From Tridacna crocea (taxonomy: Eukaryota > Mollusca > Bivalvia > Cardiida > Cardiidae), in assembly GCA_943736015.1 (NCBI GenBank), contig OX031069.1, positions 22,139,235 to 22,203,234 of the forward strand: 64,000 bases of DNA, in the 5' to 3' direction. The notes beneath the pieces were generated by a model. That model made no database searches. It worked only from the letters and a program-made list of their open reading frames with translations, and had not been told where the DNA came from. A program made the translations under genes and the position numbers. This document shows, in pieces, positions 1-64,000 of this stretch; positions within the stretch are counted from its first letter, which is position 1; each line of letters starts with the position of its first letter.

Positions 1-795
1 TGGGACCGTTTTGAAAATAGGTCAGGTCAGGTTAAAACTAGGTCATGAAGTCAAATGTTTAAAAGAACATTCTGTATAATACTGGTGGAAACTAAACAAA
101 TGTTTTGTCTTGACAACATCATTAATGTATCACAAATGGGTTACATAGAGTCAACAAATAGGTCATCAGGTAAAATCTTCGAAAAGTCATATGTTCAGCC
201 AAAAATTCATAAAATTAGTCAGAATGTTTGATAATCTTGGATTAATTTGAGAATGGACAAAACATGGTGTTGGGTCAAAAACCAGGTAAACAGACACTCT
301 GGAGGACACTTTGGAAGTCATATTTTCAATTTAAACTCAGAATAATTGGCTGGAATGTTTGTATAGATGATGATTAGGACGTGTTGGCTAAAAAAAAGTA
401 GGTACACTCGAAAGGTTTGCATTTTCAGTCCAGTACTCATAAGAATTGATCAGAATGTTTGTCTTGATGATACCTTACACAGGTTTGAAGCTGAGCCACA
501 TCAGGTCCAAGAGTAGGTCACTGATATATCTCGGATTAACCTTTTTAGTCCACAACTCCTGTTAGTTGGTCATTTTGTTTGCCTTAATGATATCTACATT
601 GAGTTTTTGAATGGGTAAAAGAGTAGGTCACAGAGACAAATCTTAAAAAAGCTAGTGTACTCTCTATAGGCCACATTCTCAGTCCAGTAGTCCTGAAAGT
701 TGCTAAAATATTTATCTTGATATCTTGAGATTTGAAATGGGTCTTGATGGGTCGATAAGGCTCAAAAAACCCAGGACTATCATGGCCCTCTTGTT
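1..795 (-). repeat. palindrome-headed interspersed element with decayed ~125-bp tandem repeats
   Basis: Read on the minus strand from 795, the element starts with an ACAAGAGGGCCATGAT-type head (same family as 32759 and 33733), followed by about five degenerate units marked by CAGAATGTTTGTCTTGATGA near 215, 345, 445, 570 and 700. It runs off the left edge of the window. Confidence 0.65.
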
Positions 796-3136
796 TATAC
801 TTTAATTTTCTTAATGCAGCAATACATAATAGGTGTATAGAATTCAAAACTGCATACCACTGTAAATAACTAAAAATAATCAACGATAAATACAACAAAA
901 TACAACATTTTTTTTTTGTTAATAAAGGCCTCTGGCCTAACATACAATAAAAAAAAAATATACATATCAAGTAGATTATGTCCCCTTACATTAATTAACT
1001 ACTCACAAGTTGTTTAAACTGTAGACTGTAAAATTTATGAAACATACATTTACAGTCTATAAGACAACTGTTTGCATCAGATTTTTGGGACAAAATTTTA
1101 TTGATTTCCTATTAGTCACATAATAGATGTATTCTATTGTTACTTAATTACTGTAAATGTTTTAAATTATACCAGTATAAGTAAATGGGGCAACTTTATG
1201 GATAATTAATATTTATGCTTGAAATAATGTAACCTTCTGTTCTCCAGAAATAATTAAAGGGGTCAAAGGTAAGGGGTGGTTTGTATGTCCGGATTACAAA
1301 TGAAAAAAACAAGCTGGGTTGATCTCAATCTATAGTTGTAATCTGAGTTATACCATACATGTCAAAGAACATCAACTGTACCAATCTCAACAACATCAAT
1401 CAGACAAAGGAATGACAATCTGAAATACATACATTGAGCAAATATATTAGTCTTGTCATCAAACTCTAAAAAGGGATGTACATGTATGTTATAGATAATA
1501 AACTCTTTTCCTGACAATTTATGGAATCGAAAGTCTACCGACTACACCACCAGTCTCTACCAATTCACGCAATACAACCTCTCGAGTGCTCCTGTAAAAA
1601 AATGTGAATGAGTTAAAATCATGCAATTTAGTAAGATAAGTTGGGATCCGAAACAGCTGATAACATTGGATGCTGAAACCAATGACAATACCGTGAACGG
1701 ACTCATAAACACCAAACATGACAAAACATTCAACGAACACACAGACTGACAAATACCAACAACAAAACAGAATGTATCAGACAAATACAAACCACAACAA
1801 ATGTATAACTTGGGATAAATTTTAAGTTTTCAGTCAGTGACCTTCTTGTGCAAACGTAAGTTTTCAACTGACAAAGACAAAAGAAAAGGTCATGTGATCA
1901 AGAAAACCTGGGAACTTTGAAATCACAAGATTGACTGCTAAAACCCAGTAACCATCATTCGGTTACACACTCACCCTCTGTAAGAAATGACGTCCCGTCA
2001 TTGTCAAACCAGTCCTCTGCGTCTATTGTAAGTCAGATCCTACCTAACCTACTCTACACTGCAAAAAAACAATACATCAACGGTTAAAGAATCACATCAA
2101 AAAAAGTAAAACAATCATATTCAAAGTAAGTGGCAAATACAATGCTATGACACACATAATTCAAATTACCACAATTTCCAAATGCGCCAATAACATTTTG
2201 AACAAAAATCATTTACCATATCTTACAAAACCTTGACTTTATCAGGAATGCAGTTTCTCCTCCTCAAACTGAAATGCGTCCTCGCAGTGTGTCACTTGGC
2301 TTCTTCCCCATCTCTTCACCTGAAATGAGAAAAGAGAAAACGATTAAGAAACATTCTGAAATATATATGATAAGCTGAATAATGCTAAAATCATTTCATG
2401 ATCGCTGCAATAAGTCTATGTGCAGTATCAGAGTCTACATTATTCAGAACATCTGATCTCATCAGCTTGCCTAGCGCATGAATTTTACTATCTATTGGCT
2501 GTGGTCTCATCGCTTTGCTAACGAAATCACCAAATCTGTCGGGTGGTTTCTTTGGCCTTATATAACATTAACATATTTCTTGTACAAATAATAACTTGCA
2601 GAATGTTAGAGCTGAGGACTAAATAATATCTATCTAATAAATGTAAATATGAATTACAAAATTATTGTATTCAAACATGAAGAAAATGTTTTAACCTAAT
2701 TTTTTGCCAATTTTGTATACAAGTGACAGGGATTTTTTTAAGTCATGAAATTGCATGGTAGGGTTTACTTAAGGTTTAACTCTTGAAGCTATGGTTTTGA
2801 CACTAATTCAAAATTGGTTTTGACTCTTTTGGCTCAGAAATCAATGGCTCTTCTGCTTTAGGGTTTATTGGGGCGAATTCTACCATAGATATATGGTTAA
2901 AAAGTTTCAAAAGTTTGAGGTTTGTTGTCTTGGTTTTTAAAATATTCCATTAGTTGAGAGATACATAATGACAAAACAAAATTTTTGCAAAAGATGAATC
3001 CTTTAAAATAGTACCATGTCTTTCAAATTGATAGGTGTGATACATGAAGTATCTAAACATGATGTGTGTCTATCAGACACACATTTGCTTAAAACATGTT
3101 TGAGGGTCAGGAAACCAAAGGGATTTATTATAACTA
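796..3136. other. no clear gene; possible minus-strand exon cluster
   Basis: AT-rich sequence without a long open frame. On the minus strand three good splice acceptors (exons starting at 2319, 2058 and 1591) and one consensus donor (after 1975, GAGG|GTGAGT) cluster here. All three frames of the first two putative exons meet stops, so they could only be terminal, UTR or non-coding exons. No repeat family is recognised in most of the stretch. Confidence 0.3.
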
Positions 3137-3363
3137 TTAACTCTTTATAACAAAATTTTAGACTGGTCCAAATTGAAAACAATTTTTGCAGACAACAAAT
3201 AAAATGTGCCTAAACTTGTTGAATATTTCCAGAGAGATTATAAGCCACTGTGGGAAAAAGGAGAAAATGCTGGTTACCAGCATTTTCTCCTTTTCCACAA
3301 TGTTTTTAAAGGTCCTATTTCCAAGGGTCTTCAAAATGTGGGAACTGTGTGGTAAACGCTTAA
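3137..3363 (-). mobile_element. MITE-1 copy
   Basis: TTAA at both ends. The central palindrome GGAGAAAATGCTGGTTACCA and its complement span about 3256-3302. Confidence 0.85.
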
Positions 3364-3400
3364 AGATATTATCAGCATAAGGTATTTGATTTTAAAGATC

Positions 3401-3623
3401 TTAACGCTTTATCAAATGATAAAATTTTAGACTTGTCCAAATACAAAGCCTTTGCAGACAATGAATTAATTATAGCTCGATTCATATTTGTCTTCAAACA
3501 AACGGAAAGCATTTAGAGAAGGAGAAAATGCTGATTCCCAGCATCTTCCCCTTCTCCAATAGTCTTTTCCAAACCTTCTTTTTAAAGGTTGTTTTAAAAG
3601 GAGATCATTTGATACAGAGTTAA
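3401..3623 (-). mobile_element. MITE-1 copy
   Basis: Degenerate hairpin (GGAGAAAATGCTGATTCCCA then CAGCATCTTCCCC). Its right TTAA (3620-3623) is also the left TTAA of the next copy. Confidence 0.8.
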
Positions 3624-3848
3624 CCCATTACCACTCAATCCCTACTTTTGACGACCCTTAGAAAGAAGCCTTTAGAAAACATTGTGGGAAAAGGAGAAAA
3701 TGCTTGTAACCAGCATTTTCTCCTTTTCTCACAATGTTTTCTACTCCATCAGAGACAATTTTCAACATTTAAAGAACATTTAAATTGTCGTCTACAAATG
3801 CTTTCAGTTTCTACATATCAAAATTCTTGTTGTGTCGTAAAGAGTTGA
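3620..3848 (+). mobile_element. MITE-1 copy, head-to-tail with its neighbour
   Basis: Opens TTAACCCATTACCACTCAAT and closes GTCGTAAAGAGTTGA. The right TTAA has mutated to TTGA. Nearly perfect central hairpin at 3677-3742. Confidence 0.85.
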
Positions 3849-3876
3849 ACCCAAATTATCACAAATTAATTTTTTT

Positions 3877-4105
3877 TTAACCCTTTACCACACAATCCGG
3901 ACTTTTAACACCCCTGTGAAAGAAGCCTTATGAAAACATTGTGGGAAAAGGAGAAAATGCTGGTAACCAGCATTTTCTCCTTTTCCCACAATGTTTTCTT
4001 CCCTTCCTAAAACAAATTTCAATTCTCTAGTCACATTTATTTTGTCGACTGCAAATGCGTTCAATTTGGATCAATCCAAAATGTTGTCGTTTGGTAAAGA
4101 GTTAA
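3877..4105 (+). mobile_element. MITE-1 copy
   Basis: TTAACCCTTTACCACACAAT at the left and GTCGTTTGGTAAAGAGTTAA at the right, with an intact hairpin around 3962. Confidence 0.9.
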
Positions 4106-4241
4106 ATGTAGTTGCTTATTTATTCCATTATTGTAACAAGAAGTATAAGACAAAAAAAAAGTCTTTTTTTTCTTTCTGTAAAAATGGAAAGTGTTTGCAT
4201 TTTTATATCATCTGTGGCCATCAGTGCATTGAATTATTTCT

Positions 4242-4475
4242 TTAACTCTTTCCCAAACAAGAAAATGCCAGACTAGACTTACTTCAAAGCATTTACAAAC
4301 AGCAGAATCAGTGTATCTATAGCCTAGAATATTACTTCTGTCTTTAAGATGGTAGAAAATAATGTGAAAGAGGGAGGAAATTCTGGTAACTACCATTTTC
4401 TCCTTTTTCCACCGTGTTTTCAACAACCCTCCTCAGCATAGTGGGTTTAAATGAAATTGTTTGGTAAAGGGTTAA
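4242..4475 (-). mobile_element. MITE-1 copy, diverged
   Basis: TTAACTCTTTCCCAAACAAG start and TTGGTAAAGGGTTAA end. The hairpin has several mismatches (GGAAATTCTGGTAACTACCA). Confidence 0.75.
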
Positions 4476-4522
4476 TTGTTTTGTACATTCTGCTTGTGAC
4501 TCAGTGAATTATGTAGTCTATG

Positions 4523-4736
4523 TTAACTCTTTACCACATAATCCTGACTTTTAACGACCTTGAAGAAGAAAACTTTTCAAGACATTGTAAGAAAAGTAGA
4601 AAATGCTGTTAACCAGCATTTTCTCCTATTCCCACATTGTTTTCTACAATTCCAGAGAGAATTTCATTTTAGTTGCCCTCTGCAAATGCTTTGAATTTGG
4701 ACAGGTCTAAAATTTTGTCATGTGGTAAAGGGTTAA
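4523..4736 (+). mobile_element. MITE-1 copy
   Basis: TTAACTCTTTACCACATAAT start and GTGGTAAAGGGTTAA end, with the central AAAATGCTGTTAACCAGCAT palindrome. Confidence 0.85.
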
Positions 4737-6198
4737 GGATTTTTCAATACATGTATTATGTAAATGAGGAATAATCTGTATTCTGCAATGATGTATGTTA
4801 AGGATCTTAAATCAGAAAATAACTTTGCATTCAAGTCTCATGCAACAAATAATCTTAAGGTTCTTAAATCCAGAATTAAAAAAAAAATATATAACTTCAA
4901 TATCTTTTGCAGTGTTTGATGTTAAGGATGTTAAAAAGTAAATTAGCAAAAACAAAACCCAATATGAGACTGACCACTATTAGATTTCACTGAATTGATT
5001 TTTCCTGAATGAAACCTTCATTGAATGAAGCTCAATCCAACGATGTAAATTCTTAAAATGGCTTGGTAAAATAATACAATTTTAGTATTTTGGCAAAATT
5101 TTGATTGGGATGAAATTGTGGTATAAAAATGATTAAAAAAAATGTAAAATTCACGGCACAGAAAAGTTGTCTTTGTTTTATGGGTGATTTCCTTGCACTG
5201 GTTAGTATCCAGGAATCATAGATACAGGGCAGAGTTGACTACTGGGTTGGATCCAGGAAAAACTTGAGCCTTGCTATCAAATTGTTTTATTGTTTTTATA
5301 TTGTTTTATATATGAGCTTATGAACAACAAATAAACTGTCACCAATGACGGGTCGAGGCAAGCCAGAAAGGTTGCTGATCTATTCAGGGGCAGATAAAAA
5401 TGATAGGAAATGATAGGAAATTCATCTTCACTGAGTAAAGAAACACCAGCACCTTGTAGACATAGGTCTCTAACCATGAATATTTCATTGTCTGATAATT
5501 ACTGGTTTGGGTCCAGGAAACTATCATCTTCTCATGTCATGTAAAGTCAGCTTTTCATAAGCCGAGAATCTGAAAAAAAAGTTACAATTTATTAAATTCA
5601 AAAAAGGTCATTTTGAAAAATTACATCAGTGGATTTGTTTCATCCTATCACTGCCAGAAACCATATTGGAGGCTGCTGACAACTGTCAGAGATCAAGATC
5701 AGACTAATATACTGCCAGAATTACTAGGCCCTGATCAATCAAACAGCTTTGAAGTCAATTCTAAGTTAACAGTTGATCCCAGAGCTGATTGATAAGTTGA
5801 CCCTGTTCTTGGTCAACTCGAAAACAAATGAGAACAGGCAGTGATGTAAGGTGTCATTCTGTATATTTCTATGTCCACTCTAAGGGTCATGCAATGATAG
5901 GGATCTTAATCCCTAAAGTGCTGTTTATCATAACCATAATTTCTTAAGGCCAGTGTAGATTGAGATCAGCTGGATTGCTGTTCTTGCATATACACTGCCC
6001 AATTTATAGTGATGCTGACCAAATTCTGTCTTTCCTGTACAATGTGTTTATCTAGCACTTTATGGGTATTTTTCTAATAAGTATCAACAGTTCTCAAATA
6101 TATACACATAAATTTGTATGCATAATTTTTTATGCATTGATTTTTTTCTTTTTGTACCTGTTATTTCAAGTTATTTGAGGTTGTAATTTAAATTTTGT
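4737..6198. other. no gene seen; AT-rich unique sequence
   Basis: Short internal repeats of GTTAAGGATSTTAAA at 4800-4935 and a doubled TGATAGGAAA at 5401-5420 are the only structures noted. A 66-codon minus-strand open frame (5277-5477) has no recognisable motif. Confidence 0.4.
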
Positions 6199-6746
6199 AT
6201 TTGAACTCTTTACCAAACAACAATATTTTACAATCGTCTAGATTCAAAGTTGTTGCAGAGGACAATTTAACCCTTTACCCCATAAGACATTTCTATGGTA
6301 TCTCTAATTGACCCTAAATAACAGCAAGGATGAAGCTGTTTTTTACGTATACATCACACCTTTTGATAGGGTAGAAAACATAGTGTCAAAAGGTAAAATT
6401 GCTTGTCACCAGCAATTTCACCTTTTGCCACAATGTTTTCCAAAGGCTCCTACAAGCAATGCATAGAAATGAGTATCTATGGAGTAAAGGGCTAAATGTG
6501 GCTCAATGAAAACCAATTTTAAATAGGAAGAAAACATTGTTGGAAAAGGAGAATTGCTGGTTACCAGCATTTTCTCCTGATCCTTCTATGTTTTTGAAAG
6601 GATATTTGTGTGTGAACAGGAAGAAATCAATATGGAAAATGGAAAAAATGCTGGTTATCAGCATTTAAACTTTTTTCCATAATGTTTTCACAAACCTTAT
6701 AGGTTATAGAGGTTGTTAAATCTTAGGATTGGTTAGTGAAGAGTTA
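6199..6746 (-). mobile_element. MITE-1 copy interrupted by another TTAA element
   Basis: Left part (ACTCTTTACCAAACAAC ... TTGCAGAGGACAA) ends at 6266 and resumes at about 6496 (ATGTGGCTCAATG), with the intervening element removed. It has two hairpins in series (about 6530-6590 and 6630-6685) and ends AGTGAAGAGTTAA. Confidence 0.6.
6267..6495. mobile_element. nested TTAA hairpin element, variant subfamily
   Basis: Runs from TTAACCCTTTACCCCATAAG to GGAGTAAAGGGCTAA. Its palindrome uses AATTGC/GCAATT in both arms where MITE-1 has AATGC/GCATT, and its flanks differ from MITE-1, so it is a related but separate subfamily. Confidence 0.65.
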
Positions 6747-8794
6747 ATCTACAAAACTACCGTCAAAAGTTTTTTGTGTGTGTGTGTCATTTATAAAAGT
6801 CTGAGAGTAATTCCTTTTGGTTTGAAGACATTTCAAAGATGTTTTGCATGAAGATATTTTAGACTTTATGGGGGAAAAATATCGAACAGATATTGGGCAT
6901 AATCCAAGACATGGTGCTTATTAAAAGGTTTATTTGCTGCAAGCCTTGGTCTAAATGTGTTGTGATGTCTTATTTCATAGAAATCAGTTTTTGGAATATT
7001 TTGAGTTCCAGCAAGTGAAAACCTTTAACTTTTGTCAACTTGTCAAATCATGTCAGACACTCTTTATATTGCACATCTTCGGCAAATTTCTTGCCATTTA
7101 GGATTAGTAGCCTAAATTCTTGAAAACCTACAGCAACAATAAATTCTTTCTATGATATTTTGTCAAGCTCCTGTTACAGGTCAGAAAAAGTTATCACTAT
7201 GTTGCCCTGCTAAAACTTCTTCATAATTATATCAATGGATTGGTCTAACCTTAGCCTAGACTTTACACATGGGTGGATTTTAAAATATATTTTGAAACAG
7301 ATTTTCACAATAGTTCTCCTTTATGTGTTTATGTGGCAATCTTAACATAAGGTCAGGGTCATACTTGGAGGTCATAACTTAAAGCTCTACATATACTTGT
7401 TCATAGAGAATACTCCTATACTCTAGCAAATTTGAAAACAGGGATCTAAAATAAGAATGACAGATATTTAATGATTTGGTCACTTTTTGTCCTAGTGCAG
7501 TTTCAGTTCATTACTAATTCACCCCTCACACTGTTTCCAAATTTATATTGTTTTTGTATGTCAAGGTCATTTTGTAAAATTAGTATTACTTTTGCCTGTC
7601 AAACCAAACTTAGATAACTCTATAAATTTTCAGTAGGTCAGTAAATGGTTGGCATGCAGCTTTTTTCTACTTCTGCAGAAGACTAGTTATAATGGTACAC
7701 CATAATTACAGAAAACTACATGTAGTAAGTTGACACACAGGTTAATCAAGAATAAAGCAAAAATTAAAGCTACAATGAATGAAAAAATTAGCAAGGTAAA
7801 AAATCTCACTCAGTAGTCTATATCAAGAGGTCACTCTCAGTAACAAACACAGGTTTGAGCAAGAAAAACCTAAGAATTTTGATAAAGTAGTTTAAAATGT
7901 AAGGTTGTACATTCACCTTATAAACAAATGCATAGGTCCATCCAAACAATTTTTAATCAACAAAACTTAAGAAGATACAGACCAAAGTAAACTAGTTATT
8001 ATTAGCTAACATGTGAGAGAAAACTTAACAAGCAAGCACCATATATTCTGCTATAGAATTAGGTTGAATTTAGATAAAGACATCAGAAAGTTTCAATTGA
8101 TTGTTTAAAGTAAAATGCAAAAGATCATGACCCTTGCCTTGATTTCTACATTTGTGACAAGCCTAGAAACACTGTTAATTCCTAGATAACCTACAGGCTG
8201 GATTACTCAGTGCACTACACATTTAATATATTTAATAGCATTCACATAAATGCATAATTCAAGAATCCATATTTTCAAAATCACAGATAATTGATATTCA
8301 TCATTACGCCTCTTCAAAACAGAATTTTGAAGTGACAAAATCACATTCCCATCCCAGTCTGCTTGGGTAGCAGTTTCCACACCACATTAGGAGCATATTG
8401 ACACAGGCATATTGACTCGGACATGTAAGTTTGACATGTGGGAACAGAAATGGACTGAGTGGGTTTTGAAGGGTTTTGTAGTTTTAAACTGGTTTTAGAC
8501 TACCAGATGGACAGACGGAGAGTCAAAAACTGCACTTGGGTTTTGAAGGCCGGTACTATTATTCTGAAATAAACTGGGTTTCTGGGCTGTTGCAATTGAT
8601 GAAATTAAGGCACATTTTGAATACTAATTGATTTATACATGTGATAGCAGTCTTTCTATTTTTGTATTTTTTTTAAATGATAAAAGCAGGTCTTCAATTC
8701 TTTTTTTCTTTTAAAGCTGCCTAAGCACACTTATCTCTTTTATTTTGGAATTTCCTTAGTTTTTATCGTCTGGTAAAAAGGATTAAATCTGCAT
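6747..8794. other. no gene seen
   Basis: AT-rich sequence without exon signals that I would trust, apart from a solo MITE-like end (TCTGGTAAAAAGGATTAA, about 8768-8785). Confidence 0.4.
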
Positions 8795-8905
8795 AACAAA
8801 ATTCTGAGATTTAATAACCCAAAGACAGAATCCTTTCAAAAACATTATGTGATAATACTGGTAACCCAGCATTTTCTCCTTTTCCCACTGTCACAAAATG
8901 ATAAG
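8795..8905. mobile_element. MITE-1 hairpin fragment
   Basis: AACATTATGTGATAATACTG followed by CCAGCATTTTCTCCTTTTCC; both ends are lost. Confidence 0.4.
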
Positions 8906-9324
8906 GCTTGGTGTGGATAATCATATATTCGGAATCCAAGTTCAAACTTTCTGATAATTTTCCTGTTAAAAAATGAATTATGACATAAAAATCTATCACA
9001 GAATAACTGATAACCTATGTCCGATATCTTAAGTATTTAAAGCAGCTGAAATTTTAACACTCCTAGCTTCCATTTAATTTCCTAAAAGTTCTGATGAGGT
9101 CTACTTTCTGAATTTTCCCCCAAAATTCTTCAAGTGGTACCCTGCCTAGCATCACCCTGAGCCCACCAGTGTTTTTGGCGTGATATTTCCTTTCCTCCCA
9201 AATACAGGCTCTTTTACCACCAACCAAAATTATTTACTGGGTCACTAAGCCTTTGTGCCCAATCTATAGGTCTACCATTCACAAGCCACAACACCCTAAC
9301 TGCCAGTTTAAAGCCTGACTGTTT

Positions 9325-9472
9325 GTCTTGTAACTAGTATTTTCTCCCTTTTCCATAATGCACTCAACCATTTTGCAGACAGATCCTATCATTAAAGCAT
9401 TACATTATTTGTTGTCTGTGAGTGCTTTATATTTTGTAAAGTCCAAAATTTTATCATTTAGGCGAGAGTTCA
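9325..9472 (+). mobile_element. MITE-1 right-half fragment
   Basis: Holds the right hairpin arm (TATTTTCTCCCTTTTCC) and a degraded right end (AAAATTTTATCATTTAGG). Confidence 0.5.
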
Positions 9473-9599
9473 GAAGATTTATACATTATATATCTTGACA
9501 AGAAACTTAAATTTACCAGGTTTAAACTGCAGTTTTTATTTTCTGTGTTTATAAATTCTTCTTTCAGTTTTCTGCTTAACTAAGCTATGTCCATATAAT

Positions 9600-12110
9600 A
9601 TTAAAATAATCTTTTTTTTCCTTAAGGATCTTTCAAATGGTTATGTGTGCTTCTGATACCTCTTTCCCTGGTCACAATTAATGCTGCAGAAAGGATCAGA
9701 AGCTAGCATAGCCATTAAATTTTTTATCTTTATTTTTATGAGTAACGGCAGGAATTTGAAGAGGGGGAGGTTGGGAAAGGAGAAATTTGGAGAGAGAGGG
9801 AAAGAGAGAGATTTTTAAGAGTGGAATACTGAGAGGAAGAGGATGAGAAAAAGTGAGAGAAATTTGCAGAGAGAGAGAGACTGATATTAAAATAAAGAAA
9901 ACTGTCTCAAAGATGTAATTCAAATGTAAGGCTTTCATTTTTTTCAATCTATTTGCAAAACATGGCTAATTTAATGTAGTATTAAAATCTTTTTTTTTTC
10001 CTTAACTCTTTACCACACAACAAAATTTGTAACTGGTCCAAATTGAAAGCACTTGCAGACGACAAAATAAAAATAACTCAAAAATTGAATTTTGATTTTG
10101 GAAGGGTAGAAAACATTGTGGGAAAAGGAGAAAATGCTGGTTACCAGCATTTTCTCCTTTTCCCACAATGTTTTCTAAAGGCTTCTTTCTCAGGGTCGTC
10201 AAAAGTAGGGATTGTGTGGTAATGGGTTAAGGATATTTCAAATGGTTATGTGTGCTTCTGATACCCCCTGTCCCTGGTCACGATACTGCAGAAAGGATCA
10301 GAAGCTAGCATAGCCATTTTATCTTTATTTTTATGAGTAACTGCAGGAATTTGAAAAGGGAGAGAGTGGGAAAGGAGAAATTTGGAGAGAGAGAGATATT
10401 TAAGAGTGGAATACTGAGAGAAAGAGGATGAGAAAAAGTGAGAGAAATTTGCATAGAGAGAGAGAGACTGATATTAAAATAAAGAAAACTGTCTCAAAGA
10501 TGTAATTCAAATGTAAGGCTTTCGTTTTTTTTTTTTTTCAATCTATTTGCAAAACATGGTTTATTTAATGTAGTATCAAAATTTTTTTTTTTTCCTTAAG
10601 GATAAGGATATTTCAAATGGTTATGTGTGCTTCTGATACCCCTGTCCCTGGTCACAATACTGCAGAAAGGATCAGAAGCTAGCATAGCCATTTTATCTTT
10701 ATTTTTATGAGTAACTGCAGGAATTTGAAGAGGGAGAGAGTGGAAAAGGAGAAATTTGGAGAGAGAGAGAGAGATTTTTTTAAGAGTGGAATACTGAGAG
10801 AAAGAGGTCAAGAAAAAGTGAGAGAAATTTGCAGAGAGAGAGAGATAGAGATTTTTAAGAGTGGAATGCTGAGAGAAAGAGGATGAGAAAGTGTGAGAGA
10901 AATTTGTACAGAGAGAGAGAGAGAGATTTTTAAGAGTGGAATACTGAGAGAAAGGGGATGAGAAAGAGTGAGAGAAATTTGTACAGAGAGAGAGAGCAAC
11001 TGATATTAAAATAAAGAAAACTGTCTCAAAGATGTAATTCAAAAGTAAGGCTTGCGTTTTTTTCAATCTATTTGCAAAACATGGCTAATTTAATGTAGTA
11101 TCAAAATAATCTTTTTTTTTGCTTAAGGATATTTCAAATGGTTATGTGTGCTTCTGATACCCCCTGTCCCTGGTCACAATACTGCAGAAAGGATCAGAAG
11201 CTAGCATAGCCATTTTATCTTTATTTTTATGAGTAACTGCAGGAATTTGAAGAGGGAGAGAGTGGGAAAGGAGAAATTTGGAGAGAGAGAGAAAGAGAGA
11301 GAGATTTTTAAGAGTGGAATACTGAGAGAAAAAGGATGAGAAAGAGTGAGAGAAATTTGTACAGAGAGAGAGAGCGACTGATATTAAAATAAAGAAAACT
11401 GTCTCAAAGATGTAATTCAAAAGTAAGGCTTTCGTTTTTTCAATCTATTTGCAAAACATGGCTAATTTAATGTAGTATCAAAATAATCTTTTTTTTTGCT
11501 TAAGGATATTTCAAATGGTTATGTGTGCTTCTGATACCCCCTGTCCCTGGTCACGATACTGCAGAAAGGATCAGAAGCTAGCATAGCCATTTTATCTTTA
11601 TTTTTATGAGTAACTGTAGGAGTTTGAAGAGAGAGAGAGAGAGAGTGGGAAAGGAGAAATTTGGAGAGAGGAAGAGAGAGACACAGAGAGAGGTTTTTTA
11701 AGAGTAGAATACTGGGAGGAAGAGGATGAGAGTGAGTGAGGAATTTGCAGAGAGAGAGAGGGAGAATGATAAAGAAAAATATCTCCAAAGATGTAATGCA
11801 AAAGTACAGCTTTTCCTTTTTCAATGAATTTGGATAACATAGATAATTCCATATAGTATTAAAATAATCTCTCTTTTTTTTCCTTAAGGATATTTCAAAT
11901 GGTTATGCATGCTCCTGTTACTCCCTGTCCCTGGTCACAATACTGCAGAAAGGATCAGAAGCTAGCATAGCCATTTTATCTTATTTTCATCAGTAATTGT
12001 AGGAATTTGGAGAGAGAAAAGAGAAGTGGGGAGGAGCAAGAGTGGGAATTTGGAAGGAGGAAGAGAGGGAGAAAGATGATAAAAAAAAAATAAGTTAGGC
12101 TTTTTCTATA
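9600..12110. repeat. tandem array of ~380-520-bp purine-rich units
   Basis: About six units, each marked by CTTAAGGATATTTCAAATGG (near 9624, 10227, 10605, 11123, 11502, 11886), followed by GCAGAAAGGATCAGAAGCTA and a (GA)-rich segment. Within the unit at 10.6-11.0 kb an ~75-bp block (GAGATTTTTAAGAGTGGAAT) is itself repeated three times. Minus-strand Ser/Leu-rich frames here are repeat shadows. Confidence 0.92.
10002..10230 (-). mobile_element. MITE-1 copy inserted in the tandem array
   Basis: Element 10006-10226 (221 bp) flanked by TTAA at 10002-10005 and 10227-10230. Neighbouring array units have a single TTAA at the same point (CTTAAGGATATTTC). The termini CTCTTTACCACACAA and TTGTGTGGTAATGGG are inverted repeats. 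Palindrome 10108-10178 is perfect, with 35-bp arms and one central base. Confidence 0.97.
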
Positions 12111-12123
12111 CATATTAAGTCAT

Positions 12124-12386
12124 TTAATGCTTTACAATACAATCCCATGTACTCACTTGAGGGAGTTTAGTTTTGGAAAGTATTGAGGGAAAAGGAGGTA
12201 GGCTTTGAAAAGTATTATGGGAAAGGAATAAAAACTGGTTACAGGATTTATCTTTTTAACACTTTTTTATAATTTCCAAAGACAAATGCCATTATTTGAT
12301 CCAAATTCAATATAACTTGTCTGCATAGAAATTATTATGCTGTAAATTTTGCAGAGCTTAAAATTTTGTCATTTGACACAGTTTCA
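12124..12386 (+). mobile_element. MITE-1 copy, strongly decayed
   Basis: TTAATGCTTTACAATACAAT start, loss of most of the hairpin, and AAAATTTTGTCATTTGACA near the end. Confidence 0.45.
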
Positions 12387-12504
12387 ACTATATTTCAGTT
12401 ATAAAGTGGGGCTAGTGCACCTATTCATGCTTTCCTTGAGCTTCTTTATCCAGTACTTTATACTATATTCTTTCAAAGCCACAGTGTGCTTTCCCACATA
12501 ACTA

Positions 12505-12691
12505 TCTTGAACCCTTTACAAGACAATCCCTTGTTTTTACAACCCTGAGATAGAAACCTTTTCTCTTTTTCCCACAATGTTTTCTACACTGCTTGAAAGA
12601 AATTTCAATTTTTTAGTCACGTTTATTTTGTCTTCTTCAAATGCTTTCAGTTTGGACAAGTCTAAAATTTTGTTTTTTGGTAAAGAGTTAA
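12505..12691 (+). mobile_element. MITE-1 copy lacking the left hairpin arm
   Basis: TTGAACCCTTTACAAGACAA at the left and TTTGGTAAAGAGTTAA at the right. Only the CTCTTTTTCCCACAATG arm is left, a deletion that removes the palindrome. Confidence 0.75.
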
Positions 12692-12754
12692 AACATTGAT
12701 TAAATTGAAAGATGAATGAATCTTGTTGCAATCACTGTCATCAAACTTTGCAGA

Positions 12755-12840
12755 AAAAAAAATTTGGCCAAGCTGAGGATTTGAACCAGAGACCTGCTGG
12801 TCTTATGTTGTGTGCACAACCAACTACAATGCAGGGGGCT
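12755..12840 (-). repeat. tRNA-derived SINE head (decayed)
   Basis: On the minus strand TGTAGTTGGTTGTGC resembles an A box and GGTTCAAATCC matches a Pol III B box about 35 bp later. No cloverleaf with a proper anticodon arm can be folded, so it is not called a tRNA gene. Confidence 0.4.
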
Positions 12841-12943
12841 AGGCTCGGCAAAGAAGTTATGAAATGCTGTTGGAGTTGGTGTAAAATTATATTTTTGTTC
12901 TCAATTATCAACTAAAACATATAGCTTGTAAATGCACCAAAGG

Positions 12944-13160
12944 TATTATCCTTTACCATACATCCCAACTTTTAACACCCGAAGAAAATAAGCTTTTAAA
13001 AAAATACTGGAAAAAAGAAAATGCTGGTGAAAACCAGCATTTTCTCCTTTTCCCTCAATATTTTTCTTCCCTTTTCAAAAGAATTGTCAACTTATGTGTC
13101 ACATTTATTTTATGGTCACATGCCTTCAGTTTTGACTTTTATTGAACTTAATTTTCTCTC
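12944..13160 (+). mobile_element. MITE-1 copy, diverged
   Basis: Starts TATCCTTTACCATACATCCC. Hairpin AAAATGCTGGTGAAAACCAG around 13020. The right end is degraded. Confidence 0.6.
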
Positions 13161-13432
13161 ACATGGTGGCTAATAGAAATTGTTACACAAGAAACTGTCG
13201 CTCAACCCCCAGCCCATTAAAACATAGGTTTTCCTGGTCTTTTATTATTTATACTTAAAGGTACACTGGCTTTGTAGAGGCACTGCTTAGACAGCATGAC
13301 AAACACTTTATACTAAGAGAAGTCTACAAGACGACACTGTATTTACATTGTAAGTTGAATACTTAACCTATTAGATTATAATATATATCAATTGTAGTAA
13401 CTTCACGAACACACAGGTCAAGCAAGTTCAGG

Positions 13433-13627
13433 ACTCGTATTCACCAACCATTCTTAAGAATGTTCCTTGTTTTATTCTCCAGAATTTTCTTTTTCTATAA
13501 GTAACACAATTTCTGATTGGCTAAACCAAATGGTTAAGCCAATCAGAAGTTGTGTTACATACAAATTCACAATAACTTGGAGAAAAAGACTAAGAATATT
13601 CTCAAAAATGGTTGGTGAATACGGGCC
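13433..13627. mobile_element. foldback MITE (GTATTCACCAACCATT type)
   Basis: The left arm starting TCGTATTCACCAACCATTCT is inverted at the right (AATGGTTGGTGAATACGGG). Arms of about 85-90 bp with small gaps meet at TTGGCTAAACCAAATGGTTA. A decayed relative lies near 15205-15325. Confidence 0.8.
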
Positions 13628-13654
13628 CAGACTGCACATAATATAACATCACAT

Positions 13655-13775
13655 AGTCCAGAGTTTTAATAATCCTGAGATGGATGTACTTAGAAAACAT
13701 TGTGAGAAAAGGAAAGAGTGCTGGTAACCATCATTTCCTACTTTCCCCACAATGTTTTCTACCCTAAGACAATGC
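13655..13775 (+). mobile_element. MITE-1 fragment
   Basis: GAAAACATTGTGAGAAAAGG hairpin with mismatches; no TTAA ends. Confidence 0.55.
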
Positions 13776-13792
13776 CATTGTATGAACTACGC

Positions 13793-14023
13793 TTAACCCA
13801 TTACCACACAATCCCTACTTTTGACGGCCCTGAGAAAGAAGCCTTTAGAAAACATTGTGGAAAAAAAAAAGAGAAAATGCTGGTACCAGTATTTTCTCCT
13901 TTTCCTGCAGTGTTTGTTACCTTTCACAAAATAAATTTCAATTTTTTAGTCACTTTCATTTTGTCATCTGCAAGTGCTTCAATTTGGACAAGCCTCAAAT
14001 ATTGTTGATTGGTAATGAGTCAA
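13793..14023 (+). mobile_element. MITE-1 copy
   Basis: TTAACCCATTACCACACAAT start. Right end TTGGTAATGAGTCAA (TTAA mutated to TCAA). Confidence 0.85.
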
Positions 14024-14281
14024 CCACTTGAAAATGTCATTTCTGTTTGTCTAGCAATCCTCTGAGTCAAAGCAAATGTGGAGGGAAAGGTTTTGAAAAT
14101 ACTGTAGTAAAATAGGGATTATTAAAATGAATTTAGATTGAATACACATGGAAACATAGTGACAGAAATTACTCATAAATAGTTACCCCATCTGCCACAG
14201 TATTTTCAGAACTACTGTACTGAAAAAAAGCTATCATCTATAGGTGATAGTGTTTTAGTTTTTCCCTCTTCAACAACTCCT

Positions 14282-14492
14282 TAACCCTTATTCTGCTAAA
14301 TAACTAAATTGAAATTTTCAGTTTGACAGTAAAAACCTCAAATATTGCTATTTCAAAGTTATGTTTTGGGTAATGACATCTCCTTATCAGACAGTGTAGA
14401 TCCAAGATCAGACTGCACATTCTGTGCAGTCTGATCTTGATCTACACTGTCTACAAAAGGTTCTTTAGTTGCGCTTAGCAGCCAAAGGGTTA
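14282..14492. mobile_element. MITE-2 copy (second TTAA palindromic family)
   Basis: Starts TTAACCCTTATTCTGCTAAA and ends CTTAGCAGCCAAAGGGTTAA, which are inverted termini. The centre is the palindrome GATCAGACTGCACA-TTC-TGTGCAGTCTGATC flanked by AGTGTAGATC/GATCTACACT. Confidence 0.8.
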
Positions 14493-14644
14493 ATTTTTTT
14501 TCAATTTTTCTTACAGACATGTATATCTGGATACTGCACAAAACCCGCTGTCCCTAGACAGGATCTAGCATGGAGGGAATTCTACATCTAGTCATCTAGG
14601 AATGCAGGACCCTGCAAACTTCACACATATTTTTGACATGTAGA

Positions 14645-14872
14645 TGCTTTACCAGACATCAAACTTTAACTCAGGTACAAACTTAAATCATTTTCAGATG
14701 ATAAACTAGTTTTAACTATTGTTCAAATAAAGCAACTTTTCTTTGAAAGGGAAGAAAACGTTAAAGGAAAAACAAAAATGTTGGTTACCAGCATTTTCTT
14801 ACAATTTTTTCAAAAGGCCTCCTGACTTCCTCAGGGTTGTCAAACCTCAGGATTATGTAGTAAAGAGCTAAA
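14645..14872 (-). mobile_element. MITE-1 copy, decayed
   Basis: GAAAACGTTAAAGGAAAAAC and AATGTTGGTTACCAGCATTT hairpin remains. The right end is AGTAAAGAGCTAA. Another hairpin-less relic follows to about 15010. Confidence 0.55.
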
Positions 14873-15874
14873 AGTGAATCAAATAATGAGTTTTTTCTCT
14901 GAAAGGGTGAAAAACTGTGAAAAAAAAATTGGAAAAAATGTTAGTAATCATTCATATCTCAAAGGGTTCTTTTTTCTAAGGTCATTAAAAGATAGATTGT
15001 ATGATATTGGACTAGGTGGTCCTAAGGAGGACTTGAACTGTGTTATCTACAGTTCCATAGATTCAGATCAGACTTCATAGGTCATAATTGGGGAAACAGT
15101 TGTTTATGACAAGCAATTATTCTTTTTGCACAATATCATTGGTCCTCAGAATCCTGGAGAGAACTTGAACTGCATTATCTGCAGAGTACCGTTATCCAAG
15201 ATCTGGATTTGTATTCCCGAACCATTCTTCAAAAGTAAATCAATCGGTTTAGCCAATCAGATATTGCATTACTTTCAAATTTAAGGTAAGACCTGTGTAA
15301 TGCACTTTCGGTGAACACGGGGCAAAAATTCTAATTAGTTGATAAATAAGGATGAATAAGGACTTATGCAGAAATAATATTTTTGCACATTTCTAACAGA
15401 TCAGAAATTGCGTTTATGTCTATCTTGGAATTATTTTTTGATACTTTTGTGAGTTTTCTGAGAAGGGAGGTAATTATTATCTCTGTTTGAGAATATAGTC
15501 GTTTTAGATTTATAATTGATAATTCAAAGAAGGAAAACATGAAAAGGTGAAAGTAGTTCAATGATACTCATCTTTAATTATTATAGCTAATTTTGCAGGA
15601 TGATATTTTAGTGGAAATAGCTGTTTTCCATTACACAGGTCTTACCTTAAATAATCTAGAGATTTAGGCTGAAAACAATCTTTGGAATGTTTGGTTAGCA
15701 CTGACCCAGGCCTTCATAGGACAATATGATGGAGGAAATAGTTGCTTGTAACAAGCAGGTGCTGCTTTCCCACTGTCACTCAAAACAGAGTGTAAAAAAA
15801 GGAAATATGGCAAAGAAATACTAGTTTGGTGAAGAAATACATGCATCATAAGGGATGTGTTTCAGTTTAGTATT

Positions 15875-16092
15875 TTAACCCTTTACTGCATGACAAAATA
15901 TTAGACCTGTCTGAATTGAAAGCATTTGCAGATGACAGTTTCAATGTGGCTCATATGGTATTGTTTTTCCCTGATAGAGTAGAAAACATTCTGGGAAAAG
16001 GAGAAAATGCTGGTAACCAGCATTTTCTCCTTTACCAACAATGTTTTCAAAAGCAGGATTGTTAAAAGTCACTCTTGTGCAGCAAAGGCATA
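15875..16092 (-). mobile_element. MITE-1 copy
   Basis: TTAACCCTTTACTGCATGAC start. Hairpin 15983-16047. The right end has decayed after AAGTCACTCTTGTGCAGC. Confidence 0.75.
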
Positions 16093-16094
16093 GA

Positions 16095-16354
16095 AATAGC
16101 CCATAATACCAGAGAACAAAATTTTAGAAAAGGAGAGGATACTTGTTACCAGCATTTACTCTTCTTACTTTAGTGTTCTCCAAAGCCGTTCTGTCAGCTT
16201 TTGATAAAAGCCTGGATTGTGTGGTGAAGATTGAGATAAGAAAATTTGAAAGCACTATAATTTGTCTGACAGGTAACTCGCATTATTTATTTTGTCTGCA
16301 AATGCTTTCAATTTTTACTAGTCAAAAATTTTGTTGTTTGGTAAAGAGTTAAGC
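16095..16354. mobile_element. composite of two MITE-1 fragments
   Basis: Left piece has a decayed hairpin (TACTTGTTACCAGCATTTAC). The right piece (TTTTGTCTGCAAATGCTTTC to TTTGGTAAAGAGTTAA) is the end of a plus-oriented copy. Confidence 0.5.
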
Positions 16355-16431
16355 CACCTTTTCCAGTGCATGATTCATACATACATGTATACTGCCACCA
16401 ATCTCTTGTTGGTATGCAAACCTCCATACCT

Positions 16432-16634
16432 TTAACCCTTTAAAATCCAGTCTTGAGTTTTAACGACCCTAAAGAAGAAAGCTTTTGAAAACCAGCATTT
16501 TCTTCTTTTCCCACAATGTTTTCTACTAAAATCAAAACAAGTTTAGATTCTTGAATCAATTTTGTCATCTGCAAATGCTTTCAAAACTGACTGGTCAAAC
16601 ATTTTGTCATTTGGTATATTTGGTAAAGAGTTAA
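16432..16634 (+). mobile_element. MITE-1 copy lacking the left hairpin arm
   Basis: TTAACCCTTTAAAATCCAGT start. Only the CCAGCATTTTCTTCTTTTCC arm is present. Ends TTTGGTAAAGAGTTAA. Confidence 0.7.
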
Positions 16635-16737
16635 ACTGTTTCCACCAAAAAAAAATGAGGGGTTTCATCTCAACATGATAACTTGTTCTTTTTACTCATA
16701 GGCAAAAAAATATCATACCTGTCAGTGCACTACAAAA

Positions 16738-16766
16738 TGCCATTCATTCATTCATTCATTCATTCA
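16738..16766. repeat. (CATT)n microsatellite
   Basis: Six CATT repeats in a row. Confidence 0.85.
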
Positions 16767-16782
16767 CAGTTTTTGCCTTTTA

Positions 16783-17090
16783 AATATGTTTCAGGAAAGG
16801 CATGTGCTCGCTTTAGGAAAATTCAGCTTGAAGATAGTTTGGGGGTAGGTCAAAGTTTTCAGTTTCTAGCTGTTTTCTTGATTAATTTGTTTTCTAAACT
16901 CATACTGCTTTGGCTCAATCGAAATTTTATTCATAGAGCTAAGTTGGGTTGTTGTGTATTTCTTTATTCATCATTTTAATGGATAGAATACCTGTTTGCA
17001 CTGCTCTTAATTTGGCTGTAATTGTTCAATAGTTGGAACAGTAAGTACAAGATATTCATTCTGGTCATGATTGTACAAAGCATAATAATG
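16783..17090 (+). repeat. duplicated segment, copy 1 (splice-acceptor-like start)
   Basis: From TGTTTCAGGAAAG onward this matches 25778-26070 with roughly 70-80% visual identity (CTGTTTTCT, AATTTGTTTTCTAAA, TTTGGCTCAAT, CATAGAGCTAAGTTGGGTTG). In the frame GAA AGG the product is ERHVLALGKFSLKIVWG-stop. Confidence 0.7.
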
Positions 17091-18400
17091 TTAAATGACA
17101 AAAAAAAAAAAAAAAACCAAGAGGACCCTTACAGCCCTGTATTGCTCAACTGGCAAAACAAAACTTTTTTACATTATAGATCTTTTTGTAAATCCCAAAC
17201 AGCAAAATTTGGAAATATTTTTTAAACAACCTGTACATTTTTTAAACAACCTGTACTATGATTTTTTTCAGTTCAAGTGATAACATTCAAAAAACATTCC
17301 ATTTAAGAGATCTGTGAGGTTCAGTAAATTGACAGTAGAAACTTCCATTATATTGAGCACAGCTGGTTTTTCGGTAACACCATTCAAGATTTTTAAAAAT
17401 GAAATTCTGATTTTGGTCTGGGTTTTAGTCTAAATGTGAATAGGGATGACTAAAAATTCATTGTATTCCAGTTAATCGAACAGCGTCACACATATCACAA
17501 TCTTTGGCACAAGTACCTGATTGATAAAAAATGACTATAATTATCTACCGATCGGATGATTACTTAAAAATCATTGTCAGTTTCATGAGTAAAGATTATC
17601 TAATTTCTTACTTACTTTTAGGTTATTAAGTGTCTATTTGTGTATAACCATACTCTATGATCTACACGAGTAAATGGTGATGTCATTAATCATACAATTC
17701 TTACATCATGCACAGGCTGTTTTTTTTTGCGGAAAGAGTCATATAATACATGTATAAATTTAATAAAGAAAAATGCATGCTTATCACTTTTGACAACGCT
17801 CAGAATTAGTTTCGGCAAAGCCAGAATTCAAACTCAAAAACCCTATGATTTCAAGATCTAGAATCTACCTCGTCATTCGAAATAATAGATATTTAGTCCA
17901 CAAATCATTCACGTCAGTCGTATTGAGGCTTTGCCTTTTTTATATTATTCTTGTACATTGTGGCCAGGGGTTATAAAGCACAAATGAAAGTTTCAACTAT
18001 CAGTTTGCTGGCAGAACTGCTCTCAGAAATAATTGTAAGCAGGTCAAATATAACAAATATCAAAATGAAATTTCTTGAATGTGTGAAACTTTGATGAAAT
18101 TCCTGGGAATACCAACATTATAGCTGCATGTATTCATGCATATGGACTGTTGGCTCAAATACATCATAGAATTATGACAAGTTTAGTCACCTTTCTAAAA
18201 TGACCTACATTAAATTCAGGATGGTGGCAAACTGATCAGTCAACGCATGAATTGACAATTCTCATAAACTTACATGTAATTACAAGGGGTTCAGGTTTCT
18301 TAAAAACCCATCTTTCACATAATTATATTATCCACAAGGTAAGATACAAGCCAAAGTATTAGGCTAAAAGTTTACTTAAAAGAAATCATACTGACATCAA
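17091..18400. other. no gene seen; ancestral half-unit of the 480-bp repeat near 17955
   Basis: A poly(A) run at 17099-17115 and a sequence at 17955-18060 (TGGCCAGGGG ... GAAAGTTTCAACTATCAG) that resembles half of the downstream tandem unit. No exon signals noted. Confidence 0.45.
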
Positions 18401-21400
18401 ATATTCCTATAGGTAGGCGAGGTTCAGTTGACTAAGAGTAGGAACTTCCATTTAATATACTGTGGCTTGGGACAGGGGTTACTTTTTTCACACTATTTAT
18501 GTTTTCAACTGTTTGTAAGCACTTGGGTCATTATTTATACTTAAGTTATGCATAATTTTACAGGCCTGGTCAACTTAAAAACTTACATCCAATGCATTTT
18601 TTTTTGTTTAGAAAACCAATCTTTCAAATATAAATAAGTTACCTGCTAGGTTAGATATGAATCAAAGGATCAGGTTATATGTTTACTAGTCAATTATCCT
18701 TCTAACATTATATTGCTATAGGCAGGTGAGGTTCAGTAGACTGATAGTAGGAACTGCCATTGTATACACATATATTGTGACCAGGGACAGGGGTTTTATA
18801 GTACAAATGGAAGTTTCAATTATCAGGTTGCTGGCAATGCCTATTTTTCAAATTTTTGTAAGCACTTGGGTCAAATGCAAATCAAAATTTCTCTTTGGTA
18901 AGACGAGGTTCAGTTAACTGAAAGTAGGAACTTCGGTTTTATATGGTGGCCTAGGACAGGGTTACTTTTTTCACACTATTTATATTTCAACTATTTGTAA
19001 GCATTTGGGTCATAATTTATACTTATGGTATCAAAGCGTAACTTTACAGGCCTGTTCAACTTAAAAACTTGCCTCCAATGCTTTCTTTTTTGTTTTAAAA
19101 ACCCATGTTTCAAATGTAAATAAGTTACCTGCTAGGTTAGATATGAATCAAACGATCAGGTTATATGTTTCCTAGTCAATTATCCTTCTAACATTATATT
19201 GCTATAGGCAGGTGAGGTTCAGTAGACTGATAGTATGAACTGCCATTGTATACACATATATTGTGACCAGGGACAGGGGTTTTATAGTACAAATGGAAGT
19301 TTCAATTATCAGGTTGCTGGCAATGCCTATTTTTCAAATTTTTGTAAGCACTTGGGTCAAATGCAAATCAAAATTTCTCTTTGGTAAGACGAGGTTCAGT
19401 TAACTGAAAGTAGGAACTTCGGTTTTATATGGTGGCCTAGGACAGGGTTACTTTTTTCACACTATTTATATTTCAACTATTTGTAAGCATTTGGGTCATA
19501 ATTTATACTTATGGTATCAAAGCGTAACTTTACAGGCCTGTTCAACTTAAAACTTGCCTCCAATGCTTTCTTTTTTGTTTTGAAAACCCATGTTTCCAAT
19601 ATAAATAAGTTACCTGCTAGGTTAGATATGAATCAAACGATCAGGTTATATGTTTCCTAGTCAATTATCCTTCTAACATTTTATTGCTATAGGCAGGTGA
19701 GGTTCAGTAGACTGATAGTAGGAACTGCCATTGTATATATTGTGGCCAGGGACAGGGGTTTTATAGTACAAATTGAAGTTTCAACTATCAGGTTGCTGGC
19801 AATGCCTATTTTTCAAATTTTTGTAAGCACTTGGGTCAAATGCAAATCAAAATTTCTCTTTGGTAAGACGAGGTTCAGTTAACTGAAAGTAGGAACTTCG
19901 GTTTTATATGGTGGCCTAGGACAGGGTTACTTTTTTCACACTATATTTCAACTTTGTAATTTGTTAGCATTTGGGTCATAATTTATACTTATGGTATCAA
20001 AGTGTAACTTTACAGGCGTGGTCAACTTAAAAACTTGCCTCGTATTTATTTGTTTTTGTTTTGAAAACCCATGTTTCAAATATAAATAAGTTACCTGCTA
20101 GGTTAGATATGAATAAAAAAGTTAGGTTATGTGTTTCCTAGTCAATTATCCTTCTAACATTATATTGCTATAGGCAGGTGAGGTTCAGTAGACTGATAGT
20201 ATGAACTGCCATTGTATACACATATATTGTGACCAGGGACAGGGGTTTTATAGTACAAATGGAAGTTTCAATTATCAGGTTGCTGGCAATGCCTATTTTT
20301 CAAATTTTTGTAAGCACTTGGGTCAAATGCAAATCAAAATTTCTCTTTGGTAAGACGAGGTTCAGTTAACTGAAAGTAGGAACTTCGGTTTTATATGGTG
20401 GCCTAGGACAGGGTTACTTTTTTCACACTATTTATATTTCAACTATTTGTAAGCATTTGGGTCATAATTTATACTTATGGTATCAAAGCGTAACTTTACA
20501 GGCCTGTTCAACTTAAAAACTTGCCTCCAATGCTTTCTTTTTTGTTTTGAAAACCCATGTTTCAAATGTAAATAAGTTACCTGCTAGGTTAGATATGAAT
20601 CAAACGATCAGGTTATATGTTTCCTAGTCAATTATCCTTCTAACATTATATTGCTATAGGCAGGTGAGGTTCAGTAGACTGATAGTAGGAACTGCCATTG
20701 TATACATTGTGGCCAGGGACAGGGGTTTTATAGTACAAATTGAAGTTTCAACTATCAGGTTGCTGGCAATGCCTATTTTTCAAATTTTTGTAAGCACTTG
20801 GGTCAAATGCAAATCAAAATTTCTCTTTGGTAAGATGAGGTTCAGTTAACTGAAAGTAGGAACTTCGGTTTTATATGGTGGCCTAGGACAGGGTTACTTT
20901 TTTTACACTATTTATATTTCAACTATTTGTAAGCATTTGGGTCATAATTTATACTTATGGTATCAAAGCGTAACTTTACAGGCCTGTTCAACTTAAAAAC
21001 TTGCGTCCAATGCATTCTCTTTTGTTTTGAAAACACATGTTTCAAATATAAATAAGTTACCTGCTAGGTTAGATATGAATCAAACAATCAGGTTACATGT
21101 TTACTAGTCAATTATCCTTCTAACATTATATTCCTATAGGCAGGTGAGGTTCAGTAGACTGATAGTAGGAACTGCCATTGTATACATTGTGACCAGGGAC
21201 AGGGGTTTTATAGTACAAATGGAAGTTTCAATTATCAGGTTGCTGGCAATGCCTATTTTTTAAGGTTTTGTAAGCACTTGGGTCAAATGCAAATCAAAAT
21301 TTCTCTTTGGTAAGACGAGGTTCAGTTAACTGAAAGTAGGAACTTCGGTTTTATATGGTGGCCTAGGACAGGGTTACTTTTTTCACACTATTTATATTTC

Positions 21401-22310
21401 AACTATTTGTAAGCATTTGGGTCATAATTTATACTTATGGTATCAAAGCGTAACTTTACAGGCCTGTTCAACTTAAAAACTTGCGTCCAATGCATTCTCT
21501 TTTGTTTTGAAAACACATGTTTCAAATATAAATAAGTTACCTGCTAGGTTAGATATGAATCAAACAATCAGGTTACATGTTTACTAGTCAATTATCCTTC
21601 TAACATTATATTCCTATAGGCAGGTGAGGTTCAGTAGACTGATAGTAGGAACTGCCATTGTATACATTGTGACCAGGGACAGGGGTTTTATAGTACAAAT
21701 GGAAGTTTCAATTATCAGGTTGCTGGCAATGCCTATTTTTTAAGGTTTTGTAAGCACTTGGGTCAAATGCAAATCAAAATTTCTCTTTGGTAAGACGAGG
21801 TTCAGTTAACTGAAAGTAGGAACTTCGGTTTTATATGGTGGCCTAGGACAGGGTTACTTTTTTCACACTATTTATATTTCAACTATTTGTAAGCATTTGG
21901 GTCATAATTTATACTTATGGTATCAAAGCGTAACTTTACAGGCCTGTTCAACTTAAAAACTTGCCTCCAATGCTTTCTTTTTTGTTTTGAAAACCCATGT
22001 TTCAAATGTAAATAAGTTACCTGCTAGGTTAGATATGAATCAAACGATCAGGTTATATGTTTCCTAGTCAATTATCCTTCTAACATTATATTGCTATAGG
22101 CAGGTGAGGTTCAGTAGACTGAGGTTCAGTAGACTGATAGTAGGAACTGCCATTGTATACACATATATTGTGACCAGGGACAGGGGTTTTATAGTACAAA
22201 TGGAAGTTTCAACTATCAGGTTGCTGGCAATGCCTATTTTTCAATTTTTTGTGAGCACTTGGGTCAAAATTTTTTAATGCAAATCAAAATTTAATTTAGG
22301 TAAGCTTATA
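18400..22310. repeat. 480-486-bp tandem array, about eight units
   Basis: Unit starts (GGCAGGTGAGGTTCAGTAGA) at 18721, 19207, 19692, 20173, 20659, 21139, 21619 and 22099. Each unit has two related halves, one with GGTTCAGTAGACTGATAGTA and one with GGTTCAGTTAACTGAAAGTA, so it is itself an old dimer. Sequence from about 20905 to 21484 is identical to the sequence 480 bp further on, showing very recent expansion. The first (18411) and last units are partial. Small open frames of 61-63 codons repeat with the unit and are not genes. Confidence 0.95.
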
Positions 22311-22830
22311 AAACTAATCCTCATTAAATTCAGAAGGACAGAAGTGTCATCTTTAAACCATAATTAGGTTTATGCTAGTTTCTGCATATAAACTGATAAA
22401 ACAAGCCACATTAAATCCAGGTCAAACTACTACCAGTACACCATTTCTGCATAAATTTCTTCAGGTCAACTTTTAAACAGTCTACATTAAATTCAGGTCT
22501 CAAGTGATACCATCTTCAAATCTCTGTTACGTAAGGTTCTTTAAGATAAAATTATAATACTAGCTTGCACTGAATTTAATTTCTAAGCAATACCGTCTTT
22601 TAAACTTGAAGTTATTTGTTACAAAAATTTCTTCATGTAAACTTTTAAAATAAACCTATGTTAACTCCAGGTATCAGCAAAACTCTTGTCAGGTAAATTT
22701 AGAAAACCAGCCAACATCATATTCAAGTCAAAAGCAATAGGTACATCTTTAAACTGCACATTACATAAATTTCTGCGGGTAAAATTCTAAGGCTAGCTTT
22801 CTTTAAATTTATGTCTCAAACAACACGGTC
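22311..22830. other. no gene seen; degenerate short-period repeat
   Basis: Words such as ACATTAAATTCAGGT and TTTCTTCAGGTMAACTTTTAA recur every 60-100 bp, suggesting an old tandem repeat. Confidence 0.4.
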
Positions 22831-23036
22831 TTAAATCCTTTTCTACGCAATCCAGAGTTTTCATGATCCCCAGGTAAAAGCCCTTTGAAAGCATTGTGGG
22901 TGAAAGAAAAAATGCATATCACCAGCTTTTTCCATACCTTCTGCCTTTCAAAACTAAATAATTTGAGCTGCACTTTATTTATCATCTGTAAGGTTTTCAT
23001 TTTGAACTAGTCTAGAATTTTTTACTGAGGTAACCC
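22831..23036 (+). mobile_element. MITE-1 copy, decayed
   Basis: TTAAATCCTTTTCTACGCAA start, GAAAGCATTGTGGGTGAAAG left arm, right arm mostly lost. Confidence 0.6.
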
Positions 23037-24984
23037 ACAAAATTGTTTGAAAAATCTTTGGCAGAAAAAAAAAAGATTCATATCAGGTAAAGATGTCTTT
23101 TCATGCTTCATTATGTCTGATTGGATGAAATAAGAAATATGTATACCCTCAAATCTTGGCATAAATTTTCAAAATTCAAAATTGATTTTGTTTCTTTGTG
23201 TATTTGTATGTTTTTGTTTGTTTCTGTGTGTTTTTGTTTGTTTGTTTTTTCATGTTTATTTCAAACTTTTGCAGAGGTTTTGTGTGCAGTGCTATCACCA
23301 CATTGATAACCTAGGTACCGGTCTGCAAAAATGTACCCGAAATGGCCAATGTGCAGAGAGGATATAGGGCCTTATGCCTTTTCTGATGCATGTATTTGCA
23401 GGTTAAGATAGTACTGTCTTGGAGTGTGTTTGCAACCCAGGTCCAGAGATCTTATATGGGTATAAGATCTCAGGGGCCCAGTCTGTTTCAAAACCTCACC
23501 CCCAACAAATTACACTTTCTTTATACAAAACAAAAAAATGCATCCCTGTCTTCTTGATCTACATAAGACTGTTAGGCCAAGGCATGTCAGAAAACATTGA
23601 AATTGTGACCCCAAAGTTACAGTTAGATGGCCATTTACATGCTGACACCCATATTGTATTGAGCAGGTAAGAAAATTGCCATGGGCATGCCTAAAGAAGC
23701 TGCTCCTATCTATATTGGCCACACCGTGCTAGGTGGACAGTCTTGTCTGATGTCTGGAGTGTGTATAAAATATATTAAATATTGTGTCAGCATTTTAATA
23801 CGGGTAATGAGCTCTACCTTCTACCGTACATTGCCATACCTGTATTGTGGTGAGTTGTAATAAAAAGAGTGTGTGGCCAGAGTATGTTTGAAAACATTAG
23901 ATCGTAATCTCAAAAAGACGGTGAAAATGGTCATTGCAAAGCTGACACCAAAATAAGCAATTCAAGAAAATGACCATTAATGTGTACAACATACTTTTCC
24001 TTAAATATTGGCCACACTAAGTGAGCAGTCTTGTCTGGGTCAGTGTTTGAATTTCTATGATGTAGAATACAATAGTGTGTCAGCCTTCAAAGAAAGCATT
24101 AGTGCGTGTAATCATACTGTTTTTCAAAATTTGCAATATTGTGAGAGCAATAAGCTGAATCGCATGATTTCTTTGGCCTACTTGGGGATGTGGTTGTGGT
24201 TCCTTACCCTTACTTTGTATTCTATTTTTAGGTACAGAGTAGTACTGGAGCCACATACAATATGGTAAAGCGGAAATGAACCATCTTATTGAGAGACAGA
24301 ACCTAGACTAGTGAATGTTGTGTATTGAACAAATGTAAACGGTGGTGGTCCACAAGTTATCATACATTCTTTAGATTGCTGAAACAATTTGGGAAAAGCA
24401 GTGTTTTTCACACTGCTGTGTAAGTGCTGACTTTATTTTTTGTGAGTCTAGCCAAACTGATCTTGATGTTACAGGAATGGCATTAGCAAATTCACCCTTA
24501 CCTGGTATTTTGTCCTAAATTATATTCTTTAGAACTGAGCTACATTTTGTCAATAGAATGCTACCTAAAGTAAAAGTTGCACCTAAAATTTAATTAGTGA
24601 CCCTTGAGTTGCGATGGGGAACATGTGCACAGCTCAAAGGTATGCTGATATTAGCCTGTTTGTATCTGATCTTAGCCTGTTTGGTTATGGGATAACCTCT
24701 TTTCTATAGATTGACAAATATGATAAAGTATGATAGAATGATGTGAATTAAAGCAGTGGATTGATTTCTTGCTCTTTTTTTTCTATCTTACAATGGTTAT
24801 TCTTGCCAAAGCGTTGACTTACTCTCTTGGCAAATTTGTAGCCTTCTTCATATTGAACGACTGGATTTCTCCATTTTCCTTAACCCAGGATATTTACAAC
24901 ACTTTCTTTCTTATGGGCTTCACTTTGTACCACACAAAAATTCTTTATATTTGTCAAAATTTAAAATCTAATTTCTAGTGAAGC
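23037..24984. other. no gene recognised; diverged ~300-bp duplication
   Basis: Segments 23566-23780 and 23868-24060 are related (GTTTGAAAACATT / GTCAGAAAACATT, TATTGGCCACAC, CAGTCTTGTCTG). Open frames at 23419-23670 and 24008-24268 have no known motif and start inside the duplicated units. Confidence 0.4.
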
Positions 24985-25149
24985 TAAAATTATGAATTCT
25001 CTGAAAAGGGTGGAAAAAAAAGAAAATGCTGATTATCAGCATTTTTTTTTCTTTTCACACAATGATTTCGAAATTCTTCCACCCCAAGTTTGTGCAATTT
25101 TGAATTGTTTGTTAACTTTTTAAAAAAACTTATTTGGTAAAGGATTAAA
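24985..25149 (+). mobile_element. MITE-1 copy, decayed
   Basis: Hairpin AAAATGCTGATTATCAGCAT; right end TTTGGTAAAGGATTAA. Confidence 0.45.
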
Positions 25150-25252
25150 ATATTTCTTTTGAGGTGAGACATGATTATTCAAATCTTTTTTGTCTGCTGT
25201 ATTGCCTAAATTTATCTGCCCCTTTGCTTAGATTTTTAAGTCTACCTGCCTG

Positions 25253-25464
25253 TAATGGTAAAATTTTAGACTTGTCCAAATTGAAAGCAGTTGCAGACGA
25301 CAAAATAAATGTGACTTAAGAATTGAAAAGTAACTTTAGAAAAGTAGAAAACAATGTGGAAAAAGGAGGTTAATGGTTACCAGCATTTTCTCCTTTTTCC
25401 ACAATGTTTTCAGAAGCTTCTTCTCTGGGTCGTAAAAACCATGGATTGTTTGGTAAAGAGTTAA
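25253..25464 (-). mobile_element. MITE-1 copy
   Basis: Left TTAA lost (TAATGGTAAAATTTTAGAC); right end TTTGGTAAAGAGTTAA. Both arms carry the same coupled change (TGGAAAAAGG with CCTTTTTCCA). Confidence 0.85.
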
Positions 25465-25777
25465 AAGAAAATCACACTGAGTGAAGAGCAGACAAGGAAC
25501 TACCGAATTTGGTTTTATCTTATCACCATGGATCCCTGAATTGTTTATCACTAATGCTGTTTTTCTGTCCCTCTTCTTAAATCCTTGGCAATAACTGATG
25601 AAACTTCACACATCTGTTCCTTATGCTAGTAGGTCATTTTATTTGTGTGTAGGGGTGGGGATGTATGATTTACTGCAGTGTCATTGAAAAAGGGGGCTAA
25701 AAAGTCTGTCATAAAAAAGTTTTTCTCAGTTAAGGATATCATTTCAAAAAAAATAATCTGTTTTCTTTTAAATCTCT

Positions 25778-26070
25778 TTCAGGAAAGATATGAGCTTGTT
25801 GTAGGAAATTTCAGCATGACGACAGACTAGAGGTACATGTAGGTCAGAGTTGTCAACAGTTTCTAGCTGTTTTCTAAATTAGTTTGTTTTCTAAATTCAA
25901 ATTGCTTTGGCTCAATAGAATTTTCATTCATAGAGCTAAGTTGGGTTGTAGAGTATTTTTTGTTTCATCTTTTTGTGTATAAAATCTTTGTCTGCAATGT
26001 GCTTCATTTGGCAGTACTGGTTTAATAGTTTGAAAACTGGAATTTTGGTCCGGAATGTACAAAGTGAAAT
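25778..26070 (+). repeat. duplicated segment, copy 2 (splice-acceptor-like start)
   Basis: Partner of 16783-17090. CTCTTTCAG|GAAAGATATGAG is a good acceptor, and the frame GAA AGA TAT reads ERYELVVGNFSMTTD-stop, which is alignable with the product of copy 1. It looks like a terminal exon plus 3' UTR, or the 3' end of an interspersed element. Confidence 0.65.
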
Positions 26071-26528
26071 TGGGGTAAAATGAGAAAACGAAATCTTTTT
26101 TTGCATTATAGCTCTTGCCTTGCATTTCCCTTTTGTGCAAGGTTCCCCTACTTGATTCATACTTTCATTTTACCTATTTTTGTCCTGTTTCACTTCTTTA
26201 TTTTGTACTTTGGGTTTGAACATTGTGCTCCTGCATTCTGACCAGGGAATGGGCTTTTGCTTTTTCGTCCTTTTATTGTAAGGGTCTTTTTCGGGTTGGA
26301 GTCTGGCAGTACATTGGTTCTCTTTCTATTTGACATACGCCTTAAATATTATTATGAAAAGCCAAGTACGTACAGATTAATAGAACTAATTGTAACAAAA
26401 GAACAGTCTTAAACCTTTGTTACAATATCGACGAAGTTGTAAAGCGCCATCTATCCATTATGAACGTCATCTCCTCTTGACTGTGCCTTGCCAGGTGGCA
26501 AATTATTTATTTATTATTTTCGTCACCA

Positions 26529-26936
26529 TTGACCCTTATCCTGCTTAACCCATTACCACACAATCCCTACTTTTGATGACCCTGAGAAAGAGGCCTTTAG
26601 AAAACATTGTGGGAAAAGGAGAAAATGCTGGTAACCAGCATTTTCTCCTTTTCCACAATGTTTTCTACACTTTACACAACAAATTTCTAATTTGGAGTCA
26701 CTTTTATTTTGTTGTCTGCAAATGCTTTCAATTTGGACATACCTAAAATATTGTCGTTTGATAAAGAATTAATAACTAAAATGCAATGTTCAGTTCATTT
26801 TTAAAAACCCAAGTGTGGGGAATAATATCACCTTGTCAGTGTAGATAAAAGATTGGAATCCACGGTCTGGGCAGTCTGATCTTGATCTGCACTGGCTGCA
26901 GAGGGGTTAAGAAGCTCAGGGGTTAATTTTCTCTAT
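26529..26936. mobile_element. MITE-2 copy split by a MITE-1 insertion
   Basis: GACCCTTATCCTGCTTAA at the left and CAGTCTGATCTTGATCTGCA ... GGGGTTAA at the right match the copy at 14282-14492 once 26545-26772 is set aside. Confidence 0.7.
26545..26772 (+). mobile_element. MITE-1 copy nested in MITE-2
   Basis: TTAACCCATTACCACACAAT to ATAAAGAATTAA. The junction reads CTGC-TTAA-element-TTAA-TAACTAAA, against CTGCTAAATAACTAAA in the uninterrupted MITE-2 copy. Hairpin 26602-26668 is almost perfect. Confidence 0.95.
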
Positions 26937-27124
26937 CTGCAACTAGGTAAGGCATAATAATATAAATAATTATGTCGCTATCCTTTTATCCATATATTCA
27001 CAAATATTTGTTAGGACTTAGTTCAGTTATATAGTCTGCATGTATTACATACATGTATGTAGTAACTTGGCTACAACGCCTCACTTCCTTAGGCCTGTAT
27101 GCCTCTATAATTTTTCAAGTCTAA

Positions 27125-27340
27125 TTAACTCTGTCATTTGACAAACATCTTTTTTTCGTCAAAATACAATCAGATGCCGAAATCTACTTTGGATCCAATA
27201 AGACTGGTCTTTAGTGGAGCCGAGAGCACTGTGGGAAGGGGAGATAATTCTTGTTACCGCTATTTCCCAATTCACAAAATGAAGTCAAAATTTTGTTTAT
27301 TGGGGCCATCAGAACATTGGATAGTTTGTTAAAGTGTTAA
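27125..27340 (-). mobile_element. MITE-1 copy, decayed
   Basis: TTAACTCTGTCATTTGACAA start, AGCACTGTGGGAAGGGGAGA left arm, GTTTGTTAAAGTGTTAA end. Confidence 0.5.
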
Positions 27341-27419
27341 GTGTTTAACAAAAAATTTCCACACTGTATAGTTAAATAACTGGTAGATTGATTGGCTCTT
27401 GTAACTGACTATATGATCA

Positions 27420-27960
27420 ATGCAGATGTAAATCTTCCCCGTGGGGTCACAGGTTTTTTTTTTACTGTATAGAATAGGACCTAGGCCTTTCTCTATGGCA
27501 TGTCGTAGAAGGCGATTAAAATTAGAGACAAACGGCTGCTTTCCTCGTAATTCGTAGGATTGCAGCAGGCTGGGTAGTTTTTATTCCAAATCCTATATTT
27601 TTTTCTCGATGTAAATAGGGTTTGGAATGGGAATCAATTGGCCTGTGGGACCCCGTGTGGTTTAATCGGGGATATAAGAATAAACCACTGCAGTCCCGCG
27701 ATCGTCACATCGGCTATTTCGTGTGGGGGAACAAAAGTGACAGCATGCATGTCATTAATGGCGACAAAAGGGGCATCATTTTGTGTTTCGTCCATTCCTC
27801 ATTTATCATGTTTGTCTTATGTTGTTGCACATGTATGTTATTTTCACCTCGCATTATTGTTTACTAATGTAAGTGCACCCAATATGACCTACATGTAAGT
27901 TGTTGACGGGCCTTAAAGCGCTATTCATTCTTAAGATGTAAATCTATTGTTTGCCATCTA
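27420..27960. repeat. GC-richer interspersed repeat, family not identified
   Basis: Base composition differs from its surroundings (CCCCGTGGGGTCACAGG, GTCGTAGAAGGCGATTAAAA, GCGATCGTCACATCGG, GACGGGCCTTAAAGCG). The closing GGGCCTTAAAGCGCTATTCA resembles tails of molluscan non-LTR or SINE elements. Two overlapping open frames (27622-27867, 27638-27898) show no motif. Confidence 0.45.
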
Positions 27961-28309
27961 TAAGGAAAATGCATACTATGTTAAATACCATAATTGTCCG
28001 TGCTCATTCTCCACTTTTCCGGCTATTTTTCCTGTTTATCTCTCCCATGTTTTGATATGACATTTGATTATTTAAACTCATTTTTTAGACCTATTAGATG
28101 TCAAATATGTATTTGTAAGTACGAAATGCATGTGTATGCATAAATATTCAATAAAATCTATTTATCTATATTTTTGTTATCTGTAACTTCATTCTTATTG
28201 CTTTCCTTGTTTTTTTTTTTATTGTATAATGCTTGCCATTTTGGCAGAAAAAACAACAAAATAATAATAATTATAATCACATTTTGGCAGAGCAACTGGG
28301 CTTTACCTA

Positions 28310-28529
28310 AATGTTTACCAAACCCAAAACTCTTAGGATTAGTTAAAACTGAAAGTATTTGCATACAAACTAGATTTTGCTCATATGACTTGATTTTACC
28401 ATGAAATATTGGACAAAATTGTTGGGAAAATGGTGGAAACCATGCTGGTTACCAGCGTTTTCCAACAATGTTTTCAAGGGCTTCTTTTTCTGGTTTGTTG
28501 AGACTTAGCATTGTTTATTAAAGGGTTAA
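28310..28529 (-). mobile_element. MITE-1 copy, first of a three-copy cluster
   Basis: Hairpin AACATGCTGGTTACCAGCG (diverged). The right TTAA at 28526-28529 is shared with the next copy. Confidence 0.6.
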
Positions 28530-28744
28530 CTCTTTACTAAACAATTCCGACGTTTAATGAACCTGTGAAAGAATCCTATAGAAAACATTGTGGGAAAAGG
28601 AGAAAATGTTGGTAACCAGCATTTTCTCCTTTTCCCACAATATTTTCTACCATGTCTAAGTCAGAAATCATTTTATTAACAAGATTTAATTTGTCTGTAA
28701 ATATTTTGAATTTGGTCCAGCCAAAAAGATTTATCTTTGGTTAA
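28526..28744 (+). mobile_element. MITE-1 copy, second of the cluster
   Basis: TTAACTCTTTACTAAACAAT start, intact hairpin about 28580-28648. The right TTAA 28741-28744 is shared with the next copy. Confidence 0.85.
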
Positions 28745-28938
28745 TCCTTTACCACACAATGACAACTTTTGACGACCCTGAAGTAGAAGCCTTTTGAAAA
28801 CATAGTGGGAAAAGGATTTCCCCTAATGTTTTCTAACCTTCCAAAATCGAATTTGGATATTTCAGTCACATTTATTTTGTCGTCTACAAATGTTTAAGTT
28901 GGACCATTCCATAAATTTGTTGTTTCATAAAGAGTTAA
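28741..28938 (+). mobile_element. MITE-1 copy, third of the cluster, hairpin deleted
   Basis: TTAATCCTTTACCACACAAT start and CATAAAGAGTTAA end. The palindrome is shortened to GTGGGAAAAGGATTTCCCC. Confidence 0.8.
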
Positions 28939-29419
28939 AGGACCATATGGTAGACAGCCTTTGGTTGGTTGTATTGGTTGGTTGTTTCAGAGTTGAACGC
29001 TACTTTAACAGCTAAGGTCATATCATGGTGGTCGATGATGCACATACGTTTCCTTGCTTTCTCACACCAGTACTAACACAACTTTCTTTCCAAAGCCACC
29101 AACTACTTTTCTCACATACTTCAGCAAAGGTAAGAATAGAAAGTTCACCTCAACCAGGTATTGACCTCCCAACCACCATGTCACGAGTCCGACAGCCACC
29201 TGGGCGGGGCAGACAGCCTTTAAAACCAATATGAGGACATGAGAAAGAAAGGATCTAAACTGAGTTGTCTGATGAGATACAATTTTATTAAACAAGTCTG
29301 AGGAAAATGTTATAAAGCCCACCTTAGCAAGCTTAATAACATTTTTTCTTGATGAGGTTCTTTTTTTTCACATATAATAGCATATAACAGATCAGAAGTT
29401 GCCAAACCATCTATAGCTA

Positions 29420-29657
29420 AATGTTATTTTGATGCCATGGAAATTCAGAGATTTTGAAGGAATCAAAGTCTTCAAAATCTCTGAAGAGGATTATGTTAGG
29501 ATCCTGAAGAGGATTATGTTAGGATCATTTCTGTGAAGTTTCATCGAAATTGGATGTGTGGATTCATAGATGTTTGAAAATAAAGTTAACAGACAGACAG
29601 ATGCACGACGGACTTCAGGTACTGACATAAGCCTGCTGGCCTTCAGCTAGTGGAGCT
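29420..29657 (+). repeat. 3' part of a palindrome-headed interspersed element
   Basis: Matches the 3' region of 33480-33732 (GGATCATTTCTGTGAAGTTT, CAGACAGACAGATG, GCCTTCAGCTAGTGGAGCTAA). A 22-bp piece (GAAGAGGATTATGTTAGGATC) is repeated in tandem at about 29484-29527. Confidence 0.65.
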
Positions 29658-29859
29658 AAAACATACCAGCATTTTATCACAAAGTTTTCAACAGCTCATT
29701 TTCATCAGAGTCTATTGGCTAACACAACCAGCATTTTTTCCCCTTCTTCACAGGTTTCAAAAGCTCCTTTTATTTAGGGTCAACCTTTCTATTGCTTGGA
29801 GCATCAAAGCGTTGAAAACACTGGTGCAGCCTTTGTCAAGGTAGCCATTGTGTGGAATT

Positions 29860-30500
29860 AATAATTCAAAAAACTTGAAAGTTGACCTACTAAGCAAATT
29901 AATACATCTTTTGGGTTAAAGGGAGAGTACTAGTACCAAAGTTTGGATCATTTGTATATCAGTGTTCTCCCTTTGATCATTCACAGAAGTCATGAGTAAT
30001 GTCCCTTGAGATAATGGGTAGACAGAAACCATGTATATATAAATATATCAAATAACATTAAGTTTATACCTGAAATCTATGATTCTAAGATATCTTTGGT
30101 CGTCAAGATCTAATTTCCAACATTACAATCAATTACCGGTATTTCGATCTGTTAATATTAATGCACATTTGAAATGAGTAGCATGCAATCATGGAACAAA
30201 CAAGCTCAGGGGTGAACTGATTTTGGAATGAACAAGTTCAGAGACTAAGCGGTCAGTAGACAAATTTTGATTATATCATCGCGTCAATAAAAGGATGAGT
30301 GGGTGAAGCCATTTTTAAACAAAAAGAAGTATTTCTACAATCGATGGCCTATTCCATTGCATTTTAATACACCATTTCCAATTACATGTCTGAGTGCCAT
30401 TGGAAAGTTTTATCTATTTCCTACAGTTTTGCACAATGGTCTTCAAAATTCAATATTGAACATTCATTATTGAATTCATAGTGGCACTGTCTGTGATAAA
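29860..30500. repeat. tandem segmental duplication, copy 1
   Basis: Alignable with 31270-32240 through many blocks, such as GACCTACTAAGCAAAT, GAAACCATGTA, TTTATACCTGAAA, GGTCAGTAGACAAATTTTG and TCAATATTGAACATTCATTA. This copy lacks the MITE-1 present in copy 2. Confidence 0.85.
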
Positions 30501-30534
30501 TGCCAGACAAAAAAAAAAAAAACAAGAACAACTG

Positions 30535-30762
30535 ATAAACCCTTTCCCAAACGACAAATTTTAGACTCTTCCAAACTCAAAGAGTTTGCAGACGACAATT
30601 TCAAATTCGATAAAAATGACAGAAAGTTCTCCAAATGGGTAGAAAACACTGTAGGAAAACGGGAAATTGCCCGTTACGAGCAATTTCTCCTTTTCCCACA
30701 GTGTTTTCAATAGCATGTACGGCAGACACGTAAAAACAGGGGCTTGTTTGGGAAAGGGTTAA
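30535..30762 (-). mobile_element. MITE-1 variant copy
   Basis: ATAAACCCTTTCCCAAACG start and TTTGGGAAAGGGTTAA end, so both termini share the change ACC to CCC. The hairpin arms carry coupled variants (ACACTGT/ACAGTGT, GAAATTGC/GCAATTTC). Confidence 0.8.
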
Positions 30763-30794
30763 GCAAGTCCCTTAATTATTTATCAAACGACAGT

Positions 30795-30965
30795 AATATA
30801 GATTTGTTCGATGATGGCTATGTGGGAAATCAGTTAGTAACATGGAAAGAAAATTGTGAGAAGTAGTGTTAATGGAGGCTCCAGGAAAGCATGGATAGGT
30901 GCACTGGCGATATAACTGAAATAATGTTTAAAACGGCATTTAATGCTACACTATCGATCAACAGA
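30795..30965 (+). repeat. SINE body fragment
   Basis: GATGATGGCTATGTGGGAAA ... CCAGGAAAGCATGGATAGGT ... CTGAAATAATGTT matches the SINE bodies at 53410-53570 and 38140-38305. Confidence 0.55.
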
Positions 30966-31165
30966 CTCATTCAAATTGAAAACATTTGCAAACCAAAACT
31001 TAAATGTGGCTTAAATGATTAAATGTTGTGTTTTGTAGGGTAGGAAATATTGTGAAAAAAGTAGAAAATGCTGGTTACCAGCATTTCTTCTTCTCCCACT
31101 ATGTTTTCAAGATTTATTCCTCAGGATTGTTATAATTCAGGATTGTGTGGTAAAGAAATAAGGGA
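30940..31165 (-). mobile_element. MITE-1 copy, decayed ends
   Basis: GAAAATGCTGGTTACCAGCA hairpin around 31065. Right end GTGTGGTAAAGAAATAA. Confidence 0.65.
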
Positions 31166-31269
31166 AATGTCAGATTTAGTATACTTTTATAAATCAAAGC
31201 GATGAGACTGTTAATGTAATATTTGTCAAGGAAGCCATTGTGCAGAATTAATAATTTCAAGAAAAAGAA

Positions 31270-32240
31270 ATATTATTTAAATATTAACTTGAAAATCAAC
31301 CTCCTAAGCAAATCAGTACATCCATTTGGTTAAATGGAGAGTACTGGTACCAAAATTTGTAGTTTTGTATGTTGATCATTCAGGAGGAGTCGGGACCACT
31401 TATGCCACTCAGCATACCTCGGGTGATGGTAGTAACAAAATTCAAGGTAATGAATCAGTCTTGTTGTGACAAGTGGAGTTTCGTCTCTCGATGACAAGAT
31501 ACATAATAGGTAGAGAAAGAAACCATGTAAATACATGTATATTAAATGAAATTAGGTTTATACCTGAAAACTATGGCTTTGAGATATCTTTGACCATCAG
31601 GATCTAATTCCAAACATTACAATAAAGTTTTCAACCCGTAAATTTTCACACACAATCAAATGTGGTAGCGTGCAACCATAGGAGAAACAAGCCCAGGGAT
31701 GACTTGGTTTTGGAACAAACAAGCCTTGAACTAAAGTGGTCAGTAGACAAATTTTGTGTATATCATTGCGGCTATAGAAGGCTATGAAGGGGTAAAAACT
31801 ATTTCAAATCAAAAAGAAGCAACCAATTGCATAATGCATTTTACTTCTATACACTATTTCCAATTATACATGAGTGCTATAGAAAAACTCATGTGTCTGA
31901 GAAAATTTAGTTTAACTCTTTACCAAACGACAAGTTTTAGACTGGGCAAAATTGAAAGCACTTTCCGACGACAAAATAAACGTAAATCAGAAATTGAAAT
32001 TTGTTTCCAGCAGGGTAGAAAACATTGTGGGAAAAGGAGAAAATGCTGGTTTCCAGCATTTTCTCCTTTTCCCACAATGTTTTCAAAAGGCATCTATCTC
32101 AGGGTCGTAAAAACCAGGGATTGTTTGGTAAAGGGTTAACAGGGTTTATTTCCTTCGGTTTTGCGTAAAATTTGATACATCATGGTCTTCAAAATTCAAT
32201 ATTGAACATTCATTATTGAACCCATAGTGGCATTTGTCTT
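31270..32240. repeat. tandem segmental duplication, copy 2
   Basis: Partner of 29860-30500, offset about 1.4 kb; contains the MITE-1 at 31912-32139. Confidence 0.85.
31912..32139 (-). mobile_element. MITE-1 copy in the duplicated segment
   Basis: TTAACTCTTTACCAAACGAC to TTTGGTAAAGGGTTAA with a near-perfect 70-bp hairpin (about 32015-32085). Absent from the paralogous position near 30420. Confidence 0.95.
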
Positions 32241-32470
32241 CAACAAAATTAATGTCACAAAAACACACAACTAATCAAGAGACTCAAAAGTGTAAGCTAA
32301 CTTGCATTTGAAAACTAAATATAAGTAAACCAGACATCTAACTAAGAAGCACAAAAGTGTAAGCTGACTTGTGTTTTAAACTAAATGAGCCATGGTCTGG
32401 CAAAAGGCAGGCTGACATGGGTCAATACTTTTTCAGATACATTAGGCCTCCATTTCACAAGGCATGGTTT

Positions 32471-32550
32471 AATCTTGTACCACACAATCCTGAGTTTTAA
32501 CGACCTTGAAGAATAAGGCTTTTGAAACCGCTGTGGAAAAAGGTAGAAAC
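32471..32550 (+). mobile_element. MITE-1 left-end fragment
   Basis: GTACCACACAATCCTGAGTTTTA to CGCTGTGGAAAAAGG; truncated at the left hairpin arm. Confidence 0.45.
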
Positions 32551-32603
32551 TAAAGCTATCACTGAATGTGACTTAATACCCATGTCAGCACTTTGACAGA
32601 AAC

Positions 32604-33732
32604 TAGAAGGCCCTGAAGGGCCTGAATATGCTCTACTGGCAGAGAATTAAATTTTGCTTTTATGCTAGCATACATTATGAATTCATGATGCAAAAAGACG
32701 AGAAACACACAAAAATTTTATGCTAGCATACATTATGTATTCATGATTCAAAAAGACAAACAAGAGGACCATGATGGTCCTATATCGCTCACCTGAGTAC
32801 TAAGCAGTAAAGGTCTACAATGACCAAATATTGAGGTTCAAGGAAAACGATTATAAAACAAGAGCTGCAAATTGTCGCAAGATATGCAATCCCACCGCCA
32901 GTTGCCAAGGAGGTATAATAGTTGCAAAGGGCAACAAACATGTTTACCAAGTCTAAAGTCAATTTGACTTGAGACTTCAAAATTCCACACTGGACAAGCA
33001 AAATCTACCGTAAGAATGAAGATCAAAGTGAAAATTTAGAATCCGTGCTAGGTAGGATAATTGCTCTTGCACACAGTACTCGGTAATATTGCAGCAAACA
33101 TGCATACCAATTTTGAAGTCGTTCTGATAAGAGATGACCAAGTCATATTCCAGACAAGCACTAAATGCAGACTCATGTGAGATTTTATCGAGACAAACAT
33201 TCTAACTAATTTTCAATTCAGCTTAGCAAGAAATGTGGTCCCTCGAGTGCTCAAAAGAAGATTTTTAAAGATTTCCCTCCTTATCTGTGAAATCTGAGAC
33301 CGACAACATAGGGCTAACTTTCACACCAGGGCCATATTTTGCAGTATTTTTTGTAGAGGGCCACTAGATGATGCTATATGCCAAATATGAAAGCTCTAGC
33401 CCTTACAGTTTTGGACGAGAAGATTTTTATAGTTTTTTCACTTGGTTGCCATGGCAATCAGAGTTCTTCATGGAATTCAAATCTTTGAAGTATTTTGAAA
33501 GTGCATCACCTAGGGATCATTTCTGTGAAGCTTGATTGAAATCTGATTGTAAGATTAGGAGAAGAAGATGTTTTTGTAATTGTGAACGGACGGACGACGG
33601 ACATTGATCTATCACAATAGCTCACATTGGGCACTTCGTGCTCAGGTGAGCTAAGAAAGACTAAGACAGAAAGGCGGATGACGGAAACCCCACCATGACA
33701 TAAGCTCTGCTGGCTTTCAGCCAGTAGAGCTA
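32604..33732 (+). mobile_element. palindrome-headed element, family A, split by a nested family-B element
   Basis: Head AGAAGGCCCTGAAGGGCCT then ATATGCTCTACTGGCA; tail GCTTTCAGCCAGTAGAGCTAA. GCTCTACTGGC and GCCAGTAGAGC are inverted ends. A ~65-bp tandem pair (TTTTATGCTAGCATACATTA) sits near the head. Helitron/Helentron-like features (CTAA end, subterminal inverted repeats) are suggestive only. Confidence 0.65.
32759..33655 (+). mobile_element. palindrome-headed element, family B, nested
   Basis: Head ACAAGAGGACCATGATGGTC then CGCTCACCTGAG; tail GCACTTCGTGCTCAGGTGAG followed by CTAA. CTCACCTGAG and CTCAGGTGAG are inverted ends. A GACGGACGACGG run precedes the tail. Confidence 0.7.
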
Positions 33733-35030
33733 AAACAAGAGGACCATGATGGTCCTATATCGCTCACCTGAGTATTAAGCTGTAAAATCAAACTTGTGGC
33801 CCCAGGGGCAGAACCAGTTTGGACCCCAGGGGCATCCTAAGAAAAAACTTGGTAGAGGTCACTAGGAGATGCTACTTACAAAATATCAAAGCTCTACACT
33901 TTCTAGTTTCAGAGAAGAATTTTCAAGTTTTCCTTCTTTGTTCCTATGTTTCGAACTTGTGACCTCTGGGGCAGGGCAAGTTTTGACCCCAGGGACATCG
34001 TATGAAGAAACTTTGTAGAAGTCCACTAAGAGATGATACATACCAAATATCAAAGCTCTAAGCCTTCTAGTTTCAGAGAAGAAGAATTTTAAAGTTTTCC
34101 TTCTTTGTTCCTATGTTTCGAACTTGGGACCCACGGGGCAGGGCAACTTTTGACCCCAGGGACATCATATAAACAAACATTATTTCTATGTTTATAAACT
34201 TGTGACCCCCGTGGCGGGGCCAGTTTTGACCCCAGGGACATCATATGAACAATCTTAGTAGAGGTCTACTAGGAGATGCTACATATCAAATATCAAAGCT
34301 CTACACCTTCTAGTTTCAGAGAAGAAGAATTTTTAAGTTTTCCTTCATTGTCCCTATGTTTCAAACTTGTGACCCCCGGGGCGGGACCAATTTTGACCCC
34401 AGGGGCATCATATGAACAATCTTGGTAGAGGTTTACTAGATGCTACATATCAAATCTCTGCACCTTCTAGTTTCAGAGAAGAAGAATTTTCAAGTTTTCC
34501 TTCTTTGTTCCTATGTTTCAAACTTGTGACCCCCGGGGCGGGGCCAGTTTTGACCCCAGGGGCATCATATGAACAATCTTGGTAGAGGTCCACTTGGAGA
34601 TGCTACATACCAAATATCAAAGCTCTACACCTTCTAGTTTCAGAGAAGAAGAATTTTCAAGTTTTCCTTCTTTGTTCCTATGTTTCAAACTTGTGACCCC
34701 CGGGGCGGGGCCAGTTTTGACCCCAGGGGCATCATATGAACAATTTTGGTAGAGGTCTACTAGGAGATGCTACATACAAAATTTCAGAGCTCTACGCCTA
34801 CTAGTTTCAGAGAAGAAGATTTTCAAAGAGTTTGCTATTTTTTTTTCCTTTTGGTTGCCATGGCAACCAGAGTTATGGGTGGAATACAATCTCTTGAACA
34901 ACTTTGGTAGAGCTTCACCCAAGGAACATCCCTGCCAACTTTCATCAAGATTGGCTCAGTGGTTTAGGAGGAGAAGATGTTTAAAGAAATTGTGGACGAC
35001 GGACGCTGCACGACGGAACAAAAACAAAAA
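33733..35030 (+). mobile_element. family-B element with central ~155-bp tandem repeats
   Basis: The same head as 32759 is followed by about six units with CTTGTGACCCCCGGGGCGGG, CCAGTTTTGACCCCAGGGGC and CTTCTAGTTTCAGAGAAGAA, a unique part with GGTTGCCATGGCAACC, and a GGACGACGGACGCTGCACGA tail. The general plan (head, central tandem repeats, tail) resembles Helentron-associated elements with central tandem repeats reported from bivalves. Confidence 0.7.
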
Positions 35031-35039
35031 CGGCTACAA

Positions 35040-35785
35040 AATAAAAATCAGGTCAATATCCACCATTGTTTAGAAAAAAAAAGTCCGGAAAGTTTCTTTT
35101 TTTTTTGCCAAATTCATAAGTCTAAGGCCCATAATTTCATAAAATCAATAGACCGGAACGAAACTATAACTTACCCACCAAAAATCAGCTCAACATCTCC
35201 CAGTGTTTAGGGAAAAGTCTGGAAAACTGTTTTTTCCGTGAAAATTTCTAAGTCCAAGGCCTGTAATTTCGTTAGAAATCAGTAGACTGGAATGAAACTC
35301 TAACTTGATCTGTAAGTCATGTGGTTGACTTATCCTCTAAAAGTCAGTTCAATATCTCCCAGCGTTTAGAAAAAAAGTCAGGAAAACTGTTTTTCTGTGA
35401 AAATTACGAAGTCCAAGGTCCGTAATTTCGTTAAAAATCAGTAGACCACAACAAAACTCGAACTTGATCTGTAAGTCATGGTGGTTGACTTATCCTCCAA
35501 AAGTCAGCTCAATATCTCCCAACGTTTAGAAAAAAGTCCGGAAAACTGTTTTTTCCGTGAAAAGTTCCAAGTCCAAGGCCCGTAATTTTGTTAAAAATCA
35601 GTAGACCAGAACGAAACTCAAACTTGATCTGTAAGTCATGGTGGTTGACCTACCCACAAAAAATCAGCTCAATATCTGCTAGCGTTTAGAAAATAAATCC
35701 GGAAAACTGATCTGCCGGACTGATGAACAGACTGACAGAGTGCAAACCTAAAGTTCCCCCCTCCTCCCCCCCCCCGGACGACTGA
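35040..35785. repeat. ~160-180-bp tandem repeat, four to five units
   Basis: Units marked by CAGCTCAATATCTCCCARCG and AAGTCCAAGGCCCGTAATTT, ending in a C-rich run (about 35757-35776) and GGACGACTG. Confidence 0.85.
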
Positions 35786-37205
35786 AAATTAAAGTGATTA
35801 AAGTGAAATCTCCTAAATCTAAATGTTAGGAATCCAGGCCAGTTTTATAGTGCTTCAAACTTTCATTAAGCCTTGTATTAAACAATCCTAGTAAATTTCA
35901 AAGAAATTTAACTAGTAATGTAGGCTTTGCTGATCAGAAAACAATACTAAGTCATCAAATGGCTACTTTTCCTGAACAGTGTACTAGATTTGCAATCCAC
36001 TGATGAATCCTTGCAAGTTTCAAAATAATTGGATTGACACTGAGAACTTCCACTGCCTAAACAAGAATTGAAAATTTTCAGCTTTGAATGGCTACTTTTC
36101 CAAAACTGATTGGGAGATTTTTTCATAATCAATAGGGTTCAACCTATCTATGATACAAGCAACTGTGCAAGTCCAACCCAAAATTCTGACCTAATCATGT
36201 AAACAAGAAATGGAAATTTCGAATTGGCTGCTTTTTCAATATTGTTTATTGTATTTTTTTCTAAATCGATAGGATTCAAGCTCTTGATGAGACAAAGCAA
36301 CGGTATGAGTTTAAAAAAAATCTGATTACAAATGCAGACTTTAATGCATAAACAACTAGAAGGCCCTGAAGGGCCTGAATATGCTCTACTGGCAATCAAC
36401 TTGAAAATGGTTACTTTTCCCATACTATTTGTTGGATTTTTTTTTTCAAAATCCATAGGGTTGAAGCTATTGATGAGATAAACAAACTGCAAGTTTCACA
36501 AAAATCTGATTACAAATGCACATTTTATCGCGTAAACAAGAATTTGAAATTTTCAACTTGAAATGGCTACTTTTCCCATATTGTTTATTGGATTTTTTTC
36601 GAAATAAATCTGGTTGAAGCTACTGATGTGATAAAAAAAAAACCTGTGATTTTCATGAAAATCTGACAAGAAATGCAGACTTTATCGTGTAAACAAAAAC
36701 TTGAAATTTTCAACTTACAATGGCTACTTTTCCCATACTGTCTGTTGAATTTTTTTCAAAATCAATAGGATTGAAGCTATTGATGAGATAAACTGTGCAA
36801 GTTTCACTTAAATCTAGCGACAAATGCAGACTTTATCGCGTAAACAAGAATTGAAAATTTTCAACTGGAAATGGATACTTATCACATACTATTTGTTGGA
36901 TTTTTCTCAAAATCAATAGGGTTGAAGCTATTGATCAGATAAATAAACTTTGCAAATTTCATGAAAATCTGACGAGAAATGCAGACTTTATCGCGTGAAC
37001 AAGAATTTGAAATTTTCAACTTGAAATGGCTACTTTTCCCATATTGTTTGTTGGATTTTTCCCAAAATCAATAGGGTTAAAGCTATTGATAAGATAAACA
37101 ATCTGTGCAAGTTTCACGAAAATCTGACAACAAATGGAGACTTTATCGCATAAACAAGAAAAAGACTAACGGACGGACAGACGGACGGACCCACTGCAGT
37201 ATGCT
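35786..37205. repeat. ~155-bp tandem repeat with an internal family-A head
   Basis: Seven or so units with GATGAGATAAAC, AATGCAGACTTTATCGCGTA and ATGGCTACTTTTCCCATA, becoming more regular to the right and ending GGACGGACAGACGGACGGAC. At 36355-36395 a family-A head (AAGGCCCTGAAGGGCC) interrupts a unit; an element may begin there. Confidence 0.8.
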
Positions 37206-37670
37206 AGTGTGACAAAGTTGCCTGTGTGGCAATTTTTTTTAACTTATGCGATGAATAAGAATGTGTGTACACACCGCACCATACATAATGTGATAGTCAC
37301 TAGAGAATTTCCATGGATTAGTCGCAGTAAACAGTGTCCAAAAAATTATTTATGCTTGTGTGTCAAGTTCAATGAAGACAGACATGTGGGAAATCCTTCT
37401 GGTCTAGTGTTTACTATGGCAATGATATTACACTATAACATCATTTTCATATTAAAGGAGACAAATTTTTCACTTACATAACAAAAAGTAAAAGGCTTTG
37501 CAAAGTTACTTAAGTTTGCTTAAATAAACAGTAGTTAAGGAAAAATAATTATATGGAAAATACAAGAAATAATCAAGGAATAATTCTAGTGTCATGCTAA
37601 CAGAAAAACAAGAAAGAAATTATCAGTCACATTTGTTTTACTCTTTACTAGTTCAACTTCTGTGACAGTC
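37206..37670. other. no gene seen
   Basis: A 90-codon plus-strand frame (37209-37481) has no motif and begins in the tail of the preceding repeat. Confidence 0.4.
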
Positions 37671-37674
37671 ACAG

Positions 37675-38310
37675 ATAACAATGTGTCCATCATACCTGTG
37701 TTACAGTCACACATGAAAATGTCCATTCTCGTGCAACTATCATACAAGAAAATATATCCATACTTTTGCGACAATCTAGGAGTAGCTCAGAAAGTAGATT
37801 ATAATCTAAGGATATTAGCTTGCGCTGGGTCAAATCCCACATGGCCAACTCTGTTCTGATGTTTGATGAACATCAATGCACCTTGATTCATTTATCTTCC
37901 ACAGTTGAACTTTGTCTAATGTGTCCATACCTGTGTTACAGTCACGCATGAGAATGTGTCCATTATTGTGCAACTATCATACAAGGAAATATATCCATAC
38001 TTTTTCTACAGTCTAGAAATAGCTAAGAAAGTAGATTGTAATCCAAAGATATCAGCTTGCGCTGAGTCAAATCCTGTTTGGCCAACTTTCTTCTGATGTT
38101 TGATGAACACCAATGCACCTTGATTCATTCGTCTTCCACAACTGAACTTTGTCTATGTGAAAAAGAAGTCAGTGACTTAGAAAGAAAGTACTGGTGTGAA
38201 GTACTAGTGAAGAAAAACAAGTAAAACGTGGGTAGGTACACTGACCACCATGATATGACTGAATAATTGTTGAAAGTAGCATTAAAGCCCATGAAAGTGA
38301 TAGTCACACA
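37675..38310 (+). repeat. tRNA-derived SINE, tandemly duplicated 5' part
   Basis: Two related ~240-bp copies (37675-37915, 37918-38155) each include an A-box-like TAGCTCAGAAAGTAGA or TAGCTAAGAAAGTAGA and a B-box-like GGGTCAAATCCC or GAGTCAAATCC. The second copy is followed by a SINE body (GTAGGTACACTGACC ... ATGACTGAATAATTGTTG) shared with 30.8 and 53.4 kb. Confidence 0.65.
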
Positions 38311-38689
38311 AGACCATAAGCCCTCATGTGTGCACAGGTCACACAAGAAAATGTGACCAAAGTGTTCAGAAACTCTTTTTCTTTGGCTTTTTCACGCTGT
38401 CCTCTGAAAGTCTAGCAACATGCAGTTCAGCAGCCTTTTCTTTGGTTCCCATGTTGAATCGTCATCATCACTGACTCGATACGTCATGACTGGTGGTTTT
38501 CTTGAAAATATGAAGAAAATTTAGTATATTCAGAATGCAGGATTTCTTTTGTTTTCTCTCTCCAATTTGAGTAAACACCGGTTCAAGCCATTAATGTAAT
38601 ACTGAATTTTGAGTATGTTTTGGGACACCGAAAGAATTTGGACACCATCAAAAATTGCAAAAATGATTATTTTTTATGACCCAAAGAAA

Positions 38690-39745
38690 TTACGCCATGG
38701 ACAAAAATAAAATGTTAAAATTTACAAAGGGCAATAATAAAAAAAGTTGGAATAGAGGTATGGTTCTTGTACACTGCACTTTGCCTTTCGGTAATCTAAC
38801 TGTGTGTGAAGTTTGAAGTTACTAGCTTCAATATACATGTATTTGAAGTTATGACCTGGACAAAAAACCGAAGTTAAAATTTACAAAGGGCAATAACTCA
38901 AAAAACAGTTGATACAGAGTTATGGTTCTTGTACACTGCACTTCTCCATAATGTGATCTAATTGTGTGTGAAGTTTGAAGTAACTAGCTTTAATACATTG
39001 GAAGTTATGAACTGGACAAAAACCCAAAGTTAAAATTTACGAAGGGCTATAACTCAAAAAAATAGTTGGTATAGGGTAATGGTTCTTGTACACTGCACTT
39101 CTCCTCAATGTGATCTAGCTGTGTGTGAAATCTTAAGTTACTAGCTTAAATACTTTGGGTGTTATGCTCCGGACAAAAATCATGAGTTAAAATTTTCAAA
39201 GGGCAATAACCTGAAAAATAGTTGGAAAAAAGTTACAGTTCTTGTACACTGCACTTTGCGTTTCGGTAATCTAAGTGTGTGTGAAATTTAAGTTATTAGC
39301 TTCAATACATTGGAAGTTATGACCTGGACAAAAAAAAAACAAAGTTAAAATTTACAAAGGGCAATAACTCAAAAAATAGTCGGAACGGAGTTATAGTTCT
39401 TGTACACTGCACTTCTCCTCAATGTGATCCAGTTGTGTGTGAAGTTTGAAGTACCTAGCTTCAATACTTTGGAAGTTATGCTCTGGACTAAACTCCAAAG
39501 TTCAAATTTGCGAAGTGTAAAAAGTTCGAGGGGAGATAATTCCGCAACCAATGGCAGTCATGTCGTGAAAATTGCACATGCACAATTTCATATGTACCCA
39601 AACCTTATGTGCAAATTTCAAGGCAGTACTTGAAAAACTGTTGGAGAAACGCTCCGGACAAAATTGTGCCTACAGACAGACGCACAGACGGACGGATGGA
39701 CGTTTCCAGTATACCCCCTCATCTTCGTTGTGGGGGGTATAAATA
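38690..39745 (+). mobile_element. element with ~155-165-bp central tandem repeats and hairpin tail (family C)
   Basis: Five units with TTTACAAAGGGCAATAACTC, TTCTTGTACACTGCACTTCT and GTGTGTGAAGTTTGAAGT, then a GACAGACGCACAGACGGACG run and the tail hairpin CCAGTATACCCCC ... GGGGGGTATAA. Confidence 0.75.
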
Positions 39746-39836
39746 GACTAACAGACATACAGACGGATGGACAGACGGACAACGGAAACAACGCCATGAC
39801 AAAAGCTCATCTGACTGAAAGCCAGTAGAGCTTAAA
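39746..39836 (+). repeat. family-A element tail
   Basis: ACGGACAACGGAAACAACGC ... TGACTGAAAGCCAGTAGAGC matches the tail at 33670-33732. Confidence 0.65.
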
Positions 39837-40300
39837 ACTGTCAAGTTCAATGGGAGATAATTCCTCAACCTGGAAGAGTTGACACTTGAAAATTGCGTCT
39901 TGCAAATTTTCAATATATGATCAGTATACATATGTAAAAAGTTTCAATACAATTGAAGGAAAGCTGTAGGAGGAGTTCCCAACTTAAAATTACTAGTATT
40001 TTGTACACAAACGGACACATGGACGGACGGTCTTACGAGACGGACCTTGTGAGGTCGAATTGCTCTTTATTCAATGCAACCCAAACAACCCCATAAGAGC
40101 ACCTTTTTAACCCCAATATCCCTAACCCTAACCCCTAACCTACCACATAGACGGAATGAACCCCATAGAGACTAAATGTACAGTTACCCCGAACCCCACA
40201 ATGTCGGGCTCGTAAGGACGGACACACAGACAGACGGACACACGGACAGATAGGCTGATTCCAGTATACCCCTAAAACATTCGTTTTGCGGGGGTACAAA
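39837..40300 (+). repeat. family-C element 3' half, split by a TIR element
   Basis: AATGGGAGATAATTCCTCAA ... TTTCAATACAATTGAAGGAA ... GATTCCAGTATACCCCTAA. The same sequence lies inverted at 62945-63235. Confidence 0.75.
40032..40216. mobile_element. 185-bp TIR element with telomere-like core
   Basis: CTTACGAGACGGACCTTGTG at the left is inverted at the right as CACAATGTCGGGCTCGTAAG (about 20-bp TIRs with three mismatches). The core holds CCCTAACCCTAACCCCTAACC. It interrupts a GACGGACGG tract. Confidence 0.75.
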
Positions 40301-40314
40301 TACTGGTAAAAAGC

Positions 40315-43300
40315 ATGAAGCTGTGTGAATAGACCCAGATCAGTCTTCTACAGACCAGTCTCAAACGGTGTGTACAGTTTTAACTTTTTAAGCCAATAAA
40401 ACTAGTATAAAGCTGTGTAAATAGACCCAGATCAGTCTTCTACAGACCAGTCTGAAACAGTGTGTACAGTTTTAAGTCAGTAAAACTGGTATAAAGCTGT
40501 GTGAATAGACCCAGATCAATCTTCTAGGGACCAGTCTCAAACAGTGTGTACAGTTGTTAGTCAGTAAAACTAGTATAAAGCCGTGTGAATAGACCCAGAT
40601 CAGTCTTCTAGGGACCAATCTTAAACGGTTTGTACAGTTTTAAGCCAATAAAACTAGTATAAAGCTGTGTGAATAGACCCAGATCATTCTTCTAGGGACC
40701 AATCTCAAACGTAGTGTACATTTTCAAGGCAAAAACACTACATGTAGTATAAAGATGAAAGAATCGACCCCGACAAGTCTTCAGAGACCAGTCTCAAACG
40801 GTGTGTACAGTTGTAAGACAATAAAACTAGTATAAGATTGTATGAATAGACCACGACCAGTCTTCTAGAGACCAGTCTCAAAAGGTAAATACACTTTTAA
40901 GTCTATAAAACTGGTATAAAGTTATATGAATATGATATCTTTTAGAGACAAGTCTCAAACGGTGTGTACAGTTGTTGGTCAAAAGCACTTGAATAAAGCT
41001 GTATGAATAGACCCCGATCAGTCTTCTAAGGACCGGTCTCAAACGGTGTGTACAGTTGTAAGTAAAACAACAGCAGTATAAAGTTGTATAAAGCTGTATG
41101 AATGGACCCCGATCAGTCTTCTAGAGACCAGTCTCAAACGTAGTGTACAGTTTTTTAGTCAATAAAACTAGTATAAAGCTGTATGAATAGACCCCGATCA
41201 GTCTTCTAGAGACCAGTCTCAAACGATGTGTACAGTTTTTTAGTCAATAAAACTAGTATAAAGCTGTATGAATTGACCCCGATCAGTCTTCTAGAGACCA
41301 GTCTCAAACGATGTGTACAGTTTTTAGTCAATAAAACTAGTATAAAGTTGTATGAATAGACCCCGATCAGTCTTCTAGGGACCAATCTCAAACGTAGTGT
41401 ACAGTTTTAAGGCAAAAACACTACATGTAGTATAAAGATGAAAGAATCGACCCCGACAAGTCTTCAGAGACCAGTCTCAAACGGTGTTTGAGGTTACAAG
41501 TCAATAAACCTAGAAGAAAGCTGTAAGAACCGACCCCGATCAGTCTTCTAGAGACCAGTCTCAAACGGTGTTGAGGGTTGTAAGTCGATAAAACTAGTAT
41601 AAAGCTGTAAGAATCGACCTTGACCAGTCTTCTAGAGAGCAGTCTCAAACGCTGTATTCAGTTGTAAGTAAAAAAAAAAAAACTAGTATAAAGTTATTTG
41701 AACAGACCCCTGTCAGTCTTCCAGGGACCAGTCTCAAACGATGTGTACAATCATTAGTGAAAAAAATTGTATAAAGTTGTATTAATCGACCTCGACTAGT
41801 CTTCTAGAGACCAGTCTCAAAGGATGTGTACAGTTCTAAGTCAATAAAACTAGTATAAAGATATTTGAACAGACCCCGGCCAGTCTTCTAGAGACCATTC
41901 TAAAACGGTGTGTACACTTTTTAGTCATTAAAAGTAGTATAAAGTTGTATTAATCGACCCCTACCAGTTTTCTAGAAACCAGTCTCAAACGGTGTGTACA
42001 GTTGTAAATCAATAAAACTTGTATAAAGTTGTTTGAACAGACCCCGATCAGTCTTCTGGAGACCAGTCTCAAACGGTGTATACACTTTTTAGTCAATAAA
42101 ACTAGTATAAAGTTGTATTAATCGATCCCGACCAGTCTTCTAGAGACCAGTCTCAAATGGTGTGTACAGTTGTAACTCAGTTAAACTAGTATAAAGTTGT
42201 TTGAACAGACCCCGATCAGTCTTCCGGAGACTAGTCTCAAACGGTGTGTACAGTTGTAAATCAATAAAACTTGTATAAAGTTGTTTGAACAGACCCCGAT
42301 CAGTCTTCTGGAGACCAGTCTCAAACGGTGTGTGCAGTTGTAAGTCAATAAATTAGTATAAAGTTGTTTGAACAGACCCCGATCAGTCTTCCGGAAACCA
42401 GTCTCAAACGGTGTATACACTTTTTAGTCAATAAAACTAGTATAAAGTTGTATTAATCGACCCCGACCAGTCTTCTAGAGACCAGTCTCAAACGGTGTGT
42501 ACAGTTGTAAGTCAATAAATTAGTATAAAGTTTTGAACAGACCCCGATCAGTCTTCCGGAAACCAGTCTCAAACGGTGTATACACTTTTTAGTCAATAAA
42601 ACTAGTATAAAGTTGTATTAATCGACCCCGACCAGTCTTCTAGAGACCAGTCTCAAACGGTGTGTACAGTTGTAAGTCAATAAATTAGTATAAAGTTTTG
42701 AACAGACCCCGATCAGTCTTCTGGAGACCAGCCTCAAACGGCATGTAGACTTTTTAGTATATAAAACTTGTATAAAGTTGTATCAATCGACCCCGACCAG
42801 TCTTCTAGAGACCAGTCTCAAACGGTGTGTACAGTTGTAAGTCAGTTAAACTAGTATAAAGATATTTGAACAGACCCCGATCAGTCTTCTGGAGACCAGT
42901 CTCAAACGGTCTCTACAATTGCAAGTCAATAAAACTAGTATTAAGTTGTATAAATAGACCCCGATCAGTCTCCTCGAGACCAGTCTCAAACGGTGTGTAC
43001 AGTTGTAAATCAATTAACCCCTTACCATACGACAAATTTTTGGACTGGTCCAAATTGAGAGAATTTGCAGACGACAAAATAAATGTGACTGAAAAGTTAA
43101 AATTTGCTATGGGAAGGGTAGGAAACATTGTGGGAAAAGGAGAAAATGCTGATTACCAGCATTTTCTCCTTTTCCCACAGTGTTTTCAAAAGGCTTCTTT
43201 CTCAGGGGCGTCAAAAGTAGGGATTGTGTGGTAATGGGTTAACTAGTGTAAAGCTGTATGAATAGACCCCGATCAGTCTTCTAGAGACCAGACTCAAACA

Positions 43301-43680
43301 TTGTGTACAGATGCATGTCAATAAAACTGTATAACGCTATAAGAATCGACCCCAATCAGTCTTGTGGAGATCAGTCTCAAACAGTGTGTACCATTGCAAG
43401 TCTATAAAACTGGTATAACATTGTATAAATTAACCCCAGTCAGTCTTCTAGAGACCGGTTTCACATCCATGGTGTTAAAGTCAATAAAACTTGTACTTTG
43501 ATAAATGTGATTTCAAGCTGTAAGAATCGACCCCGATCAGTCCCTAGTCTTCTAGAGACCACGCTCAAATTTTGTGTACAGTGGTAGATCTAAATCAATA
43601 ACAATCGTATAAAGATGTAAGAATCAATCCCGATCAGTCTTCTAGAGAAGACCGGTCTCAAACGGTGTGTAGGCCCGTAT
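40315..43680. repeat. 84-bp satellite array, about 37 units
   Basis: Unit words: ATAAAACTAGTATAAAG, GACCCCGATCAGTCTTCTAG, AGACCAGTCTCAAACGGTGT, GTACAGTTGTAAGTC. Spacing is 80-88 bp. Units at both margins are most diverged. A MITE-1 interrupts it at 43014-43242. Minus-strand frames rich in LRLVSRRLIGV are repeat shadows. Confidence 0.95.
43014..43242 (-). mobile_element. MITE-1 copy inserted in the satellite
   Basis: TTAACCCCTTACCATACGAC to GTGTGGTAATGGGTTAA. Flanks read GTAAATCAA-TTAA-element-TTAA-CTAGTGTAAAG. Another unit has the single-TTAA form GTCAGTTAAACTAGTATAAA (42841). Hairpin 43131-43196 is nearly perfect. Confidence 0.97.
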
Positions 43681-43766
43681 GAAATCATCAACAAATTTTA
43701 GGCATTCCGGCCGCCCGTCTGCCTGCACACCGGTCCGATCGCCCATCTAGGCCTAATCATCCAAAC

Positions 43767-43769
<3 letters not shown>

Positions 43770-43811
<42 letters not shown>
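43770..43811. repeat. (CT)n microsatellite
   Basis: Uninterrupted CT dinucleotides, about 20 copies. Confidence 0.95.
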
Positions 43812-43813
<2 letters not shown>

Positions 43814-43814
43814 G

Positions 43815-43918
43815 AGAGCTCGTACTCTGGAGAACTCGTACCCCAATCTGAAGGGTACGAGTTCTCCAGAGAAGTCGTACCCTGGGTACGAATTCTCCAG
43901 AGAACTCGTACCTTACAG
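43815..43918. repeat. cluster of GGTACGAGTTCTCC palindromes
   Basis: About six copies of GGTACGAGTTCTCC or its complement, alternating in orientation and forming 28-bp palindromes when adjacent. A second cluster is at 45738-45865. Confidence 0.85.
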
Positions 43919-44732
43919 ATATTTTTGGCGATAAAATTGTAGGCCTATATATCATTCAGATTTTTGTGAATTGATGATTTTCATTTTATTTTTTATGAAA
44001 TTAGTAAAGTTATACAATAATCAAGCATTGGTAATTGGTATTTGTAGTAAAAAATCAGTTTTGTTACCGGATGTTTGATGGATTAAAATGAAAAGGAAGT
44101 GTAAGGTAAAGGGGCAGGTAAATTCAAGAAAGATGAAATGATCAGTTCTATAGTGTACATAATCTGGATACGTCTAATGATTCGAAGATAGTTTTTTTTT
44201 TATTTTTAAGTTAATTTAGATAATTTTAGGTTCGTTAATGGAGTATGCCATTTTTTTTAAGGAGTCAAATGTGTCGGGTACAATGAAGTCAAATATCAGA
44301 TGTGATAAACATGATTGTGCGCACTTGCCATTTACCAGCATTAAAACTGTATAGTTCTTCAAAAGGACTCTTAACCCGTTACAAATCAATCGCATGGTTT
44401 TACGAGGCATGAGACTTATATAAATAATGTTGGAAAAGGATTGAACGAGTATATATAACCAGTTCTTTATTATGTAACACTACAAGAAGAAATCCAGCTC
44501 TTTGAATTTTGATGGATCCAAATAGTGCTGATTTGCGAAAACACCCTGTGGGAGATATATAGCTTTTGAAAATGTTGTTGGGGAAAAATGGGGAGGGTGC
44601 ATATATGACCAGTATTTCCTCATTTCCGTACCTTTTCAGTCCGATAAATAAATACGTGTCCAAATATGAATTTGTTGTATGCAGATATATACAATTTTGG
44701 AGAGACTATGAATTCACATAGAGCAACATTTG

Positions 44733-44780
<48 letters not shown>

Positions 44781-45737
44781 CATTGCACAGACTCCTTCTA
44801 TATTTTCTGAGACGTTTATTTCACGATCTCGAGTCTCAACCACTCCGAAGAAGTACCATTTTGCGAAAAGGTGCAAAATCAAATAACCAACATCGTCTCC
44901 TTTTTCCACGTGTTTCAAACAATTTTGAAAGCTTCTTCAGACGGCTTATATGAAATTTTCTACTTACAAGCGATTTTTGTATTGCTGAAACATTGTGGAG
45001 AAATGATGTCACCGATTTTTTCAATCATTACCCTACGTGCTTAACTCTTTTTGCGCCAAAAGTATACCGGGAATTCATCGACGATTCACTAAAATTCAGA
45101 AAAGATTTTTTCTGAAAGATTTGGCTGAGAATCTTGATGGTGTAATTATCCAAGCTCAGACTGCATTTTTTGCATACTGATCTTATTCTTTACCACCCGT
45201 TTCGATTCTAGCGTTGAATGAATTAAGGGTTCAATATTGAATATTGCAATTATGGTACAGTAATATGACCATTATTACACCTGTCTGGCTGTCTTTGTCC
45301 AGGAAATTTGCTTTTCACCAGGTGTGAAAATTTGATTAACTCTGTGTTCATTTTATCAACCCCTTCCATTTAACAAATATCTAATCCAATAAGATACTGA
45401 TTCCTAGACTGTTCTTACACAAAACAACATGAAAGATCAATTCAAAACTTGAATGCAAGTGAAGGCTACCGGAAGAATTGAATAGAGCAAAAATTAATTC
45501 TACTAATGATTTTTCAGTTGAATACAATTTATTTATTGTTCATAAATGTTTTTCCTTACGATTTTTACATCAAAGAACATACACTGCATGCGAAAACACA
45601 CAGGTTTTTTTTTTTTACTTTACTTGTCTTTTCAACACATGTACAAGGGGGAAAAAACATCAAATCTGTACATCACAATAACGGCATAAAAATAAAAGTT
45701 GACAGCATGCTGGTAAACTAACATTTATATTTATTAG
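43919..45737. other. no gene seen; decayed TTAA elements and a (CT)n tract
   Basis: (CT)n lies at 44736-44776. Decayed TTAA-bounded elements lie near 44371-44480 (TTAACCCGTTACAAATCAAT) and 45041-45232 (TTAACTCTTTTTGCGCC ... CAGACTGCA, MITE-2-like). Ser/Leu or Arg/Glu runs in open frames come from the CT tract. Confidence 0.45.
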
Positions 45738-45865
45738 TGGGGGTACGAGTTCTCCAGAGAACTCGTACCCAGGGTAAGAATTCTCTGGAGAACTCGTACC
45801 TTTGAGATTGGGGTACGAGTTCTCCAAGGTACGAGTTCTCCAGGGTACGAGTTCTCCTGATACCG
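45738..45865. repeat. second cluster of GGTACGAGTTCTCC palindromes
   Basis: About seven copies in both orientations. The following sequence contains CAGACTCAAACGGTGTTT (45910), a satellite fragment, mirroring the satellite edge before the first cluster. Confidence 0.85.
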
Positions 45866-46209
45866 TAAAGATAAACCGCGCCCCATAGGCGGTGTTCAAT
45901 ATAATTGACACCAGACTCAAACGGTGTTTGACACAAACGGTGTGGATATAACGACAATCCCAGTGCGTTTAGTGGCCGTTAAATCGTGAAATTGCACAAT
46001 ATGTTAACAATTTGTAAATTTTTTAACCAAGGAGGAAGTAAATTTAGTCACACCAGGCTTTTCTGTATGTAACGATAGGTACTAGTTTCCTCGTGAGATA
46101 CTTTTAGGTAAAACTATGGGGTTTACAGAATTTTAGGTGATTAAATACATTTGTGGTTCGTTCATACGATTGGTTTTGATTTGCTTCTTTCAACGGTTTG
46201 ATTAACATT

Positions 46210-46427
46210 TTTTTGACTGTTTCAAATTCAGAACATCTGCTGAAGAAAACTTTCAAAGTACAGCTTAGTTAAAGTTCCCATATATGATACAGATTAGAAG
46301 ATATTGTGGAAATGGGAGAAAATGCCAGATAGCAGCAATTTCTTCTTTTCCTTCAATTTTTTCTAAAGCTTTCGTACTCGGGGTTGGTAAAACTCTGGAT
46401 TTTTTTGTAAAGAGTAAAGGGTTAAAT
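46210..46427 (-). mobile_element. MITE-1 copy, decayed
   Basis: GAAGATATTGTGGAAATGGG and AGCAGCAATTTCTTCTTTTC hairpin; right end AGTAAAGGGTTAA. Confidence 0.55.
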
Positions 46428-46431
46428 ATGT

Positions 46432-46658
46432 TTAACCCATTACCACACAAACCCTACTTTTGACACCCCTGAGAGAGAAGCCTTTAGAAAACATTGTGGG
46501 AAAAGGAGAAAATGCTGGTATCCAGCATTTTCTCCTTTTCCCACAAGGTTTTCTACCCTTCACAAAACAAATTTCAAATTTTCAGTCACTTTTATTTTGT
46601 TGTCTGCAAATGCTATCAATTTGGACCAATCTAAATATTGTTGTTTGGTAATGGGTTA
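46432..46658 (+). mobile_element. MITE-1 copy, back-to-back pair upstream of ANKZF1
   Basis: TTAACCCATTACCACACAAA start; right end TTTGGTAATGGGTTAT. Shares its last four bases with the next copy. Confidence 0.9.
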
Positions 46659-46883
46659 TCTCTTTACCAAACGACAAAATTTTACAGTGGTCCAAGTTGA
46701 AAGCATTTGCAGACGACAAAATATATGAAACTCAAAAGTTGGAATTTGTTTCCAGCAGGTTAGAAAACATTATGGGAAAAACGGAAAATGCTGGTTACCA
46801 GCATTTTCTCCCTTTTTCACAATGTTTTTACATGTCTTCTACCTTGAGTCGTAAGAACCAGGGATTGTTTGGTACAGTGTTAA
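46655..46883 (-). mobile_element. MITE-1 copy, 136 bp before the ANKZF1 start codon
   Basis: TTATCTCTTTACCAAACGAC start and TTTGGTACAGTGTTAA end. With its inverted neighbour it forms a 450-bp pair of opposed copies in the proximal 5' flank. Confidence 0.9.
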
Positions 46884-47018
46884 ATACAATCTCTCCATGT
46901 ATGTACAATGTATGTATTCCTGTCTGTCTATTCTTTAACATTATGACTCCTGTCTTTTTATTCAAGCTGAGAAGCAGAAAATTCCAAGAGACTAAGTTCG
47001 CAGAGAAAAGAAAGAAAG
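46884..47018 (+). promoter_or_regulatory. 5' flank / probable 5' UTR of ANKZF1
   Basis: The 135 bp between the end of a MITE and the start codon are purine-rich near the ATG and hold no TATA box that I would trust. The proximal promoter therefore overlaps the back-to-back MITE pair at 46432-46883, unless a distal 5' UTR exon exists. Confidence 0.3.
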
Positions 47019-47184
47019 ATGGCCTCAAGCACATTGAAGAAACTACCCAGAGTTAAACCCAAAACTTACACAACATGTTTGTTGTACAAGACAAAAGAGG
47101 CCAGAGAGAAGTTGAAAGGAATCACATTAGCTGCTTGTAATCCTGAGAAGAAAATTATGTCTGAGGAGTCTGAGCAAGGCAAAG
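47019..47184 (+). CDS. ANKZF1: ANKZF1 exon 1 (coding start)
   Basis: Starts [20 protein letters not shown] and runs 55 codons plus 1 nt to AAAG|GTATTT (phase 1). The poorly conserved, basic N-terminus gives no family match by itself; it is assigned because its phase joins exon 2. An internal ATG at codon 47 is an alternative start. An extra 5' UTR exon upstream cannot be excluded. Confidence 0.65.
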
Positions 47185-50100
47185 GTATTTGAGTAATGTC
47201 AGGGTTCAAAGAATCCACTTGTCTGCTCGCACTTAACTCTTTACCACACAATCTTGACTTTTAACGCTCCTGGTTAAAAAGCCTTTTGAAAACATTGTTG
47301 GAAAAGGAGAAAATGCTAGTTAGCTGGTTACCAGCATTTTCTCCTTTTCCCACAATGTTTTCTTCCCTGTCAAAGAAACATTGCACTATATGAGCAACAC
47401 TGAAATTGTCATCTGCAATTGCTTTCAGTTTGGATCTTTCTAATATTTTGTTGTTTGGTAAAGAGTTAACAGATGAGGATGAGTGAATTATCAGTCCTGG
47501 TTGTCTGGCATGATGAGAGTTAAATAAGAGGTAGTAAATCAATAAGGTCAATCCATTATTGAATAAGCAAGGAAATCAATTACTGAAACAGGTTATTATA
47601 CATGCTGATTCCTGAGCCATATATAGACCGGTTTCAAGTCAGTCTAACGATATATTTCGGTACCTTTTATGCAAATAGAAATGTTTTAATATGCTTTGGG
47701 TGTATAAATATGAGCGACTTTGCTAATTATTAATATGAATGATATTGACACAAATGTTGTCCTGATACCAGTTCCAAAAACTTTGTCAATTGGGGTTATT
47801 GTTATTAATTAACTGGATGAATAGTACCAGTTATTGAAACCTGGTATTTACGATTTGATGCTACTGGAGACAATATCACTCTGTTTCATCCGGAACAAAA
47901 AAACATTACAGAGTTCAAAGTTAGAAGGGTTTTGCTTGTCTGATAAGTAAGGATTTAAGTAAGGCAAGTCCCTTTTTGAAGTCTTTTGTCCTGCATGTTG
48001 AGTGCTTTTTCTGGAAATTGTTGGACCCTGGCTATGCTCTGACAAAAGGAGGCTTAATGAAACTCTGTTATATTTTATACCAAAGAAGCAATAACATGAT
48101 TGTGGATCTGTGAATCTGCAAAATTTTAAGAAAAACTGGTCCTTTGACATGTAGGAAATTGACCAATAGTAAAAGGGTTTTATCAATGTCAGCTTGCGAG
48201 GCAGTGTGAACTGGGTTGATACTTTTTTTTTTTTTTTCCAGAGGTATTAAGCCCTCTTCACAGAGCATTTCCCAATCATTGTTTTTCTAACATTCAACAC
48301 TATTTTTACAGTCAGGTAAAGCAAGTAGTATTTGTCTGTATTTGTTGCTTAACTGTGCTAATCTATATTAACCCTTTACCATGCAACAAAATTTTAGCCT
48401 TGTCCAACTTGAAAACAATTGCAGACAGCAATTTCTAGCAGCTCAGATGGTGCATCATTTTTTTTCTTCGATAGGGTAGAAAACATTGTGGGAAAAGGAG
48501 AAAATGCTGGTTACCAGCATTTTCTCCTTTTCCCACGATGTTTTCTAAAGGCTTCTTTCTCAGGGTCGTCAAAAGTTGGCATTGTGTGGCAAACGGTTAA
48601 TGAAATAAATGTAGATATTTCAAGCTTCTAGGTAGAACATAATTTTGACAGTTTCAAGTCTTTAACCTTGTACCAAACAATACCCACTTTTAATAACCAA
48701 AGAGCTTCTGGAAATATTGTAGGAATGGAGTTGGCAACAAGCAATTTTTCATTTTTCTATAATACATGTATCTTCAAATCTTTCTAAGACATATTTTACT
48801 ATTCAAGCAACATTTAATTTTTTATCTACAAATGCTTGAAATATTTAGACATCTGAATTTTTGTAACATTACAATTTACTGTTTTGAACACATAATTATA
48901 CATGTATAATTTCATTTCTAATAAAGTACAAGATGTTGACATTGTCCAAACAGACCTTTCACAACTGACAGTGTCAGAGACGATGTCTTGCAACTTCTGT
49001 GATGTGATGTTTGAAAATCGGCTCGAACAGGTATCAGTCTTGTTTTCTTGTAGGCACTATGCTCTAACTGTTCAACCCTTTACCACACAATCTTGAATTT
49101 TAATGACCCTGAGAAAGAAGCCTTTTGAAAATATTGTAGAAAGGGGGAAAATGCAGGGGACCCATATTTTCATCTTTTCATGCAATGTTTTGTTCCCTGC
49201 CATTGACAAGTTCCGTCATTTCAAACTAAATTCAACATTTCACATGCATAAAATGCTTCAATTTAGGCAAGGCAATACATGTATTTTCCTCTTGTGGTTA
49301 AGGTGCCTTTTATAAAAAAAACTTTTTTTGATGCCAAATTAAACATGGCTTGAAACAGATGATGGGGCTTGTCTTGAAAAGGTACCCAGAATTTTCCCAA
49401 TTTCTCACAATGTTTTCTACTCTATTCTGGCTAAAAAGAAAAAAAAATAGATTAACTTGCCTTTCACAACTTGACTCATAACTGAAAAATAAAAACTTTG
49501 GACTTGTCCAAATTGAAACTATTTTGCAGACAACAAATTAAGTTAATTCAGTAGGTGTGATTTGCCTTTGAAAGGGTAGAAAACAGTGTTGGATAAGGAA
49601 AAATTGCTGGTTAGCATTTTCTTCTATGTACACAATGTTTTCAACAGCTTTCTTGCTAGGGTCATTTAAATTTAAGATTAGGTTACAAAGGGTTAACAGT
49701 TAACATAGTCTTTAACTTTTTACCAAACGACAAAATTTTAGACTAGTCCAAATTGAAAGCATTTTCAGACGACAAAACAGAGGTGACTAAAAAATTGAAA
49801 TAAGCTTTGGGAAGGGTTGAAAATATCATGGAAAAAGGAGAAAATGCTGGTTATCAGTATTTTCTCCTTTCCCACAATGCTTTCAAAAGGCTTTTTTCAT
49901 AGGGTCATTAAAAGTCTGGATTGTGTGGTAAAGGGTTAACTCAGTTAGTGTGGGTAAACAGTCAGTGGCCTGAAAAGTGTGCATAATTCTAGTTAACTCT
50001 TCATCGGACAAATTTATGGTGGAGCTGTCAAAATTGAAAGCATTTGCAGATGACAAAAAAAAATATAATATAGCCCCGCAAAAATTATTGAATTTGTTTG

Positions 50101-53100
50101 TGGAAAACAGTGCAGGAGAGGGAGAAATGGCTTGTAATGGCATTTTCTCTGTTTAACACAATTTGATGAAAAAGTTTATGCATAAGGGTTGTTAAAACTT
50201 TGGAATAATTTACTTGAGAATTAAGAAAGTCACAGTACAACTGAATAAGTTTATTGATCATTTTTTTGAAATTCTGAAACTCTGTTGAAAGTAGATTTGA
50301 AGACCAGACAGAAACATCTGATCATTTTAATTTCTGTTTTAGAAGAGACATTACAGATCTGATTGGCACAGATACAACCTGAAACTTCGACTGCGGAATA
50401 AAAGTGGAATCACTGAGGAACAGTTTGAAACAATCTCTGGTAAGCAGAATGATACAAAACAAACATTTCTTTTCACTCTTTACCAAACAATCCCTGGTTT
50501 TAACAACCCTGGGATAGAAGCCTTTTGAAAACACTGTAGGAAAAGGATAAAGTGCTGGTAACCAGCATTTTCTCCTTTTTCCACAATGTTTTCTATCCTG
50601 TTGGAAACAAATGTTAAATTTTGAGTTACGTTTATTTTGTATTCTGCAAGTGCTTTAAATGTGGACCAGTCTAAAACTGTGTTGTTTGGTAAAGGGTTAA
50701 CCCTGTACCCAAAAATTCCGTGCTTTATGGTACCAAAGAAGATTACTATGTAAACAATGTGGGAAAAGGAGAAAATGCTAGTAACAGGTTAGAAGGCTCT
50801 TTTGTGATCTGACAATAGACAGCTATGTAAAACATTGTAGGACAAGAAGCATTTGCTTGTAACATGCAATTGCTCTTTTTCGTATATTGTTTTCTAAAAT
50901 GTACCATTGAAAAGGAAAACTTCATAACTTTCCGACCCATAGGAAGGAATGAACTTGGGACCTAAGTGTCATTCTGTTGACCCCAGACATTTGTTTGTAC
51001 AATTTTCCAGGAAATATTTCAAGTTTGTCAGGCAGTGACACAGAAGATGATTTAGTCTCTGATGCTGAATCAAGCAGTGAAAGGATTTTGACCAATCAAA
51101 GACTACTCGTTGCATCTGTAAAACTGGATGTCTCTAGCACAGACAGTGAGAGTGAGACAGCCAATCAGGTACTTCAGTTGACAGTGAGACCATTTTAACC
51201 CTTTACCACTCAATCCTGACTTTTAGTTTAGTTTAACTCTTTACCACACGAGAAAATTTTAGACTGGTCCAAATTGAAAGCATTTGCAGATGACAAAATA
51301 AAGGTGACTAAAAAATAGAAAATTGTTCTGGGAAGGGTAGAAAACACTGTGGGAAAAGGAGAAAATGCTGGTTACCAGCATTTTCTCCTTTTCCCATAGT
51401 GTTTTCAAAAGGCTTCTTTCCTACGGGCGTCAAAAGTAGGGATTGTGTGGTAATAGTTTAAATATATTTATTTTACATCGATTGAGAAACAAGTTGTAAC
51501 AACTAGTAATTTGTCTTATATCAATAAAATTTGCTTCTATGAATAAGGAGACTGTTAAAAACTGCGTTTTGGTCTCTGGTATGTCAAATTCATAGAATGT
51601 CAAAGTATTTTATTAAAGCTTTCTTGAAAGTAAAGGAAAAGTTTCTTAGCACTGTCTGTAATAGAAATACATTAACATTGCAATGGTAATAGTTCACAAA
51701 AATAAAGTTAACATACCAACTATTTAGGCAGTGTTTGATTCTAGCATTCAGCATGTTTCTGTTATCTGTTTCTCTTACAAAGCCCTGGCGTGTCAAATGG
51801 CTGGCCAAGGTTGTATATTCCTCGGTCACCAAAAGGGCAAATCTCTTTAAAGCGTAACTGGTAAAGTGTAACTGGTATTATATTGTTCCAAGAAATTAGG
51901 GTTATCATTGAAGAATACAGGATATTGTTCATACTGTATAGGTAGTTTTGGATCAGACACATTGCTTCTTGTATCGGACGCTCAGTTGGGGAAATATTGA
52001 ATGGGAAAATTGTGTAATTCAAGAGTCAGCTGAGACTAAATAGATCTGGAAAGCAATGGCTTCTTCCCCCTCAATATTTTGGCAATCTACCCATATCAAT
52101 TTATTGTCAATCTGTTCCCCTTTAGATCTACTTGTGTATACATACTCGGGAAGTAGACTCAAGAGAGAGATTTGTACACATTGTAAGAGCTTGTTTCTCA
52201 TTGATTTAAAGTGAACATGTTTAAATTCACTACACTATACAGTTTTTCCACAAACGATAACTTGATTCAAAGCATCACTGCATAGTTTACAAATGAATTG
52301 AATTAGATTTAACAAAACAGTTGAAGCCAGCAATGAACGTTGCAAATCTGTGAGCATTGTGTCCAATACAAGACTTGTTCTTTTATTTTTCACAAGTAGG
52401 GTTTCATAGAACAATTTATTCTAAGAATAAAACACTTCATTTGTCACTATAAAACATAATCTGGGACCAAAAATGTATATCTGCGAGTACACTAAACCCA
52501 GTTTGTACCTGTAAATTGTAAAATACCTTTACATGGTTGTTAATTTGCAGTTATATTTCAGCTTTTGATACATTCCTTTGGAGGTAAACAAATAGTCACA
52601 GCATTGATGCGCAATCCAATCCGATGAAAAATGCATCTTACTGATTACATCATCACAACATGCGCTTTGTTTTTGTAAAGGATTTATGAGTTGGCTCGAT
52701 AAAATTTTTCAGTCCTTGTCTTTATTCTGTTGCTGTATTTAACAATGATGAAAGTGTCCAAAGTTACCAAGTTGTCTAATATTTCCTACATCTACTTATG
52801 GTTTTGTTTTTTCCTGTACAGGTAGAAGAGTCTGCGAGACGTTTACCCAAAGTTTACTTTAAGAATGAGGCAGGGGAACTGTTGTCTCTATATAGATGTG
52901 TTATTTACCACAAAAAGGTATGTATGCACCCTCTCTTTTCCAGAGAGAGGTCTGACTAACACTAGTGCTCTGATATTGATTTGTGTTGAGTCAAGTTGAG
53001 GATGTAGAGTTGATTCATCATAACCTTAGTTAGATGTCTGTTTAATCCATTACCACACAATCCCTACTTTTGACGCCCCTGAGAAAGAAGCCTTTTGAAA

Positions 53101-56100
53101 ACACTGTAGGAAAAGGAGAAAATGCTGGTAACCAGCATTTTCTCCTTTTCCCACAGTGTTTTCTACCCTTCCCAAAACAAATTTCAATTTTTCAGTCACT
53201 TTTATTTTGTCGTCTGCAAATGCTTTCAATTTGGACCAGTCTAAAATTTTATCGTTTGTTAATGAGTTAAGTAAGCATGCACCAATCCCCTGCTCAGTTC
53301 ATAGCATGCAGGACTTGAGAACAGAGGGGTCAAGGGTTTGATCCAGGGCTGGGCCTATTTCTTTCTGAGGAATGATGATAATTAGTGGGACAGGATTCAT
53401 TCTTCTCTCACTACTGAACATTCTTTTGATGATGGTTATGTGGGAAAGCCTGCAAGTGGCTTGGAAAGAAATTGTCCAGAGTGCTGTTAAAAAATTCCAG
53501 GAAAGAATGGATGTGTTTTCTGGCTGCTGCAGCTGAAATAATATTGAAACTGCATTAAACTCATACAATCGACAGATATCAGCCTGTACATGCCTTAGTG
53601 CACATGTGTATCCGTATGAGTTTGCGATAATCCAACTTCTATATGTGTAGAAAGGTGTGTGTATGAAACTTCTTTATGTGTAGAAAGGTTATTTCACCTA
53701 ATAGACCTTATAGACTGAAAGAGTTGTCTTGTGACATATTTTTCAGACAGGTAAAAAGGTCAAGGTCACAGTTGAAGGTAAAAAAATGAAATGATCACAA
53801 ACATAAGTCTTGTTTTGGCCATTACTCATACATTGTCAGCCCAGGGTGTAACTCTTTACCAAACCCCAAAACAAAATTTTAGCTTGAAATCCAAAAATGA
53901 CAAATGATGGGATAATATATTTGAAAGGCTAGGATATATTGTTGGGAAAGGAGGAAATATTGATTTCCTCTTGGTAGTGAGAATTTTGGGGCTGTGTGGT
54001 AAAGGGTTATACATTTTGTTTTCTTCAGAATCAGCCAAATACAAATGATGGTCTTATTACCATGACAACCAAGTTACCAGATGAAATGAACTGGGCAATA
54101 TTTATGGCTGGAGGTGGTCACTTTGCTGCTGCAGTGTTTTCCAAGTAAGTTTTGTTAAAATGATAATGAACAATAATATATTACATGTTATAATATCTCT
54201 CTCTGATCATAATGTTAACCAGTATTTTTTCCTTTTCCCACAATGTTTTCCACCATATCAAAGAAAAACCACATAATTTGAGCCACACTGAAATTGTCCG
54301 CTACAAATGCTTTCAATTTGGACAGGTCCAAAATTTTGTCGTTTGGTAAAAGAGTTAACTTACACGTTTTTTTAAATGATAAAAGTTAGATGCGAATAAC
54401 CAACCTCATTTGCCTGGGATATCACAGGAATTCTTTTCTTGTCATAGGTCTGTTTCTATTTCAGAGGAAAGCTGATGGTCCACAAGACATTTCATAGATA
54501 TGTCGTAAGGGCTAAAAGAGGGACTGCCCAGAGCAGTAGGGACAGCCAGGGAAATGCCCCTAAATCCGGGGGTGCCTCTCTCAGAAGATATAATGAAGCA
54601 GCATTGACTGAGGTCAGTAGAAAGTTATTTAACCTTTTGCTACACAATTACAAGTTTTTAACAACTCTGATGGAGAGGGTTTTGAAAACATGGCAGGAAA
54701 AAGGGAAAATGCTGGTTACCAGCATTTTCTCCTTTCCCGACAGTAGTTTTTACCCTTTCAGAGACAAATTTCAATTTTTGGTTCACACTATTTTTCTTCT
54801 GCGAATGATTTCAATTTGGACAAGTTTGCAGATACTTTGCATGGAGTTTACTGTATACCAGACAACCAAAATTAGGTACATGTCCAGATTAAAACTATTT
54901 GCAGAAGATAATTTTAAATATTGCTCAAATTATGTGATCAGTCTCCGAGGAAGGTGTTGAAAACATTATAGGAGCAGCAAAAATGCTGATGGGTTGGTTT
55001 TTCTTCTATCCCTCAGTAGTTTAGAGGCTTGTTTTTGCGCAGCATCATTGAAACAGGTAAAAAATTAATTTGGGATTTCATTCTATTCATCTAGATGTAC
55101 AGGTTATTTTTACTAAAACTATAATTGTTTTCCATAGGGAATAAATTAAACACATATTCTCAGGTCAACTTTAATTTAACATTTCAGCCAGAGGCTTTTT
55201 AAAAAGAAAAACACTAAACTTTCACTGCTGCTACATTTTAACAGTCCACTATGATGTATATAAAACATGATGTCATGACGTCGCACACTAATGAAGCGAC
55301 GTTATTCCCATATTTTTGTCTTGTTGTGCCAAACGGAAGCTGAAATATCACTGTCTTTCACATTGCAAACATCTGTACAAACAGTTTGTAGCTTCTTGAT
55401 CCACAGTCCCTCCCTTAGCTTTCTCTCCGTCTTGTGAGCATTGTACAGCTTCTCTAGGACCACGAAAGCCATGTCTGTCTGACAATGTTCCCCTTGGCTG
55501 AAATGAACAGTGATTGGCTTGTCCCTCTGAAGGCACACATCCCTAAGGTGCTCTGACATTCTCTCCCTTAATTGTCGTTCTGTCTCCCTGAAATACACTG
55601 TTGATTTACAACTGGTGCAAATGATCCCGTATACATCGTTACGTGACCAACAAGTAACATCTGAGATCGGAGATATGTATTCTGCTGAGAAGTATCAGAA
55701 ACGGCCTTCCGAGATAAAATGCCACAGTTTTCACATCCGGGGTTGCAGAATGAACTGTTTGTCTTAAGTTCTCTGTTTGTTTTGCCATGGACCAAGGTGT
55801 CAGACAAGTTCTTATCCCGTCTAAAGGCTACTATTGGCAGATCTTTGAATACATCCTGCATCCTACTTGACCTGTACAAGACATTCAGGCGCTTTTTCGT
55901 AATTTGTTGAATGACAGGCAGCAGATTCGAATATGTAACCATCAGCAACACCCTTTTTGAGCTTTTATCTACCTCTGCCTTCCTATTGACAGTCAACAGT
56001 TCTGACCAGTCTTGCGTGTCAGCCATCTTTAGCTGTGCTTCTATCAGTTGACCGCTATAACCCCTCTTTTGAAGTTGATTTATCAATTTTTGCCTGTGTC

Positions 56101-59100
56101 GCTGTTAGTCAGATTCTTTCTCAGATCCTTCTGATACGTAACCCAAGCCCATATGCAAGCCCCTTCTTGGTGCTGGTTCGATGACAGGATGTGTGAATGA
56201 GATACAGTTACTTATCAGTAGTTTTGACAAAAAGGTCTGTGTATATGTGCACATCCTCAATCTTCACCAGCGTGTCTAAAAATGTAATCTGATTTTGGTC
56301 ATACCTAAGTTCCACCTGCATGTTTTCATGTATGTTATTTGCATATTCTGCAAATTGGTTGAGCTCTGCTAGGGTAACTGTCCATATACCAAAGCCATCA
56401 GCTATGAAGCGTTTGTAGAAACAAGGTTTGGTTTCTAGTTAGAGAAGTGCCTCATCCCATTTCCTCATGTAGTTGCATGCAGAGTTTTTACCCAGTCTAG
56501 ACTCAATGGCAATACCTCTTTTCTGCATGTAATTTGTCTCACCAAAACTATTGTTTTACAGCACCATTTTAATCATTTCCATCACCCCGTCTTTTCCTGC
56601 TAGTGGCTTGGATCTGATAGATAAGGCCTCCTCGCATGCATCAAGCCCTGCCTTCCTTGGAACAGAGGGAAACAATTTGAAAACATCAAAACAAAATAAT
56701 GCCGCATTCTTTGGTAACAGCTCCTTCATTTTTTAAAGTTTTGATATGAAGTCTGTTGTATCTCAAATTTACATGTATGATGGTGATGTTTGTACAAATT
56801 CATTAAGCTCATGTTCTGCAAACTCTGCAAGCTTTTCTGTTGGGGTCCCTATGCCACCTACAATTGTACAGTATGGGGCATTCGGCCTGTGCAACTTTGG
56901 GTTGCCCTTCAATTTTCCCCTCTCCGCATATCTAGGTGCAGGGTGCATAGATGGTGCTGGAAAGCCTGAACTAGGCATATATAAGTCGTTGGATATGTAT
57001 ATTGAACTAGTTAAAGAAGATGTTATTGCAAACCTAAAAAGAAGCAGTAAATTAAACATATCTGAGGAAGAAAACATTGCCTTCTATGAGTTGTTACATA
57101 ACAAAGACGGAGTAAACAGGCCAGCAGATAAAGGCTCGGGTATTGTGGTGGTTTACAAGAATGACTATACATCACAGCTACAGGTGGAGATAGAGGAGAG
57201 TGGCACTTATGAGAAAACTAACTATGAAAAGACAGACTATGATAAGACAGATGAGATTCATAAGAAGGTTAAGAAACTCCTAAACGAGCTATATTGAGAC
57301 AGGATAATATCAGATGATCTGAAACAGCACCTTACACCTGGATAATTATGTGGAGAGGGGAAAATTGAAGGCCAACCCAAAGTTGCACAGGGCAAATACA
57401 CCATACCGTACAATTGTAAGTGGCATAGGGACCCCAACAGAAAAGCATGTAGAGTTTGTAGAACATGAGCTTACTGAATTCGTACATTGATACATGCGAG
57501 ATACAACAGATTTCATATTAAAACTTAACAAAAATCAAGGAGCTGTTACAAAAGAATGCTGCATTATTTGTTTTGATGTTTTCAAATTGTATCCCTCTGT
57601 TCCAAGGAAGGAAGGGCTTGATGCATGCGAGGAGGCCTTAACTATGAGATCCAAGCCACTAGCAGGAAAAGACGGGGTGATGGAGATGATAAAGATGGTG
57701 CTGGAAGACAATAGTTTTGGTTTTAGTGAGACAAATTACATTTAGAAAGAAGGTATTGGGTATTGCCATTGGGTCTAGACTGGGTAAAAACTTTTCATGC
57801 ACCTACATGAGGAAATAGGATGAGGCACTTCTCTAATTAGAAACCAAACCTTATTTCTACAAACGATTCATAGGTGACGGCTTTGGCATATGGACTGGTA
57901 GCACAGCAGAGCTCAAGCAATTTGCAGAATATGCAAATAACATACATTAAAACATTCAAGTGGAACTTCGGTACGACCAAAATCAGATTACATTTCTAGA
58001 CACACTGGTGAAGATTGAGGATGGGCACATACACACAGATCTTTTTGTCAAAGCCTTTTTGATAAGCAACTCGATCTCAATAACTCATCTTGTCATCCAA
58101 CCAGCACCAAGAAAGGGCTTGTATATGGGCTTGGGCTACATATCAGAAGTACCTGTGAGAAAGAATCTGACAACCAGTGACACAGGCAAGAATTGAAAAA
58201 TCAACTTCGAAAGAAGGGTTATAGCGGTCAACTGATTGAAGCACAGTTAAAGAAGGTTGACACGCAAGACCGGTCACAACTGTTGACTATCAATAAAACT
58301 CAAAAAAGGTGTCCCTGGTAGTTAGATATTCGAATCTGCTGCCTGACATTAAACAAATTACGAGTAAGCACCTGAATGTCTTGTACAAGTCGAGTAGGAT
58401 GTGGGATGTATTCAAAGATTCACCAAAAGTAGTGTTTAGACTGGATAAGAACTTGTGTGACACCTTGGTCCATGGCAAAACAAACAGAGAACTTAAGTCA
58501 AACAGATCATTCTGCCAGCCAGGATGTGGAAACTGTGGCATTTTATCTCGGAAAGCTGTTTCTTATACTTCTCGGCAGAATACATTTACCAGGATCTCAG
58601 GTGTGACTTGTCGGTCACGTAACGTTGTAAACGGGATCATCAGTTGTAAATCAACAGTGTATGTCGGGAAGACAGAACAACAATTAAGGGAGAGAATGTC
58701 AGAGCACCTTAGGGATGTGTGCCGTCAGAGGGACAAGCCACTATACGGGATCATCAGTTGTAAATCAACAGTGTATGTCAGGAAGACAGAACTACAATTA
58801 AGGGAGAGAATATCAGAGCACCTTAGGGATGTGTGCCGTCAGAGGGACAAGCCAATCAATGGAACATTGTCAGACAGACTTGGCTGTCGTGGTCCTAGAG
58901 AAACTGCACAACGCTGGCAGAACGGAGAGACAGCTAAGGGAAGGACTATAGATCAAGAAGCTACAAACCGTTTGTACAGATGTTTGCAATGTGAAAGACA
59001 GTGATATTTCAGCTTCAGTTTGGACCACAAGACAAAAATATGGGAATAGCGTCGCTTCATTAGTGTGCGACGTCATGACATCATACAAAACAAACTGTCA

Positions 59101-62100
59101 TAGTAGACTGTTAAAATGTAGCAGCAGTGAAAGTTTAGTGTTTTTTTTTTTCTTGAAAAAGCCTCTGGCCGAAATATTGAATTAAAGTTGACATGAGAAT
59201 ATATGCCTATTTTTTGACCTACAAAAAACTCTCACAGTACACAAAGGAGAAATATTCAAAAGCAAGGGGAACCTTGTAGGAGAAGAAAGGCACTTGCTTA
59301 TGACTATTTATTGTTTCTCATCCCACAATGTATTCAAACAGCAGTCTATTCAATTATCAATCAGGCTATATTGGCTCATATGGAAGTTGGTGAATTGCTG
59401 GATATGTATGCGTGTCAAAACCTTGCAAGCTTGTGGGTAAAATACGCAAAAAGATAAGTTTAGGAATTTTTTAAAAATTTGAGAAATTTCCATGTGGCAA
59501 AAGTTTCTTTTTATACATTTTTTTTTTTTATTCACTTCATGGGCCACAAGTTTGCAACTTTGCAATGCCAACATTTAAAAAATTGATAATGGTTATTAAT
59601 CATTTATAACAGGAAATACAAGAACTGATTACATCATGGAGGGAGCACATACAGACTTGTGATAGGATATTTTTGAGGGCTCCAAGTTTTAACAGAAAGA
59701 TTTTCTTTGGAGGAAAATCCCCACCATTCCAGAAAGATGACCTGCGCATCAGACTTATTCCATTCCAAACTCGTCGACCAACATTTAATGAAGTGAGGAG
59801 AGTATATGAAATGCTGTCTTCTATTGAATGCTATGGTAAGTTTACTACATAAAAATGCTGTAAAGTTAAACCTTGGTGTGCCACCTGCATGCACTCAGCA
59901 GCCAGCTGTGATTAATATTTACTGGATGACGTAATTGTACACTAATTTACAAGCATTTGCATTCAACAAATCAAATGTGGTTCAAAAACCTGGGAATTGT
60001 CTTTGAAAGGCTAAAAGCTTTCTGAGAAATGAAGCTTACTTTTATTTCAAGTCCTGTGTGATACTGTAGCTACTTGTACTTCAAAACCGAAGTGATCCTG
60101 TAATGACATGTAAAAACTTAGATGATTCTGGAACAGTTACATATCCATATATGGAGTGCAACACACGAAAAGGTGCATTCGGACATTTGCGTAAAGTGTC
60201 GTCCCGGATTAGCCTGCGCAGTCCGCGCAGGCTAATCCGAGACGGCACTTTACGACTACATTAGATTTTCTGCTACAGTAGACTTGCGTAAAACAGAAAA
60301 TCACATAAAATCGGAAAGTGTCGTTTCGGATTAGCCTGTGCGGACTGCACACACTGATCCGAGACGACACTTTACGCAAATGTCCGAATGACCCTTTTCG
60401 CGTGTTGCACTCCATATGGTGTAGTTGCACCCAAAAACAAACAAAAAAATAATACTGTTTTATATCTCCACCAAGGTAATGGTATAGTTACCTTTCTAAA
60501 CCCAGGTCATGTTACTGTTACATGCCTACACATAGGAAATGTCATAGTTATGTGTCGAGACATAGGTAGTTACGTGCCAAAACCAAACATATTATCGTTT
60601 TATATCTCCACCAAGATAATGGTATAGTTACATGTCAAAACCTAGGTCATGTTACTGTTATGATTGTGGGAAAGAAAATATCAGGAAAAAAAGAATCAGG
60701 ATAAAAAGTATCGGAAAAAAAGAATCGGGGGGGGGGGGAAGGATCAGTTTCCTAAAAGAGACTCAATATGATATATCATGATGTAAAAATTTAGCTGAAA
60801 GATTATGATGACTTTGTTAAAGAAAAGAAAAAGTGACATTTACACATTTTTCTTTTTACTTTTTTTTTTGCCTTAGATTAAGAAGAAATGTGCAAGCGCT
60901 CATTATTGGTTGTTGACATCTGCAAGGGATTGGATCATAACCATAGTAATTAAAAGTGATTTTGACACAAATTTATTTGTTTAATTTTTGTAATGTGCGA
61001 TCTGTGTAAACTATCAATCCTAATTGAGGTCTAATTTTCAATTTGATTAAGTCACTAATTGTCATTTTATTTTATTTATGGTTGAAATATACACTTAACT
61101 TACAATATGAGGGTCATCCAATAACTAGCAAGACTGTAGTTATTGAAGAAATACCTGAACTAATTCTCATCCAATGTCCCTACATTCCTTCAATATAGGC
61201 TCCTTCCTTTTCAATGGCAGAATTCCATCAGTATCGGTGAGGAAGTCTTCTTATTCCTGTTGCTAGGCAACCAGAGATAATGCGGTACCTCTACTTCCAG
61301 GGCATCTAAATCCTCATAACGCACACCTTGCAATGGTTCTTTCAACTTAGGAAAAAAATCAAAGTCTGGAGGACTAATGTCTGAAGAATATGGAGAGTGC
61401 AGTAAAATGTCCCAGTTATAGAGTGTGATACTTTCGCAGGTGCATTAGGCCCCCTTTTCACAGAGCATGGCTCATTTATATGTCTAACAATAGATTATAC
61501 TATAATTGCATGTCTAAACAACCTAGGTGATGAGACAGATATCCAAGACTTTATACCACTCAGTCCACCCCAAGTCTTCAACAGAGACACAGGTCAATTA
61601 GAGATAAGAGATGAGACACAACTGTCACCCAAACACAGAAAATTGTACAACAGAAAGTTAAGAGGTTCTCCACTGGCTAATGAGAGTAGCCAAAATGCCA
61701 AAGATGAGGGAGGGAAAGGAAAGGTTGACACTAAACCTGAGGTGAAGAAGACTCCATTACCAGGTATTGACTATTGCTTATTAAATCTACCATATGGGTT
61801 GTGTCCGTGATTGTGAGTTAGAGCATAGGCCTCGTAACCATACTTTAGGACCATTCAATGGCACACATGTTTGGTACGAGTACTGGTGTATTTCCCTGGA
61901 AGTACAATAGAGAAGGATTAGTATAAGTTGCAACAAATTGTTTCTCAGTTGATGTAAAATAAGTAACTTCAACTGTACCAAACAATTTTGTGTTTTAATA
62001 AGCCTCTGAAAATAGGTTGGGAAAAGGAGAAAATGCAGTTAACCAGCATTTTCTCCTTTTTCCACAATATTATCTACCCTTTTCAAGACAAATTCCCTTT

Positions 62101-63800
62101 CTTGAGCCACTCTTGATTTGCAGAATGTAAATGATTTTCATGTGTAGATTTTGTCATAAAGTGTTTAATTTTTCTTGTGCTCAACTGAGTGGAGCATACA
62201 ATTTTAAAGTTTTGTCAAATGCAATACAATTAAAAAAATGTAGACATACTTTTTACTCAATCATGCATATCATTTCCTCTCCCTAACATAGTAAAGTAAT
62301 TATTTCATGAAGATTTTTCGGAACACCCTGGGGAAAAAGAAAGCTGCCTGTTAATGTTTTTTTCTTCTTTACCTACGTTATTTGTACCCTTCACACATTT
62401 GAGCCATATTGTTTACATCTGTCATGTTATTGTTGGGGAGAAAAGATCATGCTCGGTGTCAGCTTATCATAATCAGCATACCACAAAACACATCTGTATT
62501 GTTGGATAAGAGTTGAGATTTGACTAATTAACAAAAACCTTGTTCTTAACAACAGATCATGTACTAGAAGAAGAAAATCTTTCCTCAGAGACCTCAACTG
62601 CTAGTGAAACAGAGATGATCGAAGTTATGCAAACTATTTCAACACTGGATTTAAAAGGTTTTTCTTTTTGTTTTGTTTTCTTTGACTTTAGAAAAGGTTC
62701 TTACTTGGCTTAAAGGGGAAGGTGTAGAATTTGCTCACAAGAGAGCCGTGGTTCAATCCTCACTTGAAGCTCATATATATAGTTGAAATATCCTAGGGTT
62801 AGACACTTCAAAGTCCTGGCTTGGTTTGTTGTTGAAAGGTGGGACATAAATGAATAAGTAAGCTGATATGAGTGAAAATAATGACAGAAATTGCTAAAAA
62901 CACCATTCAATTAATGAGCAAGATTCACCTTTACTGAAGCTCTTTTATACTCCCATTAAATGAATGTTTTCGGGGCTATAGTGGAATCAGCCTGTCTGTC
63001 CTTGTGTCTGGCCGTTTGTCCATCTGTGTACAAAATAATTGTAATTTTGTGTCTCAAACTCCTCTAACAGTTTTTTCCTTCAATTGTATTGAAACTTTGC
63101 ACATATACTGATCATATGTTGAAGATTTGCAAGACGCAGTTTTCAAGTGTCAATTCTTCCTGGTTGAGGAATTATTTTCCCTTGGACTTGACATTTTTCT
63201 CTGTCAAAGCGCTGGCGGGGGTATTAAGTCATATTCAGTGACAGCTCTAGTTTCTTTTGATCCTCAAAGATTATTGATGTAGCCATAGTTTAATTTGATT
63301 TTAAACATGAATCTTAAGCCTTTACTAAATGACCCAGTTTTAGACTTGATGAAATTGAAAACTTTTGTAGACAGGAAATTATATGTTGCTGAAACTGGGG
63401 AATTATCTCTGAAAGGTAAAAAACGTGAAAAGGAGAAAATACTGGTTGCCAGCATTTTCTTCTTTTTGCACATAGTTTTCGAAAGGCTCTGCATTATGTA
63501 TGGAATTATTTTGTTTTCCATAGAATTTGGTGGGACAAAGAAACCCAAACGGAGAAAGAAAAGCGGAAGGAAAAGAAATGGTTTACAGAAATGTCAGCTT
63601 GAGCCAGAGTCTAATGTTATGGGTGGGTTAAAGTTAATTGTGAACTACTTAGATTATTGATGTTAAACTTTTAAGCTGGACTAAAATACTTCATGATTCC
63701 CATGGTTGGCCAACTAAAATTACTAATTGTCTATTGCAGAAGACTTTGAGGTCCCATGTGACTGTGCTATAAATCTTTTTCTGGCAATGTTTACCAATGT
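47019..63800 (+). CDS. ANKZF1: ANKZF1/Vms1 orthologue, spliced gene (3' end beyond window)
   Basis: Peptidyl-tRNA hydrolase of ribosome-associated quality control, which releases nascent chains from stalled 60S subunits. Eleven exons were read by hand with GT/AG borders and matching phases: 47019-47184, 48927-49030, 50343-50439, 51011-51168, 52822-52917, 54029-54144, 54465-54612, 59613-59835, 61527-61763, 62556-62657, 63524-63622; a twelfth from 63740 is doubtful. The first eleven give 515 codons plus 1 nt. In order: basic N-terminus; C2H2 finger (CNFC ... HYRSDWH) split by intron 2; acidic serine-rich linker; VLRF1 domain over exons 5-8 with [17 protein letters not shown], whose glutamine matches the catalytic Gln of Vms1/ANKZF1, then [14 protein letters not shown] and RRPTF; a charged tail with [12 protein letters not shown]. 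The family then has ankyrin repeats and a VIM motif, which are not in this window. The start ATG has a good context (A at -3, G at +4) and lies 136 bp after a MITE. Introns are full of MITEs. Identity is firm; the exact first and last exons are less so. Confidence 0.93.
47233..47469 (+). mobile_element. MITE-1 copy in ANKZF1 intron 1
   Basis: TTAACTCTTTACCACACAAT to TTTGGTAAAGAGTTAA. The hairpin centre has an extra TAGCTGGT insertion (AATGCTAGTTAGCTGGTTAC). Confidence 0.9.
47470..48367. other. ANKZF1 intron 1, no feature besides a repeat scrap
   Basis: The words AGCTTGCGAGGCAGTGTGAA and CCCTCTTCACAGAGCATTTC (48190-48270) recur in altered form at 32390-32460 and 61425-61480. They suggest an old interspersed repeat. 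Confidence 0.35.
48368..48600 (-). mobile_element. MITE-1 copy in ANKZF1 intron 1
   Basis: TTAACCCTTTACCATGCAAC to GTGGCAAACGGTTAA; intact hairpin 48477-48543. Confidence 0.9.
48662..48870 (+). mobile_element. MITE-1 copy, decayed
   Basis: TTAACCTTGTACCAAACAAT start; only part of the hairpin (GCAACAAGCAATTTTTC) is left. Confidence 0.45.
48927..49030 (+). CDS. ANKZF1: ANKZF1 exon 2, first half of C2H2 zinc finger
   Basis: Acceptor ATAAAG|TA, donor CAG|GTATCA, phase 1 in and phase 0 out. Encodes [19 protein letters not shown], including the two cysteines of the finger (C-x2-C). Confidence 0.9.
49071..49302 (+). mobile_element. MITE-1 copy in ANKZF1 intron 2, diverged
   Basis: TTCAACCCTTTACCACACAA start; hairpin broken (AAAATGCAGGGGACCCATAT). 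It begins about 40 bp after the exon 2 donor. Confidence 0.6.
49480..49697 (-). mobile_element. MITE-1 copy, diverged
   Basis: AAAACTTTGGACTTGTCCAA near the left; GTTACAAAGGGTTAA at the right. Confidence 0.65.
49712..49939 (-). mobile_element. MITE-1 copy
   Basis: TTAACTTTTTACCAAACGAC to GTGTGGTAAAGGGTTAA; hairpin 49826-49881. Confidence 0.9.
49993..50222 (-). mobile_element. MITE-1 copy, diverged
   Basis: TTAACTCTTCATCGGACAAA start, hairpin CTTGTAATGGCATTTTCTC, GAGAATTAA end. It ends 120 bp before exon 3. Confidence 0.7.
50343..50439 (+). CDS. ANKZF1: ANKZF1 exon 3, second half of C2H2 zinc finger
   Basis: Acceptor TCTGTTTTAG|AAG, donor CTCTG|GTAAGC (phase 1 out). Begins [18 protein letters not shown], which supplies the two histidines (H-x5-H) and the DWHRxNLK signature seen in ANKZF1 proteins. 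With exon 2 the finger is C-x2-C-x12-H-x5-H. Confidence 0.95.
50473..50700 (+). mobile_element. MITE-1 copy in ANKZF1 intron 3
   Basis: TTCACTCTTTACCAAACAAT to TTTGGTAAAGGGTTAA, starting about 33 bp after the exon 3 donor. Confidence 0.85.
50697..50795 (+). mobile_element. MITE-1 left-half fragment abutting the previous copy
   Basis: TTAACCCTGTACCCAAAAAT to AAAATGCTAGTAACAGG; shares the TTAA at 50697-50700. Confidence 0.45.
51011..51168 (+). CDS. ANKZF1: ANKZF1 exon 4, acidic serine-rich linker
   Basis: Acceptor TTTTCCAG|GA, donor CAG|GTACTT, phase 1 to 0. Encodes [16 protein letters not shown] and more Ser/Glu-rich sequence. A SISGSE-type acidic stretch is found at this place in vertebrate ANKZF1. 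Confidence 0.92.
51233..51461 (-). mobile_element. MITE-1 copy in ANKZF1 intron 4
   Basis: TTAACTCTTTACCACACGAG to GTGTGGTAATAGTTTAA. It is preceded at 51195-51226 by a solo MITE end (TTAACCCTTTACCACTCAAT). The hairpin has coupled ACACT/AGTGT changes. Confidence 0.95.
51462..52821. other. remainder of ANKZF1 intron 4, no feature seen
   Basis: AT-rich unique sequence. Minus-strand open frames of 60-86 codons (51590-52201) have no motif and no conserved splice signals. Confidence 0.4.
52822..52917 (+). CDS. ANKZF1: ANKZF1 exon 5, start of VLRF1 domain
   Basis: Acceptor CTGTACAG|GTA, donor AAG|GTATGT, phase 0 in and out. Encodes [20 protein letters not shown], the first strands of the release-factor-like VLRF1 domain. 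Confidence 0.92.
53042..53270 (+). mobile_element. MITE-1 copy in ANKZF1 intron 5
   Basis: TTAATCCATTACCACACAAT to ATCGTTTGTTAATGAGTTAA. Coupled ACACTGT/ACAGTGT substitutions in the two arms. Confidence 0.95.
53275..53572 (+). repeat. tRNA-derived SINE in ANKZF1 intron 5
   Basis: A head with the B-box-like GGGTTTGATCC (53334) and a body GATGATGGTTATGTGGGAAA ... CCAGGAAAGAATGGATGTG ... GCTGAAATAATATTG shared with 30.8 and 38.2 kb. Confidence 0.65.
53849..54010 (-). mobile_element. MITE-1 copy, decayed, next to exon 6
   Basis: AACTCTTTACCAAACCCCAA start, hairpin lost, GTGTGGTAAAGGGTTAT end. The exon 6 acceptor is 18 bp further on. Confidence 0.55.
54029..54144 (+). CDS. ANKZF1: ANKZF1 exon 6, VLRF1 core
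   Basis: Acceptor TTTTCTTCAG|AAT, donor AA|GTAAGT (phase 2 out). Encodes [18 protein letters not shown], the conserved hydrophobic core of VLRF1. A degenerate MITE ends only about 18 bp upstream, inside the polypyrimidine/branch region. Confidence 0.95.
54213..54358 (+). mobile_element. MITE-1 right-half fragment in ANKZF1 intron 6
   Basis: Right hairpin arm (CCTTTTCCCACAATGTTTTC) to TTTGGTAAAAGAGTTAA. Confidence 0.65.
54465..54612 (+). CDS. ANKZF1: ANKZF1 exon 7, catalytic loop of VLRF1
   Basis: Acceptor TTTCTATTTCAG|A, donor GAG|GTCAGT (phase 0 out). Encodes [17 protein letters not shown] and [15 protein letters not shown]. The Gln in RGTAQ aligns with the Gln needed for peptidyl-tRNA cleavage in this family. 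It is intact, so the protein is predicted active. Confidence 0.97.
54629..54850 (+). mobile_element. MITE-1 copy right after exon 7
   Basis: TTAACCTTTTGCTACACAAT start, 17 bp after the exon 7 border. Hairpin GGGAAAATGCTGGTTACCAG. A further decayed minus-oriented copy seems to occupy about 54850-55080. Confidence 0.65.
55151..56950 (-). mobile_element. Penelope-like retroelement, minus copy (5'-truncated)
   Basis: On the minus strand this reads from an RT segment ([20 protein letters not shown], 56937-56760) through motif A (CFDVF-L-PSVP type, about 56700), the motif-C region ([10 protein letters not shown], about 56400) and a Cys-rich linker (CNPGCENCG) to a GIY-YIG endonuclease region ([20 protein letters not shown]). 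The domain order RT-linker-GIY-YIG is that of Penelope-like elements. Sequence 5' of the RT segment is missing from this copy. Its outer end (55151-55200) is the inverse of 59160-59204. Confidence 0.88.
55302..56937 (-). pseudogene. Penelope-like RT/GIY-YIG reading frame, broken
   Basis: The two longest open pieces are 55568-56086 (RT thumb/linker with [15 protein letters not shown]) and 55302-55598 (GIY-YIG region), which overlap in different frames, so a frameshift lies near 55600. Stops interrupt the RT part around 56100 and 56440. The motif-C aspartate pair reads A-D. Not expected to make an active enzyme. Confidence 0.8.
56950..59004 (+). pseudogene. Penelope-like RT/GIY-YIG reading frame, broken, with internal duplication
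   Basis: Open pieces: 56950-57295 (N-terminal RT), 57494-57745 (motif [12 protein letters not shown]), 57960-58196 and 58309-59004 (linker CQPGCGNCG and GIY-YIG region). A stop at 57296, a frameshift near 57330-57350, and a stop at 57487-57489 break the RT. Motif C reads FIGD. In the last piece a 38-residue block starting [11 protein letters not shown] is repeated in tandem (114-bp period, units from 58632 and 58746). Confidence 0.8.
56950..59204 (+). mobile_element. Penelope-like retroelement, plus copy (inverted partner)
   Basis: Includes the N-terminal RT region missing from the partner ([18 protein letters not shown], 57115-57170), then the same RT, linker and GIY-YIG order as the minus copy, and ends with the same terminal sequence. 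From about 57325 to 59204 it is the inverted repeat of the minus copy. It lies in an ANKZF1 intron and carries many stops and frameshifts. Confidence 0.88.
59613..59835 (+). CDS. ANKZF1: ANKZF1 exon 8, end of VLRF1
   Basis: Acceptor CATTTATAACAG|GAA, donor CTATG|GTAAGT (phase 1 out). Encodes [19 protein letters not shown] and [19 protein letters not shown], both typical of the C-terminal VLRF1 half. It follows a 5.0-kb intron holding the Penelope-like pair. Confidence 0.97.
60130..60422. mobile_element. long foldback MITE with nested palindromes
   Basis: Outer inverted ends read ATATGGAGTGCAACACACGA on the left and the inverse before 60420. Inside them lie two short palindromes built from the same words: AAGTGTCGTC, GGATTAGCCTG and a GCGCAG/CTGCGC core, each about 60-70 bp. 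The outer arms extend for about 60 bp. There is no coding potential. It sits in the intron between ANKZF1 exons 8 and 9. Confidence 0.85.
61085..61425 (-). pseudogene. mariner-family transposase C-terminal remnant
   Basis: On the minus strand the segment translates to [17 protein letters not shown] followed by KLKEPLQG and a degraded tail ending LLVIG-PS. The SSD aspartate sits where mariner transposases carry the third catalytic Asp in a PYSPDLAP-type motif. Several stops follow. It lies in the ANKZF1 intron between exons 8 and 9 and only the last third of the gene is visible. Confidence 0.7.
61527..61763 (+). CDS. ANKZF1: ANKZF1 exon 9, post-VLRF1 linker
   Basis: Acceptor ACAACCTAG|GT, donor CCAG|GTATTG, phase 1 in and out. 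Encodes [20 protein letters not shown] then a Lys/Glu-rich disordered stretch. Assigned by splice phase, open frame through 237 nt, and position. Confidence 0.85.
61968..62168 (+). mobile_element. MITE-1 copy in ANKZF1 intron 9
   Basis: TTCAACTGTACCAAACAAT start; hairpin GGAGAAAATGCAGTTAACCA; right end AAAGTGTTTAA. Confidence 0.65.
62556..62657 (+). CDS. ANKZF1: ANKZF1 exon 10, acidic segment
   Basis: Acceptor TTAACAACAG|AT, donor AAAG|GTTTTT (weak), phase 1 in and out. Encodes [17 protein letters not shown], resembling the acidic motif just before the basic patch in vertebrate ANKZF1. Confidence 0.82.
62945..63235 (-). repeat. family-C element 3' half, inverted copy
   Basis: Reverse complement of 39837-40031 plus 40217-40300, without the TIR element that interrupts that copy: CAATTGTATTGAAACTTTGC, GAAGATTTGCAAGACGCAGT, GTTGAGGAATTATTTTCCC. 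Confidence 0.75.
63314..63523 (-). mobile_element. MITE-1 copy abutting exon 11
   Basis: TTAAGCCTTTACTAAATGAC start; hairpin GAAAATACTGGTTGCCAGCA. The right end merges into the acceptor region of exon 11. Confidence 0.6.
63524..63622 (+). CDS. ANKZF1: ANKZF1 exon 11, basic patch
   Basis: Acceptor TTTTCCATAG|AA, donor ATGG|GTGGGT, phase 1 in and out. Encodes [16 protein letters not shown], a nuclear-localisation-like basic cluster found at this position in the family. Confidence 0.85.
63740..63800 (+). CDS. ANKZF1: possible ANKZF1 exon 12 (end undefined)
   Basis: A good acceptor (GTCTATTGCAG|AA) in the right phase opens a frame [18 protein letters not shown] that continues to a stop inside the next MITE. 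No clear donor or ankyrin signature is seen, so the 3' border is a guess and the exon may be false. Confidence 0.35.
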
Positions 63801-63844
63801 GTTCTTTAAAGCCCAAAAAGACAAGATTGTTTTTGTCCCTGTTC

Positions 63845-64000
63845 AAGTCTTTACCAAAGTTTTGGATTTGTCCAGATTCTAAGCAATCGCGGGTGACACA
63901 TGAAGCTTAGCTCAGATGATGGAATTTGTTTTTTGTAAGGAGAGAGACTTTGCAGGGCAAGGAAAAAAAGGTAGAAAATATTTTGGGAAAAGGAGGAAAT
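63845..64000 (-). mobile_element. MITE-1 copy cut by the window edge
   Basis: AGTCTTTACCAAAGTTTTGG start. The left hairpin arm (GTAGAAAATATTTTGGGAAA) is reached at the edge. Confidence 0.6.

Follow-up and report, generated by a model that had tools for sequence, protein, structure and literature searches.

A short palindromic element with TTAA ends in the Tridacna crocea genome and its probable piggyBac partners

What is the short repeat that crowds a stretch of C14 in Tridacna crocea, what moves it, and what is its palindromic core for? The window, that is, the whole stretch of 64,000 nucleotides analysed (22,139,235-22,203,234 of C14, in an assembly of 1,048,827,098 bases in 31 contigs), had been predicted from its letters to be dominated by one family, here called MITE-1, with more than 45 copies or fragments on both strands from position 3137 onward. 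This observation was confirmed. A profile built from 26 near-complete copies found 65 non-overlapping places at E<=0.01 (Table 1), 33 on the plus and 32 on the minus strand, with no copy placed upstream of position 3137, while the same profile found 0 places in the reversed window used as a control. Their summed length is 11,885 bp (11,862 bp after merging), which amounts to 18.5-18.6% of the window, and 28 of the 65 are near full length (model start at or before 6, model end at or beyond 223). The copies range from one with 1 difference in 229 bases from a C15 copy to relics at E 0.004, in line with the long or repeated activity proposed in the original prediction.

Table 1. Places of MITE-1 in the window, from the profile search
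Feature	Position	Strand	Model positions	Remark
MITE-1	3137..3363	-	1-229	
MITE-1	3401..3623	-	1-229	TTAA 3620-3623 common with next copy
MITE-1	3620..3848	+	1-228	
MITE-1	3877..4105	+	1-229	perfect 33-bp arms; served as search query
MITE-1	4242..4475	-	1-229	
MITE-1	4523..4736	+	1-229	
MITE-1 fragment	6204..6269	-	162-227	
MITE-1, divergent	6267..6495	-	1-229	
MITE-1 fragment	6493..6601	-	50-163	
MITE-1 fragment	6604..6747	-	1-141	
MITE-1 fragment	8787..8891	+	5-116	
MITE-1 fragment	9327..9470	+	84-227	
MITE-1	10002..10230	-	1-229	1/229 bases unlike a C15 copy, flanks unrelated
MITE-1 fragment	12124..12197	+	1-77	
MITE-1 fragment	12200..12381	+	48-223	
MITE-1, palindrome partly deleted	12510..12691	+	3-229	
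MITE-1 fragment	12949..13144	+	5-203	
MITE-1 fragment	13649..13766	+	12-129	
MITE-1	13793..14022	+	1-228	
MITE-1	14646..14871	-	1-224	
MITE-1 fragment	14869..15010	-	6-163	
MITE-1	15875..16088	-	6-229	
MITE-1 fragment	16125..16352	+	67-229	
MITE-1, palindrome partly deleted	16432..16634	+	1-229	
MITE-1 relic	22834..23033	+	3-221	
MITE-1 relic	24920..25117	-	7-228	
MITE-1	25259..25464	-	1-210	
MITE-1	26545..26772	+	1-229	
MITE-1 relic	27136..27340	-	1-216	
MITE-1	28309..28529	-	1-227	TTAA 28526-28529 common with next copy
MITE-1	28526..28740	+	1-218	
MITE-1, palindrome partly deleted	28741..28938	+	1-229	
MITE-1	30538..30762	-	1-227	
MITE-1	30963..31156	-	6-201	
MITE-1	31912..32139	-	1-229	
MITE-1 fragment	32469..32549	+	1-80	
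MITE-1 in 84-bp satellite array	43014..43242	-	1-229	unbroken units match the flanks once these are joined with one TTAA
MITE-1 fragment	44371..44440	+	1-76	
MITE-1 relic	44518..44710	+	12-204	
MITE-1 fragment	44813..44934	+	6-139	
MITE-1	46209..46415	-	4-206	
MITE-1	46432..46658	+	1-228	abuts next copy
MITE-1	46657..46883	-	1-228	
MITE-1	47233..47469	+	1-229	
MITE-1	48368..48600	-	1-229	
MITE-1 relic	48662..48863	+	1-210	
MITE-1	49074..49282	+	3-209	
MITE-1 fragment	49381..49432	+	86-137	
MITE-1	49492..49696	-	1-209	
MITE-1	49712..49939	-	1-229	
MITE-1 relic	49993..50204	-	20-229	
MITE-1	50473..50700	+	2-229	TTAA 50697-50700 common with next fragment
MITE-1 fragment	50697..50786	+	1-92	
MITE-1 fragment	50806..50903	+	34-131	
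MITE-1	51233..51461	-	1-229	
MITE-1	53042..53270	+	1-229	
MITE-1 relic	53849..54008	-	3-228	
MITE-1 fragment	54213..54357	+	85-228	
MITE-1	54629..54828	+	1-202	
MITE-1 relic	54850..55054	-	26-226	
MITE-1 weak fragment	59258..59342	-	49-131	E 0.004
MITE-1 fragment	59943..60029	-	106-192	
MITE-1	61973..62143	+	7-191	
MITE-1	63315..63489	-	46-228	
MITE-1 fragment, cut by window end	63846..64000	-	96-226	

The consensus of MITE-1 is 229 bp long including both TTAAs, with a terminal repeat of ~19 bp and a 67-bp palindrome at positions 56-122 composed of 33-bp arms flanking one base, values close to, if slightly different from, the ~225 bp and ~70 bp first given. A check for a consensus lacking TTAA ends found one that begins and ends with TTAA, as originally described. 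The stretches between palindrome and terminal repeats are unequal, ~36 bp on the left and ~88 bp on the right. The inverted ends read CYCWTTACCA, and with its short, non-coding sequence of uniform length the family has the structure of a MITE. The profile consensus of the left end is TTAACCCTTTACCACACAATCCCTACTTTTAACGACCCTG, and the terminal motif TTAACYCTTTACCAMACAA occurs 78 times in the window with up to 4 mismatches, in comparison to 1-7 times per run in 20 first-order Markov sequences. In the right end, two direct copies of TTTTGTYGTYTG lie 42 bp apart (consensus 164-175 and 206-217) and may perhaps be a transposase site.

Several other features of the window were recorded. Short hairpins with GGTACGAGTTCTCC and CGTAAAGTGTCGTCCCGGATTAGCCTGCGC arms at 43846-43920, 45742-45857, 60190-60254 and 60312-60376 are unmatched by the MITE-1 profile, and a long imperfect inverted repeat (13428-13631, 101-nt arms, 77%) lies just before a MITE-1 copy. 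A 480-bp unit is repeated in 7.9 tandem copies at 18418-22268, where no MITE-1 place was found. An exon at 54448-54660 on the plus strand carries a VLRF1 release-factor-like domain (Pfam bVLRF1, E 2.6e-19) and probably belongs to an ANKZF1/Vms1 gene, and the MITE-1 copy from 54629 overlaps the end of this match and continues in the same open frame. On visual inspection, two open frames at 56737-59004 on the plus strand resemble the final part of a Penelope-like retroelement, and they gave no Pfam hits; the second of them carries a 114-bp tandem duplication (58631-58854) of a GIY-YIG-like motif.

Sampled stretches and exact matches across the assembly showed that MITE-1 fills the whole genome. 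Eight 5-kb stretches, picked arbitrarily at round coordinates before being read, contained 42 MITE-1 places, 1 to 14 in each of the eight, covering 16.3% of the 40 kb. An exact 22-mer from the centre of the palindrome, by which an intact palindrome is counted twice, had 472,972 matches in the genome (236,597 forward and 236,375 reverse) and its reversed-pattern control had 0. The window, with 21 such matches or ~328 per Mb in comparison to 451 per Mb genome-wide, is thus not unusually rich in MITE-1. Across 159.6 kb of sampled sequence the coverage was 18.6% in the window, 16.7% in the arbitrary stretches, 40.1% in pieces next to MITE hits and 24.0% in pieces next to piggyBac elements, the latter two groups being a non-random choice. 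Scaled by the 22-mer count, the genome share was 26.5% (bootstrap 20-37%), and it was 27.7% when calculated from the window and the arbitrary stretches alone; the estimates thus span 16% to 28% and come from small samples, as do those of the number of places, which run from ~1.1 million (42 in 40 kb) to 1.7 million with fragments included. We estimate that MITE-1 occupies ~10^6 places and about a fifth of the 1.05-Gb genome. A 23-mer of the palindrome arm had 0 matches in viral and prokaryotic contig collections.

To describe how the palindrome compares with the rest of the element, mean pairwise identity per 10 columns was calculated for the 65 window places. The values were 0.70-0.79 for the palindrome and 0.71-0.83 for the ends, 0.65-0.72 for a box at 161-190, 0.67 for columns 201-210, and 0.48-0.60 for the rest of the interior, so that by this measure the palindrome is not better kept than the ends. 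Genome-wide counts of exact 22-mers were 472,972 for the centre, 287,654 for the arm, 100,366 for the left end, 82,608 for the box and 20,984 for the right flank, and as these 22-mers may not be the commonest of their regions the counts are a guide and not a rate (centre and arm 22-mers can also be counted twice per element). The 39 young copies, which are the 40 best hits of one window copy minus that copy and form a biased set, diverge from their consensus by 2.3% within the palindrome and by 4.2-11.5% in the regions around it. When CpG columns and the TTAAs were excluded, variants common to at least two of these copies affected 0.9% of the palindrome sites, as against 3.6% of the sites beyond it, while private changes were found at 36 of 2,607 sites (1.4%) in the palindrome in comparison to 114 of 5,644 (2.0%) outside (p=0.051); the CpG columns, all of which lie outside the palindrome, had 1.1% private and 13.4% shared variants. 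The main difference between the palindrome and the outside thus sits in the shared variants and hence in the source lineages. The palindrome is perfect in only 9 of the 39 young copies, and their arms carry 2 complementary double changes in comparison to 55 single-arm changes, indicating that the arms mostly drift apart after insertion. From these alignments, constraint seems to act mainly on the amplifying source copies, with near-neutral drift after insertion.

One explanation would require no function at all: the palindrome would look conserved since its arms correct each other by template switching or conversion, in dead copies too. The somewhat lower rate of private changes in the palindrome and the few complementary double changes agree with such correction, but the excess of single-arm changes and the position of the large gap in shared variants, i.e., in source lineages, speak against it, and we regard it as unlikely. 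Co-correction of the arms as a cause of conservation was also examined through co-variation and rejected: complementary double changes numbered 30 in comparison to 17.1 +/- 3.6 in whole-arm shuffles (maximum 30), and the ratio of all double changes to the column expectation was 1.21-1.82 with arms slid by 1-6 columns, in comparison to 57/35.5=1.61 for the true pairing, so that the excess is not specific. A separate candidate, that the palindrome arm is a terminal repeat in degenerate form, had a shuffle frequency of 0.006-0.011 in a post hoc comparison and was set aside as only a lead.

Another explanation places the benefit with the host or with RNA, the hairpin being kept or spread as a source of small RNA or double-stranded RNA, or as a shield from silencing. 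The single-stranded DNA of the 10002-10230 copy folds at -59.3 kcal/mol in comparison to a shuffle mean of -19.6 (z -13.2), and MITEs are dealt with as sources of plant microRNA genes in the part of PMC10004981 available; against this, no Rfam family matched the window at gathering score, and the ends and a box are highly conserved as well, which fits a role in transposition. We consider this explanation improbable, more so than correction between the arms. Selection on a transposition function in source copies is the reading we prefer, and within it we tentatively suggest, as a possibility held at less than even weight, that the palindrome is an enhancer of transposition or copy gain without counterpart in the autonomous elements. 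In those elements, which are described below, the palindrome was found only inside stretches called by the MITE profile, some of them fragments with little other content.

For the PF13843 piggyBac transposase domain, the genome gave at least 118 matches, with 116 of the 196 candidates scored, and 0 of these matches fall in the window, which agrees with the absence of a transposase reported there; the nearest listed match on C14 starts at 22,529,235. Two low-copy elements among the carriers of this domain are of particular relevance. The first is a 7.2-kb family with five copies, on C3, C5, C9, C10 and C15, four of which are 99.6-99.7% identical to the first, and with two more copies at 95-98%. 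Each of the five has an open 492-aa piggyBac frame. Of the ends read, the two diverged copies included, 5 of 6 on the left and 6 of 7 on the right have TTAA, the exceptions being the left end of copy L042 and the right end of copy L043. The ends of this element are TTAACTCATTACCACTCAGAGAGG and, reversed, TTAACCCATTACCGTTCAATAACGCCTTTTGACGCCCC, and its 181-bp 3' end occurs at only 11 places in the genome. The second is a 6.4-kb relative (6,376 bp, on C7) whose transposase is 80% identical to that of the 7.2-kb family and whose ends are TTAACTCTTTCCCACACAGACAGG and, reversed, TTAACTCTTTCCCACACAATCCCGACTTTTTACGACCCC, the latter being succeeded by more copies of the box CAATCCCGACTTTTAACGACCC in repeats of ~35 bp; both autonomous elements have this box as a subterminal repeat of ~35 bp.

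The partner transposase is stop-free over PF13843 positions 1-349, qualifying as a DDE_Tnp_1_7 transposase, and has a cysteine-rich C-terminus. The aspartates in VDEAMIPF, YFDNFFTG and GGVDLHDQL stand at piggyBac positions, and we take these three to be the catalytic residues. Most of its length can be aligned with two solved transposases, those of piggyBat (9c0f, E 5.7e-40) and piggyBac (6x67, E 4.3e-36). It has 1,198 relatives, 120 of which were listed, with identity up to 79% among the matches listed, and the first six species named among these are bivalves: Mercenaria (59% identity), Ruditapes (58%), Pecten (53%), Saccostrea (48%), Dreissena (56%) and Mya (56%). Both autonomous elements contain several nested MITE-1 copies between the 5' end and the transposase stop (L040 2967-3635; L046 7553-8218). 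These MITE-like units were considered as an ancestral part of the element, and this was rejected, as corresponding units are no more alike than non-corresponding ones and thus look like separate insertions.

The ends of MITE-1 were compared with those of the autonomous elements without gaps over the 36 bases after TTAA, using consensus versions from the 26-copy profile, the 65 window places and the 39 young copies. The left end of MITE-1 matched the 3' end of the 6.4-kb element at 30, 30 and 28 of 36 bases in the three versions and that of the 7.2-kb element at 25 of 36 in each, in comparison to a maximum of 18-20 among 3,961 TTAA-anchored sequences of unmasked reversed DNA. A hand-made left-end consensus, which differs from the computed one by 1 base, gave 31 and 26 of 36 with a null maximum of 20 (n=2,086, matches to the MITE profile at E<=10 excluded). 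In a genome search with the 6.4-kb 3' end, 28 of 40 scored matches (451 candidates) matched only bases 1-38 or 1-39, at 97-100% identity. Sampled sequence had 17 matches with at most 5 differences from the 38-mer, one of which repeats part of the window; among the 16 distinct ones, 14 were MITE-1 left ends, 1 was the element itself and 1 was without a called MITE start, and by analogy with these 14 of 16 the 28 short genome matches are probably MITE-1. At the level of sequence, the left ~38 bp of MITE-1, i.e., the terminal repeat and one subterminal box, thus correspond to the 3' end of the two low-copy piggyBac elements.

For the right end of MITE-1, the match was 14-17 of 36 bases with the autonomous 5' ends and 17-19 with their 3' ends, below the null maximum of 21-23, and hence no partner was found for it. 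The original assignment to the piggyBac superfamily is supported by elements elsewhere in the genome that have TTAA and the same left end, while a transposase gene with matching termini was found for the left end, beyond the terminal repeat, and for the right end in the terminal repeat only. The tips of MITE-1 are CYCW (CCCT, CCCA, CTCT and CTCA), those of the autonomous partners are CTCA, CCCA and CTCT, and the strict CC[C/T]T tip occurs only in some MITE-1 copies; the part of PMC2872659 available defines piggyBac ends by a 12-19 bp terminal repeat with a CC[C/T]T tip. The genome also has four further piggyBac families, which have open frames and terminal repeats distinct from these (L014-L019, L020, L021, L022, L032, L011), and as candidate partners these families, with tips CCCTTTATATAC, CCCTWGTCATGC, CCCTTTCAGYGC and CCCATTTATGCC, were rejected at no more than 17 of 36 bases over ten ends. 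For the 57% relative in L047 no element ends were found, and broken piggyBac transposase pieces are clustered at C8:56.71-56.76 Mb and C13:4.48-4.61 Mb.

An origin of MITE-1 in another TTAA superfamily, Kolobok/T2 or Sola3, would make its piggyBac-like ends a case of convergence. The TTAA target alone does not separate piggyBac from these superfamilies, and the right end past the terminal repeat is unmatched in the piggyBac elements found; nevertheless, the 28-30 of 36 matches to a piggyBac 3' end with the subterminal box at the same spacing, against a null maximum of 18-20, and the repetition of this box as a ~35-bp subterminal unit in both autonomous piggyBac elements make such an origin very unlikely. 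We infer that MITE-1 is, with high probability, a non-autonomous piggyBac transposon whose transposition would depend on the partner transposase.

Several observations bear on the movement of MITE-1. An exact 18-base left end with two IUPAC positions had 121,339 matches in the genome, with TTAA directly before 100,366 of them (82.7%), and the reversed-pattern control had 0. Near-full-length copies in the window had TTAA at both called ends in 16 of 28 cases and at one end in 10 of the other 12, and copies from elsewhere in the genome had it at both ends in 20 of 39 and at one end in 17 of the other 19. An 84-bp satellite (window 40389-43456, about 34 copies) is broken by the copy at 43014-43242, and joining the flanks of this copy with one TTAA gives a 406-bp alignment, at 84%, with unbroken units of the array; the joined site reads AATTAACTAG and the units read AATAAAACTAG or AGTTAAACTAG, the joint being one base short. 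TTAA at both ends of the copy and a single TTAA at the empty site identify it as the target-site duplication. The 10002-10230 copy and its C15 counterpart, which differ at 1 of 229 bases, have 60-base flanks that agree at only 14 and 14 positions, and this near-identical pair on different chromosomes with unrelated flanks indicates recent movement. Two further 98% relatives lie on C3 and C8. MITE-1 thus inserts at TTAA and has moved recently. One TTAA is common to several neighbour pairs (e.g., 3620-3623, 28526-28529 and 50697-50700), a pattern that would follow if older copies offer their terminal TTAA as a target. That the copies multiplied by segmental or tandem duplication instead would suit such abutting neighbours, but it is virtually dismissed by the near-identical pair with unrelated flanks, the TTAA before 82.7% of left ends and the entry into the satellite array at TTAA.

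Taken as a mechanism, the partner transposase would bind the ends of MITE-1, excise it and reinsert it into TTAA, and reinsertion would also hit the terminal TTAA of older copies, producing the abutting neighbours. With less certainty, the 67-bp palindrome may be a cis-acting part for which amplifying source copies are under selection: it could be a binding site for the C-terminal domains of the transposase that would serve both ends of a very short element, or a hairpin that would make excision easier or raise copy gain. In this way a few transposase genes, together with ~10^6 passive copies, could have come to make up about a fifth of the genome.

If the palindrome is indeed an enhancer, the miniature would outcompete its transposase source by about five orders of magnitude (~10^6 in comparison to 11 places), and this would explain how one piggyBac MITE lineage could fill about a fifth of an animal genome. 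Nearly every part of a MITE system can be read here, from a small number of open transposase genes and a left end in common to a very recently moved copy and about a million passive ones, and it offers a natural experiment on why some miniatures win, given a conserved hairpin core without counterpart in the autonomous elements. Both the transposase and MITE-1 are short enough for standard cell assays. For the annotation of such genomes, one 229-bp family would make up about a fifth of the sequence, and the case shows how a very small parasite of another parasite can come to dominate a genome.

No account of the MITE-1 family was found in the titles and abstracts searched, although Repbase and most subscription journals, which were outside this scope, may list it; a 13-mer of the palindrome arm occurred in the literature text of one paper, on rat circular RNAs. 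According to the available part of a survey of 27 bivalve genomes (PMC10294476), MITEs are a considerable share of the genome and were left unclassified, and in the available main text of a survey of perfect inverted repeats (PMC13155455) the word stems 'mollus-' and 'bivalv-' are absent.

Other systems were compared with MITE-1 through those parts of the respective articles that were available. BogoMITE in Blepharisma (PMC9942856) is similar in that a MITE is the most abundant repeat and its autonomous partner is rare, and it differs in belonging to the Pogo family, with TAA/TTA target duplications and 8,000 copies. Pokey with mPok1 and mPok2 in Daphnia (PMC4912750, PMC3849761) belongs to the piggyBac superfamily and has miniature derivatives, as we propose for MITE-1, and Pokey is reported to insert into a specific rDNA site as well. 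The ends of the piggyBac and piggyBat transposons are asymmetric and contain palindromes to which the transposase dimer binds through its C-terminal cysteine-rich domains; in piggyBac the same 19-bp palindromic sequence is present at either end (PMC11707139). The ends of MITE-1 are likewise asymmetric and its subterminal motifs are short and repeated as in piggyBac, but the piggyBac and piggyBat palindromes are 14-19 bp long and lie in the ends (PMC11707139), whereas that of MITE-1 is 67 bp long and central.

The coral CMITEs (Acropora, Wang et al. 2010, PMC2872659), as described in the part of that article available, share with MITE-1 the TTAA target, piggyBac-like terminal repeats, tandem neighbours, a conserved internal region of unknown origin, and a likeness to autonomous piggyBac that is confined to the sequence next to the terminal repeat; Wang et al. 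propose that the internal region has a role in transposition. In CMITEs the internal region is more conserved between families than the terminal repeats, while in MITE-1 the core is conserved (0.70-0.79) and the ends to an equal degree (0.71-0.83). Compared by description, CMITEs are ~100 bp long with an estimated ~1,600 copies, in contrast to 229 bp and ~10^6 places for MITE-1, and the core of MITE-1 is a near-perfect palindrome, while the word 'palindrome' is absent from the available CMITE text. The coral CMITEs are the nearest precedent of MITE-1, to which MITE-1 adds a far higher copy number and a palindromic core.
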